From positions 1-64,000 of the forward strand of contig JAGVMP010000007.1 of NCBI GenBank assembly GCA_020053735.1: 64,000 bases of DNA, given 5' to 3'. A program made the translations under genes and the position numbers. Positions 1 through 64,000 of this stretch are shown piece after piece; position 1 is the stretch's first letter, and each line of letters begins with the position of its first letter. The notes under the pieces were generated by a model. The model searched no databases, was not told where the DNA came from, and saw only the letters and a list, made by a program, of their open reading frames with translations. Source of the DNA: Pseudomonadota bacterium (GTDB lineage Bacteria > Pseudomonadota > Gammaproteobacteria > Burkholderiales > Methylophilaceae).

Positions 1-46
1 ATCACTAAATTTTTGCATATTCTGTTAAAACCTTAATATTAAAAGC

Positions 47-670
47 CTAAATGTAATAAGCTGTTTTTGTCATTATTTTAGAAGCAAGCTGCATGCCAAG
101 CTTGACTGGTGCGGGTAACTCGCCACCACCAAGTTGTGAAGCTTCAGCTGCATGCGCCGCCTCATCTTGTTGCATCTGTTCAACAATTGTACGCGTTTTA
201 ATGTCAGTTTCATCTAACAGGTTTAAATGATTTTGCAAATGTGCGGCGACTTGCTTTTCGGTTTCTGCTAAAAAGCCCAAATTCCATTTATCACTAAGTG
301 CGCCTGCCACTGCGCCCAGCATAAAACTTCCCGCATACCAAAGTGGATTCAACATACTTTTGCGTCCACCCAACTCGTTGATGCGTGCCTCGCACCAAGC
401 GAGGTGGTCAGTTTCTTCATCTGCTGCGTGTTGTAATGCACTTACAATGTGCGGGCTTTTGCTGGTGAGCGCTTGTCCACTGTAAAGCGCTTGCGCGCAC
501 ACCTCGCCTACGTGGTTGATACGCATCAGTGCCGCCGCGTGTTGCCTGCTTTGGTTGTTCAGTGCTGGTTCATCAATGCTTGCGTCTGGGCGCTGTCTGG
601 CGGCAGTACTGGCAGCAAAAATCGTGCGCAATCCTGTGTCAAACGTGTTAATTAGTCGGTCAATATTCAT
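47..670 (-). CDS. coq7: 2-octaprenyl-3-methyl-6-methoxy-1,4-benzoquinol hydroxylase (Coq7)
   Basis: This is a di-iron monooxygenase of ubiquinone biosynthesis that hydroxylates the demethoxyubiquinol ring at the inner membrane face. The 207-residue length is normal for the bacterial family. The sequence shows the ferritin-like ligand pattern: [11 protein letters not shown] near residue 50, [11 protein letters not shown] near 84 and [11 protein letters not shown] near 168. Together they give the E, ExxH, E, ExxH iron ligands. The hydrophobic helix around residues 112-130 fits monotopic membrane association. It is transcribed convergently toward the window start and separated from ctpA by a terminator hairpin, so it is probably monocistronic. 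The family assignment is secure. Confidence 0.96.
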
Positions 671-754
671 GCGTTTAGTTTAATCCAAATTTACCAGCAT
701 TTGTGTGGTTTTGAGTATGACTTTGTACATCGATTTTTTGTATTAAGTAGGCAC

Positions 755-791
755 AAAAAAAGCCCGCTTATTTTGTTAGCAGGCTTTTTAA
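755..791 (-). terminator. Rho-independent terminator after ctpA
   Basis: An inverted repeat with arms AAAAAGCCTGC and GCGGGCTTTTT, read on the minus strand, has one G-U wobble and an 11-base loop, and is followed by a run of Ts. It sits just downstream of the ctpA stop codon and upstream of coq7. It therefore should end the ctpA transcript and isolate coq7. Confidence 0.8.
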
Positions 792-814
792 ATATAACTT
801 AACTCTACTTTAAA

Positions 815-2266
815 TTATTTTGTAGCAGGTTTTGCATCAGTTGGGTTTGCTACCGCTACTTTGGGCTCTGGCAATTTTTGCACTGGCAAGCCTTTTAGCA
901 CATTCATGGCTTGCGCAAACTGAAAGTCATCTTTGCTAGCAGGCTCAATAGGGCCTTGTGGCTCAGCAAATTGTTTCTCATTTAATTTGGCTTTAGCCGC
1001 TGCTTCTTTAGCCGCATCTTTTACTTTAGCAGCCTCGGCCGCTTCAGCCGCATCTTTTGGGTTAGATAAATGCTTGGCTAAATCTGCTTCGTGCAGGTTG
1101 TTGGATTGGTCAGAGCCATCTTCCACAATAATGTCTGGTACGATGCCCTTTGCTTGAATCGAACGACCATTTGGCGTGAAATAGCGCGCAGTAGTGAGCT
1201 TAATCGCGCTGCCATTATTCATCGGCAATATCGTTTGCACAGAGCCTTTACCAAAACTTTGCACACCCAAAATCGTCGCGCGTTTATGGTCTTGTAACGC
1301 ACCTGCCACAATTTCTGAGGCCGATGCTGAACCTGAATTTATTAACACCACCATTGGCGTTTTTTTGTAAGCTTCAGGCACGCTTTTAAGGTAATCGCTT
1401 TTACCTCTTCTTGCGTAGTCTAAAGGATTAGCGCTTAAACGCATTTTAGAATCTTGCACACGGCCTTCGGTATACACCACCAAATCATTTTTTGGTAAAA
1501 ACGCAGCCGACACGCCAACCGCCGCATCTAGCAAGCCACCTGGGTTGTTGCGCATATCAAGTACCAAGCCTTTGAACGGGCCTTTATTTTGCGCCTGTAG
1601 TGAAATTAAGGCTTTGGCTAAATCTTCACCTGTGTGATCTTGAAACTGGGTAATGCGCACATAGGCGTAATCTTTTTCAATATATTTGTTTTTAACACTT
1701 TGCGTTTTAATAATCGCGCGCACTAAGTTAAAAGTAAGCGGTTTTGCCTCACCTTTGCGTAATACTGTCAGCACAATAGGCGTATCTGGTTTGCCGCGCA
1801 TTTTTTTAACTGCGTCGTTCAGCGTTAAGCCACGTACTTGTGTGTCGTCTAATTTGCTAATTAAATCGCCACTTTTCAGGCCAGCTTTATAAGCAGGACT
1901 GTCTTCAATTGGTGTCACCACTTTGACTAGGCCTTCTTCCATCGCCACCTCTATACCCAAGCCACCAAATTCGCCTTGTGTACCTGCTTGCAAGTCTTTG
2001 TAAGCATCGGCATCCATAAAGGTTGAGTGCGGATCTAGGCCAGACAACATGCCAGTTAAAGCTTCGTTAATCAGTTTTTTATCTTCTACAGTCTCGACAT
2101 AATCACTTTTAACTTTGCCAAACACCTCAGCAAACACCCGTAAATCATCAATTGGTAATTGTGAAGCGGTGACTTTTTCGGCGAGTGCAGAAAAGTTAAG
2201 GCTAATTAAAACGCCTATCATCACACCAGAACCGATAAGACCAAATTTTTGAAAAGTAGACCGCAT
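815..2266 (-). CDS. ctpA: C-terminal processing peptidase, S41 family (CtpA-like)
   Basis: This is a periplasmic serine protease with a Ser/Lys dyad that trims or degrades envelope proteins. An N-terminal signal or anchor segment (residues 7-28) is followed by a PDZ domain (roughly 85-170) and the S41 protease domain. The domain shows the nucleophile region GSASASEI near residue 313 and the Lys motif FGKGSVQ near 338. The C-terminal 90 residues are an Ala/Lys/Glu-rich, probably disordered tail. I chose the ATG at 2266 because AAAGGG lies 5 bases before it. A GTG two codons upstream directly abuts that sequence and is less likely. It is a single gene, divergent from the SelW-like gene. Confidence 0.94.
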   Translation of the reverse strand: MRSTFQKFGLIGSGVMIGVLISLNFSALAEKVTASQLPIDDLRVFAEVFGKVKSDYVETVEDKKLINEALTGMLSGLDPHSTFMDADAYKDLQAGTQGEFGGLGIEVAMEEGLVKVVTPIEDSPAYKAGLKSGDLISKLDDTQVRGLTLNDAVKKMRGKPDTPIVLTVLRKGEAKPLTFNLVRAIIKTQSVKNKYIEKDYAYVRITQFQDHTGEDLAKALISLQAQNKGPFKGLVLDMRNNPGGLLDAAVGVSAAFLPKNDLVVYTEGRVQDSKMRLSANPLDYARRGKSDYLKSVPEAYKKTPMVVLINSGSASASEIVAGALQDHKRATILGVQSFGKGSVQTILPMNNGSAIKLTTARYFTPNGRSIQAKGIVPDIIVEDGSDQSNNLHEADLAKHLSNPKDAAEAAEAAKVKDAAKEAAAKAKLNEKQFAEPQGPIEPASKDDFQFAQAMNVLKGLPVQKLPEPKVAVANPTDAKPATK

Positions 2267-2436
2267 GCACACCCTTTAACTTAAAAATAATTAATATTGC
2301 TATGCTTAACGCATGACTAACGTTATGAGCTTACAATAAGATAATAGGTTCATTTTGCGCTTTTTCAAGGCGTTTGAACAGTAAAAAGACTGAATACGAT
2401 AAAAGCGAAACACTAACCAAAGCATTTGAGAAGAAC

Positions 2437-2730
2437 ATGCCTAAACATCAAGTTGAGATTGAATATTGCACGCAATGCAGATGGTTATTACGCGCTGCTT
2501 GGTTGGCGCAAGAGTTGCTAACCACCTTTGAGGCGGACTTGGCAGGCGTGAATTTGATGCCAGGGTCAGGTGGCGTGCTAGATGTGCGGCTCGATGGTGC
2601 GCTACTGTTTAGTCGCAAGCTAACAGGCCGTTTCCCAGAGTCTAAAGAGTTAAAACAGTTGATACGTGATGTGATTGCACCAGAGCGCGATTTGGGGCAT
2701 AGCGACAAGCAGGAGCACAGCAATAAATAA
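2437..2730 (+). CDS. SelT/SelW/SelH-family (Rdx) selenoprotein-like thioredoxin-fold protein
   Basis: A 97-residue protein opens with the Rdx signature: a beta strand, then CTQC at residues 11-14, followed by WLLRAAWLAQELL. In selenoprotein W relatives the second Cys is selenocysteine; here both are Cys. The middle contains GSGGVLDVRLDG and the end contains GRFPESKELKQLIRD, both typical of the family. The start at 2437 (MPKHQ) is preferred because it lies directly before the conserved strand with GAGAAG upstream. An upstream TTG would add 21 poorly conserved residues. The exact redox role of the bacterial Cys/Cys form is unknown. Confidence 0.85.
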   Translation: MPKHQVEIEYCTQCRWLLRAAWLAQELLTTFEADLAGVNLMPGSGGVLDVRLDGALLFSRKLTGRFPESKELKQLIRDVIAPERDLGHSDKQEHSNK

Positions 2731-2884
2731 GCTAAAAAGTGACAGCTAACTCTAAATGTATTTGCGACTGACAATACGAACCATTTGCAGTTCTGCGAGC
2801 CAGTATTTTTTACGATACACTGCGTTTCATTGAGTTAATAGATAATCTTAACCACTCAAATTGTATGTAAAAAAGGAGAACAAA

Positions 2885-3346
2885 ATGTCAGACAATCACG
2901 GTGTTGATACCCCAGTTACCAAAGCACTCAATACAATATTAGAGCTAGAACTTGCAGGTGTGGTGCGCTATACGCATTATGCGCTGATGGTGTTTGGCTA
3001 CAATCGTATCCCAATCGTTTCTTGGCTGCGTGGCCAAGCGTCCGAATCACTTGCGCATGCTGATAAAGCGGGCGAGCTGATTACCCATTTGGGCGGACAT
3101 CCTTCATTGTCAATTGGCCCGTTGCTAGAAACGCATAATCACGATATTGGCGATATTTTACGCGAATCAATGGCGCATGAAAAACTAGCATTAAACGCTT
3201 ATAAAGCCTTATTAAAACTGGTTGAGGGCGATTCTGTGATGTTAGAAGAATATGCGCGCGAGATGATTTATCTAGAAGAATTGCATTCTGGTGAAGTGGA
3301 TAAAATGCTACGTAAACCCGGTGATTTGGCTAAATTTCACGAATAA
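2885..3346 (+). CDS. Ferritin-like / bacterioferritin-family protein
   Basis: A 153-residue four-helix-bundle protein carries di-iron ligand motifs: LELELAGVVRY in helix A, SESLAHADKA in helix B, MAHEKLALNAY in helix C and YLEELHSGEVD in helix D. This arrangement matches ferritin-like and bacterioferritin proteins that store or oxidise iron. It lacks an obvious heme-ligand Met at the classical Bfr position, so a heme-free function is possible. The start at 2885 has a strong AAAGGAG eight bases upstream, whereas an upstream ATG eight codons earlier has no such site. It stands alone and is followed by a palindromic terminator-like repeat. Confidence 0.85.
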   Translation: MSDNHGVDTPVTKALNTILELELAGVVRYTHYALMVFGYNRIPIVSWLRGQASESLAHADKAGELITHLGGHPSLSIGPLLETHNHDIGDILRESMAHEKLALNAYKALLKLVEGDSVMLEEYAREMIYLEELHSGEVDKMLRKPGDLAKFHE

Positions 3347-3370
3347 AAAGTTCCACGAGTAAATATTAAT

Positions 3371-3405
3371 GCCCTGCAAGCCAATACTCATGCGGCTTGC
3401 AGGGC
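3371..3405 (+). repeat. 35-bp palindromic repeat, copy 1 (terminator-like)
   Basis: The arms GCCCTGCAAGCC and GGCTTGCAGGGC pair perfectly over 12 bp around the 11-base centre AATACTCATGC. The 3' side continues ATCGTTTTTATT, giving a hairpin plus T-run just after the ferritin-like gene. It is one of seven related copies in the window, at 3371, 9408, 12032, 33045, 40101, 51406 and 57596. Confidence 0.9.
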
Positions 3406-3435
3406 ATCGTTTTTATTAGGACTATGGATTGTTTT

Positions 3436-3990
3436 TTATTGATTGGTTTCTGCTTCTTTATCTAGTCGTTGCGCACCATTAAAGCGGCTAGACCAGTAGC
3501 CAGCTTGCATATTTTCTACACGTACTACCTTACCTGAGCTAGGCGCGTGAACAAATTTATTGTCACCAATGTAAATGCCCACATGTGAAAACGCACTTTT
3601 CAGCGTATTGAAAAATACCAAATCCCCAGGTTGCAATTCATCTTTTTTAACGGTTTTTCCCAGCTGACTAATCGCGCGCGCAGTAGGCGGTAAAGTTAAG
3701 TTGGCTGCGTTGTGAAACACATAGCGCACAAAACCACTGCAATCAAAGCCTGTTTCTGGGCTGTTTCCGCCAAATTTATATTTAATCCCCGTTAGGCTAA
3801 GCGCATTAATAATCACCTCTTGTGTTTTGGCTTTCCAGCCTGATGCCGGTTCTTGCGCAGTAGAGCTTTCACTAGAGCCATCTGCGCTGTAAAGCACAAC
3901 ACCTTCTGCATTTTCAGTCAGCACTTCATCCGCCATAGCGGGTGCGCAAAGGCAAAAGCTGCATATAAAAGTGTAGATAAGAAATTTCAT
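3436..3990 (-). CDS. Secreted NlpC/P60 (C40) peptidoglycan endopeptidase
   Basis: A 184-residue exported cysteine peptidase, probably cleaving stem-peptide bonds in the cell wall. A signal peptide ends at PAMA (residue 20). The NlpC/P60 domain begins around residue 58. It has the catalytic Cys in TGFDCSGFVRYVF and the His in FSHVGIYIGDNKF, with the third polar residue probably in the following FVHAP segment. There is no recognisable separate cell-wall-binding domain, so it is a single-domain enzyme of the small proteobacterial type. It may be co-oriented with the Gly-rich membrane protein upstream, but a hairpin separates them. Confidence 0.93.
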   Translation of the reverse strand: MKFLIYTFICSFCLCAPAMADEVLTENAEGVVLYSADGSSESSTAQEPASGWKAKTQEVIINALSLTGIKYKFGGNSPETGFDCSGFVRYVFHNAANLTLPPTARAISQLGKTVKKDELQPGDLVFFNTLKSAFSHVGIYIGDNKFVHAPSSGKVVRVENMQAGYWSSRFNGAQRLDKEAETNQ

Positions 3991-4016
3991 TGGAGAGAAT
4001 TGTCGGCTAAAAATAA

Positions 4017-4079
4017 AAAACCTACTTTAAAAAATTAAGTAGTAACGCTTAAAAAATAACTTAAGAAATAAAGTAGGGT
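4017..4079 (-). terminator. Probable terminator after the Gly-rich membrane protein gene
   Basis: On the minus strand CCTACTTTA pairs with TAAAGTAGG across a long interval that contains a second hairpin (CTTAAG with its complement). The structure is followed by TTTTTTATTTTT. It lies between the stop of the upstream Gly-rich protein gene and the NlpC/P60 gene. Confidence 0.6.
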
Positions 4080-4093
4080 TGAAGGTTGTCAAT

Positions 4094-4381
4094 TTATTGT
4101 TTTGCCATTGCGTTTTTAATCAGGCCGACTATCGCTAATAAAACGGCACCACCTACACCACCACCAGCCACTTGCGTGATAATTGAGGCAATGTCCAAGC
4201 TACCAGCCGCCTCTGCACCACCAACACCTAACATGGCAAGTAATTGACCACCTAAGCCGCCACCTAAAATACCGACAACTGAATTAAGCACTGGGCCTAA
4301 ACTTGCATTTTTCATCAAACTGCCAGCCACATTGCCGCCAACAGCACCGCTTATTAACTGAATAATTAAACCTAAATCCAT
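4094..4381 (-). CDS. Small Gly-rich membrane protein of unknown function
   Basis: A 95-residue protein dominated by Gly, Ala, Leu and Ile has two or three hydrophobic helices with GxxxG-like packing (GAVGGNVAGS, GILGGGLGGQ, GGGVGGAVLL). No catalytic motif is visible. The start is well supported by GGGAGGA six bases upstream. Similar small proteins occur in many proteobacteria, but I do not know a function. Glycine-zipper-like packing suggests oligomerisation in the inner membrane, which is inference only. Confidence 0.75.
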   Translation of the reverse strand: MDLGLIIQLISGAVGGNVAGSLMKNASLGPVLNSVVGILGGGLGGQLLAMLGVGGAEAAGSLDIASIITQVAGGGVGGAVLLAIVGLIKNAMAKQ

Positions 4382-4496
4382 ACATCCTCCCTAAAGTAAT
4401 GACAGAATTAAACGTTTACAGCACGCTTAGGCTAACAATAACCAGTGCTGAACGCAATAGTTTTTAACATGCAGCACAATCAACCATTACATTTCA

Positions 4497-6458
4497 ATGG
4501 CGTATTCATGGGATAATTTGGCTATGGCAGAAACCTCCGCACTATCCCAAATTTTTAAAGCAAATGGCGCACTCGCCGATGCAATACACGGTTTTAGCGA
4601 ACGCAAAGAGCAGCTTGAAATGGCATTGGCCATTGAAGATGCCATTAAAAATAACAAGCAACTGATTGCAGAGGCGGGCACTGGCACCGGCAAGACTTTT
4701 GCCTATTTAGTGCCTGCACTATTATCAGGCGGCAAAGTGATTATATCTACTGGAACGAAAACTTTACAGGACCAGCTGTTTAACCGTGACCTGCCAAATG
4801 TGCGCGATGCGTTAAAAGTGCCAGTTACGGTGGCCATGCTAAAAGGCCGCGCCAATTATGTATGTCATTACCATTTAGAAGCTGCTGCGCAAAGCGGCCG
4901 TTTTGCCTCGCGTGAAGATGCTAAATATGTGCATCTCATCAAAAACTTTGCAGAGAATAGCAAAACCGGTGACAAAGCAGAACTCACCGATGTACCAGAA
5001 AACGCAACCATTTGGATGAACGTGACCAGCACACGCGATAATTGCTTAGGCCAAGATTGCAACTATTACAAAGAATGTTTTGTGATGGAGGCGCGTAAAA
5101 AGGCACTGGCGGCAGATGTGATTGTGGTGAACCATCACCTGTTTTTTGCTGATGTGATGTTGCGCGACGAGGGCGTGGCAGAGTTATTGCCTTCCGCCAA
5201 TACCGTGATTTTTGATGAAGCACACCAGTTGCCAGAAGTGGCGGGGTTGTTTTTTGGCGAGGATATTTCAACTTCGCAACTTATCGAACTGTGCCGCGAC
5301 AGTTTGACTGCGCATCTCACTTTGGCGAAAGATTGCGTCGCGCTGGGTGAAGCGATTCCTAAATTAGAAAAAGCCTGCAAAGATTTTAGGCTAGTGTTCC
5401 AATACGAAGGCTCAAGATTGCCTGTCAATAAAGCGCTGGCGTTAAAAAATTTCGAATCTGCATTTGCTGATATGCAAAGTATACTCAAGGCCTTAAATGC
5501 GGTGCTAGAAAGCCAAGCCGCGCGTGACCCCATGCTGGAGAAATGTTGGCAGCGTGGAGAAGAGCTTAACCTACAGCTTACGCGTTGGCTTAAAGCCGAA
5601 AATGCAAATTTAGTACGTTGGGTAGAGGTGTTTACGCAAAGTGTGCAACTGCACGCAACCCCATTGAGCGTGGCAGATGGCTTTAGCAAACAGTTGAACG
5701 CACAACCGCGTGCCTGGATTTTTACTAGCGCTACCTTAGCGGTAAAAAGCGATTTTAGTCACTATCAAGCGCAAATGGGATTAACCCATGCCGAAACTGG
5801 CTATTGGCAAAGCCCATTTGATTATGGCCTGCAAGCCTTATTATATGCGCCTGCTGGCATGCCAGATCCCAATTCCTCGGGCTATGCCGCCGCGGTTGCT
5901 GCTGTGAGTTTGCCTGTGATACAAGCCAGCCGTGGCCGCGCGTTTGTACTCTGCACTAGCTTGCGCGCCATGCGCGAAGTCCATGCATTGTTAAAAGACG
6001 CGTTTGGCGAAAATGGTATGGAGTATCCATTATTGCTGCAAGGAGAAAGCACACGCACCGAATTATTAGACCGCTTTCGTACGCATGGCAACGCGGTACT
6101 GGTGGGCAGCCAAAGCTTTTGGGAAGGCGTCGATGTCCGCGGAGAAGCATTATCAGTGGTGATTATCGACAAGCTGCCATTCGCCCCGCCCGATGACCCA
6201 GTCTTGTCAGCACGTATTGATAAATTGACCGCAGATGGGAAAAATGCCTTTATGGAATATCAATTGCCTTACTCAGTCATCACGCTTAAACAAGGCGCAG
6301 GGCGCTTAATTCGCGATGAAACAGACAGAGGCGTGCTGGTGATTTGTGACCCGCGCCTTATCACCAAACCTTATGGCAAGCGCATCTGGCAAAGCCTGCC
6401 GCCGTTTAAACGCACCAAGGAATTGGCGGATGTGGAAGCTTTTTTTGACACTAATTAA
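4497..6458 (+). CDS. DinG-family (YoaA-like) Fe-S ATP-dependent DNA helicase
   Basis: A superfamily 2 XPD-like helicase of 653 residues. Walker A is AEAGTGTGKTFAYL near residue 58 and the DEAH box is VIFDEAHQLPE near 238. Between them four cysteines (YVCHYH, then CLGQDC and YKEC) form the expected 4Fe-4S site. The helicase C-terminal half shows FTSATLA, GSQSFWEGVDVRGE and QGAGRLIRDETDRG. The protein probably unwinds damaged or R-loop-containing DNA. The start is uncertain: the ATG at 4497 has no clear ribosome-binding site and an in-frame ATG at 4524 is equally plausible. The next gene starts 12 bases after the stop. Confidence 0.93.
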   Translation: MAYSWDNLAMAETSALSQIFKANGALADAIHGFSERKEQLEMALAIEDAIKNNKQLIAEAGTGTGKTFAYLVPALLSGGKVIISTGTKTLQDQLFNRDLPNVRDALKVPVTVAMLKGRANYVCHYHLEAAAQSGRFASREDAKYVHLIKNFAENSKTGDKAELTDVPENATIWMNVTSTRDNCLGQDCNYYKECFVMEARKKALAADVIVVNHHLFFADVMLRDEGVAELLPSANTVIFDEAHQLPEVAGLFFGEDISTSQLIELCRDSLTAHLTLAKDCVALGEAIPKLEKACKDFRLVFQYEGSRLPVNKALALKNFESAFADMQSILKALNAVLESQAARDPMLEKCWQRGEELNLQLTRWLKAENANLVRWVEVFTQSVQLHATPLSVADGFSKQLNAQPRAWIFTSATLAVKSDFSHYQAQMGLTHAETGYWQSPFDYGLQALLYAPAGMPDPNSSGYAAAVAAVSLPVIQASRGRAFVLCTSLRAMREVHALLKDAFGENGMEYPLLLQGESTRTELLDRFRTHGNAVLVGSQSFWEGVDVRGEALSVVIIDKLPFAPPDDPVLSARIDKLTADGKNAFMEYQLPYSVITLKQGAGRLIRDETDRGVLVICDPRLITKPYGKRIWQSLPPFKRTKELADVEAFFDTN

Positions 6459-6469
6459 AGGTGGAGTTT

Positions 6470-7273
6470 ATGAGTAGACCTGAAATTATTTATAAATATC
6501 AAAGCTTTAATTCTGAGAGTCTTGGAAACCTGAAAGCGCAATCCCTGTATTTTAGTTCGCCACTAAAATTTAACGACCCTTATGATTGCGCAATTTCTGC
6601 AGGCATCAAAGAGTTATCTGATAATGAAGTTAATACTATTCGCGAAGCCTATATTAAGAAAAAAGATGTACCACAGCAGGTTAAAGATGAGTTTCTATCT
6701 GCTAACAATCATGATTTGAGGTTATTGTTAAATAAAATAGCAGAAAGTTTTATCGCCAATTATCGTGATGAGTTTTTGAAAAGTAGGGGAGTAACCTGTT
6801 TTTCAGAAAGAAATGATGATTTATTAATGTGGTCACATTATGGCGGAAGATATAAAGGATTCTGTTTAGCATTTTCAACAGAACTTGAACCATTTAATAA
6901 GATGAAAAAAGTGGAATATCAAGTAAACATGCCAAAGATAGATTTAATACCTATTCTTGTTAACGATGATTATGAACAGATAATTCAACTTTTTTGCATA
7001 AAATCAAAGTCTTGGGATTATGAGAAAGAGTGGAGGAGTATTCATAAAGTGGCGGGCACTCTTTTTGGATATGAGTCTAACGCCCTGAAAGCTATATATT
7101 TTGGTCCAGATATTGAGCTTACATCTCTGGAAATTATTTGTTTAATTTTGCGTGGTCAAAATGAAAATGTTGAGTTTTGGCAAGGAACAAGAAGTCCTAA
7201 TAAGTTCGAGGTGAATTTTACAAAATTTGACTACACTTCTTATCTAGAAGCAAAGAAACTTGGTCTTAGATAG
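6470..7273 (+). CDS. DUF2971 domain protein
   Basis: A 267-residue protein with the DUF2971 hallmarks: IYKYQSF at the start, LYFSSPLKFNDPYDC near residue 30, GVTCFSERNDDLLMWSHYGG near 110, and WDYEKEWRSIHK near 185. The molecular function of the family is not established. The start at 6470 follows AAAGGTGGAG, whereas the GTG three codons earlier lies inside that ribosome-binding site. Base composition is visibly more AT-rich than the flanking dinG and tsaB genes. Genes of this family are scattered and accessory, so recent acquisition is plausible. It ends by overlapping the longest version of the next ORF. Confidence 0.8.
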   Translation: MSRPEIIYKYQSFNSESLGNLKAQSLYFSSPLKFNDPYDCAISAGIKELSDNEVNTIREAYIKKKDVPQQVKDEFLSANNHDLRLLLNKIAESFIANYRDEFLKSRGVTCFSERNDDLLMWSHYGGRYKGFCLAFSTELEPFNKMKKVEYQVNMPKIDLIPILVNDDYEQIIQLFCIKSKSWDYEKEWRSIHKVAGTLFGYESNALKAIYFGPDIELTSLEIICLILRGQNENVEFWQGTRSPNKFEVNFTKFDYTSYLEAKKLGLR

Positions 7274-7283
7274 GCATAAAGCA

Positions 7284-7685
7284 GTGCTCATAATCATCCC
7301 TGAAACCGACTATGAACTCACCGCTATTCGCGCGCAGGGGGCGGGTGGGCAGAATGTGAATAAAGTATCTACCGCCATTCATTTGCGTTTTGATATTAAC
7401 GCCTCTAACTTAAGCGAGTGGTTGAAAGCACGACTTATTCATAGTAAAGATAATCGCATTACTGACGAAGGTGTGTTGATTCTTAAAGCTCAGCAATATC
7501 GCACCCAAGAGGCGAATAAAAAAGACGCGATTAAGCGTTTGCATGAGATTGTAAATGCTGCAAACCAGGTAAAGCCAATGCGCTATGCGACTAAGCCGAG
7601 TTATGGTTCAAAACAAAGGCGATTAGAAGGTAAGACAATACGTAAGCAAGTGAAGCAATTGCGCGGTAAAATAGCGCATGATTAA
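7284..7685 (+). CDS. arfB: Alternative ribosome-rescue factor / peptidyl-tRNA hydrolase ArfB
   Basis: A class I release-factor-like protein that frees ribosomes stalled on mRNAs lacking a stop codon. The GGQ loop that triggers peptidyl-tRNA hydrolysis is in RAQGAGGQNVNKVSTAIHLR near residue 15. The C-terminal tail (GSKQRRLEGKTIRKQVKQL) is the basic segment that enters the empty mRNA channel. I chose the GTG at 7284, which places the GGQ domain at the usual distance from the N-terminus. A TTG at 7260 would overlap the previous gene. The 133-residue length is typical. Confidence 0.9.
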   Translation: MLIIIPETDYELTAIRAQGAGGQNVNKVSTAIHLRFDINASNLSEWLKARLIHSKDNRITDEGVLILKAQQYRTQEANKKDAIKRLHEIVNAANQVKPMRYATKPSYGSKQRRLEGKTIRKQVKQLRGKIAHD

Positions 7686-7703
7686 TCACAAATTTCCCAC
7701 ATT

Positions 7704-7788
7704 GTCATTCTGAGCCCAATGTTTTATTTGGGCGAAAAATCCAGTTTTTTGTTACGTTGCTTGGATTCTTCGCTACGCTCAGAATGAC
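7704..7788. repeat. 85-bp inverted-repeat element (GTCATTCTGAGC type)
   Basis: The ends are a perfect 12-bp inverted repeat, GTCATTCTGAGC and GCTCAGAATGAC. The interior contains a second hairpin (GCCCAA with TTGGGC) and TTGGATTCTTCGCTACGC. It fills most of the gap between arfB and tsaB. It resembles intergenic palindromic elements with CATTCTGAG ends seen in many bacterial genomes. No other copy was found in this window. Confidence 0.7.
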
Positions 7789-7823
7789 GGCTTTGTAAAA
7801 GCAAATTAATAAATTTTAACAAA

Positions 7824-8546
7824 ATGAATTTATTGGCACTTGACACCTCAACCGAATTTTTATCGCTGGCTATTCAGGCTGGCGGTACACTTTTTACGCA
7901 CCATCAACATGTGGGCAATGCCTCATCTGAGTTGATTTTGCCGCAAATTCAGGCGCTGTTAGATGCTGCAGATATGCAACTAACAGATTTACATGGCATC
8001 GCATTTGGTGCGGGTCCGGGCGCGTTTACCGGTGTACGTATTGCTTGTGGCGTGGCGCAGGGTTTGGGCTTTGGTGCCAATATTCCTGTGGTGGGGATAA
8101 ATACTCTGCTGGCAGTGGCGCAAGCCAGCGGCGCCGATAAAGTGATTGTTTGCCTGGATGCGCGTATGGGCGAGATTTACCACGCGGCCTTTGAAAAGGT
8201 TAAAACCAGTGAAAAACATGAAAACAAATGGCAAGAAATATCCGAGACCAAAGTATGCAAGCCAGAAGCCGCGCCTACATTGGCTTACGGGGCATCATTA
8301 AGAAAGGTTTGGATCGGGGCAGGGAGTGGTTGGAGTGTCTATGGCGATGTGTTAAGCCAAATTTATCAGCAACACCTAGAAAAGACACATCCTAATCTGA
8401 CACCAACAGCAGAAGCGATTTTGCAATTGGCTAAACCGATTTTTGCCGCAGGTGAAGCCAAGCCTGCCAGTGAAGCAGCGCCAATTTATATTCGCAATCG
8501 CGTGGCGTTGACAACACTGCAGCGCGATGCAGGGCAGCGGTTATGA
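7824..8546 (+). CDS. tsaB: tRNA threonylcarbamoyladenosine biosynthesis protein TsaB
   Basis: An ASKHA-fold partner of TsaD needed for the t6A modification of ANN-decoding tRNAs. The N-terminus LLALDTSTEFLSLAI, the HVGNASSELILPQI segment and the FGAGPGAFTGVRI motif near residue 66 are diagnostic. The 240-residue length matches the family. It has no complete zinc or nucleotide site, as expected for TsaB rather than TsaD. It is followed by rimI, a common pairing in proteobacteria, but the two are separated here by a 65-bp palindromic repeat. Confidence 0.95.
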   Translation: MNLLALDTSTEFLSLAIQAGGTLFTHHQHVGNASSELILPQIQALLDAADMQLTDLHGIAFGAGPGAFTGVRIACGVAQGLGFGANIPVVGINTLLAVAQASGADKVIVCLDARMGEIYHAAFEKVKTSEKHENKWQEISETKVCKPEAAPTLAYGASLRKVWIGAGSGWSVYGDVLSQIYQQHLEKTHPNLTPTAEAILQLAKPIFAAGEAKPASEAAPIYIRNRVALTTLQRDAGQRL

Positions 8547-8573
8547 TGTTTGAAATTAATATACAACAATTCC

Positions 8574-8638
8574 CCGTTCGTGGTGAGCTTGTCGAACCAT
8601 CGAACATCGCCACCCTTCGACAGGCTCAGGGCGAACGG
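8574..8638. repeat. 65-bp imperfect inverted repeat between tsaB and rimI
   Basis: The ends CCGTTCGTGGTGAGCTTG and CAGGCTCAGGGCGAACGG form an imperfect inverted repeat with only four mismatches. TCGAA/TTCGA extends the stem inward. It resembles the dispersed TTCGACAGGCTCAG element known from many bacterial chromosomes. It is inserted into an otherwise tight gene pair just before the rimI start. Confidence 0.7.
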
Positions 8639-8649
8639 AAATTTTTAAG

Positions 8650-9111
8650 ATGAGTGCGCAGTTACAGCCTAATTTAAGTTTACGACCAATGCATATCGGC
8701 GATTTAGAAGCGATTATGCAAATTGAGCCGACCATTTACAGCCATCCGTGGACACGCGGCAATTTTAGCGATTCACTGAATAGCGGCTATAGCGCTTGGA
8801 TTTTGGAAGATAAAGACGAAATGATAGGTTATGCCTTAATGATGATGGTGATGGATGAAGCGCATTTATTAAACCTGAGTATTGCCAAACATCGCCAAAA
8901 ACAGGGGCTGGGGCGTTATTTATTAGAACATATGATGACGATTGCCAAACGCCACAAGGCCGCAAATATGTTTTTAGAAGTGCGCACCAGCAACATTTCC
9001 GCCATTGCGCTATACGAGAACATGGGCTTTTGCGAGATGGCGGTGCGACGTGGTTACTATCCAGCAAAAGAGGGTAGAGAAGATGCAGTTTTGATGGGGT
9101 TGGCCTTATGA
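8650..9111 (+). CDS. rimI: Ribosomal protein S18-alanine N-acetyltransferase (RimI-like)
   Basis: A 153-residue GNAT acetyltransferase. Motif A, which binds acetyl-CoA, is visible as IAKHRQKQGLGRYLLEHM near residue 78. The downstream block FLEVRTSNISAIALYENMGF near residue 112 is very typical of RimI. RimI acetylates the N-terminal alanine of S18, and this assignment is supported by its position after tsaB. The repeat element immediately upstream probably carries part of the 5' flank, and no strong ribosome-binding site is visible. Confidence 0.93.
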   Translation: MSAQLQPNLSLRPMHIGDLEAIMQIEPTIYSHPWTRGNFSDSLNSGYSAWILEDKDEMIGYALMMMVMDEAHLLNLSIAKHRQKQGLGRYLLEHMMTIAKRHKAANMFLEVRTSNISAIALYENMGFCEMAVRRGYYPAKEGREDAVLMGLAL

Positions 9112-9142
9112 GAGTGGCTTGCATGATGAGATTGTCGCTTTG

Positions 9143-9748
9143 ATGAATAGAGATGACGTGCTGCGTGAACTAGAACTGTTGCCAGTGTGGAAGCTGCGCA
9201 CGCCAGTTGAAACGGTGTTGACGCAACAAGTGGCAGTTGAAAAATTAGAAGCTGTACAAGTAGCAATCGTAGCCACTGAAGAATCTGCTCTTGAAAAACC
9301 TGTCCCTAAAAAACCTGCCTCTGAAAAACCTAGCAGCACGGCGGTAATTCAGTACGAAATCACGATATCGCAAGATAAGCAGTGGGCATTTATATGTAAA
9401 ATTAGCATGCCTGCAGGCCGCATGGATACTGGTCTGCAGAGCACCTTATTCAACAATATCTTGCATGCTTTAAGCATTGAAAAACCCAGCAAAATGCAGG
9501 TGGCAAGCATTGCAGATGTTCAAGCGAGAGTGATAATAGCGATGGGCGAATCGGTAGCGCAAGCGTTGTTAAATACGCAGGAGCCACTAGAAAATTTACG
9601 TGGCAAGTTGCATGCCATTGGTCACATGCAATTAGTTGCCACTTGCGATCTTGCGCATTTACTCAGCAATCCGCTTGATAAGGCTAAAGTCTGGCAAGAT
9701 TTGTGTTTGGCGCGCAGCTATTTACAACACTTGCATGTGCAAGATTAA
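9143..9748 (+). CDS. Degenerate uracil-DNA-glycosylase-fold protein (possible pol III psi/HolD-like)
   Basis: The ends resemble family 4 uracil-DNA glycosylases found after rimI in betaproteobacteria: the N-terminus RDDVLRELELLPVWKLR, the middle RVIIAMGESVAQALL, and the end NLRGKLHAIGHMQLVATC followed by LLSNPLDKAKVWQDLCLA. The catalytic GExPG segment, the Fe-S cysteines and the HP motif near the C-terminus are missing; CDLAH replaces the last. A 35-bp palindromic repeat copy sits where the GExPG segment should be. HolD, the polymerase III psi subunit, also has an inactive UDG-like fold, starts with a similar RRD..L..LG sequence and lies beside rimI in E. coli. A psi-like role is therefore possible. 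The ATG at 9143 starts at the conserved N-terminus. Confidence 0.6.
   Translation: MNRDDVLRELELLPVWKLRTPVETVLTQQVAVEKLEAVQVAIVATEESALEKPVPKKPASEKPSSTAVIQYEITISQDKQWAFICKISMPAGRMDTGLQSTLFNNILHALSIEKPSKMQVASIADVQARVIIAMGESVAQALLNTQEPLENLRGKLHAIGHMQLVATCDLAHLLSNPLDKAKVWQDLCLARSYLQHLHVQD
9408..9442 (-). repeat. 35-bp palindromic repeat, copy 2, inside a reading frame
   Basis: In reverse orientation the arms pair over 9 bp and the centre ATGGATACTGG complements the family consensus CCAATATCCAT with one change. The copy is wholly inside the UDG-fold gene, contributing roughly the codons for MPAGRMDTGLQS without a stop or frameshift. Confidence 0.75.
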
Positions 9749-9790
9749 TCCCCATATACTTATGCATAATATGTTTAAATTAAGGAAAGC

Positions 9791-10393
9791 ATGATGAAAA
9801 CTTGGATGAAATTATTTGCGGTCGTCAGCTTGGCGTTTGCGCTGACCGGTTGTGGTTACAACACATTTCAAAGCTTGGATGAGGAAGCTAAAGCCAGTTG
9901 GTCTGAGGTGTTGAATCAATACCAGCGTCGTGCCGATTTAGTGCCCAATTTGGTCGAAACGGTAAAAGGCTATGCCGCGCACGAACAAGAAGTGCTGACC
10001 GATGTGGCCAATGCGCGTAGCAAAGTGGGCAGCATGCAAGTGACGCCAGAGTTGTTGAACGACCCAGAAGCGTTTGCTAAATTTCAAGCCGCACAAGGCC
10101 AGCTCACAGGTGCGCTATCGCGCTTAATGGCGGTAGCAGAAAATTACCCAAACTTGAAAGCTGACCAAGGGTTTAGAGACTTGCAAGCGCAGTTAGAAGG
10201 CACGGAAAACCGTGTTACCGTGGCGCGCAATCGTTATATTGAAACCATTAAAAATTACAATATTGCTATTCGCAGCTTCCCGAATAATTTAACGGCGATG
10301 ATGTTTGGCTACAACACCAAACCGACCTTTACGGTAGAAAACGAAAAAGCGATTTCTAGCGCGCCAAAAGTAGAGTTTGGCGATAAGAAATAG
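9791..10393 (+). CDS. lemA: LemA family lipoprotein
   Basis: A 200-residue membrane-attached protein with a signal peptide and lipobox LTGC ending at Cys21. The LemA core follows: NQYQRRADLVPNLVETVKGY near residue 42, then LTGALSRLMAVAENYPNLKA and NRVTVARNRYIETIKNYN. LemA proteins are helical bundles of unclear function, frequently next to TPM-domain proteins as here. AAGGA lies upstream of the ATG. The two TPM genes downstream suggest a lemA-TPM operon. The intervening 131-bp repeat element separates it from the first TPM gene. Confidence 0.93.
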   Translation: MMKTWMKLFAVVSLAFALTGCGYNTFQSLDEEAKASWSEVLNQYQRRADLVPNLVETVKGYAAHEQEVLTDVANARSKVGSMQVTPELLNDPEAFAKFQAAQGQLTGALSRLMAVAENYPNLKADQGFRDLQAQLEGTENRVTVARNRYIETIKNYNIAIRSFPNNLTAMMFGYNTKPTFTVENEKAISSAPKVEFGDKK

Positions 10394-10442
10394 GTCACAA
10401 GAAACCTAATACAGCTTTACTACACGAATGTCTCACTACTCC

Positions 10443-10573
10443 GTCATTCCCGCGCAAGCGGGAATCCATTGGATTTTGAATTTTTGGATCATTTTAAAAT
10501 GGATGGCCGTCCCTCGAAACTCGGCTTTATCTTTGTTTTCTAGCTCTCGTTTTCCCGCTTGCGCGGGAATGAC
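10443..10573. repeat. 131-bp MITE-like element with perfect 22-bp inverted ends
   Basis: The left end (10443-10464, GTCATTCCCGCGCAAGCGGG plus AA) and the right end (10552-10573) are perfect reverse complements over 22 bp. Each end is itself a short palindrome (CCCGCGCAAGCGGG). The 87-bp interior has no coding potential of its own. The ends resemble the ATTCCC..GGGAAT type of repeat described in Neisseria and related bacteria. The right end contains the apparent start codon of the downstream TPM gene. Confidence 0.85.
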
Positions 10574-11453
10574 GATTACTAGGAAGTTGCTTAATAGGTT
10601 TAATTTTGTAGCAATTTTCTTTAGCTTTTTTCTGTTTTCACAGATAGCTTTTGCTGAGCTTGTTGCGGTTCCCGAATTAAAATCACGCGTCACTGATTTA
10701 ACCCAAACATTATCTGCAGCCGAGCAAGCGCAACTTGAGCAAAAACTAGCCGCGTTTGAAGCCAAAAAAGGCAGTCAAATTGCGCTGCTAATTGTACCGA
10801 CCACACAACCCGAAGACATTGCGCAGTATTCGCTTAGAGTCGTCGAAAAATCGAAAATTGGTCGTGAAAAGGTAGATGATGGCTTATTAGTGCTGGTGGC
10901 AAAAGACGACCGTAAAATGCGTATTGAAGTTGGCTATGGCCTAGAAGGTGCGGTACCAGATTTGTACGCCAAGCGCATTATTAGTGAAATCATCAGTCCA
11001 AGATTTAAGCAAGGCGATTATTACGGCGGCTTAGACGCAGGGCTGAACAGCTTAATTGGCTTAGTGGATGGCGAAGCATTGCCAGCGCCTAACAGCGCGA
11101 AACCTAACGGCATGGACATCATGGATATGCTGCCCATATTACTGTTTGGCGGTTTGGTGACAGGTCTATTTTTGCGCAGTATGTTCGGCACTTTCTTTGG
11201 CAGCGCACTGAATGGCGGCCTGATTGGCACGTTGATTTGGGTGCTTGGTGTAGCTTTGGGTGGTGCAGCGATACTGGGTGTCATTGCATTTTTTATTACC
11301 ATGATGCTGGGCGGACGCGGTATGAATGGTTACAGCGGCGGCATACCCACAGGTGGTAATTATGGGGGCGGCGGTTGGTCTGGCGGTGGTTCTAGCAGTT
11401 GGGGCGGTGGCGGCGGTGATTTTGGCGGTGGCGGGGCTAGTGGGGATTGGTAA
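10569..11453 (+). CDS. TPM-domain membrane protein (YgcG-like)
   Basis: A 294-residue protein with a signal peptide ending at AFA, then a TPM domain (about residues 25-165). The domain shows LPxxxDGLLVLVAKDDRKMRIEVGYG-type sequence, visible here as KVDDGLLVLVAKDDRKMRI and VGYGLEGAVPD. Two transmembrane helices (about 200-250) and a Gly/Ser-rich C-terminal tail follow. This architecture is typical of LemA-linked proteins proposed to work in envelope or photosystem-type protein turnover. The ATG at 10569 falls inside the right end of the MITE-like repeat. A much longer ORF start upstream would translate the repeat itself and is unlikely. Confidence 0.85.
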   Translation: MTITRKLLNRFNFVAIFFSFFLFSQIAFAELVAVPELKSRVTDLTQTLSAAEQAQLEQKLAAFEAKKGSQIALLIVPTTQPEDIAQYSLRVVEKSKIGREKVDDGLLVLVAKDDRKMRIEVGYGLEGAVPDLYAKRIISEIISPRFKQGDYYGGLDAGLNSLIGLVDGEALPAPNSAKPNGMDIMDMLPILLFGGLVTGLFLRSMFGTFFGSALNGGLIGTLIWVLGVALGGAAILGVIAFFITMMLGGRGMNGYSGGIPTGGNYGGGGWSGGGSSSWGGGGGDFGGGGASGDW

Positions 11454-11499
11454 TGGTGGTGATTGGAAACGGGGCCCAAGTAGCAATGAAAGATAAGTT

Positions 11500-12009
11500 A
11501 TGAAAAGAACGCATCCTATCATTCGCTTTATTAAGCATATGTTTAGCCACCCGTGGCAAGTGCAGCGCCATTTTTCGGCAGAAGCACTGCGCACCATTGA
11601 AAAAGCCATTTCAGCCAGTGAAAAAAATCACGCTGGTGAGATTCGTTTTGTAGTGGAGGCGGGTTTGCATCCTTATGAGATTTTGTGCAAGAAAACGCCC
11701 AAGAAACGCGCAATTGAGCTATTCGGTCGCTTGAATGTTTGGGATACTGAGCACAATAATGGCGTGCTGATTTACTTACTGCTTGCTGACCGCGATGTGG
11801 AAATTGTGGCTGACCGTGGCATAGATCAGCATGTAGGTCGCGATGGTTGGGAAGCCATTTGCCATGAGATGGAAGGGTTGTTTAGAAAAGGTCAGTTTGA
11901 AGCTGGTATGTTACAAGGCATAGCCAAAATTAGCACAGTGTTACAGCAGCATTACCCGCAAACAGGCATTAGCAAAAATGAAGTTTCCAATAAACCACTT
12001 GTTATGTAA
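11500..12009 (+). CDS. TPM-domain protein, cytosolic or membrane-associated
   Basis: A 169-residue second TPM protein of the lemA cluster, lacking a signal peptide and Gly-rich tail. The TPM core includes HAGEIRFVVEAGL near residue 45, the segment NNGVLIYLLLADRDVEIVAD near 88, and RGIDQHVGRDGWEAI near 108. The order lemA, long TPM, short TPM is common in betaproteobacteria, so the three probably form one functional unit. AAGATAAGTT precedes the start. Its end overlaps the longest version of the next reading frame by 32 bases. Confidence 0.87.
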   Translation: MKRTHPIIRFIKHMFSHPWQVQRHFSAEALRTIEKAISASEKNHAGEIRFVVEAGLHPYEILCKKTPKKRAIELFGRLNVWDTEHNNGVLIYLLLADRDVEIVADRGIDQHVGRDGWEAICHEMEGLFRKGQFEAGMLQGIAKISTVLQQHYPQTGISKNEVSNKPLVM

Positions 12010-12739
12010 GAGGCTAAAGTATCACAGTGCAGGCCTGCCGACCACATGGATATTGGTCTGCAGCCTAGCATTTTTTTCTCCAATACTTGTCTTCCCAATA
12101 CTTGCGCATGCCGAATTAAGTGATATTTCACGCATTTTTCGCCAAACTCCAAGCTTAAACCAATTCGAAATTTGCCAAGGTGGCGGTTGCGCGGAGATTT
12201 CAAAAACATCGCTAACCGAATTAGAGTGGAATGCAGTCACCCGCATTTTTAATGTGCCGACAAAAAGCGCACAAGAAAAAAATGCAGTGGTAGAGCGTCA
12301 AAAAGTCGCACAAGCGATTGGGCTGCTAGAAGAGTTGGTTGGCAAAAAAATAGGGACTGCAGGCGATTTGGCAGGGACATTTTTTAATGGCAGTTTGACG
12401 GGGCAGCAAGATTGCAATGACGAAGCGATTAATAGCACCACTTATATGCGGCTGTTAAAAAACAGTGGCTACATGCCGTTGCACGAGATAGAAGATACGC
12501 GCACGCGCAACTTCTTTTTTACCGGTTGGCCGCACACCACGGCAGTGATACGCGAAATCAAAACAGGTGAAAGATATGCGGTAGATAGCTGGTTTTACGA
12601 TAATGGGCATGCCGCGACGATTGTCACTTTTAAGCAATGGAAAGCCAATTTTCAGCCAGAAGATAGCCCGATTAGCAAGACGAGAACAACCGTAAAATCC
12701 ACAAATTCGCAAGCCAGTAATACTACAAAATTTAAGTAA
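11978..12739 (+). CDS. Secreted protein of unknown function with possible Cys/His/Asp triad
   Basis: Up to 253 residues. A hydrophobic segment ending at AHA (residue 45) looks like a signal peptide. The mature part contains QQDCNDEAINSTTY, FFTGWPHTTAVI and YAVDSWFYDNG in this order. They offer a Cys, a His and an Asp in the sequence order of transglutaminase-like or papain-fold enzymes. I do not recognise a named family. The start is uncertain: the ATG at 11978 overlaps the previous gene, and the signal-peptide region is partly encoded by a palindromic repeat copy. A TTG at 12053 would give a shorter signal peptide. Confidence 0.65.
   Translation: MKFPINHLLCKRLKYHSAGLPTTWILVCSLAFFSPILVFPILAHAELSDISRIFRQTPSLNQFEICQGGGCAEISKTSLTELEWNAVTRIFNVPTKSAQEKNAVVERQKVAQAIGLLEELVGKKIGTAGDLAGTFFNGSLTGQQDCNDEAINSTTYMRLLKNSGYMPLHEIEDTRTRNFFFTGWPHTTAVIREIKTGERYAVDSWFYDNGHAATIVTFKQWKANFQPEDSPISKTRTTVKSTNSQASNTTKFK
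12032..12066 (-). repeat. 35-bp palindromic repeat, copy 3, in a signal-peptide region
   Basis: In reverse orientation the arms GGCCTGCCGACC and GGTCTGCAGCCT pair at ten of twelve positions, including one wobble. The centre ACATGGATATT matches the complement of the family consensus with one change. It overlaps the N-terminal hydrophobic segment of the downstream secreted protein. Confidence 0.75.
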
Positions 12740-12845
12740 CATTTAAACTAATGTTGTTTGGAAAATAAGCGTTGTTAACTCACAACGGGTAGACTTATCG
12801 TTTACTGCTGCGTTTTTACCATAAGCCCTTCTCAAAGTGAATACC

Positions 12846-13850
12846 ATGCTCAAGCTTAACAGCAAAAAAATCACCTTTTATACACTGATTGTTTGCATGC
12901 TCACCAGCTTGTATGCGTTTGCTGAGATTGGTAGCTTGCGTGAGCGTTGGCATGACAAACAAGGCGCTAAGCAACAAACTAGTCAGGCACTCTCTCCTGG
13001 AGATTATACTTTTTCCTTAAAGCATCAAGGCATAAATCGTATGTATTTAGTACATGTGCCAAAAATCTACCAAGCTAATAACCCCACCCCTATGGTGCTA
13101 TCACTTCACGGTGGTGGTGGCAATATGCACTATCAAGCTACCGATGAATACTATGGCATGGTTTCTAAATCAGAAAGTGCTGGATTTATTGCGGTATTTC
13201 CCAATGGCTATAGCCGCTTTGCAAAAGGCGGTCTTGCTACTTGGAATGCTGGTATTTGCTGTGGCAAAGCGCGTGATAAGCAGATTGACGATGCAGGCTT
13301 TATCCGCCATGTGGTAAATGACATGAAAAGCCGTGCTAATATTGATGCTAAACGCATTTATGCGAATGGGATGTCTAACGGCGGGATGATGTCGTATCGT
13401 CTGGCCTGTGAAATGCCAGACATCTTTAAAGCCATTGCCTCAGTGGCTGGCACCGATGGAACAGATACAAAAGATGGAAAAATACAATGCGCAGGCAAAC
13501 CTGTCTCGGTGTTCCACATTCACGCGCTAGATGATGACAGAGTGTTGTTTAACGGTGGCTCGGGTAGTGAATCTAACACCCATGCAGATTTTGTATCGGT
13601 ACCAAACAACATTGCAAAATGGGTGAAGTTAAACAGCTGCAATCCCAATCCACTACGGGTGTTGCAAGTCCCTGGAGCGTATTGTGAGCTATATAGTGCA
13701 TGCCAAAATAGTACACAGGTTAAACTCTGTGTCACGGAAACGGGTGGTCATTCTTGGCCAGGCGGAAAGAAAATACGTGGCAATACGCCAAGCTCAACCG
13801 CCATTAATGCCACCGATTTAATTTGGGCATTTTATGAGGCTAATCGTTAA
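12846..13850 (+). CDS. Secreted esterase of the PHB-depolymerase / feruloyl-esterase (LpqC) type
   Basis: A 334-residue alpha/beta hydrolase with an N-terminal signal peptide ending at AFA. The oxyanion-region motif LSLHGGGGNMH is near residue 87, the nucleophile elbow NGMSNGGMMSYRLA near 177, an acidic residue in HIHALDDDRV near 222, and the catalytic His in GGHSWPGG near 300. This is the pattern of CE1-like esterases with polyhydroxybutyrate or aromatic-ester substrates; the actual substrate cannot be told. Six cysteines in the mature part suggest disulfides. The ATG at 12846 is preferred over a GTG three codons upstream. It stands alone. Confidence 0.87.
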   Translation: MLKLNSKKITFYTLIVCMLTSLYAFAEIGSLRERWHDKQGAKQQTSQALSPGDYTFSLKHQGINRMYLVHVPKIYQANNPTPMVLSLHGGGGNMHYQATDEYYGMVSKSESAGFIAVFPNGYSRFAKGGLATWNAGICCGKARDKQIDDAGFIRHVVNDMKSRANIDAKRIYANGMSNGGMMSYRLACEMPDIFKAIASVAGTDGTDTKDGKIQCAGKPVSVFHIHALDDDRVLFNGGSGSESNTHADFVSVPNNIAKWVKLNSCNPNPLRVLQVPGAYCELYSACQNSTQVKLCVTETGGHSWPGGKKIRGNTPSSTAINATDLIWAFYEANR

Positions 13851-13991
13851 AAATAAAAGTAACGGGCGAAATTTAAGTTGCCATCACTCAAGTCTTGCAT
13901 TTAAGCGCATATCCAAAACCAAGACTTTGCTGACTTGTCGCTAGTTTCCCTATAAAATTCGCTTTTAGTTTAATTTGATAGTCAAAATTAC

Positions 13992-15698
13992 ATGCGCGCC
14001 TCCCAATTTTTTATTGCCACTCAAAAAGAAGCCCCTGCAGATGCCGAGCTGATTTCACACAAGTTGATGATCCGTGCAGGACTCATTAAACGCTTGGGGT
14101 CAGGCTTGTACACTTGGATGCCGTTGGGTTTACGCGTGTTGCGCAAGGTAGAGAATATCGTGCGCGATGAGATGAATAAGGCAGGTGCGTTAGAATTGCT
14201 GATGCCAGCCGTGCAACCCAAAGAGTTGTGGGATGAAACTGGCCGATGGGCAGTGTTTGGCCCGCAAATGTTAAAGATTAAAGACCGCCACGAACGCGAT
14301 TTTTGTTTTGGCCCCACCCATGAAGAGGTGATTACCGACATTGTGCGCCGCGAGATTAATAGCTATAAGCAGTTGCCACTTAATTTGTATCAAATCCAAA
14401 CCAAGTTCCGTGACGAGATTCGCCCGCGTTTTGGTGTGATGCGTGCGCGTGAATTTATGATGAAGGATGCCTACTCTTTTCACACCAGTTTTGAAAGTTT
14501 AGAAAAAACCTACGCGCAAATGCACCAAACCTATAGCCAAATTTTTACGCGATTGGGCTTGAAGTTTCGCGCAGTAAAAGCTGATTCTGGCGCGATTGGT
14601 GGCGATGGCTCGCAAGAGTTTCATGTACTGGCCGACAGCGGTGAAGATGCGTTGGCGTATTGTGAAAATTCGAATTACGCAGCCAATGTCGAACTGGCTG
14701 AGGCGTTGCCACAGGTCAATACCAGAGCTGCTGCTGGCGATGCCATGCAAGAAGTTGAAACGCCTAAACAAACCCAATGTGAAGATGTGGCAAAGTTGCT
14801 GGGAATAAGTATTGAACGCACAGTAAAGGCGATAGCGCTTATTGCGAATGAAAAGTTTTATTTGGCCTTAGTGCGTGGCGATCATAATTTGAATGAAGTA
14901 AAAGCCAGTAAAGTGCTGGGAGGTTTTAGATTTGCCACAGAGGAAGAAATCCGCGCCAACTTAAACTGCCCACCAGGCTTTATTGGACCTGTTGCTGTCG
15001 GAAAAAATGTGACAGTAATCGCCGACAAAACAGTGGCGTTAATGGGCGATTTTGTCTGTGGTGCCAATAAGCCTAAATATCACTTAAATCATGTGAATTT
15101 TGGCCGCGATTTACCTGAGCCTAGCCAAGTAGCCGATATTCGAAACGTGGTGGATGGAGATGCTAGCCCAGATGGCAAAGGCACATTAAGCTTATGTCGT
15201 GGCATTGAAGTGGGACATATTTTTCAGTTGCGCAGCAAATATGCACAAGCGATGAATGCAACCTACTTAGGCGAAAATGGTCAATCGCAAGTGATGGAAA
15301 TGGGTTGCTATGGTATAGGCGTGTCACGTATTGTAGGTGCCGCAATTGAGCAGGGAAGTGACGAAAAGGGCATTATTTTCCCGCTTAGCATGGCGCCGTT
15401 TGAGGTGGTGATTTGCCCGATAGGCTTGGATAAGAGTGAATTGGTAAAAAATACGGTGTACAAGCTTTACGATGATTGCAAAAAAGCGGGGTTGGATGTG
15501 CTGCTGGATGACCGCGGGGAGCGCCCTGGCGTGATGTTTGCTGAAAGCGACTTAATGGGTGTCCCACACCGCATAGTTGTAGGTGAACGTGGCTTGGCCG
15601 AAGGCAAGGTGGAATACAAGGCCAGAACTGCAGCAGAGGCACACAATTTGCTTATAGATGAAGTGATTAATTTTATTCAAACCAAGGTAGTAGCCTAA
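13992..15698 (+). CDS. proS: Prolyl-tRNA synthetase
   Basis: A 568-residue class II aminoacyl-tRNA synthetase of the bacterial type. Motif 1 and substrate-pocket sequence [18 protein letters not shown] is near residue 35, and the TXE-type region [13 protein letters not shown] near 107. Motif 2 [26 protein letters not shown] is visible in parts ([12 protein letters not shown]). The YbaK-like editing insertion spans about 230-390, and motif 3 [14 protein letters not shown] is near 437. The C-terminal anticodon-binding domain follows. The next gene starts 6 bases after the stop, suggesting cotranscription. Confidence 0.98.
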
Positions 15699-15704
15699 AG
15701 TCTA

Positions 15705-16340
15705 ATGGTTAAACGTCATTTACAAAAACTCTGCATAATTGCTTTGATTTTTACGGCATCAGTATGCCAAGCGGGCAATCAAAAAGAAGAGCAACTGTCG
15801 AACAGCGTTAAAGCGCTGATGCAAAAATCAATTAGCGACCTAGGTGCGCCTAAGCTTATGTTTGCCAGTGATATTGAAGGCCAAGCATGGCTTGCGGAAA
15901 TGTCGGACCGTTTAAAAAAGCGTTTGCCTAACCAGGCCTATCGTGAAGAATTTTTAAGGTCTGTTCACTACGAGGCAACGCGTGCAGGCTTAGACCCGCA
16001 AATGGTGTTGGGCTTAATACACGTTGAAAGTGCTTTTAAAAAATACGCAGTTTCAAGTGTAGGTGCACGTGGCTACATGCAGGTGATGCCATTTTGGGTA
16101 AAAAGTATTGGCACGCCTGATCAGAACTTGTTTCACTTAAAATTAAATCTGCGTTACGGTTGTACGATATTAAGGCATTACATCAATATTGAACGGGGAG
16201 ATTTGTATCGCGCCCTTGGTCGTTACAACGGTAGCTTAGGTAAGCCGCAATATCCTAATCTGGTGCTTGGCGCATGGCGTAAACACTGGGATTACACTTC
16301 ACCCGTAATTCGAACCCCAACTCAAGTATCTCTCAATTAA
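15705..16340 (+). CDS. Lytic transglycosylase, SLT domain, secreted
   Basis: A 211-residue murein-cleaving enzyme. A signal peptide ends near VCQAG (residue 24). The SLT fold carries the catalytic Glu in LGLIHVESAFKKYA near residue 107, followed by SSVGARGYMQVMPFW and ALGRYNGSLG, all diagnostic. It probably acts in the periplasm on peptidoglycan. It is tightly downstream of proS, a pairing seen in other betaproteobacteria. The length fits the small single-domain form. Confidence 0.93.
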   Translation: MVKRHLQKLCIIALIFTASVCQAGNQKEEQLSNSVKALMQKSISDLGAPKLMFASDIEGQAWLAEMSDRLKKRLPNQAYREEFLRSVHYEATRAGLDPQMVLGLIHVESAFKKYAVSSVGARGYMQVMPFWVKSIGTPDQNLFHLKLNLRYGCTILRHYINIERGDLYRALGRYNGSLGKPQYPNLVLGAWRKHWDYTSPVIRTPTQVSLN

Positions 16341-16535
16341 TACCACTCTTGCATAAAACTCTTGCCTAGCGCACCAAATTGGAGCTAGACTGCGCTTAGT
16401 TTAGCTATTTGAAGTTGGTGTCGTCACTGATTCATCGTAAGCTTTGCCAACCTAAAATTGCTGGCTGAATTACTGGTATTAATTACTCAACACATTATTT
16501 TTACAAGAGTTTTACCATTTTTAGGGAGAATAAGT

Positions 16536-17039
16536 ATGTCGAAGTTAACAGCATTGGCGTTAAGTATCGCAATTTTAGGTGGTGTCTGGGCATTTTTAGC
16601 ATTAGGCCCGTTGGCAAGTGTAGCGTTAGTATGGGTCGGTTTCATTGCATGGGGTTGTTACTTTGCGGCAGGGGCAGATAATGCGGCATTGCAAAAAACC
16701 ATCGCAGGCATGATCTATGGTGCAGTAATTGCGGGAGTGGCTTTATATCTAGTTAGCTCGGGTATGCTGGGTGGTTTAGGTGCTTTAGCGGCTCCAGTTA
16801 TCATTGCGGTAACAGTGTTCTTCTTAGTGATTGTAGCAGGGCAAAGCTTACTTTCAGTTGTACCAGCAAATGTGTACGGCTATGCTGCTACAGCAGGCTT
16901 GGCGCTTACAGCAGGTACTGCAGGCAATACATTGGCAATGGATATGACCAATCCAGTATTGTTAGTCGCAGTTTCAACGGTACTGGGGGCAATTTTTGGT
17001 ATGATTTCTGGTAAAGTTGCAGGCATGTTAGGTAAGTAA
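16536..17039 (+). CDS. DUF1097 inner membrane protein
   Basis: A 167-residue integral membrane protein with about six hydrophobic segments, resembling E. coli YcdZ and the DUF1097 family. Typical features are an N-terminal helix pair, a central GWG-like WGCYFAAGADN segment and a final Gly-rich helix GAIFGMISGKVAGMLG. No function is established. AGGGAGAAT precedes the ATG at 16536. A TTG 26 codons upstream gives an unconvincing extension. A strong terminator follows. Confidence 0.83.
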   Translation: MSKLTALALSIAILGGVWAFLALGPLASVALVWVGFIAWGCYFAAGADNAALQKTIAGMIYGAVIAGVALYLVSSGMLGGLGALAAPVIIAVTVFFLVIVAGQSLLSVVPANVYGYAATAGLALTAGTAGNTLAMDMTNPVLLVAVSTVLGAIFGMISGKVAGMLGK

Positions 17040-17070
17040 TAGTGACCAAGTGATATAAAGCCTACAAAAT

Positions 17071-17114
17071 AAAAAACCGCATTAGACATACTTTGAAGTC
17101 TTTTGCGGTTTTTT
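17071..17114. terminator. Bidirectional rho-independent terminator
   Basis: AAAAAACCGCA and TGCGGTTTTTT are perfect 11-bp arms separated by 22 bases, giving an A-run and a T-run on either side. The site lies between the converging DUF1097 gene and the minus-strand secreted protein gene, and can serve both. Confidence 0.88.
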
Positions 17115-17145
17115 ACGTCTATAACATCTATTGTTTTAAAATCAG

Positions 17146-18024
17146 TTATTTCAATATTTTAAAGCCGTAATAAGTACCAAATTCGCCTTCACTGTCATGG
17201 TATACAAACAACATTTCATTCGCATAGCCAATGCCATTAAAGTGATTCTGCGAACGGAGTTTCATGTCTTTAGGTAGCTCGCTTTTGGCAACAAATTTTC
17301 CAGAGATATCAAATACCAACGCTGCTTTGTGGTCAATGTCTAGCAAAATGAGTTCTTCGCCTTTGATGCCAGTGTAGGCCACAAATAGGTCGCTCACATC
17401 ATCGTGCGCGGCGCCAGCTTTGGCTAAATCTAATGTAATTTCACCCACTTTTTCACGCTGTTTAGGGTCTACAATAAATACTTTATCGCTGCGACCTTGC
17501 TTGGCAAAATAACGTTTATTCTCTGCATCATAGGTTGGCATAGTGCCTGCGTGACCAAATGCAGGGTTAAATTGTGAAACCTCATCAGATGTGTCTTTTA
17601 AGTCGCCTGTTTCGGTTAGGTTGATGGCATAAATACCAGTGTTTGGGGAGAAGCCAACATCGCTAGAAACGTTATAGGTGATGGTTTCTAAGGCGCTGGT
17701 GTTGGGGTTAAAGTAAATAGAGCGGTTATCGTAACCGGGCCTAGATGAATTAACATATTTTCCTGTTTCGTCATAAGCGTGAATCAGTGACTTTGAAATC
17801 GGTGCTTCAAATTCAGAACCCATAGGTGCTAAGCCACCGTCAGCAATGTAATAACGCTTAAAGATAGGGATGTAAGCCACCGTCATCGGTCTGGTAGTTG
17901 GTTTTTTAGCCAGCGCAAATTTAATACCTAACGTAGCCTCTGGCAGGACTTGTGCTTGTAAATTCCCACAAAAAATAGCGCTGGTAACGAGTGCGCTCAC
18001 GACTGATTGCTTAAGTAGTTTCAT
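17146..18024 (-). CDS. Secreted protein of unknown function, probably beta-propeller-like
   Basis: A 292-residue exported protein with a signal peptide ending at NLQAQ. The mature sequence is a series of beta-rich blocks with repeated pattern: a hydrophobic strand, a turn containing G and N/D, then a strand with aromatic residues (KRYYIADGG, TGIYAINLTETG, KVFIVDPKQRE, ELILLDIDHKAALVFD, EMLFVYHDSEG). That suggests a beta-propeller, but no named family is recognised and no catalytic motif is visible. It lies alone between converging and co-directional neighbours. Confidence 0.7.
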   Translation of the reverse strand: MKLLKQSVVSALVTSAIFCGNLQAQVLPEATLGIKFALAKKPTTRPMTVAYIPIFKRYYIADGGLAPMGSEFEAPISKSLIHAYDETGKYVNSSRPGYDNRSIYFNPNTSALETITYNVSSDVGFSPNTGIYAINLTETGDLKDTSDEVSQFNPAFGHAGTMPTYDAENKRYFAKQGRSDKVFIVDPKQREKVGEITLDLAKAGAAHDDVSDLFVAYTGIKGEELILLDIDHKAALVFDISGKFVAKSELPKDMKLRSQNHFNGIGYANEMLFVYHDSEGEFGTYYGFKILK

Positions 18025-18113
18025 GGATAGGTGATTCCTAAAGTTTAAAATTTGATGGTATAGATTAACGCAAGCTTAGTGTTTATGTTTAGAGGCAAGT
18101 TCAAATGATAGCG

Positions 18114-19142
18114 TTAGTTTGCTTTATTAATTAGCATGGCATCGCCATAACTAAAAAATCGATATTGTTGTGCAATCGCATGGGCATAGGCATTTTTAAT
18201 ATGATCAAAGCCCGCGAAAGCAGAGACCAGCATCAATAGCGTACTTTTGGGCAAATGAAAGTTAGTCAATAATTTATCGACCACCTTAAATTGAAAGCCT
18301 GGGGTAATAAAAATATTGGTTTCGTTTTGGCCAGCCTGCATAGTGCCATGCTGCGCTGCGCTTTCGAGTGCACGCAGACTGGTTGTGCCAACCGCAACAA
18401 TATTGCCACCATTTTTTTTGGTGGCGTTAATTAATTCAATAGTTTCATTAGAAATTTCATAAATTTCGCTGTGCATTTTGTGATCTTTAATATCGTCAAC
18501 CCGAACTGGCTGAAACGTACCAGCGCCCACATGCAATGTAACGTAAGCGATATTGACACCAGTGGCTTTTAGTTTTTCTAATATCGCTTCATCAAAGTGC
18601 AAACCAGCTGTGGGCGCTGCCACAGCGCCCGCATGTTTGGCATATACGGTTTGGTAGCGTTCGTCATCCTCTGCCTCGGCTGCATGTGTAATATAAGGTG
18701 GCAAAGGCAGTGCGCCATATTGCTCAAGCAAATCAAGCACAGGCGCTTCGGCTAAAAACTTAACGTGAAATAAATCACCATCACGCCCAAGCACTTCGGC
18801 TTCAAAAGCATTCGCCAGTTTTATTAGAGCGCCCCTCTTTGGTGCGCGCGAGGCGCGAATGTGTGCTAGTATATGATGCGCGTCCAGTACGCGTTCTACT
18901 AACATTTCTATTGCGCCACCACTGTTTTTAGCACCAAACAATCGCGCTTTTATGACCCGCGTATCATTAAATACCAATAAGTCTCCCGCATTAACAAAGC
19001 TAGGCAAATCTACAAACAGTTTATCCTGCAGTTGCCCAGTTTGGCCTGTTAAGTGTAGCAGTCTGCTGGCGTTACGCTGCTGGGTGGGGTGCTGAGCAAT
19101 TAATGCATCAGGTAAATAAAAGTCAAAATCTTGAGTTCGCAT
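18114..19142 (-). CDS. queA: S-adenosylmethionine:tRNA ribosyltransferase-isomerase (QueA)
   Basis: QueA transfers the ribose of AdoMet to preQ1 in tRNA during queuosine synthesis. The N-terminus [19 protein letters not shown] and the blocks [44 protein letters not shown] and [18 protein letters not shown] are all diagnostic. The start at 19142 matches the usual N-terminus; an upstream in-frame ATG would add 15 residues in the promoter region. tgt, the partner enzyme, is far away at 51448-52569 rather than adjacent. The leader region overlaps the tRNA-Leu promoter region on the other strand. Confidence 0.96.
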
Positions 19143-19157
19143 TGCTAAAAATGTTGC

Positions 19158-19163
19158 TATAAT
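19158..19163 (+). promoter_or_regulatory. Probable -10 box of the tRNA-Leu promoter
   Basis: TATAAT ends 24 bases before the tRNA 5' end and is followed by the GC-rich discriminator GGCGGCG, typical of stringently controlled stable-RNA promoters. The possible -35 (TTCGCA, 16 bases upstream) is weak. A second TATAAT on the minus strand at 19176-19181 could serve queA. Confidence 0.55.
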
Positions 19164-19187
19164 GGCGGCGTTGTAATTATACCTCAA

Positions 19188-19274
19188 GCCGGGATGGCGG
19201 AATTGGTAGACGCACGGGACTCAAAATCCCGCGTTGGCGACAACGTGGGGGTTCGATTCCCCCTCCCGGCACCA
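19188..19274 (+). tRNA. tRNA-Leu (anticodon CAA)
   Basis: The acceptor arms GCCGGGA and TCCCGGC pair fully and CCA is encoded after the discriminator A. The anticodon stem CGGGA/TCCCG holds the loop CTCAAAA, giving anticodon CAA for UUG codons. The T-arm GGGGGTTCGATTCCCCC is normal and a long variable arm, as required for tRNA-Leu, is present. Length is 87 bases. Confidence 0.97.
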
Positions 19275-19518
19275 AAATAAAGCAAATGTAACTTAATAAG
19301 CACAATAATGTTTCAAAATTGTAATCTTTTGCTTGAGGCGAAGTATTTTTTATGCTATTTTTCAACATGATTTTAGCGTGTTAAAACTTTACGCGCACTT
19401 AAAAAAATTAAGCAGCTAAAATTTCTAAAGATTTAGCTAGTATTGCCATCTAATTAATTAATATTTAATTTGGCTTTATTTAGATTATTAATTATTCACA
19501 TTTAAGGTAGATTTAGTT
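19275..19518 (+). other. AT-rich region upstream of the cytochrome oxidase cluster
   Basis: This 244-base gap holds no gene. A possible promoter is TTGAGG at 19333-19338, 17 bases before TATTTT at 19356-19361. The last 100 bases are extremely AT-rich with repeated TTAATTAAT stretches. AAGGTAG gives the coxB ribosome-binding site. No clear dyad operator was found. Confidence 0.4.
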
Positions 19519-20640
19519 ATGAATAAGAAAGTATTTCCCTTTCTAGGTACCATTTCAGGTTTGGCGCTCACTTTGGTTGCCAGCACAACACATGCGGCTT
19601 ACGATTTAAATTTAAAGGCACCAGTCACAGAAATCGCGACGCAGATATACGATTTACACATGTTGATTGTCTGGGTTTGTTTGGCGATATTTGTGGTTGT
19701 ATTCGCAGTCATGTTTTATTCATTGTATAAACACCGTAAATCTGTAGGTCATAAAGCCGCTCAATTTCATGAACATCACACGCTAGAAATTATTTGGACG
19801 ATTATCCCAGCGCTTATTTTGATTGTGATGGCGGTGCCAGCAACAAAAACCATATTTGCCATGAAAGACACGAGTGAAGCTGATATGTCAGTAAAGGTCA
19901 CTGGGTATCAATGGAAGTGGGAATACGACTATTTAGATAAAAATGTTAAATTCATCAGTAATTTATCTACTACGCAAGACCAAATTAATAACAAGTCTGA
20001 AAAAGGCGAGAACTACTTGCTTGAAGTTGATAACCCGATGGTAGTACCAGTGGGCAAGAAAGTGCGCGTAATTTTGACGGCTTCTGATGTGATTCACGCT
20101 TGGTGGGTACCAGCATTTGGCGTAAAACAAGATGCAATTCCTGGCTTTATTAAGGAAGCATGGTTTAAAGCAGATAAAGAGGGTACTTATCGTGGTCAGT
20201 GTGCTGAGCTGTGTGGTAAAGCACACGGCTACATGCCAATTGTGGTTGAGGTAGTGAGCGAAGAAAAATACAACACATGGCTGGCTGCTAAAGCTGAAGA
20301 GGCTGCTGCAGGTGCAGCTGGTGCAGATAAAGAGTGGACAAAAGATGATTTGGTAGCCAATGGTAAAGCGGTTTATGAGAAAAACTGTGCAGTATGTCAC
20401 CAAGCAAGTGGTGCCGGCCTACCACCAGCATTTCCAGCTATTACAGGTGGTAAAGTTACGACTGGCCCACTTGAAGGGCACCTCGATATTATTCTAAATG
20501 GTAAAAATATTATGCCAGCATGGAAGGCTTTGCTGAATGATGTGGAAATTGCATCGGTGATTGCTTATGAGCGAAACGCGCTAGGCAATTCGGTAGGTGA
20601 CATTATTCAGCCTTCTGCAGTTAAAGCGGCACGTAAATAA
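19519..20640 (+). CDS. coxB: Cytochrome c oxidase subunit II with fused cytochrome c domain
   Basis: This subunit receives electrons from cytochrome c through the CuA centre. A signal peptide ends at THA. Two transmembrane helices follow (about 45-70 and 90-112). The cupredoxin domain has the CuA ligands HAWWVPAFGVKQD near 195 and GQCAELCGKAHGYM near 232. A C-terminal cytochrome c domain (from about 275) has CAVCH and the distal Met in NIMPAWK. The fused cytochrome marks it as a caa3-like variant. It is the first gene of the oxidase cluster. Confidence 0.97.
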   Translation: MNKKVFPFLGTISGLALTLVASTTHAAYDLNLKAPVTEIATQIYDLHMLIVWVCLAIFVVVFAVMFYSLYKHRKSVGHKAAQFHEHHTLEIIWTIIPALILIVMAVPATKTIFAMKDTSEADMSVKVTGYQWKWEYDYLDKNVKFISNLSTTQDQINNKSEKGENYLLEVDNPMVVPVGKKVRVILTASDVIHAWWVPAFGVKQDAIPGFIKEAWFKADKEGTYRGQCAELCGKAHGYMPIVVEVVSEEKYNTWLAAKAEEAAAGAAGADKEWTKDDLVANGKAVYEKNCAVCHQASGAGLPPAFPAITGGKVTTGPLEGHLDIILNGKNIMPAWKALLNDVEIASVIAYERNALGNSVGDIIQPSAVKAARK

Positions 20641-20700
20641 TAAACACAGTTTAATCCCATACAATTAAAAGTAATTAGCGTTAGTTTTTAGGAGATATTG

Positions 20701-22290
20701 ATGAGTACAACCACTGCAGCACATCACGACGATCATGGCCACGAAAGCCACGGTCATCCTACTGGGCTTATGCGTTGGGTAAAATCTACCAACCATAAGG
20801 ATATCGGCACCATGTACCTATGGTTCAGCTTCGCCATGTTTATGTTTGCTGGTGCACTGGCGATGGGCATTCGTGCTGAGTTGTTTCAGCCTGGCTTGCA
20901 GTTTGTTCAGCCTGATGTGTTTAATCAGCTGACAACATTGCATGGTTTGATTATGATTTTTGGTGCAATTATGCCTGCCTTCGTGGGCTTTGCTAACTGG
21001 CAAGTACCGCTGATGATTGGTGCGCCAGATATGGCTTTCCCACGATTGAATAACATGAGCTTTTGGTTATTAATACCAGCGGCTATTTTGTTATTAGCAT
21101 CGTTTTTTGTACCAGGTGGAGCTGCATCAGGTGGTTGGACGATGTATCCACCATTGTCTGTGCAAGGCGGTATGTCGGTAGATATGAGTATTTTCGCACT
21201 GCATATTTTAGGCGTGTCTTCTATCGTTGGTTCTATCAATATTATTACCACCATTTTTAACATGCGCGCGCCTGGCATGACATTAATGAAAATGCCGATG
21301 TTTGTATGGACATGGTTAATTACAGCTTACTTGTTAATCGCTGCAATGCCAGTATTGGCGGGCGCTTTAACCATGCTGATTACTGATCGTCACTTCGGCA
21401 CTACTTTCTTTAACGCTGCGGGTGGTGGTGATCCAGTGTTGTTCCAACACGTATTTTGGTTCTTCGGTCACCCAGAAGTCTATATCATGATTTTGCCAGC
21501 ATTCGGCATTCTTTCTACCATTATCCCAACCTTTGCACGTAAGCCCTTATTCGGTTATGCCTCAATGGTGTATGCAACAGCAGCCATTGCAGTGCTGTCA
21601 TTCGTTGTATGGGCGCATCACATGTTTACGACAGGTATGCCAGTAGCAGGTCAATTGTTCTTTATGTACAGCACGATGTTAATTTCTGTGCCAACAGGCG
21701 TTAAAGTGTTTAACTGGTTGGCCACAATGTGGAAAGGTTCGATGACCTTTGAAACACCAATGCTATTCTCTGTGGCTGTTGTATTCTTATTCACAATTGG
21801 TGGTTTAACTGGTTTGGTATGTGCAATCCTGCCAGTGGATATTCAGTTGCAAGATACCTACTATGTGGTGGCTCACTTCCACTATGTGTTGTTCTCGGGT
21901 GCGGCTATGTCAATTATGGGTGGCGTATATTACTGGTTACCTAAATGGACAGGCCACATGTATGACGAAAAATTGGGTAAATGGCACTTTTGGACAACGA
22001 CAATTGCCTTTAATGTAACCTTCTTCCCAATGCACTTTACAGGTTTGGCTGGTATGCCACGTCGTATTCCAGACTACTCACAACAATTTGCAGAGTTTAA
22101 TATGATTTCTTCAGTAGGTGCATTTGCACTGGGTATCAGCCAATTGTTGTTCTTGTACGTGGTCATTAAATGTATTCGTGGTGGCACGAAAGCGACGAAT
22201 CAAGTGTGGGAAGGTGCGCATGGTCTAGAGTGGACTGTAGCTTCGCCAGCGCCATTCCATACTTTTGAAACACCACCACAAGTAAAATAA
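20701..22290 (+). CDS. coxA: Cytochrome c oxidase subunit I
   Basis: The catalytic 529-residue subunit with 12 predicted transmembrane helices holding heme a and the heme a3-CuB site. Visible ligand regions are [11 protein letters not shown] near residue 80, [16 protein letters not shown] near 262, [11 protein letters not shown] near 308, and [15 protein letters not shown] near 396. The N-terminus is unusually His-rich ([12 protein letters not shown]). The ATG at 20701 follows AGGAGATATTG; a TTG immediately before it is not needed. It sits 60 bases after coxB and belongs to the same transcription unit. Confidence 0.98.
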
Positions 22291-22324
22291 CTTTACGAAT
22301 TAATAAGATTATTAAGGGATGAAC

Positions 22325-23155
22325 ATGAGTCAAGATAATAAAAGTTACTTTCTGCCAGGCCCGTCATTTTGGCCGCTGATATCTTCTATATCATTATTTT
22401 TGTTAGCTGGTGGTTTCACTATGATGCTTAACAAAGTAGCGATGGGTAAGCCAATTTTTATTGCAGGTGCCATTTCGCTAGCCTATTTGTTATTTGGTTG
22501 GTTTAAGGAAGTGATTGGCGAAAGCGTCAGCAAGTTTTATAACAAACAAGTTGATAAATCTTTCCGCTGGGGCATGGGGTTTTTCATTTTTTCTGAAGTG
22601 ATGTTCTTCTTTGGTTTCTTTGGGGCATTGTTTTATGCACGTAATGTGTCTGTGCCTTGGCTGGCTGATGCTAAGTTACTTTGGCCAAACTTTGTAGCTG
22701 GCTGGCCGACATCAGGTCCTGGCCTGACCGAAGCATTCACAGCGATGGGACCTTGGGGCTTGCCTGCTATCAACACCTTAATATTGTTGACTTCTGGCAT
22801 CACTTTAACTTGGGCGCATTGGGGCTTGATGAAAAACAAACGTACGCAACTTAAAATTGGTTTAGCCCTCACAGTTTTACTTGGCGTAATCTTCTTGTAT
22901 CTTCAAATGCATGAGTATGCTGAGGCGGGCTTCACCATAAAAACGGGAATTTATGGTGCCACTTTTTACATGCTGACTGGATTCCATGGTTTGCACGTGA
23001 CGATGGGTGCTGTGATGCTAGCCATTATTTTGTTTCGAGTAATGAAAGGCCATTTTGATTCACATGATCATTTTGGTTTTGAGGCTGTTGCTTGGTACTG
23101 GCACTTTGTGGACGTGGTGTGGTTGTTTTTGTTCATATTCGTGTACTGGCTATAG
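22325..23155 (+). CDS. coxC: Cytochrome c oxidase subunit III
   Basis: A 276-residue seven-helix subunit III. Diagnostic stretches are FFIFSEVMFFFGFFGALFYA near residue 85, LTSGITLTWAHWGLM near 155, YMLTGFHGLHVTMGA near 215 and WYWHFVDVVWLFLFI at the end. It directly follows coxA, whereas in many betaproteobacteria the assembly gene ctaG precedes coxC; here the order is coxB-coxA-coxC. The ATG at 22325 has AAGG eight bases upstream; an ATG two codons earlier overlaps that site. A hairpin terminator follows. Confidence 0.97.
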   Translation: MSQDNKSYFLPGPSFWPLISSISLFLLAGGFTMMLNKVAMGKPIFIAGAISLAYLLFGWFKEVIGESVSKFYNKQVDKSFRWGMGFFIFSEVMFFFGFFGALFYARNVSVPWLADAKLLWPNFVAGWPTSGPGLTEAFTAMGPWGLPAINTLILLTSGITLTWAHWGLMKNKRTQLKIGLALTVLLGVIFLYLQMHEYAEAGFTIKTGIYGATFYMLTGFHGLHVTMGAVMLAIILFRVMKGHFDSHDHFGFEAVAWYWHFVDVVWLFLFIFVYWL

Positions 23156-23174
23156 TTTTAAATTAGGCTTATTT

Positions 23175-23210
23175 AACGCCGCAAGGGTAGCCTTGTGGCG
23201 TTTGTTTTTG
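23175..23210 (+). terminator. Terminator after coxC
   Basis: AACGCCGCAAGG and CCTTGTGGCGTT pair with one wobble around a short loop, followed by TGTTTTTG. It probably reduces read-through from the three oxidase subunit genes into the assembly genes. Confidence 0.65.
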
Positions 23211-23267
23211 TGCTTTTTGAGGTGAATTATTTCGTACTAAAGCAATCATAAATCTACTGGAGGCATG

Positions 23268-23747
23268 ATGGTAGTATCTGAGATAGACGCTTACAACAGC
23301 TTTAAAGTCACTTTTAAGCCCAATAGTGTTTTAAGTGCTGCAAGCAAGCAAAAAGTGGTCATTTTACTCACGGTTATTCCGTGTGTAATTGGCATTGCTT
23401 TTTGTCTTCTAGGGGCTTGGTTAGTGCTACCGTTTGTGGGGTTGGAAATAGCTGCGCTTGCTTATGCTTTTTATTATGTGAACCAGCATGAAACAGATTA
23501 CGAAAGTATCAGCATAGATGCCGACAGTTTAATGGTCGAGCGTTGTGTGGGTGAGACTGTAAGTCAGCAAGTGATTAACCCCTATTGGGTGAAAGTAGTG
23601 CAACATGAATTGCCCAATGGTGAGTTGCATTTGTATTTACAGTCGCACGGTAAGGAAATTGAAATAGGTCGCTATTTAACTAGAAAACAACGCGAGTTAT
23701 TGGCAGGGCAATTGAAACAGAGAACTGGTATTTTGAATAAAGGTTAA
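23268..23747 (+). CDS. DUF2244 membrane protein
   Basis: A 159-residue protein with two closely spaced transmembrane helices (about residues 28-70). A soluble C-terminal domain follows, containing WVKVVQHELPNGELHLYLQS and IEIGRYLTRKQRELLAGQLK, the usual DUF2244 end. The family is regularly found with cytochrome oxidase genes, so a role in oxidase assembly or stability is plausible but unproven. GGAGG sits four bases before the ATG at 23268; the adjacent ATG at 23265 is too close to it. Confidence 0.85.
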   Translation: MVVSEIDAYNSFKVTFKPNSVLSAASKQKVVILLTVIPCVIGIAFCLLGAWLVLPFVGLEIAALAYAFYYVNQHETDYESISIDADSLMVERCVGETVSQQVINPYWVKVVQHELPNGELHLYLQSHGKEIEIGRYLTRKQRELLAGQLKQRTGILNKG

Positions 23748-23758
23748 TTGGATAAAAA

Positions 23759-23881
23759 ATGAATCAAGATAAAAACGTAGTGCATTCAAAACAGAAATTA
23801 AAAAAGAAAAATCTAATGGTGGGGTGGTCTATCGGCATATTAGCAGTTGCGTTATATGTTTTTGTCATCTACTTCAAATAA
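23759..23881 (+). CDS. Small single-helix cytochrome oxidase assembly-like protein (40 aa)
   Basis: A 40-residue reading frame has a Lys-rich N-terminal part (SKQKLKKKN) followed by one hydrophobic helix (VGWSIGILAVALYVFVIYF). It fills the gap between the DUF2244 gene and ctaG. Positive-inside topology predicts a cytoplasmic N-terminus. Small proteins of this shape are commonly encoded just before ctaG in betaproteobacterial oxidase clusters and annotated as small assembly proteins. Assignment rests on position and shape, since the sequence is too short for strong motifs. Confidence 0.7.
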   Translation: MNQDKNVVHSKQKLKKKNLMVGWSIGILAVALYVFVIYFK

Positions 23882-23897
23882 TCCAAGGGCTTAATTA

Positions 23898-24494
23898 ATG
23901 ATTGATGGTGATAAAAAGACTTTATTGTCAAAAATAAACAAGCGCCTCGCTTGGAAGTTGAGCATTATCGTATTTGCAGGCCTAATGTTTAGCTTTGCGG
24001 TAGCGCCGCTTTACGATGTGCTGTGCAGAGAGTTTGGCATTAATGGTAGAGCAGATAGCACTGCAACTGCCTTTGATACCTCACAAAAAGTAGATAAAAC
24101 ACGCTGGGTAACCGTGATATTTACTGGCAACACCATGCCAGGGTTGGGTTGGAGTTTTCATCCGAAGCAAACCAGTATGCGCGTACATCCAGGTGAAATT
24201 ACACTAACCAGTTACACGGCAAAAAATAACGCAGAGACGAGTCAGCTAGGTGTAGCTGTGCCTAGCGTTACACCTGAATTGGCTACACTGTATTTCAAAA
24301 AAATTGAATGTTTTTGTTTTAAAGAACAGACATTAAAAGCAGGTGAAAATAAAGAAATGCCAATTATGTTTTATGTGAAGCCTGACTTGCCAGCAGATGT
24401 GCATACCGTGACATTGAACTATGCATTTTATAATGGTAATGCAGGGCTTTCGCAAGCGGCTCTGGCAGAAAAAGCGAAGTCTGCATTAAATTAA
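23898..24494 (+). CDS. ctaG: Cytochrome c oxidase assembly protein CtaG (Cox11)
   Basis: A 198-residue copper chaperone that delivers CuB to subunit I. One N-terminal transmembrane helix (about 20-40) is followed by the conserved PLYDVLCREFGINGRAD. The Cox11 beta-sandwich carries the copper-binding CFCFKEQTL near residue 135 and the later MFYVKPDLPADVHTVTLNYAF block. All Cox11 hallmarks are present. It is the standard partner of the oxidase genes upstream. Confidence 0.96.
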   Translation: MIDGDKKTLLSKINKRLAWKLSIIVFAGLMFSFAVAPLYDVLCREFGINGRADSTATAFDTSQKVDKTRWVTVIFTGNTMPGLGWSFHPKQTSMRVHPGEITLTSYTAKNNAETSQLGVAVPSVTPELATLYFKKIECFCFKEQTLKAGENKEMPIMFYVKPDLPADVHTVTLNYAFYNGNAGLSQAALAEKAKSALN

Positions 24495-24507
24495 TCAATC
24501 AGTTAAT

Positions 24508-24714
24508 TCAGGGATGCGGGTTTGGGTTGCCAATAAATCCAGTGTAAAAACCTATCATTAGCAATAAAAATAGCGTGATTGAAATGCCAATGCGCCACGT
24601 AAGTGCTTTAACCACTTTTTCGTTACGCTCACCTTTCATTAAATGGAAGAACGAAACAAAAAGACTACCAAAAATGAATAGCAAGATGATGATGATAAGA
24701 ATTTTAAGTAACAT
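24508..24714 (-). CDS. DUF2909 twin-transmembrane protein
   Basis: A 68-residue protein made of two hydrophobic helices (residues 3-25 and 44-62) joined by LMKGERNEKVVKALTWRIGIS, the characteristic DUF2909 linker. It is encoded on the opposite strand between ctaG and the SURF1 gene, a position where this family is often found in oxidase clusters. The function is unknown; location suggests a link with the oxidase. Confidence 0.82.
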   Translation of the reverse strand: MLLKILIIIILLFIFGSLFVSFFHLMKGERNEKVVKALTWRIGISITLFLLLMIGFYTGFIGNPNPHP

Positions 24715-24869
24715 GAAACTTCTCTTTATACACGACTAGCAATTATGCGGCTAAAGCCAGCTTATAGCAATTTAATCAGTTAGGCTTCTTAGTCGACAAT
24801 CAAGAGTAAACTCACATTCAAGGCCGCAAGTTAAGTGAAATCAAGTCAAGGGAAATTAGGATAATAAGT

Positions 24870-25601
24870 TTGAAATATACGTTTCGCCCAAATGTTTGGA
24901 TGACTTTGGCTACTGTGCTTATGCTCGGACTGTGCATCAAGTTAGGCATGTGGCAATACAACAAAGCAGATGCACGTCGCACACTACAAACTCAGCTAGA
25001 TGCAAGGTTAAGTGAACCTGTCGTTGCGCTTCCTGCTAAAATAATGGCCTTAGAAAGTTGGCGATATAAGCGGGTAAAGTTTACTGGAAAATACGACACG
25101 CGTTATCAACTGTTACTAGATAATCAAGTACAAAATACAGTGGCTGGTTACCATGTATTGACACCAGTGCAGGTGGATGGTACCAATACTTTTGTGCTGG
25201 TGAACCGTGGTTGGGTTGCTAGAACAGCGGCAAGTGTAGGAGAAATTCCTAGACCACCAGCAATAGATACGCCAATGGGTAGCCAGCAAATAAAGGGTGA
25301 TATTGGCCTGCCAGCCAATAAGTTTTTTACTATGGATACTCCACCTGCGACAGATGGCGAGTGGCAAGCAGTGTGGCAAAATCTGGACATGACGCGTTAC
25401 GCAAAATCAGTGCCATTTGCTGTGCAACCGTTTGTGGTGCGGCTAGACTCAAAAAGTAATGCAGGTGGATTTGTAAGGAACTGGCCGCCACCTGGTGAGC
25501 GTGTGAGTATGCATTTGGGTTATGCTTACCAGTGGTTTGGCTTTGCACTTACCTTGTTAGTGATATATATCGTATTAAATATTAAGAAAGTTGAGCGTTA
25601 G
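24870..25601 (+). CDS. SURF1-family cytochrome oxidase assembly protein
   Basis: A 243-residue protein with a transmembrane helix at each end (about 10-28 and 218-238). The soluble domain shows GMWQYNKADARR, the family core RRVKFTGKY-like YKRVKFTGKYDTRYQLLLDN, and FVLVNRGWVART followed by GYAYQWFGFA near the C-terminus. SURF1 helps insert heme A into subunit I. It starts with TTG, preceded by AGGATAATAAG; no ATG occurs in a suitable place. It overlaps the longest version of the next frame and is probably cotranscribed with it. Confidence 0.93.
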   Translation: MKYTFRPNVWMTLATVLMLGLCIKLGMWQYNKADARRTLQTQLDARLSEPVVALPAKIMALESWRYKRVKFTGKYDTRYQLLLDNQVQNTVAGYHVLTPVQVDGTNTFVLVNRGWVARTAASVGEIPRPPAIDTPMGSQQIKGDIGLPANKFFTMDTPPATDGEWQAVWQNLDMTRYAKSVPFAVQPFVVRLDSKSNAGGFVRNWPPPGERVSMHLGYAYQWFGFALTLLVIYIVLNIKKVER

Positions 25602-25605
25602 TTGC

Positions 25606-26214
25606 ATGTCTGAATTAAGTCAAAATCCGCCATCAGAGCGAAGTCAAAAAACGTTTTATCTGCTAATTTTGGTGTTTATCTTGCCATTTACCATGGCAGT
25701 TTTGTTGCATTTTTTCGATTTAAAACCCAGCGGTAAAAGTTATGGTGATTTGATTCAACCACCAAAAAGCTTACAGATTCCAGCGTTGACAGATATACAA
25801 GGTAAAGTATTTAAACCTGAGCAGTGGAATAAAATTTGGAGCATTGTGACCGTTGACAGCACAGGATGTGCAGCACCATGCGCAAGCCGTGTGCACTTGC
25901 TCAAGCAAGTGCACACTTCAATGAACAAAGAGATTGATCGCATACAACGTGTGTTATTGATACCAACGGATATTAGTAGTAAAGCATATGGCGAGATTCA
26001 AAAAAAATATCCAGATTTAATTATTCTAGCTGTAGCAGAGACAGAAATGGCAAAATTCTCAGCTGAATTCAATGCAGCTAAAGACGGTGCTGAGTCTAAT
26101 GTATTCTTGGTGGATCCTTTAGGTAATTTGATGATGAGTTATCCAGAAAAATTTGATCCCAAAGGCTTGCGTAGCGATTTAACACGCTTACTAAAAAACT
26201 CCTGGGCTGGATAG
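25606..26214 (+). CDS. SCO-like thioredoxin-fold oxidase assembly protein
   Basis: A 202-residue membrane-anchored protein with one N-terminal helix (about 17-38), then a thioredoxin-like domain. The redox or copper motif is DSTGCAAPCASRVHLLKQ near residue 86, with CxxxC spacing as in Sco proteins. The end NVFLVDPLGNLMMSY fits the fold. The canonical Sco His near the C-terminus is not obvious, so a purely redox role is possible. It lies between SURF1 and ctaA, supporting a role in CuA or heme delivery. A perfect 13-bp palindrome occupies codons just after CAAPC. Confidence 0.8.
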   Translation: MSELSQNPPSERSQKTFYLLILVFILPFTMAVLLHFFDLKPSGKSYGDLIQPPKSLQIPALTDIQGKVFKPEQWNKIWSIVTVDSTGCAAPCASRVHLLKQVHTSMNKEIDRIQRVLLIPTDISSKAYGEIQKKYPDLIILAVAETEMAKFSAEFNAAKDGAESNVFLVDPLGNLMMSYPEKFDPKGLRSDLTRLLKNSWAG

Positions 26215-26227
26215 GAAATAGTAGAAA

Positions 26228-27214
26228 ATGCGACTGTTTAATAAATTAGTGCTAGCAGCAACGCTATTGGCTGTTTGTGTGGTTGTTTTAGGTGCTTATG
26301 TGCGTTTGTCTGACGCGGGTTTAGGTTGCCCAGATTGGCCTGGTTGTTACGGCACGCTCACGGTGCCGCAAAGCGAAAGCGCTATTGCCCATGCGCAAGT
26401 GACTTATCCAGATTCGCCAGTTGAACATGGCAAAGCTTGGAAAGAAATGATACATCGCTATTTAGCCGGTGCGCTAGGGTTGCTAGTGCTGGCGATGTTT
26501 GTACAAGCTTGGCGCATGTGCGACCAAATTCAAGTAGCGAAATGGTTACCTACATTTTTATTGGCGCTTATCGTATTTCAAGCCGCGTTAGGTATGTGGA
26601 CGGTGACACTGCTATTGCGGCCGATTATTGTCAGTGCGCATTTAATTGGCGGTATGAGTACGCTGGCCATACTCACCTGGATTACACATAGGCATTGGGG
26701 TGTGATGACGACTACAGTACAGTCGCAAAACATGCGTTTTTGGGTGCGTGGCGCAATTCTTGTGTTGTTTGTGCAGATATTTTTAGGTGGCTGGACTAGT
26801 ACTAACTACGCAGCCTTAGCTTGTACCGATTTCCCCACTTGTCATGGCATGTGGATTCCTGAGATGGACTTTAGTAATGCGTTTAATTGGTTCCGCGAGC
26901 TGGGTGTAGGTAACGATGGAGAGCCCTTGCATTTAGCGGCTTATACAGCTATTCAGTGGACGCATCGCATCGGCGCCTTGGTGACTTTTGTATATCTTGG
27001 TTGGTTAGGATTAAGCTTGTTAAAGCAATCGCAACTCAAAAAAATAGCACATATTATGCTAGGTTTATTGGTAGTTCAAATTGTTTTAGGCATCGCCAAT
27101 TTGCTGTTACATCTTCCCCTTGCGCTAGCAGTAGGGCATAATATGGGCGCGGCTCTATTGCTGATGTCAGTAGTCGTATTAAATTCAAAAATTACTGCAT
27201 TAAAAGCCAACTAA
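26228..27214 (+). CDS. ctaA: Heme A synthase CtaA (Cox15)
   Basis: A 328-residue eight-helix membrane protein that oxidises the heme O methyl group to make heme A. It shows RLSDAGLGCPDWPGCYG near residue 27, the heme-ligand region KEMIHRYLAGALG near 75, VSAHLIGGMSTLA, WTSTNYAALACTDFPTCHG near 188 and TAIQWTHRIGAL near 240. The paired cysteines typical of Cox15 are present. It starts 13 bases after the SCO-like gene and directly precedes ctaB, which makes its substrate. Confidence 0.96.
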   Translation: MRLFNKLVLAATLLAVCVVVLGAYVRLSDAGLGCPDWPGCYGTLTVPQSESAIAHAQVTYPDSPVEHGKAWKEMIHRYLAGALGLLVLAMFVQAWRMCDQIQVAKWLPTFLLALIVFQAALGMWTVTLLLRPIIVSAHLIGGMSTLAILTWITHRHWGVMTTTVQSQNMRFWVRGAILVLFVQIFLGGWTSTNYAALACTDFPTCHGMWIPEMDFSNAFNWFRELGVGNDGEPLHLAAYTAIQWTHRIGALVTFVYLGWLGLSLLKQSQLKKIAHIMLGLLVVQIVLGIANLLLHLPLALAVGHNMGAALLLMSVVVLNSKITALKAN

Positions 27215-27273
27215 TACAAAAACAGGCGCGACATAAAGAGATTTAACCAGAGGGATTAAACCAAAGAGGTTCA

Positions 27274-28179
27274 ATGAGCACTGCATCTGAAATGAATATG
27301 CAAACTGCAAGATCAAGTTTTAATAACTTTCTCGCCTTGTGCAAGCCACGCGTCACTATGTTGATTGTGTTTACTGCCATGATAGGTATGTTTTTAGCCA
27401 CACCCAACATGGTACCGCTGAATATACTACTTGCCGCCACAGTCGGCATTGGCATGGCATCAGGCGCGGCAGCTGCATTTAACTGCTTGGTCGAACAAGC
27501 CATTGATGCCAAAATGGCGCGCACACGCGGCCGCCCTTTACCCACTGGCCAAGTGACCTCTAAACAAACCTTTGTATTCGCCAGCATTATGGCAAGTATT
27601 GGCCTCACTATTTTGTACGTTTTCGTGAACCCCCTCACCATGTGGCTTACTTTGGCCACCTTTGTGGGTTATGCCGTAATTTACACCGTATTTTTAAAGC
27701 CTGCCACGCCACTTAATATTGTCATTGGTGGTCTGTCTGGCGCCATGCCGCCTGCGCTTGGTTGGGCAGCTGTGACAGGCACAGTGTCGGCCGAAGCGTG
27801 GATTTTAGTGCTGATTATTTTTGCTTGGACTCCGCCGCACTTTTGGGCGCTGGCACTTTATCGCCGCGAAGAATACGCTAAATCTGGCTTGCCGATGTTG
27901 CCAGTGACGCATGGTGAGGAATACACGCGCTTACAAATTTTACTGTACACCATTATTTTGGTGGCGGTTACCTTGATGCCGTTTGCCATGCGCATGAGTG
28001 GGTTTATTTACTTGGGCTCGGCTGTGTTATTAAATGCGGTATTTATGTGGTACGCGCTAAGTTTGTATCGAAAATATTCTGATACGTTGGCACGCAGCAT
28101 GTTTAAGTTTTCTATTTTGTACTTAACGCTGTTGTTTGCCGCGCTTCTTGTAGATCATTATTGGATGTTCAAACTTTAA
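27274..28179 (+). CDS. ctaB: Protoheme IX farnesyltransferase (heme O synthase) CtaB
   Basis: A 301-residue polytopic prenyltransferase of the UbiA superfamily that adds farnesyl to heme B. The first aspartate-region motif is [19 protein letters not shown] near residue 74, followed by [20 protein letters not shown] and [20 protein letters not shown] with [16 protein letters not shown], all diagnostic. AGAGGTTCA precedes the ATG. It completes the heme A pathway begun by ctaA upstream and is the last oxidase assembly gene before the tRNA-Arg. Confidence 0.97.
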
Positions 28180-28194
28180 CTTATTTATTTTAAT

Positions 28195-28271
28195 TGGTGC
28201 GCCCGGCGGGAGTCGAACCCACGACCTTTGGCTTCGGAAACCAACACTCTATCCAGCTGAGCTACGGGCGC
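28195..28271 (-). tRNA. tRNA-Arg (anticodon CCG)
   Basis: Read on the minus strand the acceptor arms GCGCCCG and CGGGCGC pair fully, with A and an encoded CCA at the end. The D-arm GCTCAGCTGGATAGAGT is normal. The anticodon stem TTGGT/GCCAA holds the loop TTCCGAA, giving anticodon CCG for CGG codons, and the T-arm contains GTTCGACTC. Length is 77 bases. Confidence 0.97.
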
Positions 28272-28406
28272 AATTAAGTAGTATTAAAGTAGCATATTAG
28301 TAAAGCTATGCGCATTATAACAAAGCTGCTTTGATAACCATCCTTAATATTTACATTTGCCTATAAAGTTTAGACCCAATTTTTATCATTATTCTAGGAT
28401 TATTTT

Positions 28407-28898
28407 ATGAGTAACCACGACGACCAGCATCAAGCTCAGCACCAAGTACCTAGCACATTGCAACCAATGGTGATTATATTTGGTATCTGTTTAGTGCTAA
28501 CAACCACTATTGCAATTATTATGGCTAAACCTGTTGAGGAGGTTGCTACGCCAGTGGCGAATGTTGAGCAAAATATTAAACCAGAAGCAATGGTAGAAGT
28601 AGCACCAGTAGCCGTCGCACATGAGGAAAAGTCTGGTGCTGAAGTAGTGCAAGCCGCTTGCGCAGCTTGTCACATTTCGGGCATGTTAAACGCACCAAAA
28701 ATTGGTGACAAAGGCCAGTGGGCACCGCGTATTGCGTTGGGCTACGATACACTTGTGAAGCATGCCATTGAAGGGATACGCGGCATGCCAGCGCGTGGTG
28801 GCAATGCCGATTTAACCGATGATGAAGTGGCCAGCGCAGTGGTAGAAATGGCCAACGGGGCAGGTGCAAATTTTAAATTTGCTAAAACTGCAAAATAA
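28407..28898 (+). CDS. Membrane-anchored cytochrome c (c5-like)
   Basis: A 163-residue protein with a His/Gln-rich N-terminus, one transmembrane anchor (about 20-40), a short Ala/Val/Glu-rich linker and one cytochrome c domain. Heme attachment is CAACHISGM near residue 89 and the distal Met is in IRGMPARGGNADLTDDEV near 130. The domain resembles cytochrome c5. It probably feeds electrons to a terminal oxidase, consistent with its place just downstream of the oxidase cluster. A strong terminator follows. Confidence 0.92.
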   Translation: MSNHDDQHQAQHQVPSTLQPMVIIFGICLVLTTTIAIIMAKPVEEVATPVANVEQNIKPEAMVEVAPVAVAHEEKSGAEVVQAACAACHISGMLNAPKIGDKGQWAPRIALGYDTLVKHAIEGIRGMPARGGNADLTDDEVASAVVEMANGAGANFKFAKTAK

Positions 28899-28913
28899 GT
28901 ATTGTTGTTGAAT

Positions 28914-28943
28914 AAAAAAGCCGCTAATTAAGCGGCTTTTTTA
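28914..28943. terminator. Rho-independent terminator after the cytochrome c gene
   Basis: AAAAAGCCGCT and AGCGGCTTTTT pair perfectly around the 5-base loop AATTA, followed by further Ts. It separates the cytochrome c gene from apaH. Confidence 0.92.
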
Positions 28944-28975
28944 TTGAGGGCAATAGTCAGTATAATCAATCTATT

Positions 28976-29809
28976 ATGGCAACTTACGCAATTGGCGATA
29001 TTCAAGGCTGTTATCACGCTTTTATGGCGCTGCTGGCGCGCCTGAAATTTAACGCTAAACACGATATTTTATGGCTGGTTGGTGACTTAATTAATCGTGG
29101 TAGCGGCTCGCTTGAGGTGTTACGTTGGTGTTATCAACATCAACTATCGCTCAAAATTGTATTAGGCAACCACGATTTGCATGCACTAGCTGTGGTGCAT
29201 GGCTTAAAACCAGCGCACAAAAGTGATACCCTGCAGCCCAGTATTGATGCGCATGATGGCGATGACCTTTTTAATTGGCTGCGTCATCAGCCGTTGATGA
29301 TCGCGCAAGATGGACATGCCCAAAATAGTTATGCAATGGTGCATGCAGGTTTGTTGCCAAAATGGACATTAGAGGATGCGCTTACCTACGCGCGCGAGGT
29401 TGAGGCTGCGCTGCAATCGGACAACTACCTCGATTTTTTGGCTAATATGTACGGCAACCAACCCAAGCAATGGCAAGCTGATTTAAAGGGCATGGACAGG
29501 CTACGCGTCATTACTAATGCGTTTACGCGCTTACGTGTTTGCACCGCTGAAGGCGAAATGGAGTTTGCGTTTAAGGGCGAGCTGCCAGATATCCCAACTG
29601 GCTATATGCCGTGGTTTGATGTACCTGATAGACAATCGCAGGCTACACACATCATTTGCGGTCATTGGTCAGCACTCGGCTTGCGCCAGCGCAATAATAT
29701 ATTTGCACTGGATACTGGTTGCTTATGGGGCGGACAGCTAACTGCGATGTGTTTAGAGACCAGGGAAATTACGCAGGTAAATTATGACCCACGGGATGTT
29801 GTCCGTTAA
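28976..29809 (+). CDS. apaH: Bis(5'-nucleosyl)-tetraphosphatase, symmetrical (ApaH)
   Basis: A 277-residue metallophosphoesterase that hydrolyses Ap4A and decaps Np4-RNAs. The N-terminal metal motif AIGDIQGCYHAF, then LVGDLINRGSGSLEVLR near residue 38 and VLGNHDLHALAVVHG near 65 are the GD/GD-N/GNHD blocks. HAGLLPKWTLEDA near 121 and ICGHWSALGLRQRNNIFALD near 226 are ApaH-specific. Length is normal. It stands alone. Confidence 0.96.
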   Translation: MATYAIGDIQGCYHAFMALLARLKFNAKHDILWLVGDLINRGSGSLEVLRWCYQHQLSLKIVLGNHDLHALAVVHGLKPAHKSDTLQPSIDAHDGDDLFNWLRHQPLMIAQDGHAQNSYAMVHAGLLPKWTLEDALTYAREVEAALQSDNYLDFLANMYGNQPKQWQADLKGMDRLRVITNAFTRLRVCTAEGEMEFAFKGELPDIPTGYMPWFDVPDRQSQATHIICGHWSALGLRQRNNIFALDTGCLWGGQLTAMCLETREITQVNYDPRDVVR

Positions 29810-29827
29810 GCTTAGAAATAGTTGAGC

Positions 29828-30610
29828 TTATAAACTATTGAGTTTTAAAACAATGGCATCATAAGCTGCTTTGGTTAAGTCGCGCCTGCTTTTTCCACTG
29901 GCTTGAATGGGTGCTAAAAAATGCAGGGCTACGGTGGGATTTTTTTGCTTCAGTACGCTTTGCATCGATTCAATTAAAGTAGTATCACCAGCGTAGGCCA
30001 TTTGCGTATTAATCCTGCCATCTGGGTGGCTGTACCGGATGGCGACTGGCCATATTTGTGCATTTGCATCAATCGCTGCTTGTAACACACTACTCTTGAA
30101 AGGCAATGCTGGCTTGCCTTGTAGGCCATGGCTGTTCATTCCTGTGCCATCAGTAGTCGTTCCTTCAGGGAAAAAACAAACGTTGTTACCTGTCGACAGG
30201 CTCTCATTGGTGAGATCTACAATGCGTCCCGCTTCTTGACGTTTGCCTCTTTCTACAAAGATGGCATTGCTATTCCTTGCTAGATAGCCAAACACAGGCC
30301 AGCTTTTAATATCAGATTTGGCGATAAATCGCACTGGAATGACGCTGTTAAGGGCGTGAATATCTGACCACGAAATATGATTAGCGACGAACATGGTGCT
30401 GCGAGTATCTGGTGGTGGTAGCTTGCCGTGGAGTAACACTTTAATATTAAATGCACGTAACAAGCCACCGCACCACCATTGAATCAGTTTAAAATTACTG
30501 GGCTTGCTGATAAAAGGAAACATAAACCCTGCCAATGTTAGCCCAACAATGGTGTGAATAAAAATGCGCAATATTCGATAATAACGTGTTAAAAAGTGGT
30601 TTTGTTGCAA
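29828..30610 (-). CDS. olsA: 1-acyl-glycerol-type acyltransferase, probably OlsA-like (lyso-ornithine lipid)
   Basis: A 260-residue PlsC-family membrane acyltransferase. One helix near the N-terminus (about 15-35) precedes the NHx4D motif FVANHISWSDIHAL near residue 75 and the FPEGTTTDGTGMNS motif near 150. The start is a TTG lying 1 base after the stop of the OlsB-like gene, so translation is probably coupled. In the ornithine lipid pathway OlsB adds the first acyl chain to ornithine and OlsA the second, and the gene pairing supports that reading. A general phosphatidic acid acyltransferase is the alternative. Confidence 0.8.
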   Translation of the reverse strand: MQQNHFLTRYYRILRIFIHTIVGLTLAGFMFPFISKPSNFKLIQWWCGGLLRAFNIKVLLHGKLPPPDTRSTMFVANHISWSDIHALNSVIPVRFIAKSDIKSWPVFGYLARNSNAIFVERGKRQEAGRIVDLTNESLSTGNNVCFFPEGTTTDGTGMNSHGLQGKPALPFKSSVLQAAIDANAQIWPVAIRYSHPDGRINTQMAYAGDTTLIESMQSVLKQKNPTVALHFLAPIQASGKSRRDLTKAAYDAIVLKLNSL

Positions 30611-30611
30611 A

Positions 30612-31406
30612 TTATTTTAAGAAATGCGCCGCATATCTGCTGTTAATGTTTGAAAACGATAACATTACCAGCATATCCGCTGTGTTGAAAGAGGCATCCC
30701 ACGCCGGCGCGCCACAAATGTAAGCGCCAAGCCGCAAATAACCTTTAATTAAAGCCGGACAAATCACTGGCAAGTCTTTGTTCAGCGCATCAATTGGCAA
30801 CGGGTTATGTGGGAATACGCGATACTCAGCAGGCGATAAATAATCTTCTTTCAGTTTGTGATACAAGCTCGCCGCTAGGTGGCCGCCGTCATGGATGGGG
30901 ACACTGCCGCAACCTATCATGTATTCATAGTTGTGCGCTTGCATGTATTTGGCCAGCCCAGCCCACAGCATGGCAATAGTGCCGCCATTGCGATAGTCTT
31001 GATGCACGCACGCACGGCCTACTTCTACTGTGCTGCTAAACAGATGCGCTAAGCGGCTTAAATCAAACTCGCCTGCGGAGTAATAACCGCCTGCTAGAAA
31101 GGCTTGTTCTGGACTTAAGATTCGGTAGGTGCCAATCACTTGGTGGGTAATGCTTTCGCGTATTAATAGGTGGTCACAGAAAGCGTCAAATCCATCTACA
31201 TCTAAGCCGCTCGTTTTTGCGTTGGCAGCGCTAATAATTTGCGCCCCCATTTCCTCTGCAAAAACTTTATACCGTAAACGTTGTGCTTCTGCAATTTCGT
31301 CGGTATTGCGGGCAAAGCTAACATAAAGGCGGCTTTGAGCATGTATTTGTGCTTTTGCGCTGTGCTGTATTACGTTATTTTGCGCCGATAACTGCTTTTT
31401 ATGCAT
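30612..31406 (-). CDS. olsB: Ornithine-acyl-ACP N-acyltransferase-like protein (OlsB)
   Basis: A 264-residue GNAT-fold protein of the acyl-homoserine-synthase-like subgroup (Acetyltransf_5). Key blocks are AEAQRLRYKVFAEEMGA near residue 38, DGFDAFCDHLLIRE near 72, STVEVGRACVHQDYRNGGTI near 123 and MIGCGSVPIHDGG near 158. These are shared by OlsB enzymes that form 3-hydroxyacyl-ornithine. An acyltransferase gene of the OlsA type follows at once. The start codon and its GGAGAG site lie inside a perfect hairpin, so translation may be controlled. Confidence 0.82.
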   Translation of the reverse strand: MHKKQLSAQNNVIQHSAKAQIHAQSRLYVSFARNTDEIAEAQRLRYKVFAEEMGAQIISAANAKTSGLDVDGFDAFCDHLLIRESITHQVIGTYRILSPEQAFLAGGYYSAGEFDLSRLAHLFSSTVEVGRACVHQDYRNGGTIAMLWAGLAKYMQAHNYEYMIGCGSVPIHDGGHLAASLYHKLKEDYLSPAEYRVFPHNPLPIDALNKDLPVICPALIKGYLRLGAYICGAPAWDASFNTADMLVMLSFSNINSRYAAHFLK

Positions 31407-31439
31407 AACATCTCTCCTGTAATTTGGAGAGATGTTATG
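31404..31439 (-). promoter_or_regulatory. Perfect hairpin sequestering the olsB ribosome-binding site and start codon
   Basis: On the minus strand CAUAACAUCUCUCC pairs perfectly over 14 bp with GGAGAGAUGUUAUG across the 8-base loop AAAUUACA. The 3' arm contains both the Shine-Dalgarno sequence GGAGAG and the olsB AUG at its end. Folding would therefore block initiation. It could be an RNA thermometer, a target for a protein or small RNA, or a DNA operator. Confidence 0.75.
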
Positions 31440-31494
31440 TGGCTAACATGAAAAATTAATGAATTTTAGATGACTATACGATGACATTGAAGGG

Positions 31495-31947
31495 CTAGTG
31501 CGTGACGCGTGATGTATCTGCGTTCTCTACAATTCGTACTTTATCGCCAGGTTGAAAGGCTTCATCAGCTTCTTGCACGATTGCAATCATCGCACCACCG
31601 TCTAATTTAACGGTAATCTCAAGACCGTCTTTACGAGTTATACCTTCCTCCGCTGCAGATCCAGCAAGACCGCCAACTACTGCACCCAACACAGCAGCTA
31701 TTGCGCTACCACGTCCACCACCAATTGAGCTGCCTGCAATACCGCCAATGGCACCACCCGCTAACGTGCCAATAGGAGATTTAGTGCCTTCAAGTTTAAC
31801 TGTGCGCACGCTTTCTACCACACCTGTTTTAACGGTTTGCACTTTACGTGCATCATCACGTTTATATACGTTACCAGAGTTTGAACTGGCGCATGCCACT
31901 AAAAAAACAGAAATAAGTGCGACTAAAATAAGTTTTGAAAATTTCAT
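31495..31947 (-). CDS. Outer membrane lipoprotein with glycine-zipper 2TM domain (SlyB/Pcp-like)
   Basis: A 150-residue lipoprotein whose signal peptide ends at the lipobox LVACAS (Cys19). The Gly-zipper region GTLAGGAIGGIAGSSIGGGRG near residue 60, continuing AAVLGAVVGGLAGSAAEEG, is the 2TM domain of SlyB/Pcp-like proteins. A C-terminal beta part (LEITVKLDGGAMIAIVQEAD, then FQPGDKVRIVEN) follows. Such proteins stabilise the envelope. GGGAGTTGTA precedes the start. It is upstream of the olsB hairpin on the same strand. Confidence 0.9.
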   Translation of the reverse strand: MKFSKLILVALISVFLVACASSNSGNVYKRDDARKVQTVKTGVVESVRTVKLEGTKSPIGTLAGGAIGGIAGSSIGGGRGSAIAAVLGAVVGGLAGSAAEEGITRKDGLEITVKLDGGAMIAIVQEADEAFQPGDKVRIVENADTSRVTH

Positions 31948-31974
31948 TACAACTCCCTAAATAAAAATTTACTG

Positions 31975-32940
31975 TTAAGTTTGTTCTGCTACATCAATTT
32001 CACTTAACCCGACTTCACTGACTAGCGCTTGCGTATAAATCGCCTCAATGTCCGAGCGCGTGGGTTTATGATTTTGTCCGCCACGGCTGGCAATTTTGAT
32101 TGCGCCCATGGCTGATGCTAACCTGCCGCAAGTCGGCCAATCCCAGCCATTGCTAATGCCGTACAGTAAACCTGCTCGATAAGCATCGCCGCAACCAGTT
32201 GGGTCTACAATCTTATCGGCTTTAACGCATGCAATGTCAAAACGTTGACCATCTGCATAAATATGTGAGCCTTGGCCACCAAGGGTGACGATAAGTGCTT
32301 TTACTTTGGCAGCTAATTGCTCCAGATTCAACCCAGTTTTATCTTGGATGACCTGCGACTCATAATCGTTCACTGCTAAGTAAGTCGCCATCTCAATAAA
32401 ATGCAACAACTCCTCACCGTTAAACATCGGTAAGCCTTGGCCTGGGTCAAATAAAAATGGAATCCCAGCATCAAAACACTCTTTTGCGTGTTGAAACATG
32501 CCATCGCGACCATCGGGGGCAATAATCGCCAACGTTATATCTGCTGCGTCATTGACGCTATTTTGATGCGATTCCACCATTGCGCCAGGATGAAAGGCAG
32601 TAATTTGGTTGTCATCTAAATCGGTGGTAATAAACGCCTGTGCAGTAAAGCTATTGGCAATTTGTTTGATGTGCGTGGTGGTTAATTTGTTTGCATTTAA
32701 CCAGTGAGTATATGGCGAAAAATCTTCACCCACCGTGGCCATGATGAGGGGCTTGCCTTCAAGCAATGCTAAATTGTAAGCAATATTACCTGCGGTGCCA
32801 CCAAACTCACGGCGCATTTCTGGCACATAAAATGCCACACTGAGCTTGTGAATTTGGTCTGGCAGAATGTGGTTTTTAAATTGATCTTGAAACACCATGA
32901 TGGTGTCGTAAGCTAACGAGCCGCAGATGAGGGTGTGCAT
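31975..32940 (-). CDS. PfkB-family carbohydrate/nucleoside kinase, adenosine-kinase-like
   Basis: A 321-residue ribokinase-fold kinase. The N-terminus LICGSLAYDTIMVF and the glycine motif REFGGTAGNIAYNLALLEG near residue 44 form the substrate site. The anion-hole motif VDPTGCGDAYRAGLLYGI near 244 contains the catalytic Asp, with Cys replacing the usual Ala of GAGD. The closest group by pattern is adenosine-kinase-like PfkB proteins, but the substrate is not certain. Only 27 bases separate it from the lipoprotein gene downstream, so the two may be cotranscribed. Confidence 0.88.
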   Translation of the reverse strand: MHTLICGSLAYDTIMVFQDQFKNHILPDQIHKLSVAFYVPEMRREFGGTAGNIAYNLALLEGKPLIMATVGEDFSPYTHWLNANKLTTTHIKQIANSFTAQAFITTDLDDNQITAFHPGAMVESHQNSVNDAADITLAIIAPDGRDGMFQHAKECFDAGIPFLFDPGQGLPMFNGEELLHFIEMATYLAVNDYESQVIQDKTGLNLEQLAAKVKALIVTLGGQGSHIYADGQRFDIACVKADKIVDPTGCGDAYRAGLLYGISNGWDWPTCGRLASAMGAIKIASRGGQNHKPTRSDIEAIYTQALVSEVGLSEIDVAEQT

Positions 32941-33044
32941 AATTCTTATCTATTATTCGAAAACGTTATTATCTTGTAGTGAGGGTGCGCATAGCAAGCA
33001 AATACAGCGTTTTAATTGATGCAACTTCGCGAGAGAAATTTGAT

Positions 33045-33079
33045 GCTCTGTAAGCCAATATCCATGCGTCTTAGAGGCG
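33045..33079 (+). repeat. 35-bp palindromic repeat, copy 4 (degenerate)
   Basis: The left arm GCTCTGTAAGCC and the centre AATATCCATGC match the family. The right arm GTCTTAGAGGCG has diverged and pairs poorly, and no T-run follows. It lies in the 218-base gap between the PfkB and TetR genes, which contains nothing else recognisable. Confidence 0.65.
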
Positions 33080-33158
33080 TGCTAAATTAAAGATGGTTTA
33101 AAACAGAGTGGTTTGTTTAAATAAACACTTAGATTTAAGCAAGCACTTAGCTTATTAG

Positions 33159-33719
33159 TTAGGTCTTGCCTGCACCGTTGATGAGAATTTTAGCTGCTTT
33201 TTTGGCGTATTTCACCGCCCCTGAGCCGCGATTCATCTGTTCTGCCTGCACTGCACCTTCAAATAATAGTGAAAGTTGTAATGCTAAACCATCAGCATCT
33301 TTAATGCTGGCTTCGGCCGCGAGTTTGCTAATGAATTGCCTAAACTCCCGCGATTGCTGTGATGATAACTGGTGAATTGGGTCTTGTTCGTTGGGAAACT
33401 CTGCTGAAGCTTTAATGAAGCCGACACCTATAAATGCTGGAGAGCTAACCCATTCTTCAATATAATCAAATAACTGCTGAATTTTGTCGCTAGATTTTCT
33501 GCTGCTATCTAATTTGCCAACTAACCATGTTTGAAAATCCTGCTGGTTCTTTTCAAGCACTTCTAGAATAAGCACCTCTTTACTGCGGAAGTATTTATAT
33601 AGTGTCATTTTGGTGGTACCAGCCACGGCCACAATATTATCCACACCAGTCGAGTTGATACCCTGCGTTTGAAACAGGTGGCTGGCAGTAGTTAATATTT
33701 TTTCGCGTAAGGCAGACAT
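33159..33719 (-). CDS. TetR/AcrR-family transcriptional regulator
   Basis: A 186-residue repressor-type regulator. The N-terminal helix-turn-helix is typical: REKILTTASHLFQTQGINST, then GVDNIVAVAGTTKMTLYKYF, then RSKEVLILEVLE. The ligand-binding C-terminal domain is of the TetR_C type with no assignable ligand. Two overlapping palindromes just upstream of the start probably are its own operator, suggesting autoregulation. The neighbouring gene of unknown function upstream on the same strand might be a target. Confidence 0.92.
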   Translation of the reverse strand: MSALREKILTTASHLFQTQGINSTGVDNIVAVAGTTKMTLYKYFRSKEVLILEVLEKNQQDFQTWLVGKLDSSRKSSDKIQQLFDYIEEWVSSPAFIGVGFIKASAEFPNEQDPIHQLSSQQSREFRQFISKLAAEASIKDADGLALQLSLLFEGAVQAEQMNRGSGAVKYAKKAAKILINGAGKT

Positions 33720-33727
33720 GTGTTGAT

Positions 33728-33752
33728 TATACTAGACAGTATAGTCGCTATA
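33728..33752. promoter_or_regulatory. Candidate TetR operator
   Basis: Two overlapping palindromes, TATACTAGACAGTATA (33728-33743) and TATAGTCGCTATA (33740-33752), lie 9 bases upstream of the TetR-family start codon. Such sites commonly overlap the promoter of an autoregulated repressor gene. Binding is inferred from position and symmetry only. Confidence 0.5.
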
Positions 33753-33782
33753 CAATAGTTATTGTATTAAACAGGGGTATTG

Positions 33783-34586
33783 CTAACCAGTAGAGTTAGC
33801 CATCAGCATAGGCGTGTAATTGCAGCGTGTTTTGCTCAATAAATCAATCGCAATGGCTTGTTCTTGCGGGTTGGTGGACACTTGACCATTTACTACCATG
33901 TTCAAATAAATGCCTTTTTGGCTGTCAGGCAATTGAATCGCTTCAATCAGCTGGCAATTGCCATGACGCATTTGTTCAATTTGCGCCATCAACGCTGCAG
34001 TTTGTTGTGGATCTGCCATCACTTCTGCTGCCACTATTTGCGGAATCGCTGCTTGAGCGGGAATTTGTGCGTTGGCAATATTGATTGTTGGTTGCTGTAA
34101 ATTAAATATGAGCAGGCTGCCTGCAATGGCACATACTGCCGCAAAGCTTGCTGCCATGGCATAAGCAGTGGGTTTTGCAATATGGAACTCTGTTTTGGTT
34201 TGTGCGGAAATTAAGGCGCTAGCAGCAACCTTAGCATGTTTAAAACTGGCGGCATGACCTAAACTGGCATCACTTGAACTCTGCGTGTTATTCGCTTGTA
34301 ATCTTTCTTGGGTGGCAGCAACGGCCATAAAGTAAAGTTGGCTCGCCAGCATCTCTGGCATGGCAGCACCCGCTTTTGCAGCTTCAAGGGCAAGAAAATC
34401 TTGCAGCTGTTTTTTTGGTAATTGTGTTTGCAAGCGATTACCTAATTCCGAACTAACCTGCGCTGCAACGTTAGGGGCATCAAGCCAATCTTCTAAAATT
34501 TCAAATAGATTCAGCAAGCGCCCGTGTGGCGTTTTGCTTGATTTCTCAAGCATTTTAATCAACCAAGGTGAGTTTAAAATTTCCAT
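33783..34586 (-). CDS. Hypothetical single-pass membrane protein
   Basis: A 267-residue protein with a helical cytoplasmic N-terminal part (about 1-145), one transmembrane helix (about 148-170, AYAMAASFAAVCAIAGSLLI), and a Gln/Ala-rich periplasmic part ending in a segment with two cysteines (HGNCQLIEA and KTRCNYTPM). I do not recognise a family. The ATG at 34586 is preferred over a TTG three codons upstream. It might be an anti-sigma-like or envelope protein, but nothing in the sequence proves that. Confidence 0.6.
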   Translation of the reverse strand: MEILNSPWLIKMLEKSSKTPHGRLLNLFEILEDWLDAPNVAAQVSSELGNRLQTQLPKKQLQDFLALEAAKAGAAMPEMLASQLYFMAVAATQERLQANNTQSSSDASLGHAASFKHAKVAASALISAQTKTEFHIAKPTAYAMAASFAAVCAIAGSLLIFNLQQPTINIANAQIPAQAAIPQIVAAEVMADPQQTAALMAQIEQMRHGNCQLIEAIQLPDSQKGIYLNMVVNGQVSTNPQEQAIAIDLLSKTRCNYTPMLMANSTG

Positions 34587-34626
34587 GATACTCAATACAT
34601 GCGCCCAAATTTAAATAAAGATTGGC

Positions 34627-35037
34627 TTAAAAAGGTTTTACCACTACCAAAATAACGACAACGAATAATATTAACACAGGTATCTCGTTAAACCAGCGAT
34701 ACCACACGTGCCTATGTGTGCTTTTCCCAACTTGAAAATCGCGCATCAGTTTTCCACAATAAAGGTGATACGCTATCAAGCCCGCCACCAATACCAGCTT
34801 GGCATGTAGCCATGCACCAGTGATGCCATAACCCAGCCATAACCATAACCCAAATGCCAGCGCTAATACGGCTAATGGCGTCATAAAACGGTATAGTTTG
34901 TGTTCCATTAAGGCCAGCCTTGCTAAGGTGGCATCATTGGTTTCCATGGCGTGATTAACAAACAGTCGTGGCAAGTAAAATAAGCCAGCAAACCAGCTGA
35001 TCACAAAAATAAGGTGTAACGCCTTAATCCACAGCAT
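34627..35037 (-). CDS. hemJ: Protoporphyrinogen IX oxidase HemJ-like membrane protein
   Basis: A 136-residue four-helix membrane protein of the HemJ/CopD-related family that oxidises protoporphyrinogen IX in heme synthesis. The N-terminus WIKALHLIFVISWFAGLFYLPRLFVNH contains the conserved His near residue 8 and the FAGLFYLPRL block. MEHKLYRFMTPLAVLAL near 45 and YHLYCGKLMRDF near 95 continue the pattern. It fits the cell's need for heme for the oxidase cluster. Seventeen bases separate it from the thioredoxin-like gene upstream. Confidence 0.9.
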   Translation of the reverse strand: MLWIKALHLIFVISWFAGLFYLPRLFVNHAMETNDATLARLALMEHKLYRFMTPLAVLALAFGLWLWLGYGITGAWLHAKLVLVAGLIAYHLYCGKLMRDFQVGKSTHRHVWYRWFNEIPVLILFVVVILVVVKPF

Positions 35038-35053
35038 TAATTCAGCACTTTAT

Positions 35054-35554
35054 CTATTTAACTGCTTTATCTAGCAGTTGGTTTAATTCGGAAAAATTTA
35101 ATTCGCCCACTTTGTAAAATGTACGAAAGCCATTTTTATCAAAAATATAGGTAGTGGGCGTGATGCCTTTGTGGCGGAATGCTCTCGCTACATTATTAAA
35201 CCCATCATGCATCACGGGGAAAGGCAGCGCTTTTTGGGTGGCAAAGTTAAGTACTTGCGCTGGCGGGTCGTAATCCATAGCGACTGCAATCATCTCAAAA
35301 TTTTTGTTTTTGTAAGTGTTATAAGTGTCTACCAAATCTGGCATTTCTTGCACACAGGTGGTGCAAGTGGTGGCCCAGAAATTCACCAACACAACCTTAC
35401 CTTTTAAATCGGCCATGTTGATGGTTTTGCCAGTCAATGTGACAAACGTAGTTTCAGGGGCAAACATGCGCCGGTTAAACTGATCAGCTAGAAACACCAG
35501 CAGCGCTAGGATGGCAACAGTCAGTCCGATTTTCTTAAGTGTAAGCATGAACAT
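35054..35554 (-). CDS. TlpA/ResA-family membrane-anchored thioredoxin
   Basis: A 166-residue thiol-disulfide oxidoreductase. One N-terminal helix (about 9-26) anchors it, and the thioredoxin domain has the active site FWATTCTTCVQEMPDLV near residue 60 with CxxC, and the cis-Pro region GITPTTYIFDKNG near 133. It probably acts in the periplasm in cytochrome c maturation or envelope thiol homeostasis. The start could be either of two ATGs (35554 or 35548); neither has a strong ribosome-binding site. It is divergent from the large FAD/Fe-S gene. Confidence 0.9.
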   Translation of the reverse strand: MFMLTLKKIGLTVAILALLVFLADQFNRRMFAPETTFVTLTGKTINMADLKGKVVLVNFWATTCTTCVQEMPDLVDTYNTYKNKNFEMIAVAMDYDPPAQVLNFATQKALPFPVMHDGFNNVARAFRHKGITPTTYIFDKNGFRTFYKVGELNFSELNQLLDKAVK

Positions 35555-35684
35555 ATTTTAACGCCTTTTGTCACATTGGGTGCATATAATCTACTGTATA
35601 AAACCATGCGGCGCGCACTGTTATTACCTAGCTTTCAGCATGATATAATTCATCTTTAACAATTGCAGAGTTTAACTACCCTTA

Positions 35685-38600
35685 ATGAACGCACCTGTAC
35701 CTCTCGAAATTCTTCAAACCGAGCCTGCGCCAGCCACACGACTGCGCGAAATTCCCTACAACTACACGTCTTTTTCTGATCGCGAAATCGTCATTCGGTT
35801 TCTAGGTGAGCAAAGCTGGGATATTTTGAATAGCTTGCGCGATGAGCGCAAAACAGGTCGTAGTGCGCGTATGTTGTTTGAGGTGCTGGGTGATTTGTGG
35901 GTGGTTTCTCGCAACCCATATTTGCAGGATGATTTGCTGGATAACCCGAAACGTCGCAAAGCCTTAATCGATGCGCTGCATCATCGCATTCATGCTATTG
36001 ATGAGCGTGGCGCAGCAGCAAATGACAAAGTCAATAAACTAGTGGCTGCTGCCAAACAAGCCATCGAGAAATTCGCTGATGATTTTCGTCAAACTTACGA
36101 TTTGCGCAAAAAAGCCTTAAGCAAATATAGCAAAATTACGCGTAAAGATAATATTCAGTTTGACGGTTTAGCGCGTGTATCGCATGTGACTGATGCTACC
36201 GATTGGCGTGTTGAGTACCCGTTTGTGGTGTTGAATCCCGATACTGAAATTGAAATTGCCGCATTGGTGCGGGCAAGTATCGAGTTGGGTTTAACGGTGA
36301 TTCCACGTGGCGGTGGCACTGGCTATACAGGCGGCGCTATTCCACTGACACCACTTTCTGTAGTGATTAATACGGAGAAATTAGACCAGCACACAGGCGT
36401 GCAAATGCGCACCTTGCTAGGTGTGGCGCGTCAAGTAGCAACCATTGAATGTGGCGCCGGTGTCGTCACTCGTCGTGCCATGGAAGCCGCAACGGACGCC
36501 GGACTTGAATTTGCCTGCGACCCTACTTCTGCCGACGCATGTTGCATAGGCGGTAACGTGGCCATGAACGCGGGCGGTAAAAAAGCCGTGCTGTGGGGCA
36601 CCGCCTTAGATAACTTGGCTTCGTGGCGCATGGTAACCCCAGATGCGAAATGGCTTGAGGTGGAACGTTTAGAGCATAACCTTGGCAAAATTCACGATAT
36701 TAAAATGGCGCGCTTTAAGCTGACACGATTTGATGTCGATATGAAAACGCAACTGGGTGAGCCGGAAATTATTAGCATCCCCGGCCCTAGTTTCCGCAAA
36801 GTTGGCCTCGGTAAAGACGTCACTGACAAATTTTTAAGTGGTCTGCCAGGCATTCAAAAAGAGGGTTGTGATGGCCTGATTACCAGCGCCACTTTTATTT
36901 TGCATCGTATGCCCAAGCATGTGCGCACCATTGCCTTAGAATTTTTTGGCAACGTATCACACGCAGTGCCCGCGATTGTAGAGATTAAAGATTACCTCGA
37001 CCTTACTGCCAAGCAAGAGCCAGCTGTGATTATGGCTGGGCTAGAGCATATGGACGAACGTTATATTAAAGCCGTGGGTTATGCCACGAAAGCTGCGCGC
37101 CAACAACGCCCAAAAATGGTATTAATTGCCGATATTGCTTCTGACGACGAGAATGCCGTCGGCCAAGTAGCGTCTGCTATGGTGCGTATGTGTAATGCGC
37201 GTGATGGCGAAGGTTTTATCGCAGTATCAGGTGAGGCACGTAAAAAATTCTGGCTCGACCGTGCGCGTACCGCCGCAATTGCTAAGCATACAAACGCCTT
37301 CAAAATTAACGAAGATGTGGTGATTCCGCTACCAAAATTGGGTGAGTATTCTGATGGCATCGAGCGCATTAATATCGAGCTGTCTATTGATAACAAGCTT
37401 AAATTATTAGACGCGCTAGAAACATTTATGCACAGCGATTTGCCACTGCAAGCGGATGAGGATGGCAACTCTGATGCAGAAATGGTGCATGCAAAACAAG
37501 CGATTGCGTTGCAGTTATTACATGATTTGCGCGCACGCTGGAGCTTGATTTTAAATAGCTTGGATGCACCTGTTTCTGTACTAGGCGATATTGGCGAACC
37601 GCACAAACAATATGAAAACGTGTTCCGTGCCGTTCAAAGTTATGATTTACGCATCTCATGGAAGCGTGAACTTAAGCGCCCAATTGAAGAGATTTTCGCA
37701 GGGCGCGAGTATCAAAAAATACTCAATGAATTAGATGTGATTCATAAAAAAGTGCTGAAAAGCCGCGTGTTTATTGCCTTGCATATGCATGCGGGTGATG
37801 GCAATGTGCATACCAATATTCCAGTCAATTCAGATGATTATGGCATGATGCAGCAAGCCCATACCGCGGTGGACCGTGTGATGGTGCTGGCTAAAAGCTT
37901 GAATGGGGTGATTTCTGGCGAGCACGGTATTGGTATCACCAAAATGGAATACCTAGACCAATCTACTATTGACAACTTTACGAACTACAAAAATAAAGTA
38001 GACCCCAACGGCCACTTTAACAAAGGTAAATTGCTTGCCGGTTCTGGGCTAGAAAACGCCTATACGCCTAGCTTTGGCTTGCTAGAGCAAGAATCTATCA
38101 TCATGGAGCAATCTGCCATTGGTGAAATTGCCGATGATATTTCGGATTGTTTACGTTGCGGTAAGTGCAAGCCGGTGTGTACCACCCACGTGCCACGTGC
38201 CAATTTGCTCTATAGTCCGCGCAACAAAATTTTAGGGACTTCGCTATTAATCGAGGCCTTCCTGTACGAAGAGCAAACGCGGCGTGGCATCTCGCTCAAG
38301 CATTTTGATGAGTTTAACGACGTGGCTGACCATTGCACTGTGTGCCACAAATGTGAGAAACCTTGCCCTGTAGATATTGACTTTGGTGATGTTTCTATCA
38401 AGATGCGCAATTTTTTACGCGAGCAAGGTAAAAAGAAATTTAACCCAGGCACCGCGGCAGGCATGTTGTTTTTAAATGCCAAAGACCCTGCGACGATTAA
38501 ATTGTTACGCGTCGGCATGATTCAATTTGGCTATCGTGCGCAAAGCCTTGCGCATGTATTGGCGAAAAAATTTGGGCTACTTAAAGATAAGTTCAGGCCG

Positions 38601-39557
38601 CCAGCTACAGTCGGCAAGCCCGAAATCAAGGCACAGGTGATTCATTTTATTAATCGACCCATGCCAAAAAAACTGCAGTCTAAAACTTCACGCGCTATGC
38701 TGGGCATAGAAGATGACAGCATGATTCCGGTCATTCGTAACCCGCAAAAAGTGAACGAAGATTCAGAAGCGGTGTTTTACTTCCCTGGCTGTGGCTCTGA
38801 GCGTTTGTTTTCTAACGTCGGGTTAGCCACGCAAGCCATGTTGTACGAGGTGGGCGTAATCACTGTGCTGCCACCTGGCTACCTGTGTTGCGGTTACCCC
38901 CAAACTTCTAGTGGTAATCACGATAAAGGCCTGCAAATCACCACCGATAACCGTGTGCTGTTTCATCGTGTGGCCAATACGCTCAATTATTTAGACATAA
39001 AAACGGTCATTGTGTCTTGCGGTACTTGTATGGACCAGTTGCAAAAATACGAGTTTGAGAAGATTTTCCCCGGTTGTAGGTTGCTGGATATTCACGAGTA
39101 TTTGATGGAGAAAGACCAGAAACTATCAGGCATCACCGGGACGCGCTATATGTATCACGACCCGTGCCATAGCCCCATGAAAACCTATAAACCGTTAGAA
39201 GTGACCAATAAGCTGATGGGTACTGAGGTGGCGCTGAATGACCGCTGTTGTGGCGAAAGCGGCACTTTTGCAGCTGCCCGCCCGGATATTGCGACGCAGG
39301 TGAAATTCCGTAAGCAAGAAGAGTTGGAAAAAGGCATGCAAAAAATGGGTTTAACTGTTGGCAAGCCAGAAGAGAAAGTTAAAATTCTCACTTCGTGCCC
39401 AAGTTGTCTGCAAGGTTTAGCCCGTTATGGCGACGATACTGGCATTGAGGCGGATTATATTGTGGTGGAAATGGCCAAGCATATTCTGGGTGAGAACTGG
39501 ATGCAGGAATATGTTCAGCAAGTGAATAATGGCGGGATTGAGAAGGTGTTGCTGTAA
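35685..39557 (+). CDS. Large FAD/4Fe-4S oxidoreductase with DUF3683 N-terminus (GlcD-GlpC-like fusion)
   Basis: A 1290-residue cytosolic or membrane-peripheral dehydrogenase. An N-terminal DUF3683 region (about 15-140) precedes a PCMH-type FAD domain with [18 protein letters not shown] near residue 205. A FAD-oxidase C domain follows, with [15 protein letters not shown] near 700 and GEHGIGITK near 745. Two 4Fe-4S motifs follow: [11 protein letters not shown] near 820 and [11 protein letters not shown] near 885. Cysteine-rich CCG domains are near 1030-1240 ([34 protein letters not shown]). It resembles D-2-hydroxyacid dehydrogenases fused to their electron-transfer subunit. The substrate is not deducible. 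Confidence 0.93.
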
Positions 39558-39617
39558 ATTGTAAAAATGCAAGTTTCAGCGCTATCGTATGAATGTTTTT
39601 ATAGCATGAGAGATACG

Positions 39618-39830
39618 ATGATGGAAAATTTTGCAGTAACTTTTTATTTTGAGACATCTGATAAACCACAAACCGACTTAACTCTGTTTGCTAAAGTTAG
39701 TGCTGAAAATGCAGCTTCTGCGCTTACTTTAGCTAAGGCAATCCTCGAAGTGGAGAATCCAAACGTTAATTTCCACAAAATTTGGTTATGGCACATCGAG
39801 GGCAGGCCAGATACTTGTAGGGTCTTTTAG
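39618..39830 (+). CDS. Small hypothetical protein
   Basis: A reading frame of about 70 residues with a beta-strand-rich start (ENFAVTFYFETSDKP), a helix SAENAASALTLAKAILEVE and the end WLWHIEGRPDTCRVF. No family is recognised. GAGAGATACG precedes the ATG at 39618; the adjacent ATG at 39621 is also possible. Upstream frame extension to 39567 lacks a ribosome-binding site. It may be cotranscribed with the large oxidoreductase 60 bases before it. Confidence 0.5.
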   Translation: MMENFAVTFYFETSDKPQTDLTLFAKVSAENAASALTLAKAILEVENPNVNFHKIWLWHIEGRPDTCRVF

Positions 39831-39864
39831 GTTAACCAAAATATATTTATGTGATGTTATTTTC

Positions 39865-40080
39865 GCCTCTAGGCGAGTTACTTTGCTTTTGCTTGCTCAA
39901 AAGAAAGTAACCAAATAAAAGAGCACCCCGCTGCCGCTTTAATCCTTCGTTCTTAGCGCCGCATCTGCGTGGTGACTGCGGAACTCGGATTTTCAATCCT
40001 CAAACAGTCCTCGTCACCTTGCAACTGCCGCTCAAGCCGAAGGTGCGGCAAGGGGTTGCAAGGTCAAAAGCAAACCATGC
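39865..40080. repeat. Intergenic repeat-like region with inverted repeats
   Basis: This gap of more than 300 bases holds no convincing gene. It begins with an imperfect hairpin, GTTACTTTGCTTTTG with CAAAAGAAAGTAAC (39877-39911), followed by a GC-richer segment (GAGCACCCCGCTGCCGC, later GCAACTGCCGCTCAAG and TTGCAAGG). The opening GAGTTACTTT..AAAGTAAC motif resembles dispersed intergenic elements common in betaproteobacteria. It is followed by palindromic repeat copy 5. Confidence 0.5.
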
Positions 40081-40100
40081 GAATGATATTAAAAATAGGT

Positions 40101-40135
40101 GCCCTGCAGACCGCATGGATATTGGTCTACAGGGC
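40101..40135 (-). repeat. 35-bp palindromic repeat, copy 5 (terminator-like)
   Basis: Reverse orientation. The arms GCCCTGCAGACC and GGTCTACAGGGC pair at 11 of 12 positions and the centre GCATGGATATT is the exact complement of the family consensus AATATCCATGC. GTGTTTTTATT follows, giving a terminator-like shape on the plus strand. Confidence 0.88.
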
Positions 40136-40172
40136 AGGTGTTTTTATTACATATTCACGCTAGAATGCACGC

Positions 40173-40949
40173 ATGAATAAGTTGTATTTAACCCTATTTC
40201 TTTTACTTCAAAGCCCTTTAGTTTTTGCCGCAACTGAAAACGGCCGCTGGCACGCAGGCATTGGTGATGCCAGCATTTTCGGCTGGATAACTGTAGTGTT
40301 CTACTTATTCGCAACATTTCGTTGTGTTGTTAAAGCAAAAGACTCTAAGAAATTTGGCGGTAATTATCAATTTTGGCTTTATCTAGGCGCATTCTTATTG
40401 CTGTTGGGGATCAACAAGCAGCTTGATTTACAGAGTTGGTTAACTGAAATTGTTAAAGATAGTGCGCACGCGCATGGTTGGTATCAGCATAGAAGGCCCG
40501 TGCAAATTGCTTTTATAGCGCTACTAGGTTTAGGTATGGTAATTGCGCTATTGAGTTTACGTTTGTTTTTAGCAAACTCTTGGCGACATAACAAATTAAC
40601 TTGGATCGGCATTATATTACTAGGTACGTTTATCGTAATGCGAGCCGCGTCTTTCCACCATTTTGATATTTTTATTAATCGGCCTGTTTTAGGTGTAAGG
40701 ATTAATGTGATGATTGAAATAGGCGCCATTCTACTCATTATTTTAGGCACATTTTTTAATAAAAAATCTACAAATCTTTTGGCCATCAACACTTTTCCTA
40801 TGAATGGATATGCTGAAATAATCAACGAAGGGGATGATGTACAGTGTCCACGATGTGGCGTTCAACCGATGTCAAATACCATCGATGGGCGTGTATTTAA
40901 ATGTAGAGGTTGTGGCAATAAATACATGGTGCGCGTGTTGAATAGCTAG
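40173..40949 (+). CDS. Hypothetical membrane protein with C-terminal zinc ribbon
   Basis: A 258-residue protein with a signal-peptide-like N-terminus, five or so hydrophobic segments between residues 25 and 205, and a C-terminal zinc-ribbon (CPRCGVQPMSNTIDG, then FKCRGCGNKYMV near 240). The two CxxC pairs fit a zinc-binding knuckle. No family is recognised with certainty. It precedes pyrD by 39 bases on the same strand, but no functional link is evident. Confidence 0.6.
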   Translation: MNKLYLTLFLLLQSPLVFAATENGRWHAGIGDASIFGWITVVFYLFATFRCVVKAKDSKKFGGNYQFWLYLGAFLLLLGINKQLDLQSWLTEIVKDSAHAHGWYQHRRPVQIAFIALLGLGMVIALLSLRLFLANSWRHNKLTWIGIILLGTFIVMRAASFHHFDIFINRPVLGVRINVMIEIGAILLIILGTFFNKKSTNLLAINTFPMNGYAEIINEGDDVQCPRCGVQPMSNTIDGRVFKCRGCGNKYMVRVLNS

Positions 40950-40988
40950 ATGTTTTTTAATCGTCGTTATCTCGCGTAAAATAGTCGC

Positions 40989-42020
40989 ATGAATTTTTAT
41001 CAAATAATCAAACCTTTGCTGTTTCAACTTGATGCCGAATTAGCGCATGATATCAGTCTAAAAAGTTTAAAACTTGCAGGAAAAACTGGTGTTTTAAATT
41101 GTTATCCCAAGGCACCACATTGTGCGCCACGGCAGGTGATGGGCTTAACCTTTACCAACCCCGTTGGCTTGGCCGCTGGCTTAGATAAAAACGGTGCTGT
41201 GATTGACGGCATGGCCAAATTAGGCTTTGGCTTTATTGAAGTTGGCACGGTGACGCCACGCCCTCAGCCTGGCAATGCTAAACCTAGATTGTTTCGCGTG
41301 AAAGAAGCACAGGGCATTATTAATCGCTTTGGTTTTAATAATTTGGGTGTAGATAATTTAGTCGAGAACGTCAAAGCCGCAAAATACACGGGTGGCATTT
41401 CTAATCAAATACTTGGCATCAATATCGGTAAAAACTTCGATACACCAAATGAGCGTGCTGTAGATGATTACTTAACTTGTATGCAAAAAGTCTACGCGCA
41501 TGCTAGCTACATTACGGTGAATATCTCGTCACCCAACACTAAAAATTTGCGCGATTTACAAGCGGCAGAAGCCTTATCTAGTTTGCTGACCAGCCTGAAA
41601 TTAGAACAAAAAAAACTCACTGAAAAACATGGTAAATATGTGCCAATGACACTAAAAATTGCGCCAGATTTAACGCAAGAACAAGTCATAGAAATCGCTA
41701 ACTTATTGATGCAGCATCAAATCGATGGCGTCATTGCCACCAACACCACGCTTAGCCGCGATGCAGTAAAAGGCATGCAATACAGTGAAGAAACTGGTGG
41801 CCTATCAGGCGCGCCAGTACGCAACCAATCAACTGTTGTGATTCAGCAATTGTCACAACAATTGCAGCGTGCTTTGCCAATTATTGGTGTTGGAGGTATC
41901 TTAAGCGGAGCGGATGCGGTGGAAAAAATTGCTGCTGGGGCTGACTTGGTGCAAGTGTATAGTGGACTAATTTACCAAGGGCCAAAGCTGGTGCATGATA
42001 TTTGCAAAACGCTGGGTTAA
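40989..42020 (+). CDS. pyrD: Dihydroorotate dehydrogenase, class 2 (quinone-linked)
   Basis: A 343-residue FMN enzyme of pyrimidine synthesis at the inner membrane. An N-terminal amphipathic extension (about 1-40) marks class 2. Motifs are [16 protein letters not shown] near residue 61, [16 protein letters not shown] near 82, [13 protein letters not shown] near 112, the catalytic Ser in [14 protein letters not shown] near 180, and [13 protein letters not shown] near 297. Length is typical. The following glutathione S-transferase frame starts close to or overlapping its stop. Confidence 0.97.
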
Positions 42021-42641
42021 TGCCTTGGATTTACCAGTCTTATACTCTTACCGCCGTTGTCCCTACGCCATGCGCGTACGCATGGCGCTAAAACTAGCTG
42101 AAATTGAAGTAGAAATTCGGGAGATTTCACTGCGCGATAAACCCGCTCATATGCTGCAGGTTTCACCCAAAGCTACCGTACCTGTGCTAGTTTTGGCAGA
42201 TGGTACGGTGATTGATGAAAGCATAGATATTATGCTTTTTGCATTAAAAAATCATGCACTGGGAGCCACTTATATTTTAACTAATGGCCATGCGGGTTGT
42301 AGGGCGTTGATTCTAGAAAATGATAGTAGTTTTAAACAGGCTTTAGATTGTTATAAGTACCTGAACGATTTCCAAGCAAAACGCAAACGCAATACCGTGC
42401 TGAAGGCGAAGTGTTTTTACAGAAATTAGAAAACCAACTCAACCAGCATCAATACTTGTTTGGCGATGCGCCAAGTCTTGCCGATTACGCTATTTTTCCT
42501 TTCATACGCCAGTTCGCGGCGGTAGATAGCACATGGTTTGAAGCCGCCACTTACCCTAAGCTGCGCACTTGGTTAAACGAGTGGATAAATTCAACCTTGT
42601 TTAAAAGCATCATGACAAAGCCTCTGATTTTTACAGACTAG
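41995..42641 (+). pseudogene. Glutathione S-transferase, frameshifted
   Basis: A GST N-terminal thioredoxin-like domain (LPVLYSYRRCPYAMRVRMAL, VPVLVLADGTVIDESIDIM) is read in one frame to the stop at 42429. The C-terminal helical domain (VFLQKLENQLNQHQYLFG, then PSLADYAIFPFIRQF) continues in the frame one base back, ending at 42641. The switch falls near 42396-42403, consistent with loss of one base. Each half is well conserved, so the lesion is recent or is a sequencing error. The start may be the TTG at 42025 rather than the ATG at 41995. No slippery heptamer supports programmed shifting. Confidence 0.8.
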
Positions 42642-42713
42642 ACTTTTATAGATGATAAGTCGGGTTCTTTGCCCCGACTTGCGTCGGGTAATCTGTTGAG
42701 CCTAATTAGCCAA

Positions 42714-45005
42714 TTAAACGGTTTCAGCCTCTGGTTTGGGTGAGGCTGGTTTTGAAGACTGCAAACCTTGCTCAAACACCAATTTCACTTCATCTTTGTC
42801 GTCGACATCCACATGCACCGCGCCGCCATTAGCCAAGCGGCCAAACAGCAATTCATCGGCCAGTGCTTTGCGAATGGTATCTTGAATCAACCGAGCCATT
42901 GGGCGTGCGCCCATCAGCGGGTCAAAGCCTTTCTTACCGAGATAAGTTTTAAGTGCATCACTAAAGGTGACATCCACTTTTTTCTCATGCAATTGGTCTT
43001 CTAACTGCATCAAGAATTTATCTACGACGCGGATGATAATATCTTGTGACAACGCGCTAAATGACACAGTCGCATCCAAACGGTTACGGAACTCAGGTGA
43101 GAATAGGCGTTTAATATCCGCCGCTTCATCCGAAGCATCTTTTGCATTGGTAAAGCCGATGCTCGATTTGCTTAAGTTTTCCGCACCCGCGTTGGTCGTC
43201 ATAATAATGGTGACGTTGCGGAAATCTGCTTTACGGCCATTATTGTCCGTCAGCGTGCCGTGATCCATTACTTGCAACAGGATATTGAAGATATCCGGGT
43301 GCGCTTTCTCAATTTCATCCAACAGCAATACAGAGTATGGCTGTTTGGTAATCGCTTCCGTCATCAGGCCGCCTTGCTCAAAGCCCACATAGCCTGGTGG
43401 CGCACCAATCAAGCGCGACACGGCATGGCGCTCCATATATTCACTCATGTCAAAGCGAATCAACTCCACGCCCATAATATAGGCCAACTGTTTGGCAACC
43501 TCAGTTTTACCGACGCCAGTAGGCCCGCTAAATAAGAAGCTACCTATCGGTTTGTTGTTTTGACCCAAACCACTACGCGCCATTTTGACTGCGCTGGTGA
43601 GTATTTCAATCGCTTTATCTTGACCAAATACCACCGCTTTCAAATCGCGTTCCAGTGTTTTAAGCGCACTACGGTCATCACTAGAAATATTTTTGGGCGG
43701 AATACGCGCAATTTTGGCGATAATGTCTTCAATCTCTTTATTGCCAATGACTTTTTTCTGTTTATTCTTTGGCAAAATGCGCTGCGCTGCACCAGCTTCA
43801 TCAATCACATCAATTGCTTTATCAGGCAAGTGGCGATCATTAATATATTTCGCTGATAACTCAGCCGCAGTAGAAAGTGCGCTAGCGCTATATTTCACAC
43901 TATGGTGTTCTTCAAAGCGCGATTTCAAACCTTTTAAAATTTCAATAGTTTCGGCAATGCTTGGCTCCGCCACATCAATTTTTTGGAAGCGACGTGATAG
44001 CGCGTGGTCCTTCTCGAAAATGCCACGATATTCTTGGTAAGTGGTTGCACCGATGCATTTTAAGCTGCCATTTGAAAGGGCAGGTTTAAGCAAGTTAGAA
44101 GCGTCAAGCGTACCGCCACTGGCGGCACCTGCGCCAATTAAGGTATGGATTTCATCAATAAATAAAATCGCATCAGGTTTTTCGGCCAATTGTTTCATCA
44201 CCGCTTTTAAACGCTGCTCAAAATCACCTCGATATTTAGTGCCCGCCAATAATGCACCCATGTCGAGTGAATACACTGTGGCATTAGCCAATACTTCAGG
44301 AATTTCTTTGCCCACAATACGGCTGGCCAAACCTTCGGCAATCGCTGTTTTACCTACGCCAGCTTCGCCCACCAACAGTGGATTATTTTTGCGGCGACGG
44401 CATAAAGTTTGTATGACACGCTCTAATTCAGGCGCACGTCCAATTAGCGGGTCAATTTTGCCTGCAGCTACTTGAGCGTTTAAGTTAAGCGTAAATTGTT
44501 CTAAGGCGCCAGCGGGCGAACCTTCGGCTTCCACCTCAGACTCTGCACCTTCAGGTTTCGAATCGCCTTCTGGTATTTTTGCCACGCCGTGTGAGATGAA
44601 ATTCACCACGTCTAAGCGCGTAATGCCTTGCTGGTGCAAAAAGAACACCGCATGCGAATCTTTTTCGCCATAAATCGCCACTAGCACATTGGCACCAGTC
44701 ACTTCTTTTTTACCGCTTGACTGCACATGTAACATGGCACGCTGAATGACGCGCTGAAAGCCCAATGTAGGTTGCGTATCGACTTCTTCTTCACCACCCA
44801 CAGTAGGCGTATGTTCTTCAATATAATGGTTCAGTTCGGTGCGTAGCACTTCAAACTTGGCTCCACAGGCACGCAGTACTTCGGCCGCAGTCGGGTTGTC
44901 AATCATGGCTAATAACAGATGTTCAACCGTAATGAGTTCATGACGCTTTTGTCGCGCATCCATAAATGCCATGTGGAGGCTTACTTCTAATTCTTGCGCA
45001 ATCAT
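42714..45005 (-). CDS. clpA: ATP-dependent Clp protease ATP-binding subunit ClpA
   Basis: A 763-residue AAA+ unfoldase that feeds substrates to ClpP. The N-domain (1-145) binds the adaptor ClpS. Walker A of D1 is VGEAGVGKTAIAEGLA near residue 214 with LFIDEIHTLIGAGAA near 285. Walker A of D2 is SGPTGVGKTEVAKQLA near 493 with LLLDEIEKAHPDIF near 565. There is no ClpB-type middle domain, confirming ClpA. AGAGG, nine bases before the ATG, lies at the edge of an inverted-repeat element. clpS is encoded just upstream on the same strand, as usual. Confidence 0.97.
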   Translation of the reverse strand: MIAQELEVSLHMAFMDARQKRHELITVEHLLLAMIDNPTAAEVLRACGAKFEVLRTELNHYIEEHTPTVGGEEEVDTQPTLGFQRVIQRAMLHVQSSGKKEVTGANVLVAIYGEKDSHAVFFLHQQGITRLDVVNFISHGVAKIPEGDSKPEGAESEVEAEGSPAGALEQFTLNLNAQVAAGKIDPLIGRAPELERVIQTLCRRRKNNPLLVGEAGVGKTAIAEGLASRIVGKEIPEVLANATVYSLDMGALLAGTKYRGDFEQRLKAVMKQLAEKPDAILFIDEIHTLIGAGAASGGTLDASNLLKPALSNGSLKCIGATTYQEYRGIFEKDHALSRRFQKIDVAEPSIAETIEILKGLKSRFEEHHSVKYSASALSTAAELSAKYINDRHLPDKAIDVIDEAGAAQRILPKNKQKKVIGNKEIEDIIAKIARIPPKNISSDDRSALKTLERDLKAVVFGQDKAIEILTSAVKMARSGLGQNNKPIGSFLFSGPTGVGKTEVAKQLAYIMGVELIRFDMSEYMERHAVSRLIGAPPGYVGFEQGGLMTEAITKQPYSVLLLDEIEKAHPDIFNILLQVMDHGTLTDNNGRKADFRNVTIIMTTNAGAENLSKSSIGFTNAKDASDEAADIKRLFSPEFRNRLDATVSFSALSQDIIIRVVDKFLMQLEDQLHEKKVDVTFSDALKTYLGKKGFDPLMGARPMARLIQDTIRKALADELLFGRLANGGAVHVDVDDKDEVKLVFEQGLQSSKPASPKPEAETV

Positions 45006-45013
45006 TTCATTTA

Positions 45014-45146
45014 CCTCTAAAAATCAAAAAACTTCGTTGCAGTACTGCGTTACTCATCAATTTTAATCGCTTACATATAACCCATATGCCGCGCTCTAAA
45101 ATTTCTTCTCGCCTTGTCTTGCTTAGACGTTTTTGATTTTTAGAGG
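45014..45146. repeat. 133-bp element bounded by perfect 17-bp inverted repeats
   Basis: CCTCTAAAAATCAAAAA at 45014-45030 and TTTTTGATTTTTAGAGG at 45130-45146 are perfect inverted repeats flanking 99 bases. It lies in the clpS-clpA gap. The interior contains several short dyads (TTGCAGTACTGCG among them) and no coding frame. The clpA Shine-Dalgarno AGAGG is the edge of one arm. No second copy is in the window. Confidence 0.7.
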
Positions 45147-45207
45147 CATATGCCTAAATTAATACATTTTACTAATTTCCAGCAAAATCTTTACTTCTAC
45201 TCACCAG

Positions 45208-45519
45208 CTAAGCTGGCTCAACTAGACATTGCAACGGGTGCTGCGCTTCTTTGGCAGCGATTAGTACTTGGTTCATCTTGGTCTCCGCGATGTCTTGCGG
45301 ATATACCCCACATATGCCCGCACCTTCTGTATGCACTTTGAGCATAATTTGCGTCGCTTGTTCACGGCTTTTGTTAAAAAATCGTTCTATCGTTTCCACC
45401 ACAAATTCCATCGGGGTGTAATCATCGTTCAACAACAACACTTTGAACATCTCAGGCAGTTTTGGTTTAACTGCGCTGGGTTTAAGTGCGGTGTCACCAT
45501 TGCTATGCGTATTTGCCAT
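45208..45519 (-). CDS. clpS: ATP-dependent Clp protease adaptor ClpS
   Basis: A 103-residue adaptor that delivers N-end-rule substrates to ClpAP. The conserved N-terminal strand and loop [20 protein letters not shown] near residue 25, then [21 protein letters not shown] near 60, contain the substrate-binding Asn, Asp and His residues. The following clpA gene on the same strand confirms the call. The two genes are separated by a 133-bp inverted-repeat element. Confidence 0.96.
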
Positions 45520-45626
45520 GTGCTTATTTTATTACTTACTTATGTGTGTTTCAGCTTAATTGTATTTTGAGCCGAATAGCAAAAAATTCAAGCCCAATAT
45601 GAGTAGGGCTATTATATTTCCTGCAA

Positions 45627-46898
45627 TTAAGGGAATATTTTGACGCTTTTGACGATTCTGTCTTGGGTTTGGATGATTTCTAGTGTGTGCTCAGCCACCC
45701 TAAAGCTGGTACCAGGCTCGGGAATATCTTCGAAATGTTCCAAAATTAAGCCATTTAAGGTGCGTGGACCATCCAGTGGCAGGTTTAAATTGAGTTTTTT
45801 GTTCAAATCGCGCAGGCTACTGCTACCATCGACTAACCAGCTACCATCGGCTTCTTGGCGATAGCTGCCAATGCGGCTGGGAGATTGCGTGGTGAAGTCA
45901 CCGATTACTTCTTCCAAAATATCTTCCAGCGTGACCAAGCCTTTAAATTCGCCATACTCATCCACGACCAAAGCAATGCGCTCTTGTTTTTCTTGAAACT
46001 GTTGGATTTGCGTGTAAAGTGGCGTGCCAGCCGGCACAAAATAAGGATCCTCAATAATTTCGCGCAAAGCTTCTTTGGTTAAATTATCTTCTTGCTGATG
46101 TAGGCGAATTTGATTGATGACTTTGCGAATATGGATAATACCGATTATTTCTTCATGGTCGCCTTCACGCACTGGCAGTCGCGTGTGGTGACTATTGGTG
46201 ATGCGCTGCAAAATATCATCAATCGGCGAATCAAAATCAATCACTTCAACTTGTGTGTGCGCAGTCATCACGTCATCCACCGTAATCTTTTCTAGCTCAA
46301 ACAAATTCAGCAAAATAGTGCGGTTTTTCTTGGGCATAAAATGTCCCGCGTCCGTCACAATGCTGCGTAGCTCGTCCATGGTGAGTGATTGAGTGCTCTC
46401 GCTAAAATTAATATTGACCCTAAATAATTTAAGCAAGCCTTCTACAAACAAATTGATAAACCAAACGACGGGATACAGTAGCTTGAGCAGTGGGTACAGA
46501 ATATAGCTGCACAAAATACCAAGTTTTTCGGGAAAAGCGGCGGCAATCACTTTTGGCGTGATTTCGCTAAAGACCAAAATAGCAAAGGTGACCGCTAAGG
46601 TGCCTATCATCAACACCCATTCGCCTTCGCCAAATAGCTCAACGGTAATTAGTGTCACTAGGGTAGCAGAAGCTGCATTGGCAAAATTATTGCACAGCAA
46701 AATCACGCCAAGCAGCTTATCGGTTTTGGCTAATAGTGCACTGGCAATACGCGCACCGCGGTGACCTTCTTTGACCAAGTGCCGCAACCGATAACGGTTA
46801 AGCGACATCAAGCTGGTTTCAGCAACTGAGAAAAATCCAGAAATGAGCAGCAACAGTGCTAATGCAGCCAGTTGCCAAGCGATAGGAATATTATCCAA
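45627..46898 (-). CDS. HlyC/CorC-family (CNNM) membrane transporter with CBS domains
   Basis: A 423-residue protein with an N-terminal DUF21/CNNM membrane domain (four helices, about 1-165), including SGFFSVAETSLMSLNRYRL near residue 20 and FAILVFSEITPKVIAAAFPE near 105. Two CBS domains (about 205-320) and a CorC_HlyC C-terminal domain with ALVVDEYGEFKGLVTLEDIL near 308 follow. It is a probable Mg or Co exporter or regulator. It stands between clpS and the sec genes, without a clear operon. Confidence 0.92.
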   Translation of the reverse strand: MDNIPIAWQLAALALLLLISGFFSVAETSLMSLNRYRLRHLVKEGHRGARIASALLAKTDKLLGVILLCNNFANAASATLVTLITVELFGEGEWVLMIGTLAVTFAILVFSEITPKVIAAAFPEKLGILCSYILYPLLKLLYPVVWFINLFVEGLLKLFRVNINFSESTQSLTMDELRSIVTDAGHFMPKKNRTILLNLFELEKITVDDVMTAHTQVEVIDFDSPIDDILQRITNSHHTRLPVREGDHEEIIGIIHIRKVINQIRLHQQEDNLTKEALREIIEDPYFVPAGTPLYTQIQQFQEKQERIALVVDEYGEFKGLVTLEDILEEVIGDFTTQSPSRIGSYRQEADGSWLVDGSSSLRDLNKKLNLNLPLDGPRTLNGLILEHFEDIPEPGTSFRVAEHTLEIIQTQDRIVKSVKIFP

Positions 46899-46996
46899 AG
46901 GGTATTAAATCAAGTTGTTAAATATTTGTAATGGTAGTTTAGTTTAACTTTAAATCAGCTTAATAATCAAGTCGTTGTGCCTGTTTAAATTATGAT

Positions 46997-47941
46997 TTAA
47001 GGCGTCGCTTCAGCTTCTTGTTCGTTATTTTTCTTTTCAACATCACCAATTAAATTGGCTCGGCTGACGCCCAGCCACATGGCAATCGGGCAAGCGACAA
47101 GCACAGAAGAGTAAATACCAAACAAAATACCAATAGTAAGCGCCAAGGCAAAATTGTGCAGAACCTCGCCACCAAACAAAAGCATCGAGCCGACCATGGT
47201 TTGTGTCATCACATGGGTAATCACGGTGCGGCTCATTGTGCGGGTAATGGCGTTGTCAATGACTTGTGTTACTGTTGCTTTACGCATTTTTCTAAAGTTT
47301 TCGCGCACACGGTCAAACACAACGACTGACTCATTCACTGAATAGCCAAGTACGGCTAAAATCGCGGCGAGAACTGTGAGGTTAAATTCCCATTGAAAGA
47401 AGGCGAAAAAGCCCAGAATAATCACCACATCATGCATGTTGGCGATAATAGCTGCCACCGCAAAACGCCACTCAAAACGAATTGCCAAATAAGCCATAAT
47501 GCCCACGCATACCAATAGCAACGCCAAGCCGCCATTTGCATATAATTCATCACCTACTTGCGAGCCAACTGATTCCACACGCCGCACCTCTACACTCGCA
47601 TCTGCATTTTTTAGCGCAGCGGTCACCGTTTCAGAAAGTTGGGCAATCGACATTTCCTTCACTAATGGCAAACGAATCAACACATCTTGGCTGGTGCCAA
47701 AGTTTTGCACCGTGACGTCCTTTAAACCTGTATCGGCAATGGCCTTACGGATGCCTTCAATATTGGCAGCTTGTGGGTAGTTAACCTCCATCGCTGTACC
47801 GCCAGTAAAATCAACGCCGTAATGCAAACCTTTTGACCACAGAAAAAATACCGCGAGCAAAAAAGTAATGAGTGAAATAGCCGTAGTTAAACGGCCATAA
47901 CTCATAAACGGGATGTCGTTTTTAATTCTAAATAATTCCAT
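46997..47941 (-). CDS. secF: Protein translocase subunit SecF
   Basis: A 314-residue RND-related membrane protein that, with SecD, uses proton motive force to help SecYEG complete export. A short N-terminal helix is followed by the periplasmic domain with GVDFTGGTAMEVNYP near residue 43. Then come five helices, including the SecF signatures AILAVLGYSVNESVVVFDRV near 190 and MSRTVITHVMTQTMVG near 235. The downstream partner in transcription order is absent; it is the last gene of yajC-secD-secF. Confidence 0.97.
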   Translation of the reverse strand: MELFRIKNDIPFMSYGRLTTAISLITFLLAVFFLWSKGLHYGVDFTGGTAMEVNYPQAANIEGIRKAIADTGLKDVTVQNFGTSQDVLIRLPLVKEMSIAQLSETVTAALKNADASVEVRRVESVGSQVGDELYANGGLALLLVCVGIMAYLAIRFEWRFAVAAIIANMHDVVIILGFFAFFQWEFNLTVLAAILAVLGYSVNESVVVFDRVRENFRKMRKATVTQVIDNAITRTMSRTVITHVMTQTMVGSMLLFGGEVLHNFALALTIGILFGIYSSVLVACPIAMWLGVSRANLIGDVEKKNNEQEAEATP

Positions 47942-47992
47942 AACTTTTCTCTTAATCTTTGCTTTTAAATATTGGGCTTATAAATATTAGAC

Positions 47993-49837
47993 TTAGGCTT
48001 TAAAAATTTGCCCAATTGAAAGTTTGGTCACTTTGCGACGGTAACCATAAATTAAATTCACAATCGCGCGCGATACCAATACCGCGCTAAACATCGAGGT
48101 AAGAATGCCCAGCACATGCACCACCGCAAACCCTTTAATCGGGCCAGTGCCAAACATAAATAGCGCCAAACCAGCGATTAAAGTAGTCACATTCGAGTCA
48201 ATGATGGTATCAAAAGCACGGTCATAACCCGCATGTATACTGGCTTGTGGCGTATTGCCGTTGCGCAATTCTTCGCGAATCCGTTCGTTAATCAGTACGT
48301 TAGCATCAATTGCCATACCCAATGCCAATGCAATCGCTGCCAAGCCAGGCAGTGTGAGTGTGGCTTGCAACATAGATAGTAAGGCAACTAATAACAGCAA
48401 ATTGACGCCTAGCGCCAATACTGAAACGCCGCCAAACACTAGATAATAAATCATCATCATGACCGCAATCGCTGCAAAGCCCCACAGTGTGGAATGTACG
48501 CCGCGCTTAATGTTTTCCACGCCCATGCTAGGGCCAACCGTACGTTCTTCAATAATCTCCATCGGTGCTGCCAGTGCGCCGGCACGTAGCAGCAAGGCGA
48601 CATCGGTGGCTTCTTGCGCGTTACCCATGCCAGAGATTTGCACTTGGCCACCGCCGATTTCTTCGTTAATCACAGGTGCAGTAATGATCTCCGTGCTGTT
48701 TTTTTCAATCAATAAAATCGCCATACGCTTGCCGACGTTATCGCGCGTGACGTTTTTAAATATACCTGCACCGCGACCATCTAACGTTACATTGACTACA
48801 GAGCCGCCTGTTTGCTGGTTGACACCTGGGCCAGCATCAGTAATGCGATCACCCGTTAGCACAACACTCTTTTTCACTAATATTGGATTGCCATCGCGGT
48901 CTTTATATAGCTCGTCACCAAACGGAACCCTACCTTCTTCGGCCGCTTTAAGCGTCGCCATATCTTTTTTATCTTCATCTACCATGCGAATTTCTAGCGT
49001 CGCAGTGCGGCCTAAAATCTCTTTGGCTTTTGCGGTGTCTTGCACGCCTGGTAACTGCACCACAATGCGGTCAAAGCCTTGTTGCTGAACGATAGGCTCG
49101 GCAACACCCAATTCGTTAATACGGTTATGCAACGTTTGTAAGTTTTGCTTCAGCGCAAATTCTTGAATTTTTAATTTGTTTGCCTCGCCAATACTGGCGT
49201 TTAACACAAACTCTTTACCTGCCACACTGTCGGTATAAGTTAAATCAGGATAGTCTTTGCTTAGCAATTTTTCTGCTTTTTTCAGCTCGGCAGCACTATC
49301 AAACTTCACCTCAACTTTTTGGCCTTCGCGGCTAATGCCAAAATAGTTGATTCTTTCGCGACGTAACGTGGTGCGGAAATCGCCCACACTGCTTTCGGCA
49401 GATTTATCCAGCGCCGCTTTCATGTCCACTTCTAACAAAAAGTGCACGCCACCACGTAAATCTAAACCCAAATACATCGGTTTGGCACCAATCGCCAGCA
49501 ACCAGCTTGGTGTTTGCGACAGCAAATTGAGCGCAACGGTGTAATCTTTACCCAAATTTGCGCTCAACTTATCTTTAGCTTTTAATTGCTCTTCAGGCGT
49601 GTTAAAGCGCACTTTCACGCCGTTAGCATCTAGAAAAATACCATTAAATTTAATATCTGCCAGTGCTAATGTCGATTCCACCTTGCTTAACAGCTCTGCG
49701 TTAGCTTTAAGCGAGGCCTTGGCGGGCGAAACTTGCACTGCTGGCGATTCACCGTAAAAATTGGGGATGGTGTACAGCAGCCCAATTAAAATCACAACAG
49801 CAATTAAAATGTATTTCCAGGTGGGGTAACGGTTCAT
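47993..49837 (-). CDS. secD: Protein translocase subunit SecD
   Basis: A 614-residue partner of SecF. It shows the N-terminal helix (about 8-26), the conserved LGLDLRGGVHFLLEVDM near residue 120, the large P1 periplasmic domain and the membrane core with GLAAIALALGMAIDANVLIN near 495 and ERIREELRNG. FDTIIDSNVTTLIAGLALF near 535 is also diagnostic. It starts 79 bases after yajC and is followed by secF in one operon. Confidence 0.97.
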   Translation of the reverse strand: MNRYPTWKYILIAVVILIGLLYTIPNFYGESPAVQVSPAKASLKANAELLSKVESTLALADIKFNGIFLDANGVKVRFNTPEEQLKAKDKLSANLGKDYTVALNLLSQTPSWLLAIGAKPMYLGLDLRGGVHFLLEVDMKAALDKSAESSVGDFRTTLRRERINYFGISREGQKVEVKFDSAAELKKAEKLLSKDYPDLTYTDSVAGKEFVLNASIGEANKLKIQEFALKQNLQTLHNRINELGVAEPIVQQQGFDRIVVQLPGVQDTAKAKEILGRTATLEIRMVDEDKKDMATLKAAEEGRVPFGDELYKDRDGNPILVKKSVVLTGDRITDAGPGVNQQTGGSVVNVTLDGRGAGIFKNVTRDNVGKRMAILLIEKNSTEIITAPVINEEIGGGQVQISGMGNAQEATDVALLLRAGALAAPMEIIEERTVGPSMGVENIKRGVHSTLWGFAAIAVMMMIYYLVFGGVSVLALGVNLLLLVALLSMLQATLTLPGLAAIALALGMAIDANVLINERIREELRNGNTPQASIHAGYDRAFDTIIDSNVTTLIAGLALFMFGTGPIKGFAVVHVLGILTSMFSAVLVSRAIVNLIYGYRRKVTKLSIGQIFKA

Positions 49838-49915
49838 AATGTTATTTTATTTGGTTAGGATTTATTAAGACGTAGCTTTTATGTGCTTAGATTAACTTAC
49901 TTTTGACTTGATTTT

Positions 49916-50245
49916 TTAAATGGATTTAATCGTGCCAGGTGGCAGCATCGTCTGCACAGTGTGTTTTTGTACGTTAATCACAGTATTAGTTGCAATTTCA
50001 ATGCTTACATAATGGTCACCCACTTTAGTCACTTTACCTATCACTCCGCCAGCAGTGGCCACTTCATCACCCGCTTTTAGTGCATCTATCATGGCTTTTT
50101 GCAACTTTGCTGTTTTCATTTGCGGGCGAATCAACATAAAATAAAACAACGCAAAAATAATAATAATGGGCAAAAAGCTAAATAAATCGCCACCTGGTGC
50201 AGCTGGGGCGGCGTGTGCGTTGCTAATGAATAAATTGTTCAGCAT
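49916..50245 (-). CDS. yajC: Sec translocon accessory subunit YajC
   Basis: A 109-residue single-pass membrane protein of the SecDF-YajC complex. The N-terminal helix and following IRPQMKTAKLQKAMIDALK-type segment (LIRPQMKTAK) are diagnostic, as is LKAGDEVATAGGVIGKVTKV. The ATG at 50245 gives the family start MLNNLFISNAHA; a TTG five codons upstream is not needed. It heads yajC-secD-secF. The usual upstream neighbour tgt is displaced by a two-gene insertion on the other strand. Confidence 0.95.
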   Translation of the reverse strand: MLNNLFISNAHAAPAAPGGDLFSFLPIIIIFALFYFMLIRPQMKTAKLQKAMIDALKAGDEVATAGGVIGKVTKVGDHYVSIEIATNTVINVQKHTVQTMLPPGTIKSI

Positions 50246-50421
50246 GATAATAACTTTCAAAAAATAGGTTTCGAATTAACGCAGGATTTTAACACAGACT
50301 TAATATATGAGTGAGTGTTGGACGTATAAGTGCGGCCGAGTGAATAGTTTGATAGACTTGTAAAATGACAGTAAAATCAAACCCGACAGCCGTAGGTAGT
50401 CAAGAATTGAGGATAACAAAA

Positions 50422-51048
50422 ATGTCTAATTTATTCGCTAAGCAAGGTGCTGAGTATCAAAATGACTTAAATCGTTCGTTAGGTGCTTTGATAGGAATTG
50501 CACAAGGTTTGATTTGTGATAATGAGTTAAATGACAATGAGATTGATTTTCTTAATAAGTGGCTAGAATCCAACGATGTAATATCGAATTCTTTTCCTGG
50601 GGATGTGCTTTACTCTCGCATTCAGAGCATTATTGCTGATGGAGTAATTACCGATGATGAACGCACGCATTTAATCGACACCCTTCAACAACTTGTTGGT
50701 GGGGCATTGTCAGAGCTTGCAGATAACACGCATGTTTCTTCTCTTGCTGTAGATAATGTGAATGAGATTTCGTTTGAAGGTAAACGGTTTGTACTTACAG
50801 GTGATTTTGTGTTTGGCTCGGAAATGTTGTGCAGGGAGCTTACCGAACGTTTTGGTGGCACAGTAAGTGACACAACGAGTAAAAAAATTGACTATGTGGT
50901 GGTTGGTGGGCTGGGCAGTAAAAAATGGAAATATGGTAGTTTTGGAAACAAAATAAAAGATGCCATGCAGTTAAAAAGTGAAGGAAGTTTAATTTTGATA
51001 ATTCATGAGAATTGTTGGGCGAATTCATTTCCTGTAAACGTTAAATAA
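50422..51048 (+). CDS. BRCT-domain protein with TerB-like N-terminal region
   Basis: A 208-residue protein. The N-terminal half (about 10-95) is helical with acidic motifs ICDNELNDNEIDFL and IIADGVITDDERTHLIDTL, a pattern like TerB-type EF-hand-like helical repeats. The C-terminal half (about 118-205) is a BRCT domain resembling that of NAD-dependent DNA ligase: FEGKRFVLTGDF, ELTERFGGTVSDTTSKKIDY, and VVVGGLGSKKW. BRCT domains bind DNA ends or phosphopeptides. AGGATAACAAAA precedes the ATG. It forms a two-gene unit with the next gene. Confidence 0.75.
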   Translation: MSNLFAKQGAEYQNDLNRSLGALIGIAQGLICDNELNDNEIDFLNKWLESNDVISNSFPGDVLYSRIQSIIADGVITDDERTHLIDTLQQLVGGALSELADNTHVSSLAVDNVNEISFEGKRFVLTGDFVFGSEMLCRELTERFGGTVSDTTSKKIDYVVVGGLGSKKWKYGSFGNKIKDAMQLKSEGSLILIIHENCWANSFPVNVK

Positions 51049-51058
51049 TAGAGGCGGT

Positions 51059-51406
51059 ATGCAAGTATTTAGGGATATTTCAGAGCCTATACGTAGAGGT
51101 TTGAGTTGGGATGAAACGTGGAAGAGTACTGATGACGGCTTAATTGCCTGCTGGGAAAGTGGAAGAGAAAAAGCATTTAAAGAAGAAATATCAGCTCAAG
51201 CCGCCAAGTGTGGGGAATTGATTATTCTTCCTTGGCGAGGCGGTGTCGATGAACCCATTAAAGGTAAAAAATATGGCACGTATCAATATTTGGCTATGTG
51301 GCAAGGTGTTCGCGGAGAGTCTTTAGATATTGATACAAACTCTCCAGTTTCTATTACTTGCAGTAGAACGAATATGCGGGTAATCTTTACAAGTGAAAGT
51401 TTATAG
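51059..51406 (+). CDS. Hypothetical protein paired with the BRCT gene
   Basis: A 115-residue soluble protein with no recognised family. It has a helical opening (WDETWKSTDDGLIACWESGR), a central AAKCGELIILPWRGGVDEP and a beta-rich end. GAGGCGGT precedes the ATG and only 10 bases separate it from the BRCT gene, so they are probably cotranscribed. The last base of its TAG stop is the first base of palindromic repeat copy 6, so the 3' end may have been altered by the repeat. Confidence 0.6.
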   Translation: MQVFRDISEPIRRGLSWDETWKSTDDGLIACWESGREKAFKEEISAQAAKCGELIILPWRGGVDEPIKGKKYGTYQYLAMWQGVRGESLDIDTNSPVSITCSRTNMRVIFTSESL

Positions 51407-51440
51407 GCCTGCAAGCCAATATCCATGCGGTTCGCAGGGC
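51406..51440 (+). repeat. 35-bp palindromic repeat, copy 6
   Basis: The arms GGCCTGCAAGCC and GGTTCGCAGGGC pair imperfectly around the exact consensus centre AATATCCATGC. ATCTATTTTA follows. It overlaps the stop codon of the preceding gene by one base and separates it from the convergent tgt. Confidence 0.82.
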
Positions 51441-51447
51441 ATCTATT

Positions 51448-52575
<1,128 letters not shown>

Positions 52576-52665
52576 TCAGCTAAAAGATTAGCGGCGATTT
52601 TATCATGCCTTTGATATACTTAAATTTACAGAGTCAGTTTTTGTCGATTAGGGGAAAGGCTAAAA

Positions 52666-53322
52666 ATGCCAGAAAAACAAGATAACGCGCTAAAAGAAGA
52701 TAACCGCCGTCCGCTGGCCACGCGCAGTGCAGGCTGGGCAAAATGGTTGGCGAACCTATTAGTGAAATATGATGTTTCACCTAATTTTATTTCTGTGCTG
52801 AGTATTTTGCCTGCCCTAATAGGTGCATGGTTATTGGCCTGCCCAAATTCGCCGCCGCATGGCCCGAATACTTTGTTTGCAGTGGCACTATGTGTGCAAT
52901 TGCGCTTGTTATGCAACATGTTAGATGGCATGGTGGCGGTTGAGGGCGGCAAACAATCCAAAGTGGGTGCGCTGTATAACGAAATTCCTGATCGCATCGC
53001 CGATTCGCTGTTTATCGTGGCACTGGGTTATGCCGTTTTTCTGCCTTGGCTAGGCTGGCTTGGGGCATTGTTGGCAGCAAAAACCGCCTATATTCGCGTG
53101 TTGGGTGGCGCACTAGGTTTGGTGCAAGACTTTCGCGGGCCGATGGCTAAGCCGCACCGCATGTTTGTGATGACGCTGGGCTGCCTCATTGGGGCGGCGG
53201 AGCTATATTTTAACGATAGTTATCATGCGCTCATCATAACTGCCTACGTGATTGCGATAGGCTCTGCTCTTACGTGTGTGACACGTACACTGGCAATCGC
53301 CAAACAGTTAAATCAAAAATGA
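52666..53322 (+). CDS. CDP-alcohol phosphatidyltransferase, divergent
   Basis: A 218-residue membrane enzyme of the family that joins a CDP-activated lipid to an alcohol. The active-site motif near residue 87 reads LDGMVAVEGGKQSKVGALYN followed by EIPDRIAD. Compared with the standard DGxxAR(x8)GxxxDxxxD, the Arg is Val and the third Asp is Asn. Five or six helices follow. GGGGAAAGG precedes the ATG. It overlaps the acyltransferase gene by ATGA and leads on to a CdsA-like gene, similar in content to the E. coli ynbA-ynbB genes. The product is unknown. Confidence 0.82.
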   Translation: MPEKQDNALKEDNRRPLATRSAGWAKWLANLLVKYDVSPNFISVLSILPALIGAWLLACPNSPPHGPNTLFAVALCVQLRLLCNMLDGMVAVEGGKQSKVGALYNEIPDRIADSLFIVALGYAVFLPWLGWLGALLAAKTAYIRVLGGALGLVQDFRGPMAKPHRMFVMTLGCLIGAAELYFNDSYHALIITAYVIAIGSALTCVTRTLAIAKQLNQK

Positions 53323-53924
53323 TTGTTAGCATTGCCCGTTTGGGCTTGATCGGCTTAATAAAAACTTTAGTTGGTGCGCAAGCGCGTTGGGTAGATGCTG
53401 CGCCTACCGACGCGCAAAGCATTTATTTTACCAATCACACTAGTCACCTTGATACGCTTGCTTTGTGGGTCGCGTTGCCAGCACAAATTCGCGCTAAAAC
53501 GCGACCAGTGGCAGCCAAAGATTATTGGGGGCATGGTGCGATTAAGCGTTTTATTGCGTTGCAAGTGCTAAATGCGGTGCTGATTGAGCGCGAAGTCTCA
53601 AGACATAGCGACCCACTCGATCCATTGTTGGCAGCGCTAGCGCAGGGTGATTCGTTAATTATTTTCCCAGAAGGTACGCGCCGTGCGCAGGCTGAGCCAA
53701 ATGAGTTTAAGGGTGGTTTGTACCATTTGGCGGAGGCTTTCCCCAAAGTAAAACTGGTACCAGTGTACTTAGATACGCTACATCGCAGCATGCCCAAAGG
53801 CAGTTTGTTACCTGTGCCGCTGATATGCACGGTGCGCTTTGGCGGCGCAGTAAAGTTTGAACCAGCTGAACATAAAAAAGCGTTTCTAAGCCGCGCCCGC
53901 GACGCTGTTTTGAAGTTAATTTAG
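53319..53924 (+). CDS. PlsC-type 1-acylglycerol-3-phosphate acyltransferase-like protein
   Basis: A 201-residue acyltransferase with the NHx4D motif FTNHTSHLDTLALW near residue 40 and the FPEGTRR motif near 117, followed by LVPVYLDTL. The start ATG overlaps the stop of the CDP-alcohol transferase gene (ATGA), so translation is coupled; a longer upstream frame is not needed. Its place between a CDP-alcohol transferase and a CdsA-like gene suggests a dedicated lipid-assembly unit. The acyl acceptor is not known. Confidence 0.85.
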   Translation: MIVSIARLGLIGLIKTLVGAQARWVDAAPTDAQSIYFTNHTSHLDTLALWVALPAQIRAKTRPVAAKDYWGHGAIKRFIALQVLNAVLIEREVSRHSDPLDPLLAALAQGDSLIIFPEGTRRAQAEPNEFKGGLYHLAEAFPKVKLVPVYLDTLHRSMPKGSLLPVPLICTVRFGGAVKFEPAEHKKAFLSRARDAVLKLI

Positions 53925-53933
53925 GATAAATTG

Positions 53934-54914
53934 ATGATGATTTTTTTAGAAAACTTAGACCCAGTGCATAAATTTTACTGGCTCATTGGCGGTGTGGCAG
54001 GCTTGTTGTTGATTGCCTCTGTCATTGGCTGGCTGCTAAAAAGCAAGCTTGCCAAACAAGCAGTTCCAAATGAAAAATCGCAAAAAGTGCTAGATAATTT
54101 AGTGGCCCGCGTCAACGCATGGTGGGTGATGGTAGCAGTGTTTGCGGTGGCGTTTTTGGCGGGAAAAATTGGCGCAATTTTACTGTTTGCCGCAATTTCA
54201 TATTTTGCCCTGCGCGAATTTATGACACTCACTCCCACCCGCGCAGGCGATCATCGTACCTTATCATTGGCATTTTTTCTGCTCATCCCGCTGCATTATT
54301 ACTTTATTTATATTGAATGGTATGCGCTGTTTACCATACTCATTCCCGTGTATGCGTTTTTGCTGATGCCTTCAATATCTGTATTGGCGCAAGATACCGA
54401 GCATTTTTTAGAGCGTGCTGCAAAAATTCAATGGGGAGTGATGATTTGTATCTATTGCATCAGCCATGCGCCAGCCATACTACTGCTAGAAATCCCAAAT
54501 TTTGACGGCCAAAATGCGCTGTTGTTATTCTATTTTATGCTTATCGTCCAGCTAAGCGATGTGCTGCAATATGTATTTGGTAATTTATTCGGCAAAACAA
54601 AGGTCGCTCCCATTGTTAGTCCTAATAAAACGCTTGAAGGCTTGATTGGCGGCGGTTTTAGTACCATATTAATTGGCGCTGCTATGTGGTGGATAACGCC
54701 ATTCACACCATTACAAAGTGCGGGGATGGCGGCAATTATCTTGACCATGGGCTTTTTGGGTGGGCTGGTGATGTCGGCCATTAAGCGCAGTTTGGGGGCC
54801 AAGGATTGGGGTAATATGATACAAGGCCACGGCGGCATGATGGACAGAATGGACTCGGTTAGCTTTGCTGCACCCATATTCTTTCATTTAACGCGTTATT
54901 TCTTTACGCCTTAA
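53934..54914 (+). CDS. CdsA-like phosphatidate cytidylyltransferase
   Basis: A 326-residue polytopic membrane enzyme that makes CDP-diacylglycerol from phosphatidate and CTP. The CdsA signature is seen as SPNKTLEGLIGGG near residue 225 and KRSLGAKDWGNMIQGHGG near 285, followed by MMDRMDS. It starts 9 bases after the acyltransferase stop, with AGGATAAATTG before the ATG. A separate housekeeping CdsA normally lies elsewhere with dxr and lpx genes, so this copy may be a paralogue. Confidence 0.9.
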   Translation: MMIFLENLDPVHKFYWLIGGVAGLLLIASVIGWLLKSKLAKQAVPNEKSQKVLDNLVARVNAWWVMVAVFAVAFLAGKIGAILLFAAISYFALREFMTLTPTRAGDHRTLSLAFFLLIPLHYYFIYIEWYALFTILIPVYAFLLMPSISVLAQDTEHFLERAAKIQWGVMICIYCISHAPAILLLEIPNFDGQNALLLFYFMLIVQLSDVLQYVFGNLFGKTKVAPIVSPNKTLEGLIGGGFSTILIGAAMWWITPFTPLQSAGMAAIILTMGFLGGLVMSAIKRSLGAKDWGNMIQGHGGMMDRMDSVSFAAPIFFHLTRYFFTP

Positions 54915-54969
54915 TTAGCTAAACATTTGATATACTTAAATTACTCATACACAGGCTGGTATAAAAATT

Positions 54970-55761
54970 ATGGTAGAACCTAAACAGCGTCCAGCAAGAC
55001 GCAACGCCGAGCAAGAAGGCTTACGCTCGCGTGGCATTTATTTGTTGCCCAACTTGTTTACCTCTGCTGCTTTATTTGCAGGGTTTTATGCCATCGTGCA
55101 GGCCATGAACAGCAACTTTGAGCAATCTGCCATCGCTATTTTTATCGCCATGGTATTAGATGGCTTAGATGGCCGCGTTGCCCGTATGACCAATACAACA
55201 AGCGCATTTGGGGCCGAATACGACAGCTTGTCGGATATGGTGTCTTTTGGTGTGGCACCTGCATTAATCATGTATGAATGGGCGTTGGGGCCACTGAGAA
55301 AATTGGGCTGGATAGCCGCATTTTTATATTGCGCTTGCGCAGCTTTGCGTTTGGCAAGGTTTAACACCAAATTAGATGACCCATTTCAAGACAAGCGTTA
55401 TTTTCAAGGCTTGCCCAGCCCAGCGGCAGCGGCTTTGCTAGCAGGCTTTGTGTGGGTAGCCAACGAGTACAGCGTGACAGGTCGCGAGATATTTTTTGGC
55501 GTGATTGAGATGAAGTGGTTGGCCGCTGCGCTGACTTTATTTGCAGCGGGCAGCATGGTTTCTGACCTAAAATTTTATAGTGGTAAAGACATCAATTTAA
55601 AACAAAGCGTGCCATTTGTGGCCATATTGGCCATTGTGCTGGCCTTTGTATTGGTCTCTTCCAGCCCACCAGAGGTATTGTTTACCGTGGTGCTGGTGTA
55701 TGCGTTGTCGGGTTATTATTTGTGGATAAAATCACGAATTAAGAAAACTGTGAGTAATTAA
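54970..55761 (+). CDS. pssA: CDP-diacylglycerol-serine O-phosphatidyltransferase (PssA)
   Basis: A 263-residue membrane enzyme making phosphatidylserine, the precursor of phosphatidylethanolamine. The full CDP-alcohol motif is present: DGLDGRVARMTNTTSAFGAE, then YDSLSDMVSFG near residue 65. About seven helices follow. Its motif is canonical, in contrast to the divergent transferase 2 kb upstream. The following gene is leuA, and pssA-leuA adjacency is common in betaproteobacteria. Confidence 0.96.
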   Translation: MVEPKQRPARRNAEQEGLRSRGIYLLPNLFTSAALFAGFYAIVQAMNSNFEQSAIAIFIAMVLDGLDGRVARMTNTTSAFGAEYDSLSDMVSFGVAPALIMYEWALGPLRKLGWIAAFLYCACAALRLARFNTKLDDPFQDKRYFQGLPSPAAAALLAGFVWVANEYSVTGREIFFGVIEMKWLAAALTLFAAGSMVSDLKFYSGKDINLKQSVPFVAILAIVLAFVLVSSSPPEVLFTVVLVYALSGYYLWIKSRIKKTVSN

Positions 55762-55775
55762 TTAGTTTCTGCAAC

Positions 55776-55804
55776 TTGAAAAGCAGGTAAAAAGCCCCTA
55801 TACT
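55776..55804 (+). promoter_or_regulatory. Probable leuA leader promoter
   Basis: TTGAAA at 55776-55781 and TATACT at 55799-55804 are separated by 17 bases, a near-consensus sigma-70 promoter. The expected start point, about 7 bases after the -10 box, falls on the ATG of the leader ORF at 55811. Confidence 0.75.
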
Positions 55805-55810
55805 AAAGTT

Positions 55811-55921
55811 ATGTTGAGTTCATTCACATTCCAGAGCTACATTTATCTTTCTGCAGGCTTATTATTAAGCCTCGCATTGCTACGTGCACTAGCACTTCGT
55901 CTGCGCGTGCGCGCAGACTAA
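55811..55921 (+). CDS. Leucine-rich leader peptide upstream of leuA (candidate leuL)
   Basis: A 36-codon frame with 11 leucines; nine of codons 17-31 are Leu, using six different Leu codons (LLLSLALLRALALRLR). It starts exactly where transcription from the near-consensus upstream promoter should begin, so it may be leaderless. Hairpins lie inside it: GGCTTA with TAAGCC (55856-55871) over the Leu codons and GTCTGCGCG with CGCGCAGAC (55899-55918) just before the stop. A later dyad CGCTGAA/TTCAGCG precedes leuA but lacks a T-run. Ribosome stalling at Leu codons could control leuA. The arrangement is that of an attenuator leader, unproven here. Confidence 0.65.
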   Translation: MLSSFTFQSYIYLSAGLLLSLALLRALALRLRVRAD

Positions 55922-56016
55922 CCCCCACCCCAAAATTAAGTATTTTTACGCTCGCTGAAAATTGCTTCAGCGGGTAAAATTCGCCTATTAAAAAGATTCG
56001 ATTTAGGACAGCACAA

Positions 56017-57582
56017 ATGAACCCGCCAAAAGAATTAGACAATATTATTATTTTTGACACCACCTTGCGCGATGGAGAGCAAAGCCCAGGTGCCGCCATG
56101 ACCAAAGAAGAGAAAATTCGTATTGCGCGCCAACTAGAAAAATTGGGCGTCAATGTGATTGAAGCAGGCTTTGCCGCCGCCAGCCCTGGCGATTTTGATG
56201 CCATTCACACCATCGCAGGTTTAATTCATAACTCAACTGTGTGCTCACTTGCGCGCGCCAGCGAGAATGATGTGCGCCGTGCGGGTGAGGCGATTACGCC
56301 AGCCATGCAACATGCCGAAAAAAATGGTCGCATTCATACCTTTATTGCCACTAGCAAAATCCACATGGAAAACAAATTGCGCATGACGGAAGACCAAGTG
56401 GTTGAGCGTGCAGTGCAAGCGGTGAAGTGGGCGTTGGAATATACGCCGGATGTTGAATTTTCTGCCGAAGATGCAGTGCGATCAGATATCGACTTTTTAG
56501 TGCGCGTGTTTGATGCGGTGATTGAAGCGGGAGCAACGACAATTAACGTGCCAGATACAGTTGGATATAGTATTCCCGCGCCGTGGGGCGAGCGCATGAC
56601 CACATTGATTAAGCGCGTTAAAAATAGCGACAAAGTGGTATGGTCTACGCATTGTCATAACGATTTGGGCATGGCAGTCGCCAACTCCTTAGCGGCAGTG
56701 ATGGGCGGTGCCCGCCAAGTGGAATGTACCATTAACGGCTTGGGTGAGCGTGCAGGTAACGCCAGCTTAGAAGAAGTAGTGATGGCGATTAAAACGCGCT
56801 CTGATATATTCAACTTAACCACGCGCATCGACACCACACAAATTGTGCCTACCAGTAAATTGGTTTCTACCATCACCGGCTATCCTGTACAGCCCAACAA
56901 AGCAATCGTTGGCGCCAATGCGTTTGCGCACGAAAGCGGCATTCATCAAGACGGCGTGTTAAAACATCGCGAAACCTATGAAATTATGCTCGCCGAAGAC
57001 GTGGGCTGGAACGCCAACAAATTAACCTTGGGTAAATTGTCTGGTAGAAATGCTTTCCGTACGCGCTTAAAAGAGTTGGGCATTGAGTTGGAAAGTGAAG
57101 ATGCTTTAAACGCTGCGTTTGCACGCTTTAAAAATTTGGCGGATAAAAAGTCAGAGATTTTTGACGAAGATTTGCACGCCTTGGTCAGTGGCGAGTTTGT
57201 GCATGAGGCCAGCGAAAACTACAAATTAGTCTACTTGCAAGTGGCGTCACAAACAGGCGAAATTCCGCATGCGGTGCTTACTTTGTCAGATAACGGCATA
57301 GAAAAACGGGCCGAAGCCGATGGCGGCGGTCCCGTAGATGCCACCTTTAAAGCGATTGAAAGCATGGTAGCCAGTGGGGCAGAGTTACAGTTATATTCGG
57401 TCAATAACATCACCAGCGGCACCGATGCGCAAGGTGAAGTGACTGTGCGTTTGGCTAAAGGCGGCCGTATTGTGAATGGCCAAGGTGCCGATACTGATAT
57501 TGTGGTGGCTTCCGCGAAAGCCTACTTGAATGGCTTAAACAAACTCTATTCCAAAGAAGAGAAAATGAATCCACAGCTGTAA
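56017..57582 (+). CDS. leuA: 2-isopropylmalate synthase
   Basis: A 521-residue first enzyme of leucine synthesis, condensing acetyl-CoA with 2-ketoisovalerate. The catalytic TIM barrel begins with [17 protein letters not shown] near residue 11 and has the metal-binding HxH in [14 protein letters not shown] near 211 and [15 protein letters not shown] near 240. [14 protein letters not shown] near 305 and a C-terminal regulatory domain (about 390-510), where leucine binds for feedback inhibition, complete it. AGGACAGCACAA precedes the ATG. Expression is probably controlled by the leader ORF upstream. Confidence 0.97.
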
Positions 57583-57595
57583 CATCATATTCGAT

Positions 57596-57630
57596 GCTCT
57601 GTAAGCCAATATCTATAAGGCTTGTAGAGC
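57596..57630 (+). repeat. 35-bp palindromic repeat, copy 7 (terminator-like)
   Basis: The arms GCTCTGTAAGCC and GGCTTGTAGAGC pair over all 12 positions with two wobbles around AATATCTATAA. ATTGTTTTTCG follows. Relative to copy 1, the C-G pair at the third position is replaced by T-A, a compensatory change. It lies 13 bases after leuA. Confidence 0.85.
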
Positions 57631-57631
57631 A

Positions 57632-58564
57632 TTGTTTTTCGCTCGGATTATTTTTTTGAATGAAAAAACGATTATAAACATTCATTTGAACACAAAAAAT
57701 CAAACCATATTAATAGTGCTTGCGCTGTTTTGCACTTACTTCATTTGGGGCTCAACTTACCTCGCTATTAAATTTGGTATTGAAAGCTTCCCGCCATTTT
57801 TAATGGCTGGCTTGCGTTTTGTCATTGCAGGTGTGTTGATGTATGCCGTTTTACGGGCGATGGGGACGCCAAACCCAACCCCACAAGAATGGCGCGGGGC
57901 GGGCATTGTGGGGTTTTTGCTGCCCGCCATGGGCAATGGTACGGTGTGCTTTGTGCAGCTAACGGTATCCTCTAGCGTGGCAGCACTATCCATTGCCACT
58001 GCGCCGATCTGGATGGCGATTTTTTCATCCATTTGGGGGCATAAAATAACCATCCGCGAATGGCTGGGTATCGCCATTGGTTTTGTTGGGATTGTATTAC
58101 TAAACACCCAAGGCAGCTTACAAGGGGATATGACAAGTGCGCTATTGCTGTTGTTGGCCGCTGCCAGTTGGTCTTTTGGCTCTGTCTGGAGTAAACATCT
58201 GGCCATGCCAAAAGGCTTAATGGGGGCAGCCTGCCAAATGCTAGTGGGTGGTTTGGTGTTGTTGGGCTGGAGCCTGCTGGCAGGCGAAACTTGGCCAACT
58301 AAAATCAGCGTAAAATCTTGGGGCGCCATGTTGTTTTTAATCGTGTTGGGCTCGCTAGTGGCTTATAGCGCTTATCAATATTTGCTTAAAACCGTGCGCC
58401 CCTTAGTAGCCAGTAGCAACACGTTTGTGAATCCAATCGTCGCTTTTATAGTGGGTATTTGGCTGGCGGGTGAGCAAGTCGGTATTTTAGAGTATGTCGC
58501 GCTTGCAGTGATTTTAGTAGGCGTATTTTTAGTATTAACTGCAAACAATGAAAATACAGCATGA
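57632..58564 (+). CDS. EamA/DMT-family transporter (YedA-like)
   Basis: A ten-helix drug/metabolite transporter with two EamA domains. Diagnostic parts are YFIWGSTYLAIKFGIESFPP near residue 34, AGLRFVIAGVLM, and VGLLLLNTQG-like IVLLNTQGSL in the first half. The second half has AAASWSFGSVWSKHL and VNPIVAFIVGIWLAGE. The substrate cannot be deduced. The start is uncertain: TTG at 57632 or TTG at 57686, since no ATG in frame lies before the first helix. The gene begins immediately after palindromic repeat copy 7. Confidence 0.85.
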   Translation: MFFARIIFLNEKTIINIHLNTKNQTILIVLALFCTYFIWGSTYLAIKFGIESFPPFLMAGLRFVIAGVLMYAVLRAMGTPNPTPQEWRGAGIVGFLLPAMGNGTVCFVQLTVSSSVAALSIATAPIWMAIFSSIWGHKITIREWLGIAIGFVGIVLLNTQGSLQGDMTSALLLLLAAASWSFGSVWSKHLAMPKGLMGAACQMLVGGLVLLGWSLLAGETWPTKISVKSWGAMLFLIVLGSLVAYSAYQYLLKTVRPLVASSNTFVNPIVAFIVGIWLAGEQVGILEYVALAVILVGVFLVLTANNENTA

Positions 58565-58672
58565 CAACGGTGTTGGCTTTCCTTGCCGTACAATGCGTAC
58601 TGTCAGCGTCAAGCCGCCTTGTTCTCATGGCTTTATTTTTATTGTTTAGGTTTAAAAATAACGGAGTAGATT

Positions 58673-59338
58673 TTGAATTTAGCTTTATTCGACCTTGATA
58701 ACACCTTGCTTGCGGGCGATAGCGATTACAACTGGAGCTTATTTTTAATCGGCGAGGGATTGCTAGACGCCAAGACGCATCACGATAGAAATGAGCAGTT
58801 TTACCAAGATTACAAAAACGGCTGTTTGAATATTGTCGAGTTTTTGAAATTTCAATTGCAGCCACTTAGTCAGCACAAGAAGTCATTTTTGGATGAATTG
58901 CATTTGAAGTATATGCAAAAAATCATTCGCCCGATGATGACAGATAAAGCACAAAAATTAGTCAATCAACACAAAGCGGCGGGGGACTTGTGCGTGGTGA
59001 TTACAGCCACGAACAGCTTTGTAACTAAACCCATCGCCACTGCATATGGCGTTGAACACCTGATTGGTAGCGATCCTGAAATGGTGAATGGCGAATATAC
59101 AGGCGGCGTAAGTGGCGTACCTAGTTTTCAAGAAGGTAAAGTGACACGCTTGAATCAATGGTTGGCTGAGCGCGGAACAAATCTACAGGATTTTGAGACG
59201 AGTTATTTTTATTCAGATTCACATAACGATTTACCGCTGATGCAGTTGGTGACCAATCCTGTTGCAGTCGATGCAGACGATATTTTAACTGCACACGCTA
59301 AACAACATCGCTGGCCAGAAATCAGCTTGCGGCCCTGA
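58673..59338 (+). CDS. HAD-IB-type phosphatase (SerB-like)
   Basis: A 221-residue HAD hydrolase. Motif I is ALFDLDNTLLAGDSDYNW near residue 5 with the nucleophile Asp, motif II is VVITATNSF near 105, and motif III/IV is YFYSDSHNDLPLMQLV near 185. The pattern matches the HAD-IB subfamily (SerB, PGPP-like or histidinol-phosphatase-like) and the substrate is not certain. The start is a TTG preceded by CGGAG at 6 bases, which strongly supports it. It lies alone. Confidence 0.88.
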   Translation: MNLALFDLDNTLLAGDSDYNWSLFLIGEGLLDAKTHHDRNEQFYQDYKNGCLNIVEFLKFQLQPLSQHKKSFLDELHLKYMQKIIRPMMTDKAQKLVNQHKAAGDLCVVITATNSFVTKPIATAYGVEHLIGSDPEMVNGEYTGGVSGVPSFQEGKVTRLNQWLAERGTNLQDFETSYFYSDSHNDLPLMQLVTNPVAVDADDILTAHAKQHRWPEISLRP

Positions 59339-59426
59339 AAACGCAGTCCATTTAGTTTTTAGTTTTCTCGCGCTATACTTCTCATATAAAACAGCAACCT
59401 ATCTGTTTGATTGACGGGGAGAAGTC

Positions 59427-60599
59427 ATGGCTAAAAATATTATTTTTTGCGCAGATGGCACTTGGAATAAGCCTGGCGATGAACTGGACGATTCAGACGC
59501 ACCTTCGAATGTATTTAAACTGTTTACTCATCTTGCCGGTAAGCATGTTTCTAAAATCCACCACTCCGAACTTACTGGCCGCGTCACCGAATATGAAAAA
59601 AGCTTAATTGTGGACACGGTCGTTTTACAAATCTCTAAATACATCAATGGCGTAGGCGATTCCAACTTTAAGCTCCGGCAAATGTTAGGTGGTGCGTTTG
59701 GCTTTGGCCTCATTGAGCGGATTGCGCGTGGTTATACCTTTATTTCTAGAAATTATGTTGAAGGCGACAAAATCTTTATTATTGGCTTTAGCCGCGGCGC
59801 CTACACAGCCAGAGCGCTTGCTGGCTTAATCACCAATAAGGGATTGCTGGCCAGAAAGTTTAATCAAGGCGAGGATGAATCCTATGATATGGCCATTCGC
59901 GCTTGGTTTAGCTACCGCGAAGGGATTAAGCAGAAATCCTATAAAAACAGGCTACAGAACATGCTCACCGCATTCACCAGCTTAAAAAACTATTTTTTGC
60001 AACACAGTATAGATGAGGACGATTTCATCAAAAACATCAGTGTTGAAGCGGTTGCAGTGTGGGATACCGTAGGTGTGCTGGGGATTCCAGATTTTGAGTT
60101 TGACGATAATCGAGCAGAGATTAGAGATGGTTTTGCCTTTGCCGATAACGCGCTCAATCCCAAAGTAAAACACGGCTTTCATGCGGTGGCGCTGGATGAA
60201 ATGCGCCTACTGTTTACACCAACTTTGTGGGATAAGCGGGAGGGAATTCAGCAAGCATTGTTTGTGGGTGCGCATGCCGATGTCGGTGGCGGTTACAAAG
60301 AGGCGGGCTTATCTGATATTGCGCTCCGCTGGATGATAGATGCGCTGGGCGATGCAAAAGTAGGTGTTAAGTTTATGGAGAGCGCCAAAAATATCAAAGG
60401 CGATGTAGCAGCGATTGCCCATAAAGAGTGGGCGAAATTGGTGGGGGTTGCAGGTAAATTAGGCGCACGTAATTTTAAAAAATTGACACAAAACGGCACA
60501 TTACAAGTGCATGCGTCAGTGCAAGAGAGGAAAACTCTTAGCGCATTTATGCAATACGCAAATGCAGCCGCGAGTAAATACAATCCAACAAATTACTAG
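59427..60599 (+). CDS. DUF2235 alpha/beta-hydrolase protein
   Basis: A 390-residue protein with the DUF2235 domain. The opening IIFCADGTWNKPGDE, the nucleophile elbow FIIGFSRGAYTARALAGLI near residue 117 (GFSRG is the lipase-type GxSxG), VWDTVGVLGIP near 210 and FVGAHADVGGGY near 280 are diagnostic. DUF2235 contains the Tle1-type phospholipase effectors of type VI secretion as well as housekeeping-like forms. No secretion gene, immunity gene or signal peptide is nearby. GGGGAGAAGTC precedes the ATG. Confidence 0.85.
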   Translation: MAKNIIFCADGTWNKPGDELDDSDAPSNVFKLFTHLAGKHVSKIHHSELTGRVTEYEKSLIVDTVVLQISKYINGVGDSNFKLRQMLGGAFGFGLIERIARGYTFISRNYVEGDKIFIIGFSRGAYTARALAGLITNKGLLARKFNQGEDESYDMAIRAWFSYREGIKQKSYKNRLQNMLTAFTSLKNYFLQHSIDEDDFIKNISVEAVAVWDTVGVLGIPDFEFDDNRAEIRDGFAFADNALNPKVKHGFHAVALDEMRLLFTPTLWDKREGIQQALFVGAHADVGGGYKEAGLSDIALRWMIDALGDAKVGVKFMESAKNIKGDVAAIAHKEWAKLVGVAGKLGARNFKKLTQNGTLQVHASVQERKTLSAFMQYANAAASKYNPTNY

Positions 60600-60600
60600 C

Positions 60601-61413
60601 TTATTTATTGAGTATTACTTGTAGTATAAATTTACTGCCAATATACGCCAGCAACAATAAGGCAAAGCCTATCAGCGTCCAGCGAATGGCTTTCTTTCCG
60701 CGCCAGCCAAATTTAAATCGACCGAATAGCAGGCCACCGTAAATCAACCAGCTAGCGATAGAAAATATCGTCTTGTGGTTAAATTGCAGGGGTTGGTTGA
60801 ATATCTGCTCACTAAATAGCATGCCGCTGAGTAGCGTAATTGTGAGTAGTACAAAGCCTAAGCCAATGACTTTAAACAATAAGCTTTCCATCACCATCAA
60901 AGGCGGAAAATCGAGTGACTTTAATGGACTGGGTTTGTTGTGTAAGCTAGCTTCTGCAAAATACATCAGCAACGCGTGCAGGGCAGCAAAGGTGAATAAG
61001 CTATAGGCCAGCAAGGCGATGCCGATGTGTGCAACAAATAGGCCAGAGGCATTTGTCGGCAAAATATAACTACTATAAAAAAATGCTGGTAATAATGCGC
61101 AAATTGCCGCGGGTGGCAGCACAAACGCTTGCAAGCTATGTAGTTGATGCTCTAAATCGGCCAGCCAGTAAATCAGCACGGTTAGCCACAAGATGGCGGA
61201 GAGCGCGTGGTAAAAGCCCAAATTAAAGCCTTGCGAAAATATCTCTAGATAGAGTAGCCAGCCGTGCACCACCAGCCCCAGCGCCAAAATAGCCGAGTGC
61301 AATTTAAAGGCGATTGTATTAGGCTTGTTGCCACGCCAAAAATCAGCCGCAACCGCAAAGTAAATAAACGCAACGACTAAATACGGAATAAATGTTTGTC
61401 CAAAATTATGCAT
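60601..61413 (-). CDS. CcsA-like inner membrane protein (YpjD/CorE type)
   Basis: A membrane protein of about 270 residues with eight hydrophobic segments and the CcsA/CcmC-like core: AHIGIALLAYSLFTFAALHA near residue 130 and the His-containing SWLIYGGLLFGRFKFGWRGK near 230. In proteobacteria this family sits next to ffh, as here, and is divergent from it. It may bind heme or affect cytochrome biogenesis, but the direct role is not established. The start is uncertain (ATG at 61413 or 61425); the longer TTG form is unlikely. Confidence 0.82.
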   Translation of the reverse strand: MHNFGQTFIPYLVVAFIYFAVAADFWRGNKPNTIAFKLHSAILALGLVVHGWLLYLEIFSQGFNLGFYHALSAILWLTVLIYWLADLEHQLHSLQAFVLPPAAICALLPAFFYSSYILPTNASGLFVAHIGIALLAYSLFTFAALHALLMYFAEASLHNKPSPLKSLDFPPLMVMESLLFKVIGLGFVLLTITLLSGMLFSEQIFNQPLQFNHKTIFSIASWLIYGGLLFGRFKFGWRGKKAIRWTLIGFALLLLAYIGSKFILQVILNK

Positions 61414-61503
61414 AGGTGTGATCATAAGTATGATTATGGCGCAAAACCGCGTCAAACTTAATAGCTTGATGTAAAATTATGCAATTCAAAGAGGTAATAC
61501 AAC

Positions 61504-62868
61504 ATGCTAGAAAATTTAACCGGCCGCTTACAAGGCGTCATCAAAAATTTACGCGGACAAGCGCGACTCTCAGAAGATAATATTAGCGACGCGATGCGCG
61601 AAGTGCGCATGGCGTTACTAGAAGCAGACGTTGCCTTGCCTGTAGTAAAAGACTTTATCGCCAAGGTAAAAGAGCGCGCGCAGGGTAAAGAAGTCTTGCA
61701 AAGCTTAACCCCAGGTCAGGCGGTGATTGAGGTGGTGAACGATGAGCTGACTGCGTTGATGGGTAAAGCCAATGTCGGCTTGAACCTTGCCACGCAACCG
61801 CCCGCTATTATTTTGATGGCGGGTTTGCAAGGCTCTGGCAAAACCACCACATCGGCTAAATTGGCCAAATTGCTTAAAGAACAAAAGAAAAAAGTCCTGC
61901 TGGCTAGCGCCGATGTCTATCGCCCAGCAGCGATTACCCAGTTACAAACCTTAGCCAAGCAATTGGATATTGATTGCTTTGATAGTAATGCCTCGCAGAA
62001 GCCCGTGGATATTGCCTTGCAGGCCATCGATTTCGCCAAGAAAAATTATTACGATGTGTTGATTTTTGATACGGCTGGTCGCTTGGGCATTGATGAAGCG
62101 ATGATGGCCGAAATCAAAGCGCTGCATGATCACCTAAAACCCATCGAAACCTTATTCGTGGTAGATGCCATGCAAGGTCAAGATGCGGTGAATACCGCCA
62201 AGGCGTTTGGCGATACTTTGCCATTAACAGGTGTTGTATTGACCAAACTAGATGGCGATGCGCGTGGTGGTGCAGCATTAAGTGTGCGTCACGTGACAGG
62301 CCAACCGATTAAGTTTATTGGTGTCAGCGAGAAAGTGGATGGACTGGAACCATTCTACCCAGACCGTATGGCGGGCCGCATATTGGGCATGGGCGACGTA
62401 TTGGGCTTGATTGAGCAAGCGCATAAAAATGTCGACTTGGCTGAGGCGAAAAAAGTTGCTGACAAGATTAAAAGCGGCAGCAAGTTTGATTTGGAGGATT
62501 TTAAGAGCCAGATGAGCCAAATGCGCAAAATGGGCGGCATGGGTGCGCTGATGGATAAAATGCCAGCCCAAATGGCCAACATGGCGGCCAAGGTTAATAA
62601 TGAAGATGCCGATAAATCGCTGCGGCGCATTGAAGGTATTATCAATAGCATGACACCGCTAGAACGCAGGAAACCTGAGCTCATCAAAGCTACACGCAAA
62701 AAGCGTATTGCCGATGGCAGTGGCGTACAAGTCCAAGAAGTGAATCGCTTGCTAAAACAGTTTGAAGAAACACAAAAAATGATGAAAATGTTTAGTAAGG
62801 GCGGCATGGCTAAAATGATGCGTGGTATGGGCAGTATGATGGGCGGCAAGTTGCCGGGTATGCGTTAA
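61504..62868 (+). CDS. ffh: Signal recognition particle protein Ffh (SRP54)
   Basis: A 454-residue GTPase that with 4.5S RNA targets inner membrane proteins to FtsY. The N domain is followed by the G domain with GLQGSGKTTTSAKLAKLL near residue 104 (P-loop), LLASADVYRPAAITQL near 133, DTAGRLGID near 185 and LTKLDGDARGGAALSV near 245. The Met-rich M domain (about 325-454) ends with SKGGMAKMMRGMGSMMGGK. AGAGGTAATACAAC precedes the ATG. Confidence 0.98.
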   Translation: MLENLTGRLQGVIKNLRGQARLSEDNISDAMREVRMALLEADVALPVVKDFIAKVKERAQGKEVLQSLTPGQAVIEVVNDELTALMGKANVGLNLATQPPAIILMAGLQGSGKTTTSAKLAKLLKEQKKKVLLASADVYRPAAITQLQTLAKQLDIDCFDSNASQKPVDIALQAIDFAKKNYYDVLIFDTAGRLGIDEAMMAEIKALHDHLKPIETLFVVDAMQGQDAVNTAKAFGDTLPLTGVVLTKLDGDARGGAALSVRHVTGQPIKFIGVSEKVDGLEPFYPDRMAGRILGMGDVLGLIEQAHKNVDLAEAKKVADKIKSGSKFDLEDFKSQMSQMRKMGGMGALMDKMPAQMANMAAKVNNEDADKSLRRIEGIINSMTPLERRKPELIKATRKKRIADGSGVQVQEVNRLLKQFEETQKMMKMFSKGGMAKMMRGMGSMMGGKLPGMR

Positions 62869-62950
62869 AGCAGCGTAAACAACGTCTTATGTGGCATAAT
62901 GCCGCAATGTTAAAATTGCGCATTTTTACTACCAACTTGCTGTATTCAAA

Positions 62951-63592
62951 ATGATTTCACCAGTTAATAATCATAGTTTAGTGGTCACCAACTTAGCGAT
63001 GGTGCGTGGTGAGCGCATGTTATTCAGGCAGCTCAATTTTTCGCTTAACAATGGTGCTGTACTGTATCTGCAAGGTGAAAATGGCGCAGGCAAAACCACC
63101 CTGCTGCGCACGCTTTGCGGGCTGACACATCCTTATGCAGGTGACGTGAGTTGGTGCGGTGAAGACATTAAAGTTATGGCAGAAGAGTACAGTAAAAACA
63201 TATTGTATATTGGTCATTTGCCGGGCATAAAAGAAGATTTAACCGCGCTGGAAAACTTGCAGTTTTCGCTAGCACAGTTGGGATCAGCAGTTGATAAGCC
63301 TCAAGTGGTATCAGTTTTAGAAACGCTAGGATTGGCCAAAGCCTTGCATTTGCCAACGCGTATGCTGTCACAAGGCCAAAAGCGACGGGTAGTGCTGGCG
63401 CGTTTGTGGTTGCAAGATTTACCTTTGTGGATTTTGGACGAGCCATTTACGGCCTTGGATGCGGTTGCCACCGACTTGCTGAAGCACAAAATTGAAAAAT
63501 TTGCCAATGCAGGTGGCATGGTGGTGATGACTTCGCACCAAGATTTCATTTTGAACGTTCCGCAATTTATGCAGTTAAAGCTGGATGCCTGA
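62951..63592 (+). CDS. ccmA: Heme exporter ATP-binding protein CcmA
   Basis: A 213-residue ABC ATPase of cytochrome c maturation, driving heme release from CcmE with CcmBC. Walker A is LQGENGAGKTTLLRTLCG near residue 39, the signature LSQGQKRRVVLARLWLQ near 139 and Walker B with LWILDEPFTALD near 159. Its stop overlaps the ccmB start (TGATG), confirming the ccm operon. Together with the cytochromes encoded upstream in the window, it fits the cell's c-type cytochrome needs. Confidence 0.96.
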   Translation: MISPVNNHSLVVTNLAMVRGERMLFRQLNFSLNNGAVLYLQGENGAGKTTLLRTLCGLTHPYAGDVSWCGEDIKVMAEEYSKNILYIGHLPGIKEDLTALENLQFSLAQLGSAVDKPQVVSVLETLGLAKALHLPTRMLSQGQKRRVVLARLWLQDLPLWILDEPFTALDAVATDLLKHKIEKFANAGGMVVMTSHQDFILNVPQFMQLKLDA

Positions 63593-64000
63593 TGTCTGAG
63601 GCGTATCTAACAACTGGCAAACAAATCGGTACGTTTTCCGTACTTTATCATATCTTAGCGCGAGATATTAAAGTCGCACTGCGTCGCCAATCGGATGTGA
63701 CTGCAGTGTTTTTCTTTTTTATCATTGCGGCTAGTTTGTTTCCACTAGGTTCTGGGTCTGACCCTAAATTACTTAGTGCGATGGCACCTAGTGTGCTGTG
63801 GGTCACAGCATTGCTGTCTTGCATGTTATCGCTGCCGCGCATATTTGCTAGCGACCATGCCGATGGCACTTTAGAGCAGTTGCTGTTGTCGAATCAGCCA
63901 ACGGTATTAATTGTACTCATGAAGATACTCGCGCATTGGTTGCTTTCTGGTTTACCTTTAGTGCTAGTGGCGCCTTTAATCGGCCTGCAGTTTAATTTAA
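63592..64000 (+). CDS. ccmB: Heme exporter membrane protein CcmB (partial, runs off the window)
   Basis: The first 136 codons are seen. The ATG overlaps the ccmA TGA stop (TGATG). The cytoplasmic N-terminus LLARDIKVALRR-like segment (ILARDIKVALRRQSD) precedes the first helix VFFFFIIAASLFPLG. A second helix (SVLWVTALLSCMLSLPRIF) and the SDHADGTLEQLLLSN motif are typical of CcmB. The frame remains open at the window end. Confidence 0.93.
   Translation, partial: MSEAYLTTGKQIGTFSVLYHILARDIKVALRRQSDVTAVFFFFIIAASLFPLGSGSDPKLLSAMAPSVLWVTALLSCMLSLPRIFASDHADGTLEQLLLSNQPTVLIVLMKILAHWLLSGLPLVLVAPLIGLQFNL

Follow-up and report, generated by a model that had tools for sequence, protein, structure and literature searches.

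Seven copies of a 35-bp palindromic repeat lie in the window, the stretch of 64,000 nucleotides analysed here, and they raise the question of what such a repeat is for and how it came to occupy its sites. The preliminary description took the copies for a lineage-specific element of the REP type, in which compensating stem changes suggest selection on structure. We therefore asked how the repeat is built, which genomes carry it and how it sits within and between genes, and weighed the readings that these data allow.

Copies in the window and in the genome

All seven copies, with their coordinates, arms and centre, were verified. Copy 1 (3371-3405, plus strand) is flanked by convergent genes and has perfect 12-bp arms, with AT/AT lengthening the stem. 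Copy 2 (9408-9442, minus) is on the opposite strand to the weakly coding ORF that it overlaps (9119-9748), and copy 3 (12032-12066, minus) lies directly past an ORF end at 12009; the ORF start set upstream of copy 3, at 11978, is probably misplaced. Copy 4 (33045-33079, plus), whose right arm is partly broken, is flanked by two minus-strand ORFs (32940 and 33159). Copy 5 (40101-40135, minus) falls between an ORF end at 39557 and an ORF start at 40173, and an aligned copy occupies the same site in a genome of another genus, G015. Copy 6 (51406-51440, plus) is 8 bp beyond the 3' end of tgt (51448-52569, minus), while copy 7 (57596-57630, plus) is 14 bp beyond the leuA stop. The window also holds two degenerate cores with four mismatches each, both on the minus strand. 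The first, at 48229-48250, is in frame within secD, where it encodes PQASIHAG, and is possibly a weak copy; the second, at 62001-62022, lies in the ORF 61504-62868 and could match by chance.

The genome to which the window belongs comprises 2,442,352 bases (2.44 Mb) in 19 contigs and is 99.99% complete. Allowing up to three mismatches, the 22-base core CTGCARRCCAATAYCCATGCGG occurs 170 times in it, 82 times on one strand and 88 on the other, or about once per 14 kb, while the reversed core pattern used as a control gave no match at all. A covariance model built from the seven copies (R1) returned at least 145 matches at E≤1, with 150 of 1401 first-look candidates scored. The repeat is over-represented genome-wide without strand bias, and chance is excluded. 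Cores with a single mismatch are commoner than perfect ones in the loci that were fetched (54 versus 26). On contig C14 we looked for regular spacing among 39 known positions, an incomplete list, and did not find it; the coefficient of variation there is 1.33 against 0.97 for random placement, which is to say that the copies are more clustered. At gathering scores Rfam recognised two tRNAs in the window and no family for the repeat.

In 64 strong copies the centre of the palindrome is conserved and asymmetric. The 35-mer is preceded by an A-rich stretch at -8 to -5 and followed by a T-rich one at +41 to +43, the T tract beginning about 5 bases past the end of the stem, and weaker motifs such as CGAG or CATC/CTTC lie further out on either side. 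The compensating changes described at pairs 3, 9 and 10 are present, and several copies, most of all copy 4, have broken pairs as well. Across 74 aligned copies there are 44 double-change stem cells against a shuffled mean of 21.9, yet 86.9% of stem cells are paired compared with 83.9% after shuffling and 32 of the 74 have no pairing at pair 7, so that the covariation, which does exceed that of the shuffles, is real but moderate.

Distribution among related genomes

We infer that the host genome belongs to or near Methylotenera. The 15 genomes of its genus divide into ten carriers, with core counts of 170, 125, 79, 74, 72, 40, 34, 30, 30 and 17, and five near-zero genomes with 2, 2, 1, 1 and 1. 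In a midpoint-rooted LeuA tree the ten carriers and the five others fall on opposite sides of a fully supported split. The TyrA tree, where G015 is a long-branched outgroup and the carrier G003 is absent, places the nine remaining carriers in one supported group, with the others at the base. Outside the genus, R1 matched five times in G015 and, among the other 25 genomes, once and weakly in each of G022 and G028.

A scan of public genomes for exact occurrences of a stricter pattern, CTGCARRCCAATAYCCATGCGGYYTGCAG, found 13 contigs from 9 assemblies: three Methylotenera, one Methylophilaceae, one Methylococcaceae and four labelled only as Pseudomonadota or uncultured proteobacterium. Exact copies occur on five contigs of 60-63% GC (L155, L158, L161, L162 and L163) that belong to two assemblies. 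L158 and L161 each have a degenerate companion adjoining the exact copy, and on L162 and L163 a further degenerate copy can be read by eye.

Copies inside and between genes

Roughly one in four of the copies examined is genic, namely 37 of 149 when copies with up to four mismatches in the fetched loci are put to our stricter coding test. The motif is on the same strand as the gene and in phase 0 in 25 of these 37, where it yields the peptide (A/G)LQANIHA and variants of it. Pfam domains in ten motif-bearing proteins include MoaA-type, Mur-ligase (FolC-type), formyltransferase, HSP70, Hda-lid and Mfd. FolC, TrpD, FabD and FMT were named via solved homologues, and two motif-bearing proteins are presumably PrmC and TyrA.

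An inserted 35-bp element should leave about 12 extra residues, and on this premise we looked for gaps. No gap occurs across residues 38-85 of prmC in 10 of the 11 orthologues displayed, the one extra residue in G015 being outside the motif; no prmC was matched in G002, G003, G004 and G014. Mismatches to the 35-mer at this site are graded, from 0 in G013 and 3 in our own genome through 3, 5, 6, 7, 8 and 12 to 14, 18, 21 and 21 in the four non-carriers examined, which are the worst; alignment without gaps combined with graded resemblance across species is the published signature of uptake signal sequences. At the tyrA motif 12 of 14 orthologues are gap-free and two have extra residues (6 in G001, 11 in G006), with no match in G003. 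Six comparisons with distant, solved homologues reach the motif, that of HSP70 ending short of it. Only the TrpD alignment is free of gaps there; the other five, with proteins that have diverged far from the query, show some gap in the vicinity. MoaA has one-residue gaps, Mfd gaps of up to 3 residues and FabD 4 extra residues just upstream of the motif. FMT is one residue longer at the motif and carries 10 additional residues directly behind it, and FolC is 10 residues longer at the motif than E. coli FolC and within one residue of another homologue. For most orthologues of prmC and tyrA, the alignments suggest that genic copies arise by base substitution more than by insertion. For comparison, alignments of the uptake signal sequence (USS) by Redfield and colleagues contain gaps in 24% of cases, mostly outside the core, and these authors conclude that USS "are not insertions" (PMC1626085). 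PMC2397512 interprets sites of the Neisseria DNA uptake sequence (DUS) opposite gaps in relatives as gains by recombination.

The same prmC gene contains another repeat, CCGTCATTCCCGCGTAGGCGGGAATCC ... GGATTCCCGCCTACGCGGGAATGACG, which in our own genome encodes a stretch of about 35 residues near positions 118-153. The stretch is comparable in G005 and absent from the other ten orthologues displayed; in contrast to the motif, this is what a real insertion looks like.

The two arms do not fare equally inside genes. Arm asymmetry was read from the copies selected by R1, since the coding and intergenic logos were compared on copies ascertained by their left core. In the 18 genic copies mismatches stand at 0.56 for the left arm and 2.33 for the right, the left being better in 14, compared with 0.87 and 1.04 in the 107 other copies. 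Because the right arm is degenerate in genes, the recognised word seems to consist of the left arm and the centre, with the full palindrome kept mainly between genes.

Genes were predicted with our own hexamer-based caller, whose starts are rough. Of 125 copies in our own genome, 32 fall across predicted ORFs and in 7 a neighbouring gene lies past the locus edge, leaving 86 intergenic copies with both neighbours. Convergent genes flank 46 of these, tandem genes 37 and divergent genes 3, and copies lie at a median of 26 bp from a gene 3' end; within the window, convergent spacers account for 878 of the 8160 bp in spacers of at least 40 bp. Given this position near 3' ends, often between convergent genes, the intergenic palindromes may double as terminators. 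Their centres are oriented at random in tandem spacers, 19 with the genes and 18 against them. An RNA-level function, for example through a GGA loop of the CsrA type, was set aside because tandem copies have no strand preference and most genic copies put GGA antisense. The claim of selection on RNA structure is weakened by the same tandem counts and by the degenerate right arm of genic copies. Template switching inside palindromes could both flip the centres and repair the arms, and compensating changes would then arise with no need for selection on RNA.

Comparison of matched sites between genomes bears on how intergenic copies change. At one site (L072) the palindrome is present in our own genome, G001 and G010, and the spacer is much longer there than in non-carriers; the centre is inverted in G001 relative to the other two, with the outer flanks in the same order. 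Elsewhere orientation is kept in 11 of 12 matched locus pairs, drawn from 11 of 27 relative loci, some of them placed by a single flank, within 150 bp. At the leuA site only our own genome and G006 have the palindrome. A clean insertion was not seen there, and spacer lengths vary, also in a non-carrier (the G001 sequence is cut off at this point).

Competing readings and known uptake systems

We put at slightly under an even chance the reading that the repeat is an uptake-sequence-like watermark spread by biased transformation. The repeat would then be a sequence-specific recognition word of about 22-24 bp with flanking A/T tracts. DNA bearing the word would be taken up preferentially in natural transformation, so that base changes improving it spread, and the word would build up through substitution and recombination as DNA uptake sequences do. 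Between genes it would be free to form the full palindrome, which may act as a bidirectional terminator; inside genes it would retain chiefly its left arm and centre, in a frame that yields a tolerable peptide. Uptake, rather than another DNA-binding function, would be the driver, acting through a putative uptake receptor. The substitution pattern in genes, the strand neutrality, the 3'-end palindromes and the uneven distribution in the genus match the behaviour of uptake sequences. Counting against the reading are the ComEC of non-carriers, the longer spacer of carriers at L072 and the two GC-rich assemblies with the motif. We have not filed the repeat as an uptake sequence because its density is low, about tenfold less than that of USS and DUS, its word long and its spacing irregular, because the distant gap tests are mixed, and because the reading is drawn from sequence and not from an uptake assay.

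The competence protein ComEC (PF03772) is found in our own genome and in 12 of the 14 other genus members. No match was obtained in G004 and G006, which are incomplete carriers, or, outside the genus, in G015, whose genome is complete and holds few copies; every one of the five near-zero genomes has the protein, as do controls such as E. coli. Its presence permits competence and proves none.

The nearest alternative, which we consider unlikely, is a binding site for a chromosomal DNA-binding protein, such as a nucleoid organiser, partition or repair factor, selected site by site, with the intergenic dyads reflecting dimer binding. It would account for a dyad with a conserved centre, the overlay by substitution in prmC and tyrA, the strand-neutral copies and the sites common to species among the 12 locus pairs. 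It sits poorly with an arm that is largely dispensable in genes and with an information content of about 47-58 bits, a figure biased upward by picking copies on their core and still far above the roughly 15 bits calculated for 170 sites.

Less probable again is a REP- or MITE-like mobile element, its transposase absent or unrecognised and its genic copies old and reshaped. A long, copy-like consensus, the longer spacer of carriers at L072, the doublets, the presence in GC-rich assemblies and the fact that FolC and FMT differ in length by 10 residues next to the motif would all suit such an element. Against it stand the gap-free codon overlay, with graded intermediates, in most prmC and tyrA orthologues and the want of any match to the IS200/RAYT Y1 transposase (PF01797) in our own genome at E≤0.001, where the best E is 0.83. 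Within the genus PF01797 was found only in G005 (24 R1 copies) and G011 (0 R1 copies), with eight of the nine other carriers lacking it; across the 15 genomes presence of the transposase is unrelated to copy number. No conserved tetranucleotide that could serve as a REP tag of the GTAG or CGTC type adjoins the palindrome in 64 copies. A REP mobilised by a RAYT was rejected on the PF01797 result and the prmC/tyrA gap test. REP and REPIN sequences with a RAYT, so far as excerpted accounts describe them, are likewise short palindromes outside genes that number more than 100, but here there is no RAYT-type match, no such tetranucleotide and an overlay on codons. The preliminary description is supported as to a lineage-linked, largely extragenic, palindromic and high-copy repeat, and is not supported as to a REP-type element moved by an agent. 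The searched viral contigs, phages and plasmids gave no match to the motif, which also counts against a mobile element, and an origin from phage or plasmid was rejected for the same reason.

Improbable as a sole role is a family of intrinsic bidirectional terminators homogenised by gene conversion. Strong hairpins (folding of four strands gave z of -4.2 to -6.3), A/T tracts and the convergent 3'-end location speak for it, but such a family would not explain why the asymmetric centre is conserved, why about a quarter of the examined copies lie inside genes with a degenerate right arm, or why the T tract follows the stem about 5 bases late.

If the uptake reading is true, an independent and graded case in a single genus containing carriers and non-carriers would allow a direct test of how uptake words start, spread and vanish, and of whether they are selected or driven. 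More generally, not every bacterial palindrome of high copy number has to be a mobile REP, and a gap test in coding genes can help to tell the two apart. A more tentative claim is that the repeat represents an undescribed, independently evolved uptake-watermark system in the Methylotenera group, with a word about twice the known length, a dyad whose centre can invert, and at least two GC-rich proteobacterial assemblies sharing it. In the open-licence literature, searched by titles and the starts of abstracts, we recognised no uptake words for Methylophilaceae or Methylotenera, and the motif strings were not found there. According to the excerpt of a 2006 paper (PMC1626085), uptake words in naturally transformable bacteria were then known only from Pasteurellaceae and Neisseriaceae; excerpts of further papers are also cited here (PMC12616744, PMC2817692, PMC3116915, PMC3733652, PMC3868556).

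The USS of Pasteurellaceae, as far as the cited excerpts go, resembles the repeat in its substitution origin in genes, non-coding enrichment and A/T-rich flanks (PMC1626085), in inverted pairs within terminators (PMC1852404) and in a favoured orientation in genes (PMC2346458). It differs in having a 9-bp core at about one per kb, compared with a 22-bp core at one per 14 kb and a candidate uptake role here. The DUS of Neisseriaceae shares CTG in its core, the only sequence resemblance noticed, and in the same kind of excerpts some of its sites face gaps in relatives (PMC2397512) and those of S. muelleri pair in dyad symmetry (PMC3630211); it is 10-12 bp long, and ComP is named as its receptor. 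Both known systems have words of 9-12 bp, with a density near one per kb, more regular spacing and a very strong consensus as given in part of PMC1626085, whereas the word described here has 22 bp, is clustered and occurs more often with a single mismatch than in perfect form.

Repeats adjoining the motif

A second repeat, ATGAATAACCAGCTTNAGCTGGTATATTCTG...GACAACC, adjoins the palindromic motif in about 12 copies and takes the place of one of its arms. It lies on the right side of the motif at loci L111, L143, L144, L238, L242, L243, L247, L249 and L251 and on the left side at L100, L109 and L149, and at L242 it falls within an Hda-like open reading frame. On four contigs of GC-rich proteobacterial MAGs (L158, L161, L162 and L163) exact copies of the motif are adjoined by a degenerate second copy, which in L162 and L163 was read by eye. 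A third repeat, CATTGCGAGG...GTAGCGACGCGGCAATCC, is found in the spacer beside the intergenic site L072 of the source genome, and also in the corresponding spacer of the genus member G005.

Inverted pairs and the prmC insertion

Copies of a further palindromic repeat, CGTCATTCCCGCG...CGCGGGAATGACG, are arranged in inverted pairs, as at 10442-10464 and 10552-10574 of the window. In the source genome such a pair is also present in prmC (L130) as an in-frame insertion at about residues 118-153. Among the orthologues displayed, the prmC of G005 carries a comparable insertion, and an insertion of this type is absent from the ten remaining.

Reading frames and a shared stretch

The motif copy at C10:101064-101108 of the source genome (L117) has a ComEC domain within about 700 bp and probably lies inside the comEC reading frame. 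Within the window, matches below curated cut-offs to glycolate oxidase GlcD-type and Fe-S reductase models occur in a single chain, a 1290-residue protein encoded at 35685-39557, and the sequence TCGACAGGCTC is common to the stretches 8594-8627 and 30170-30203.
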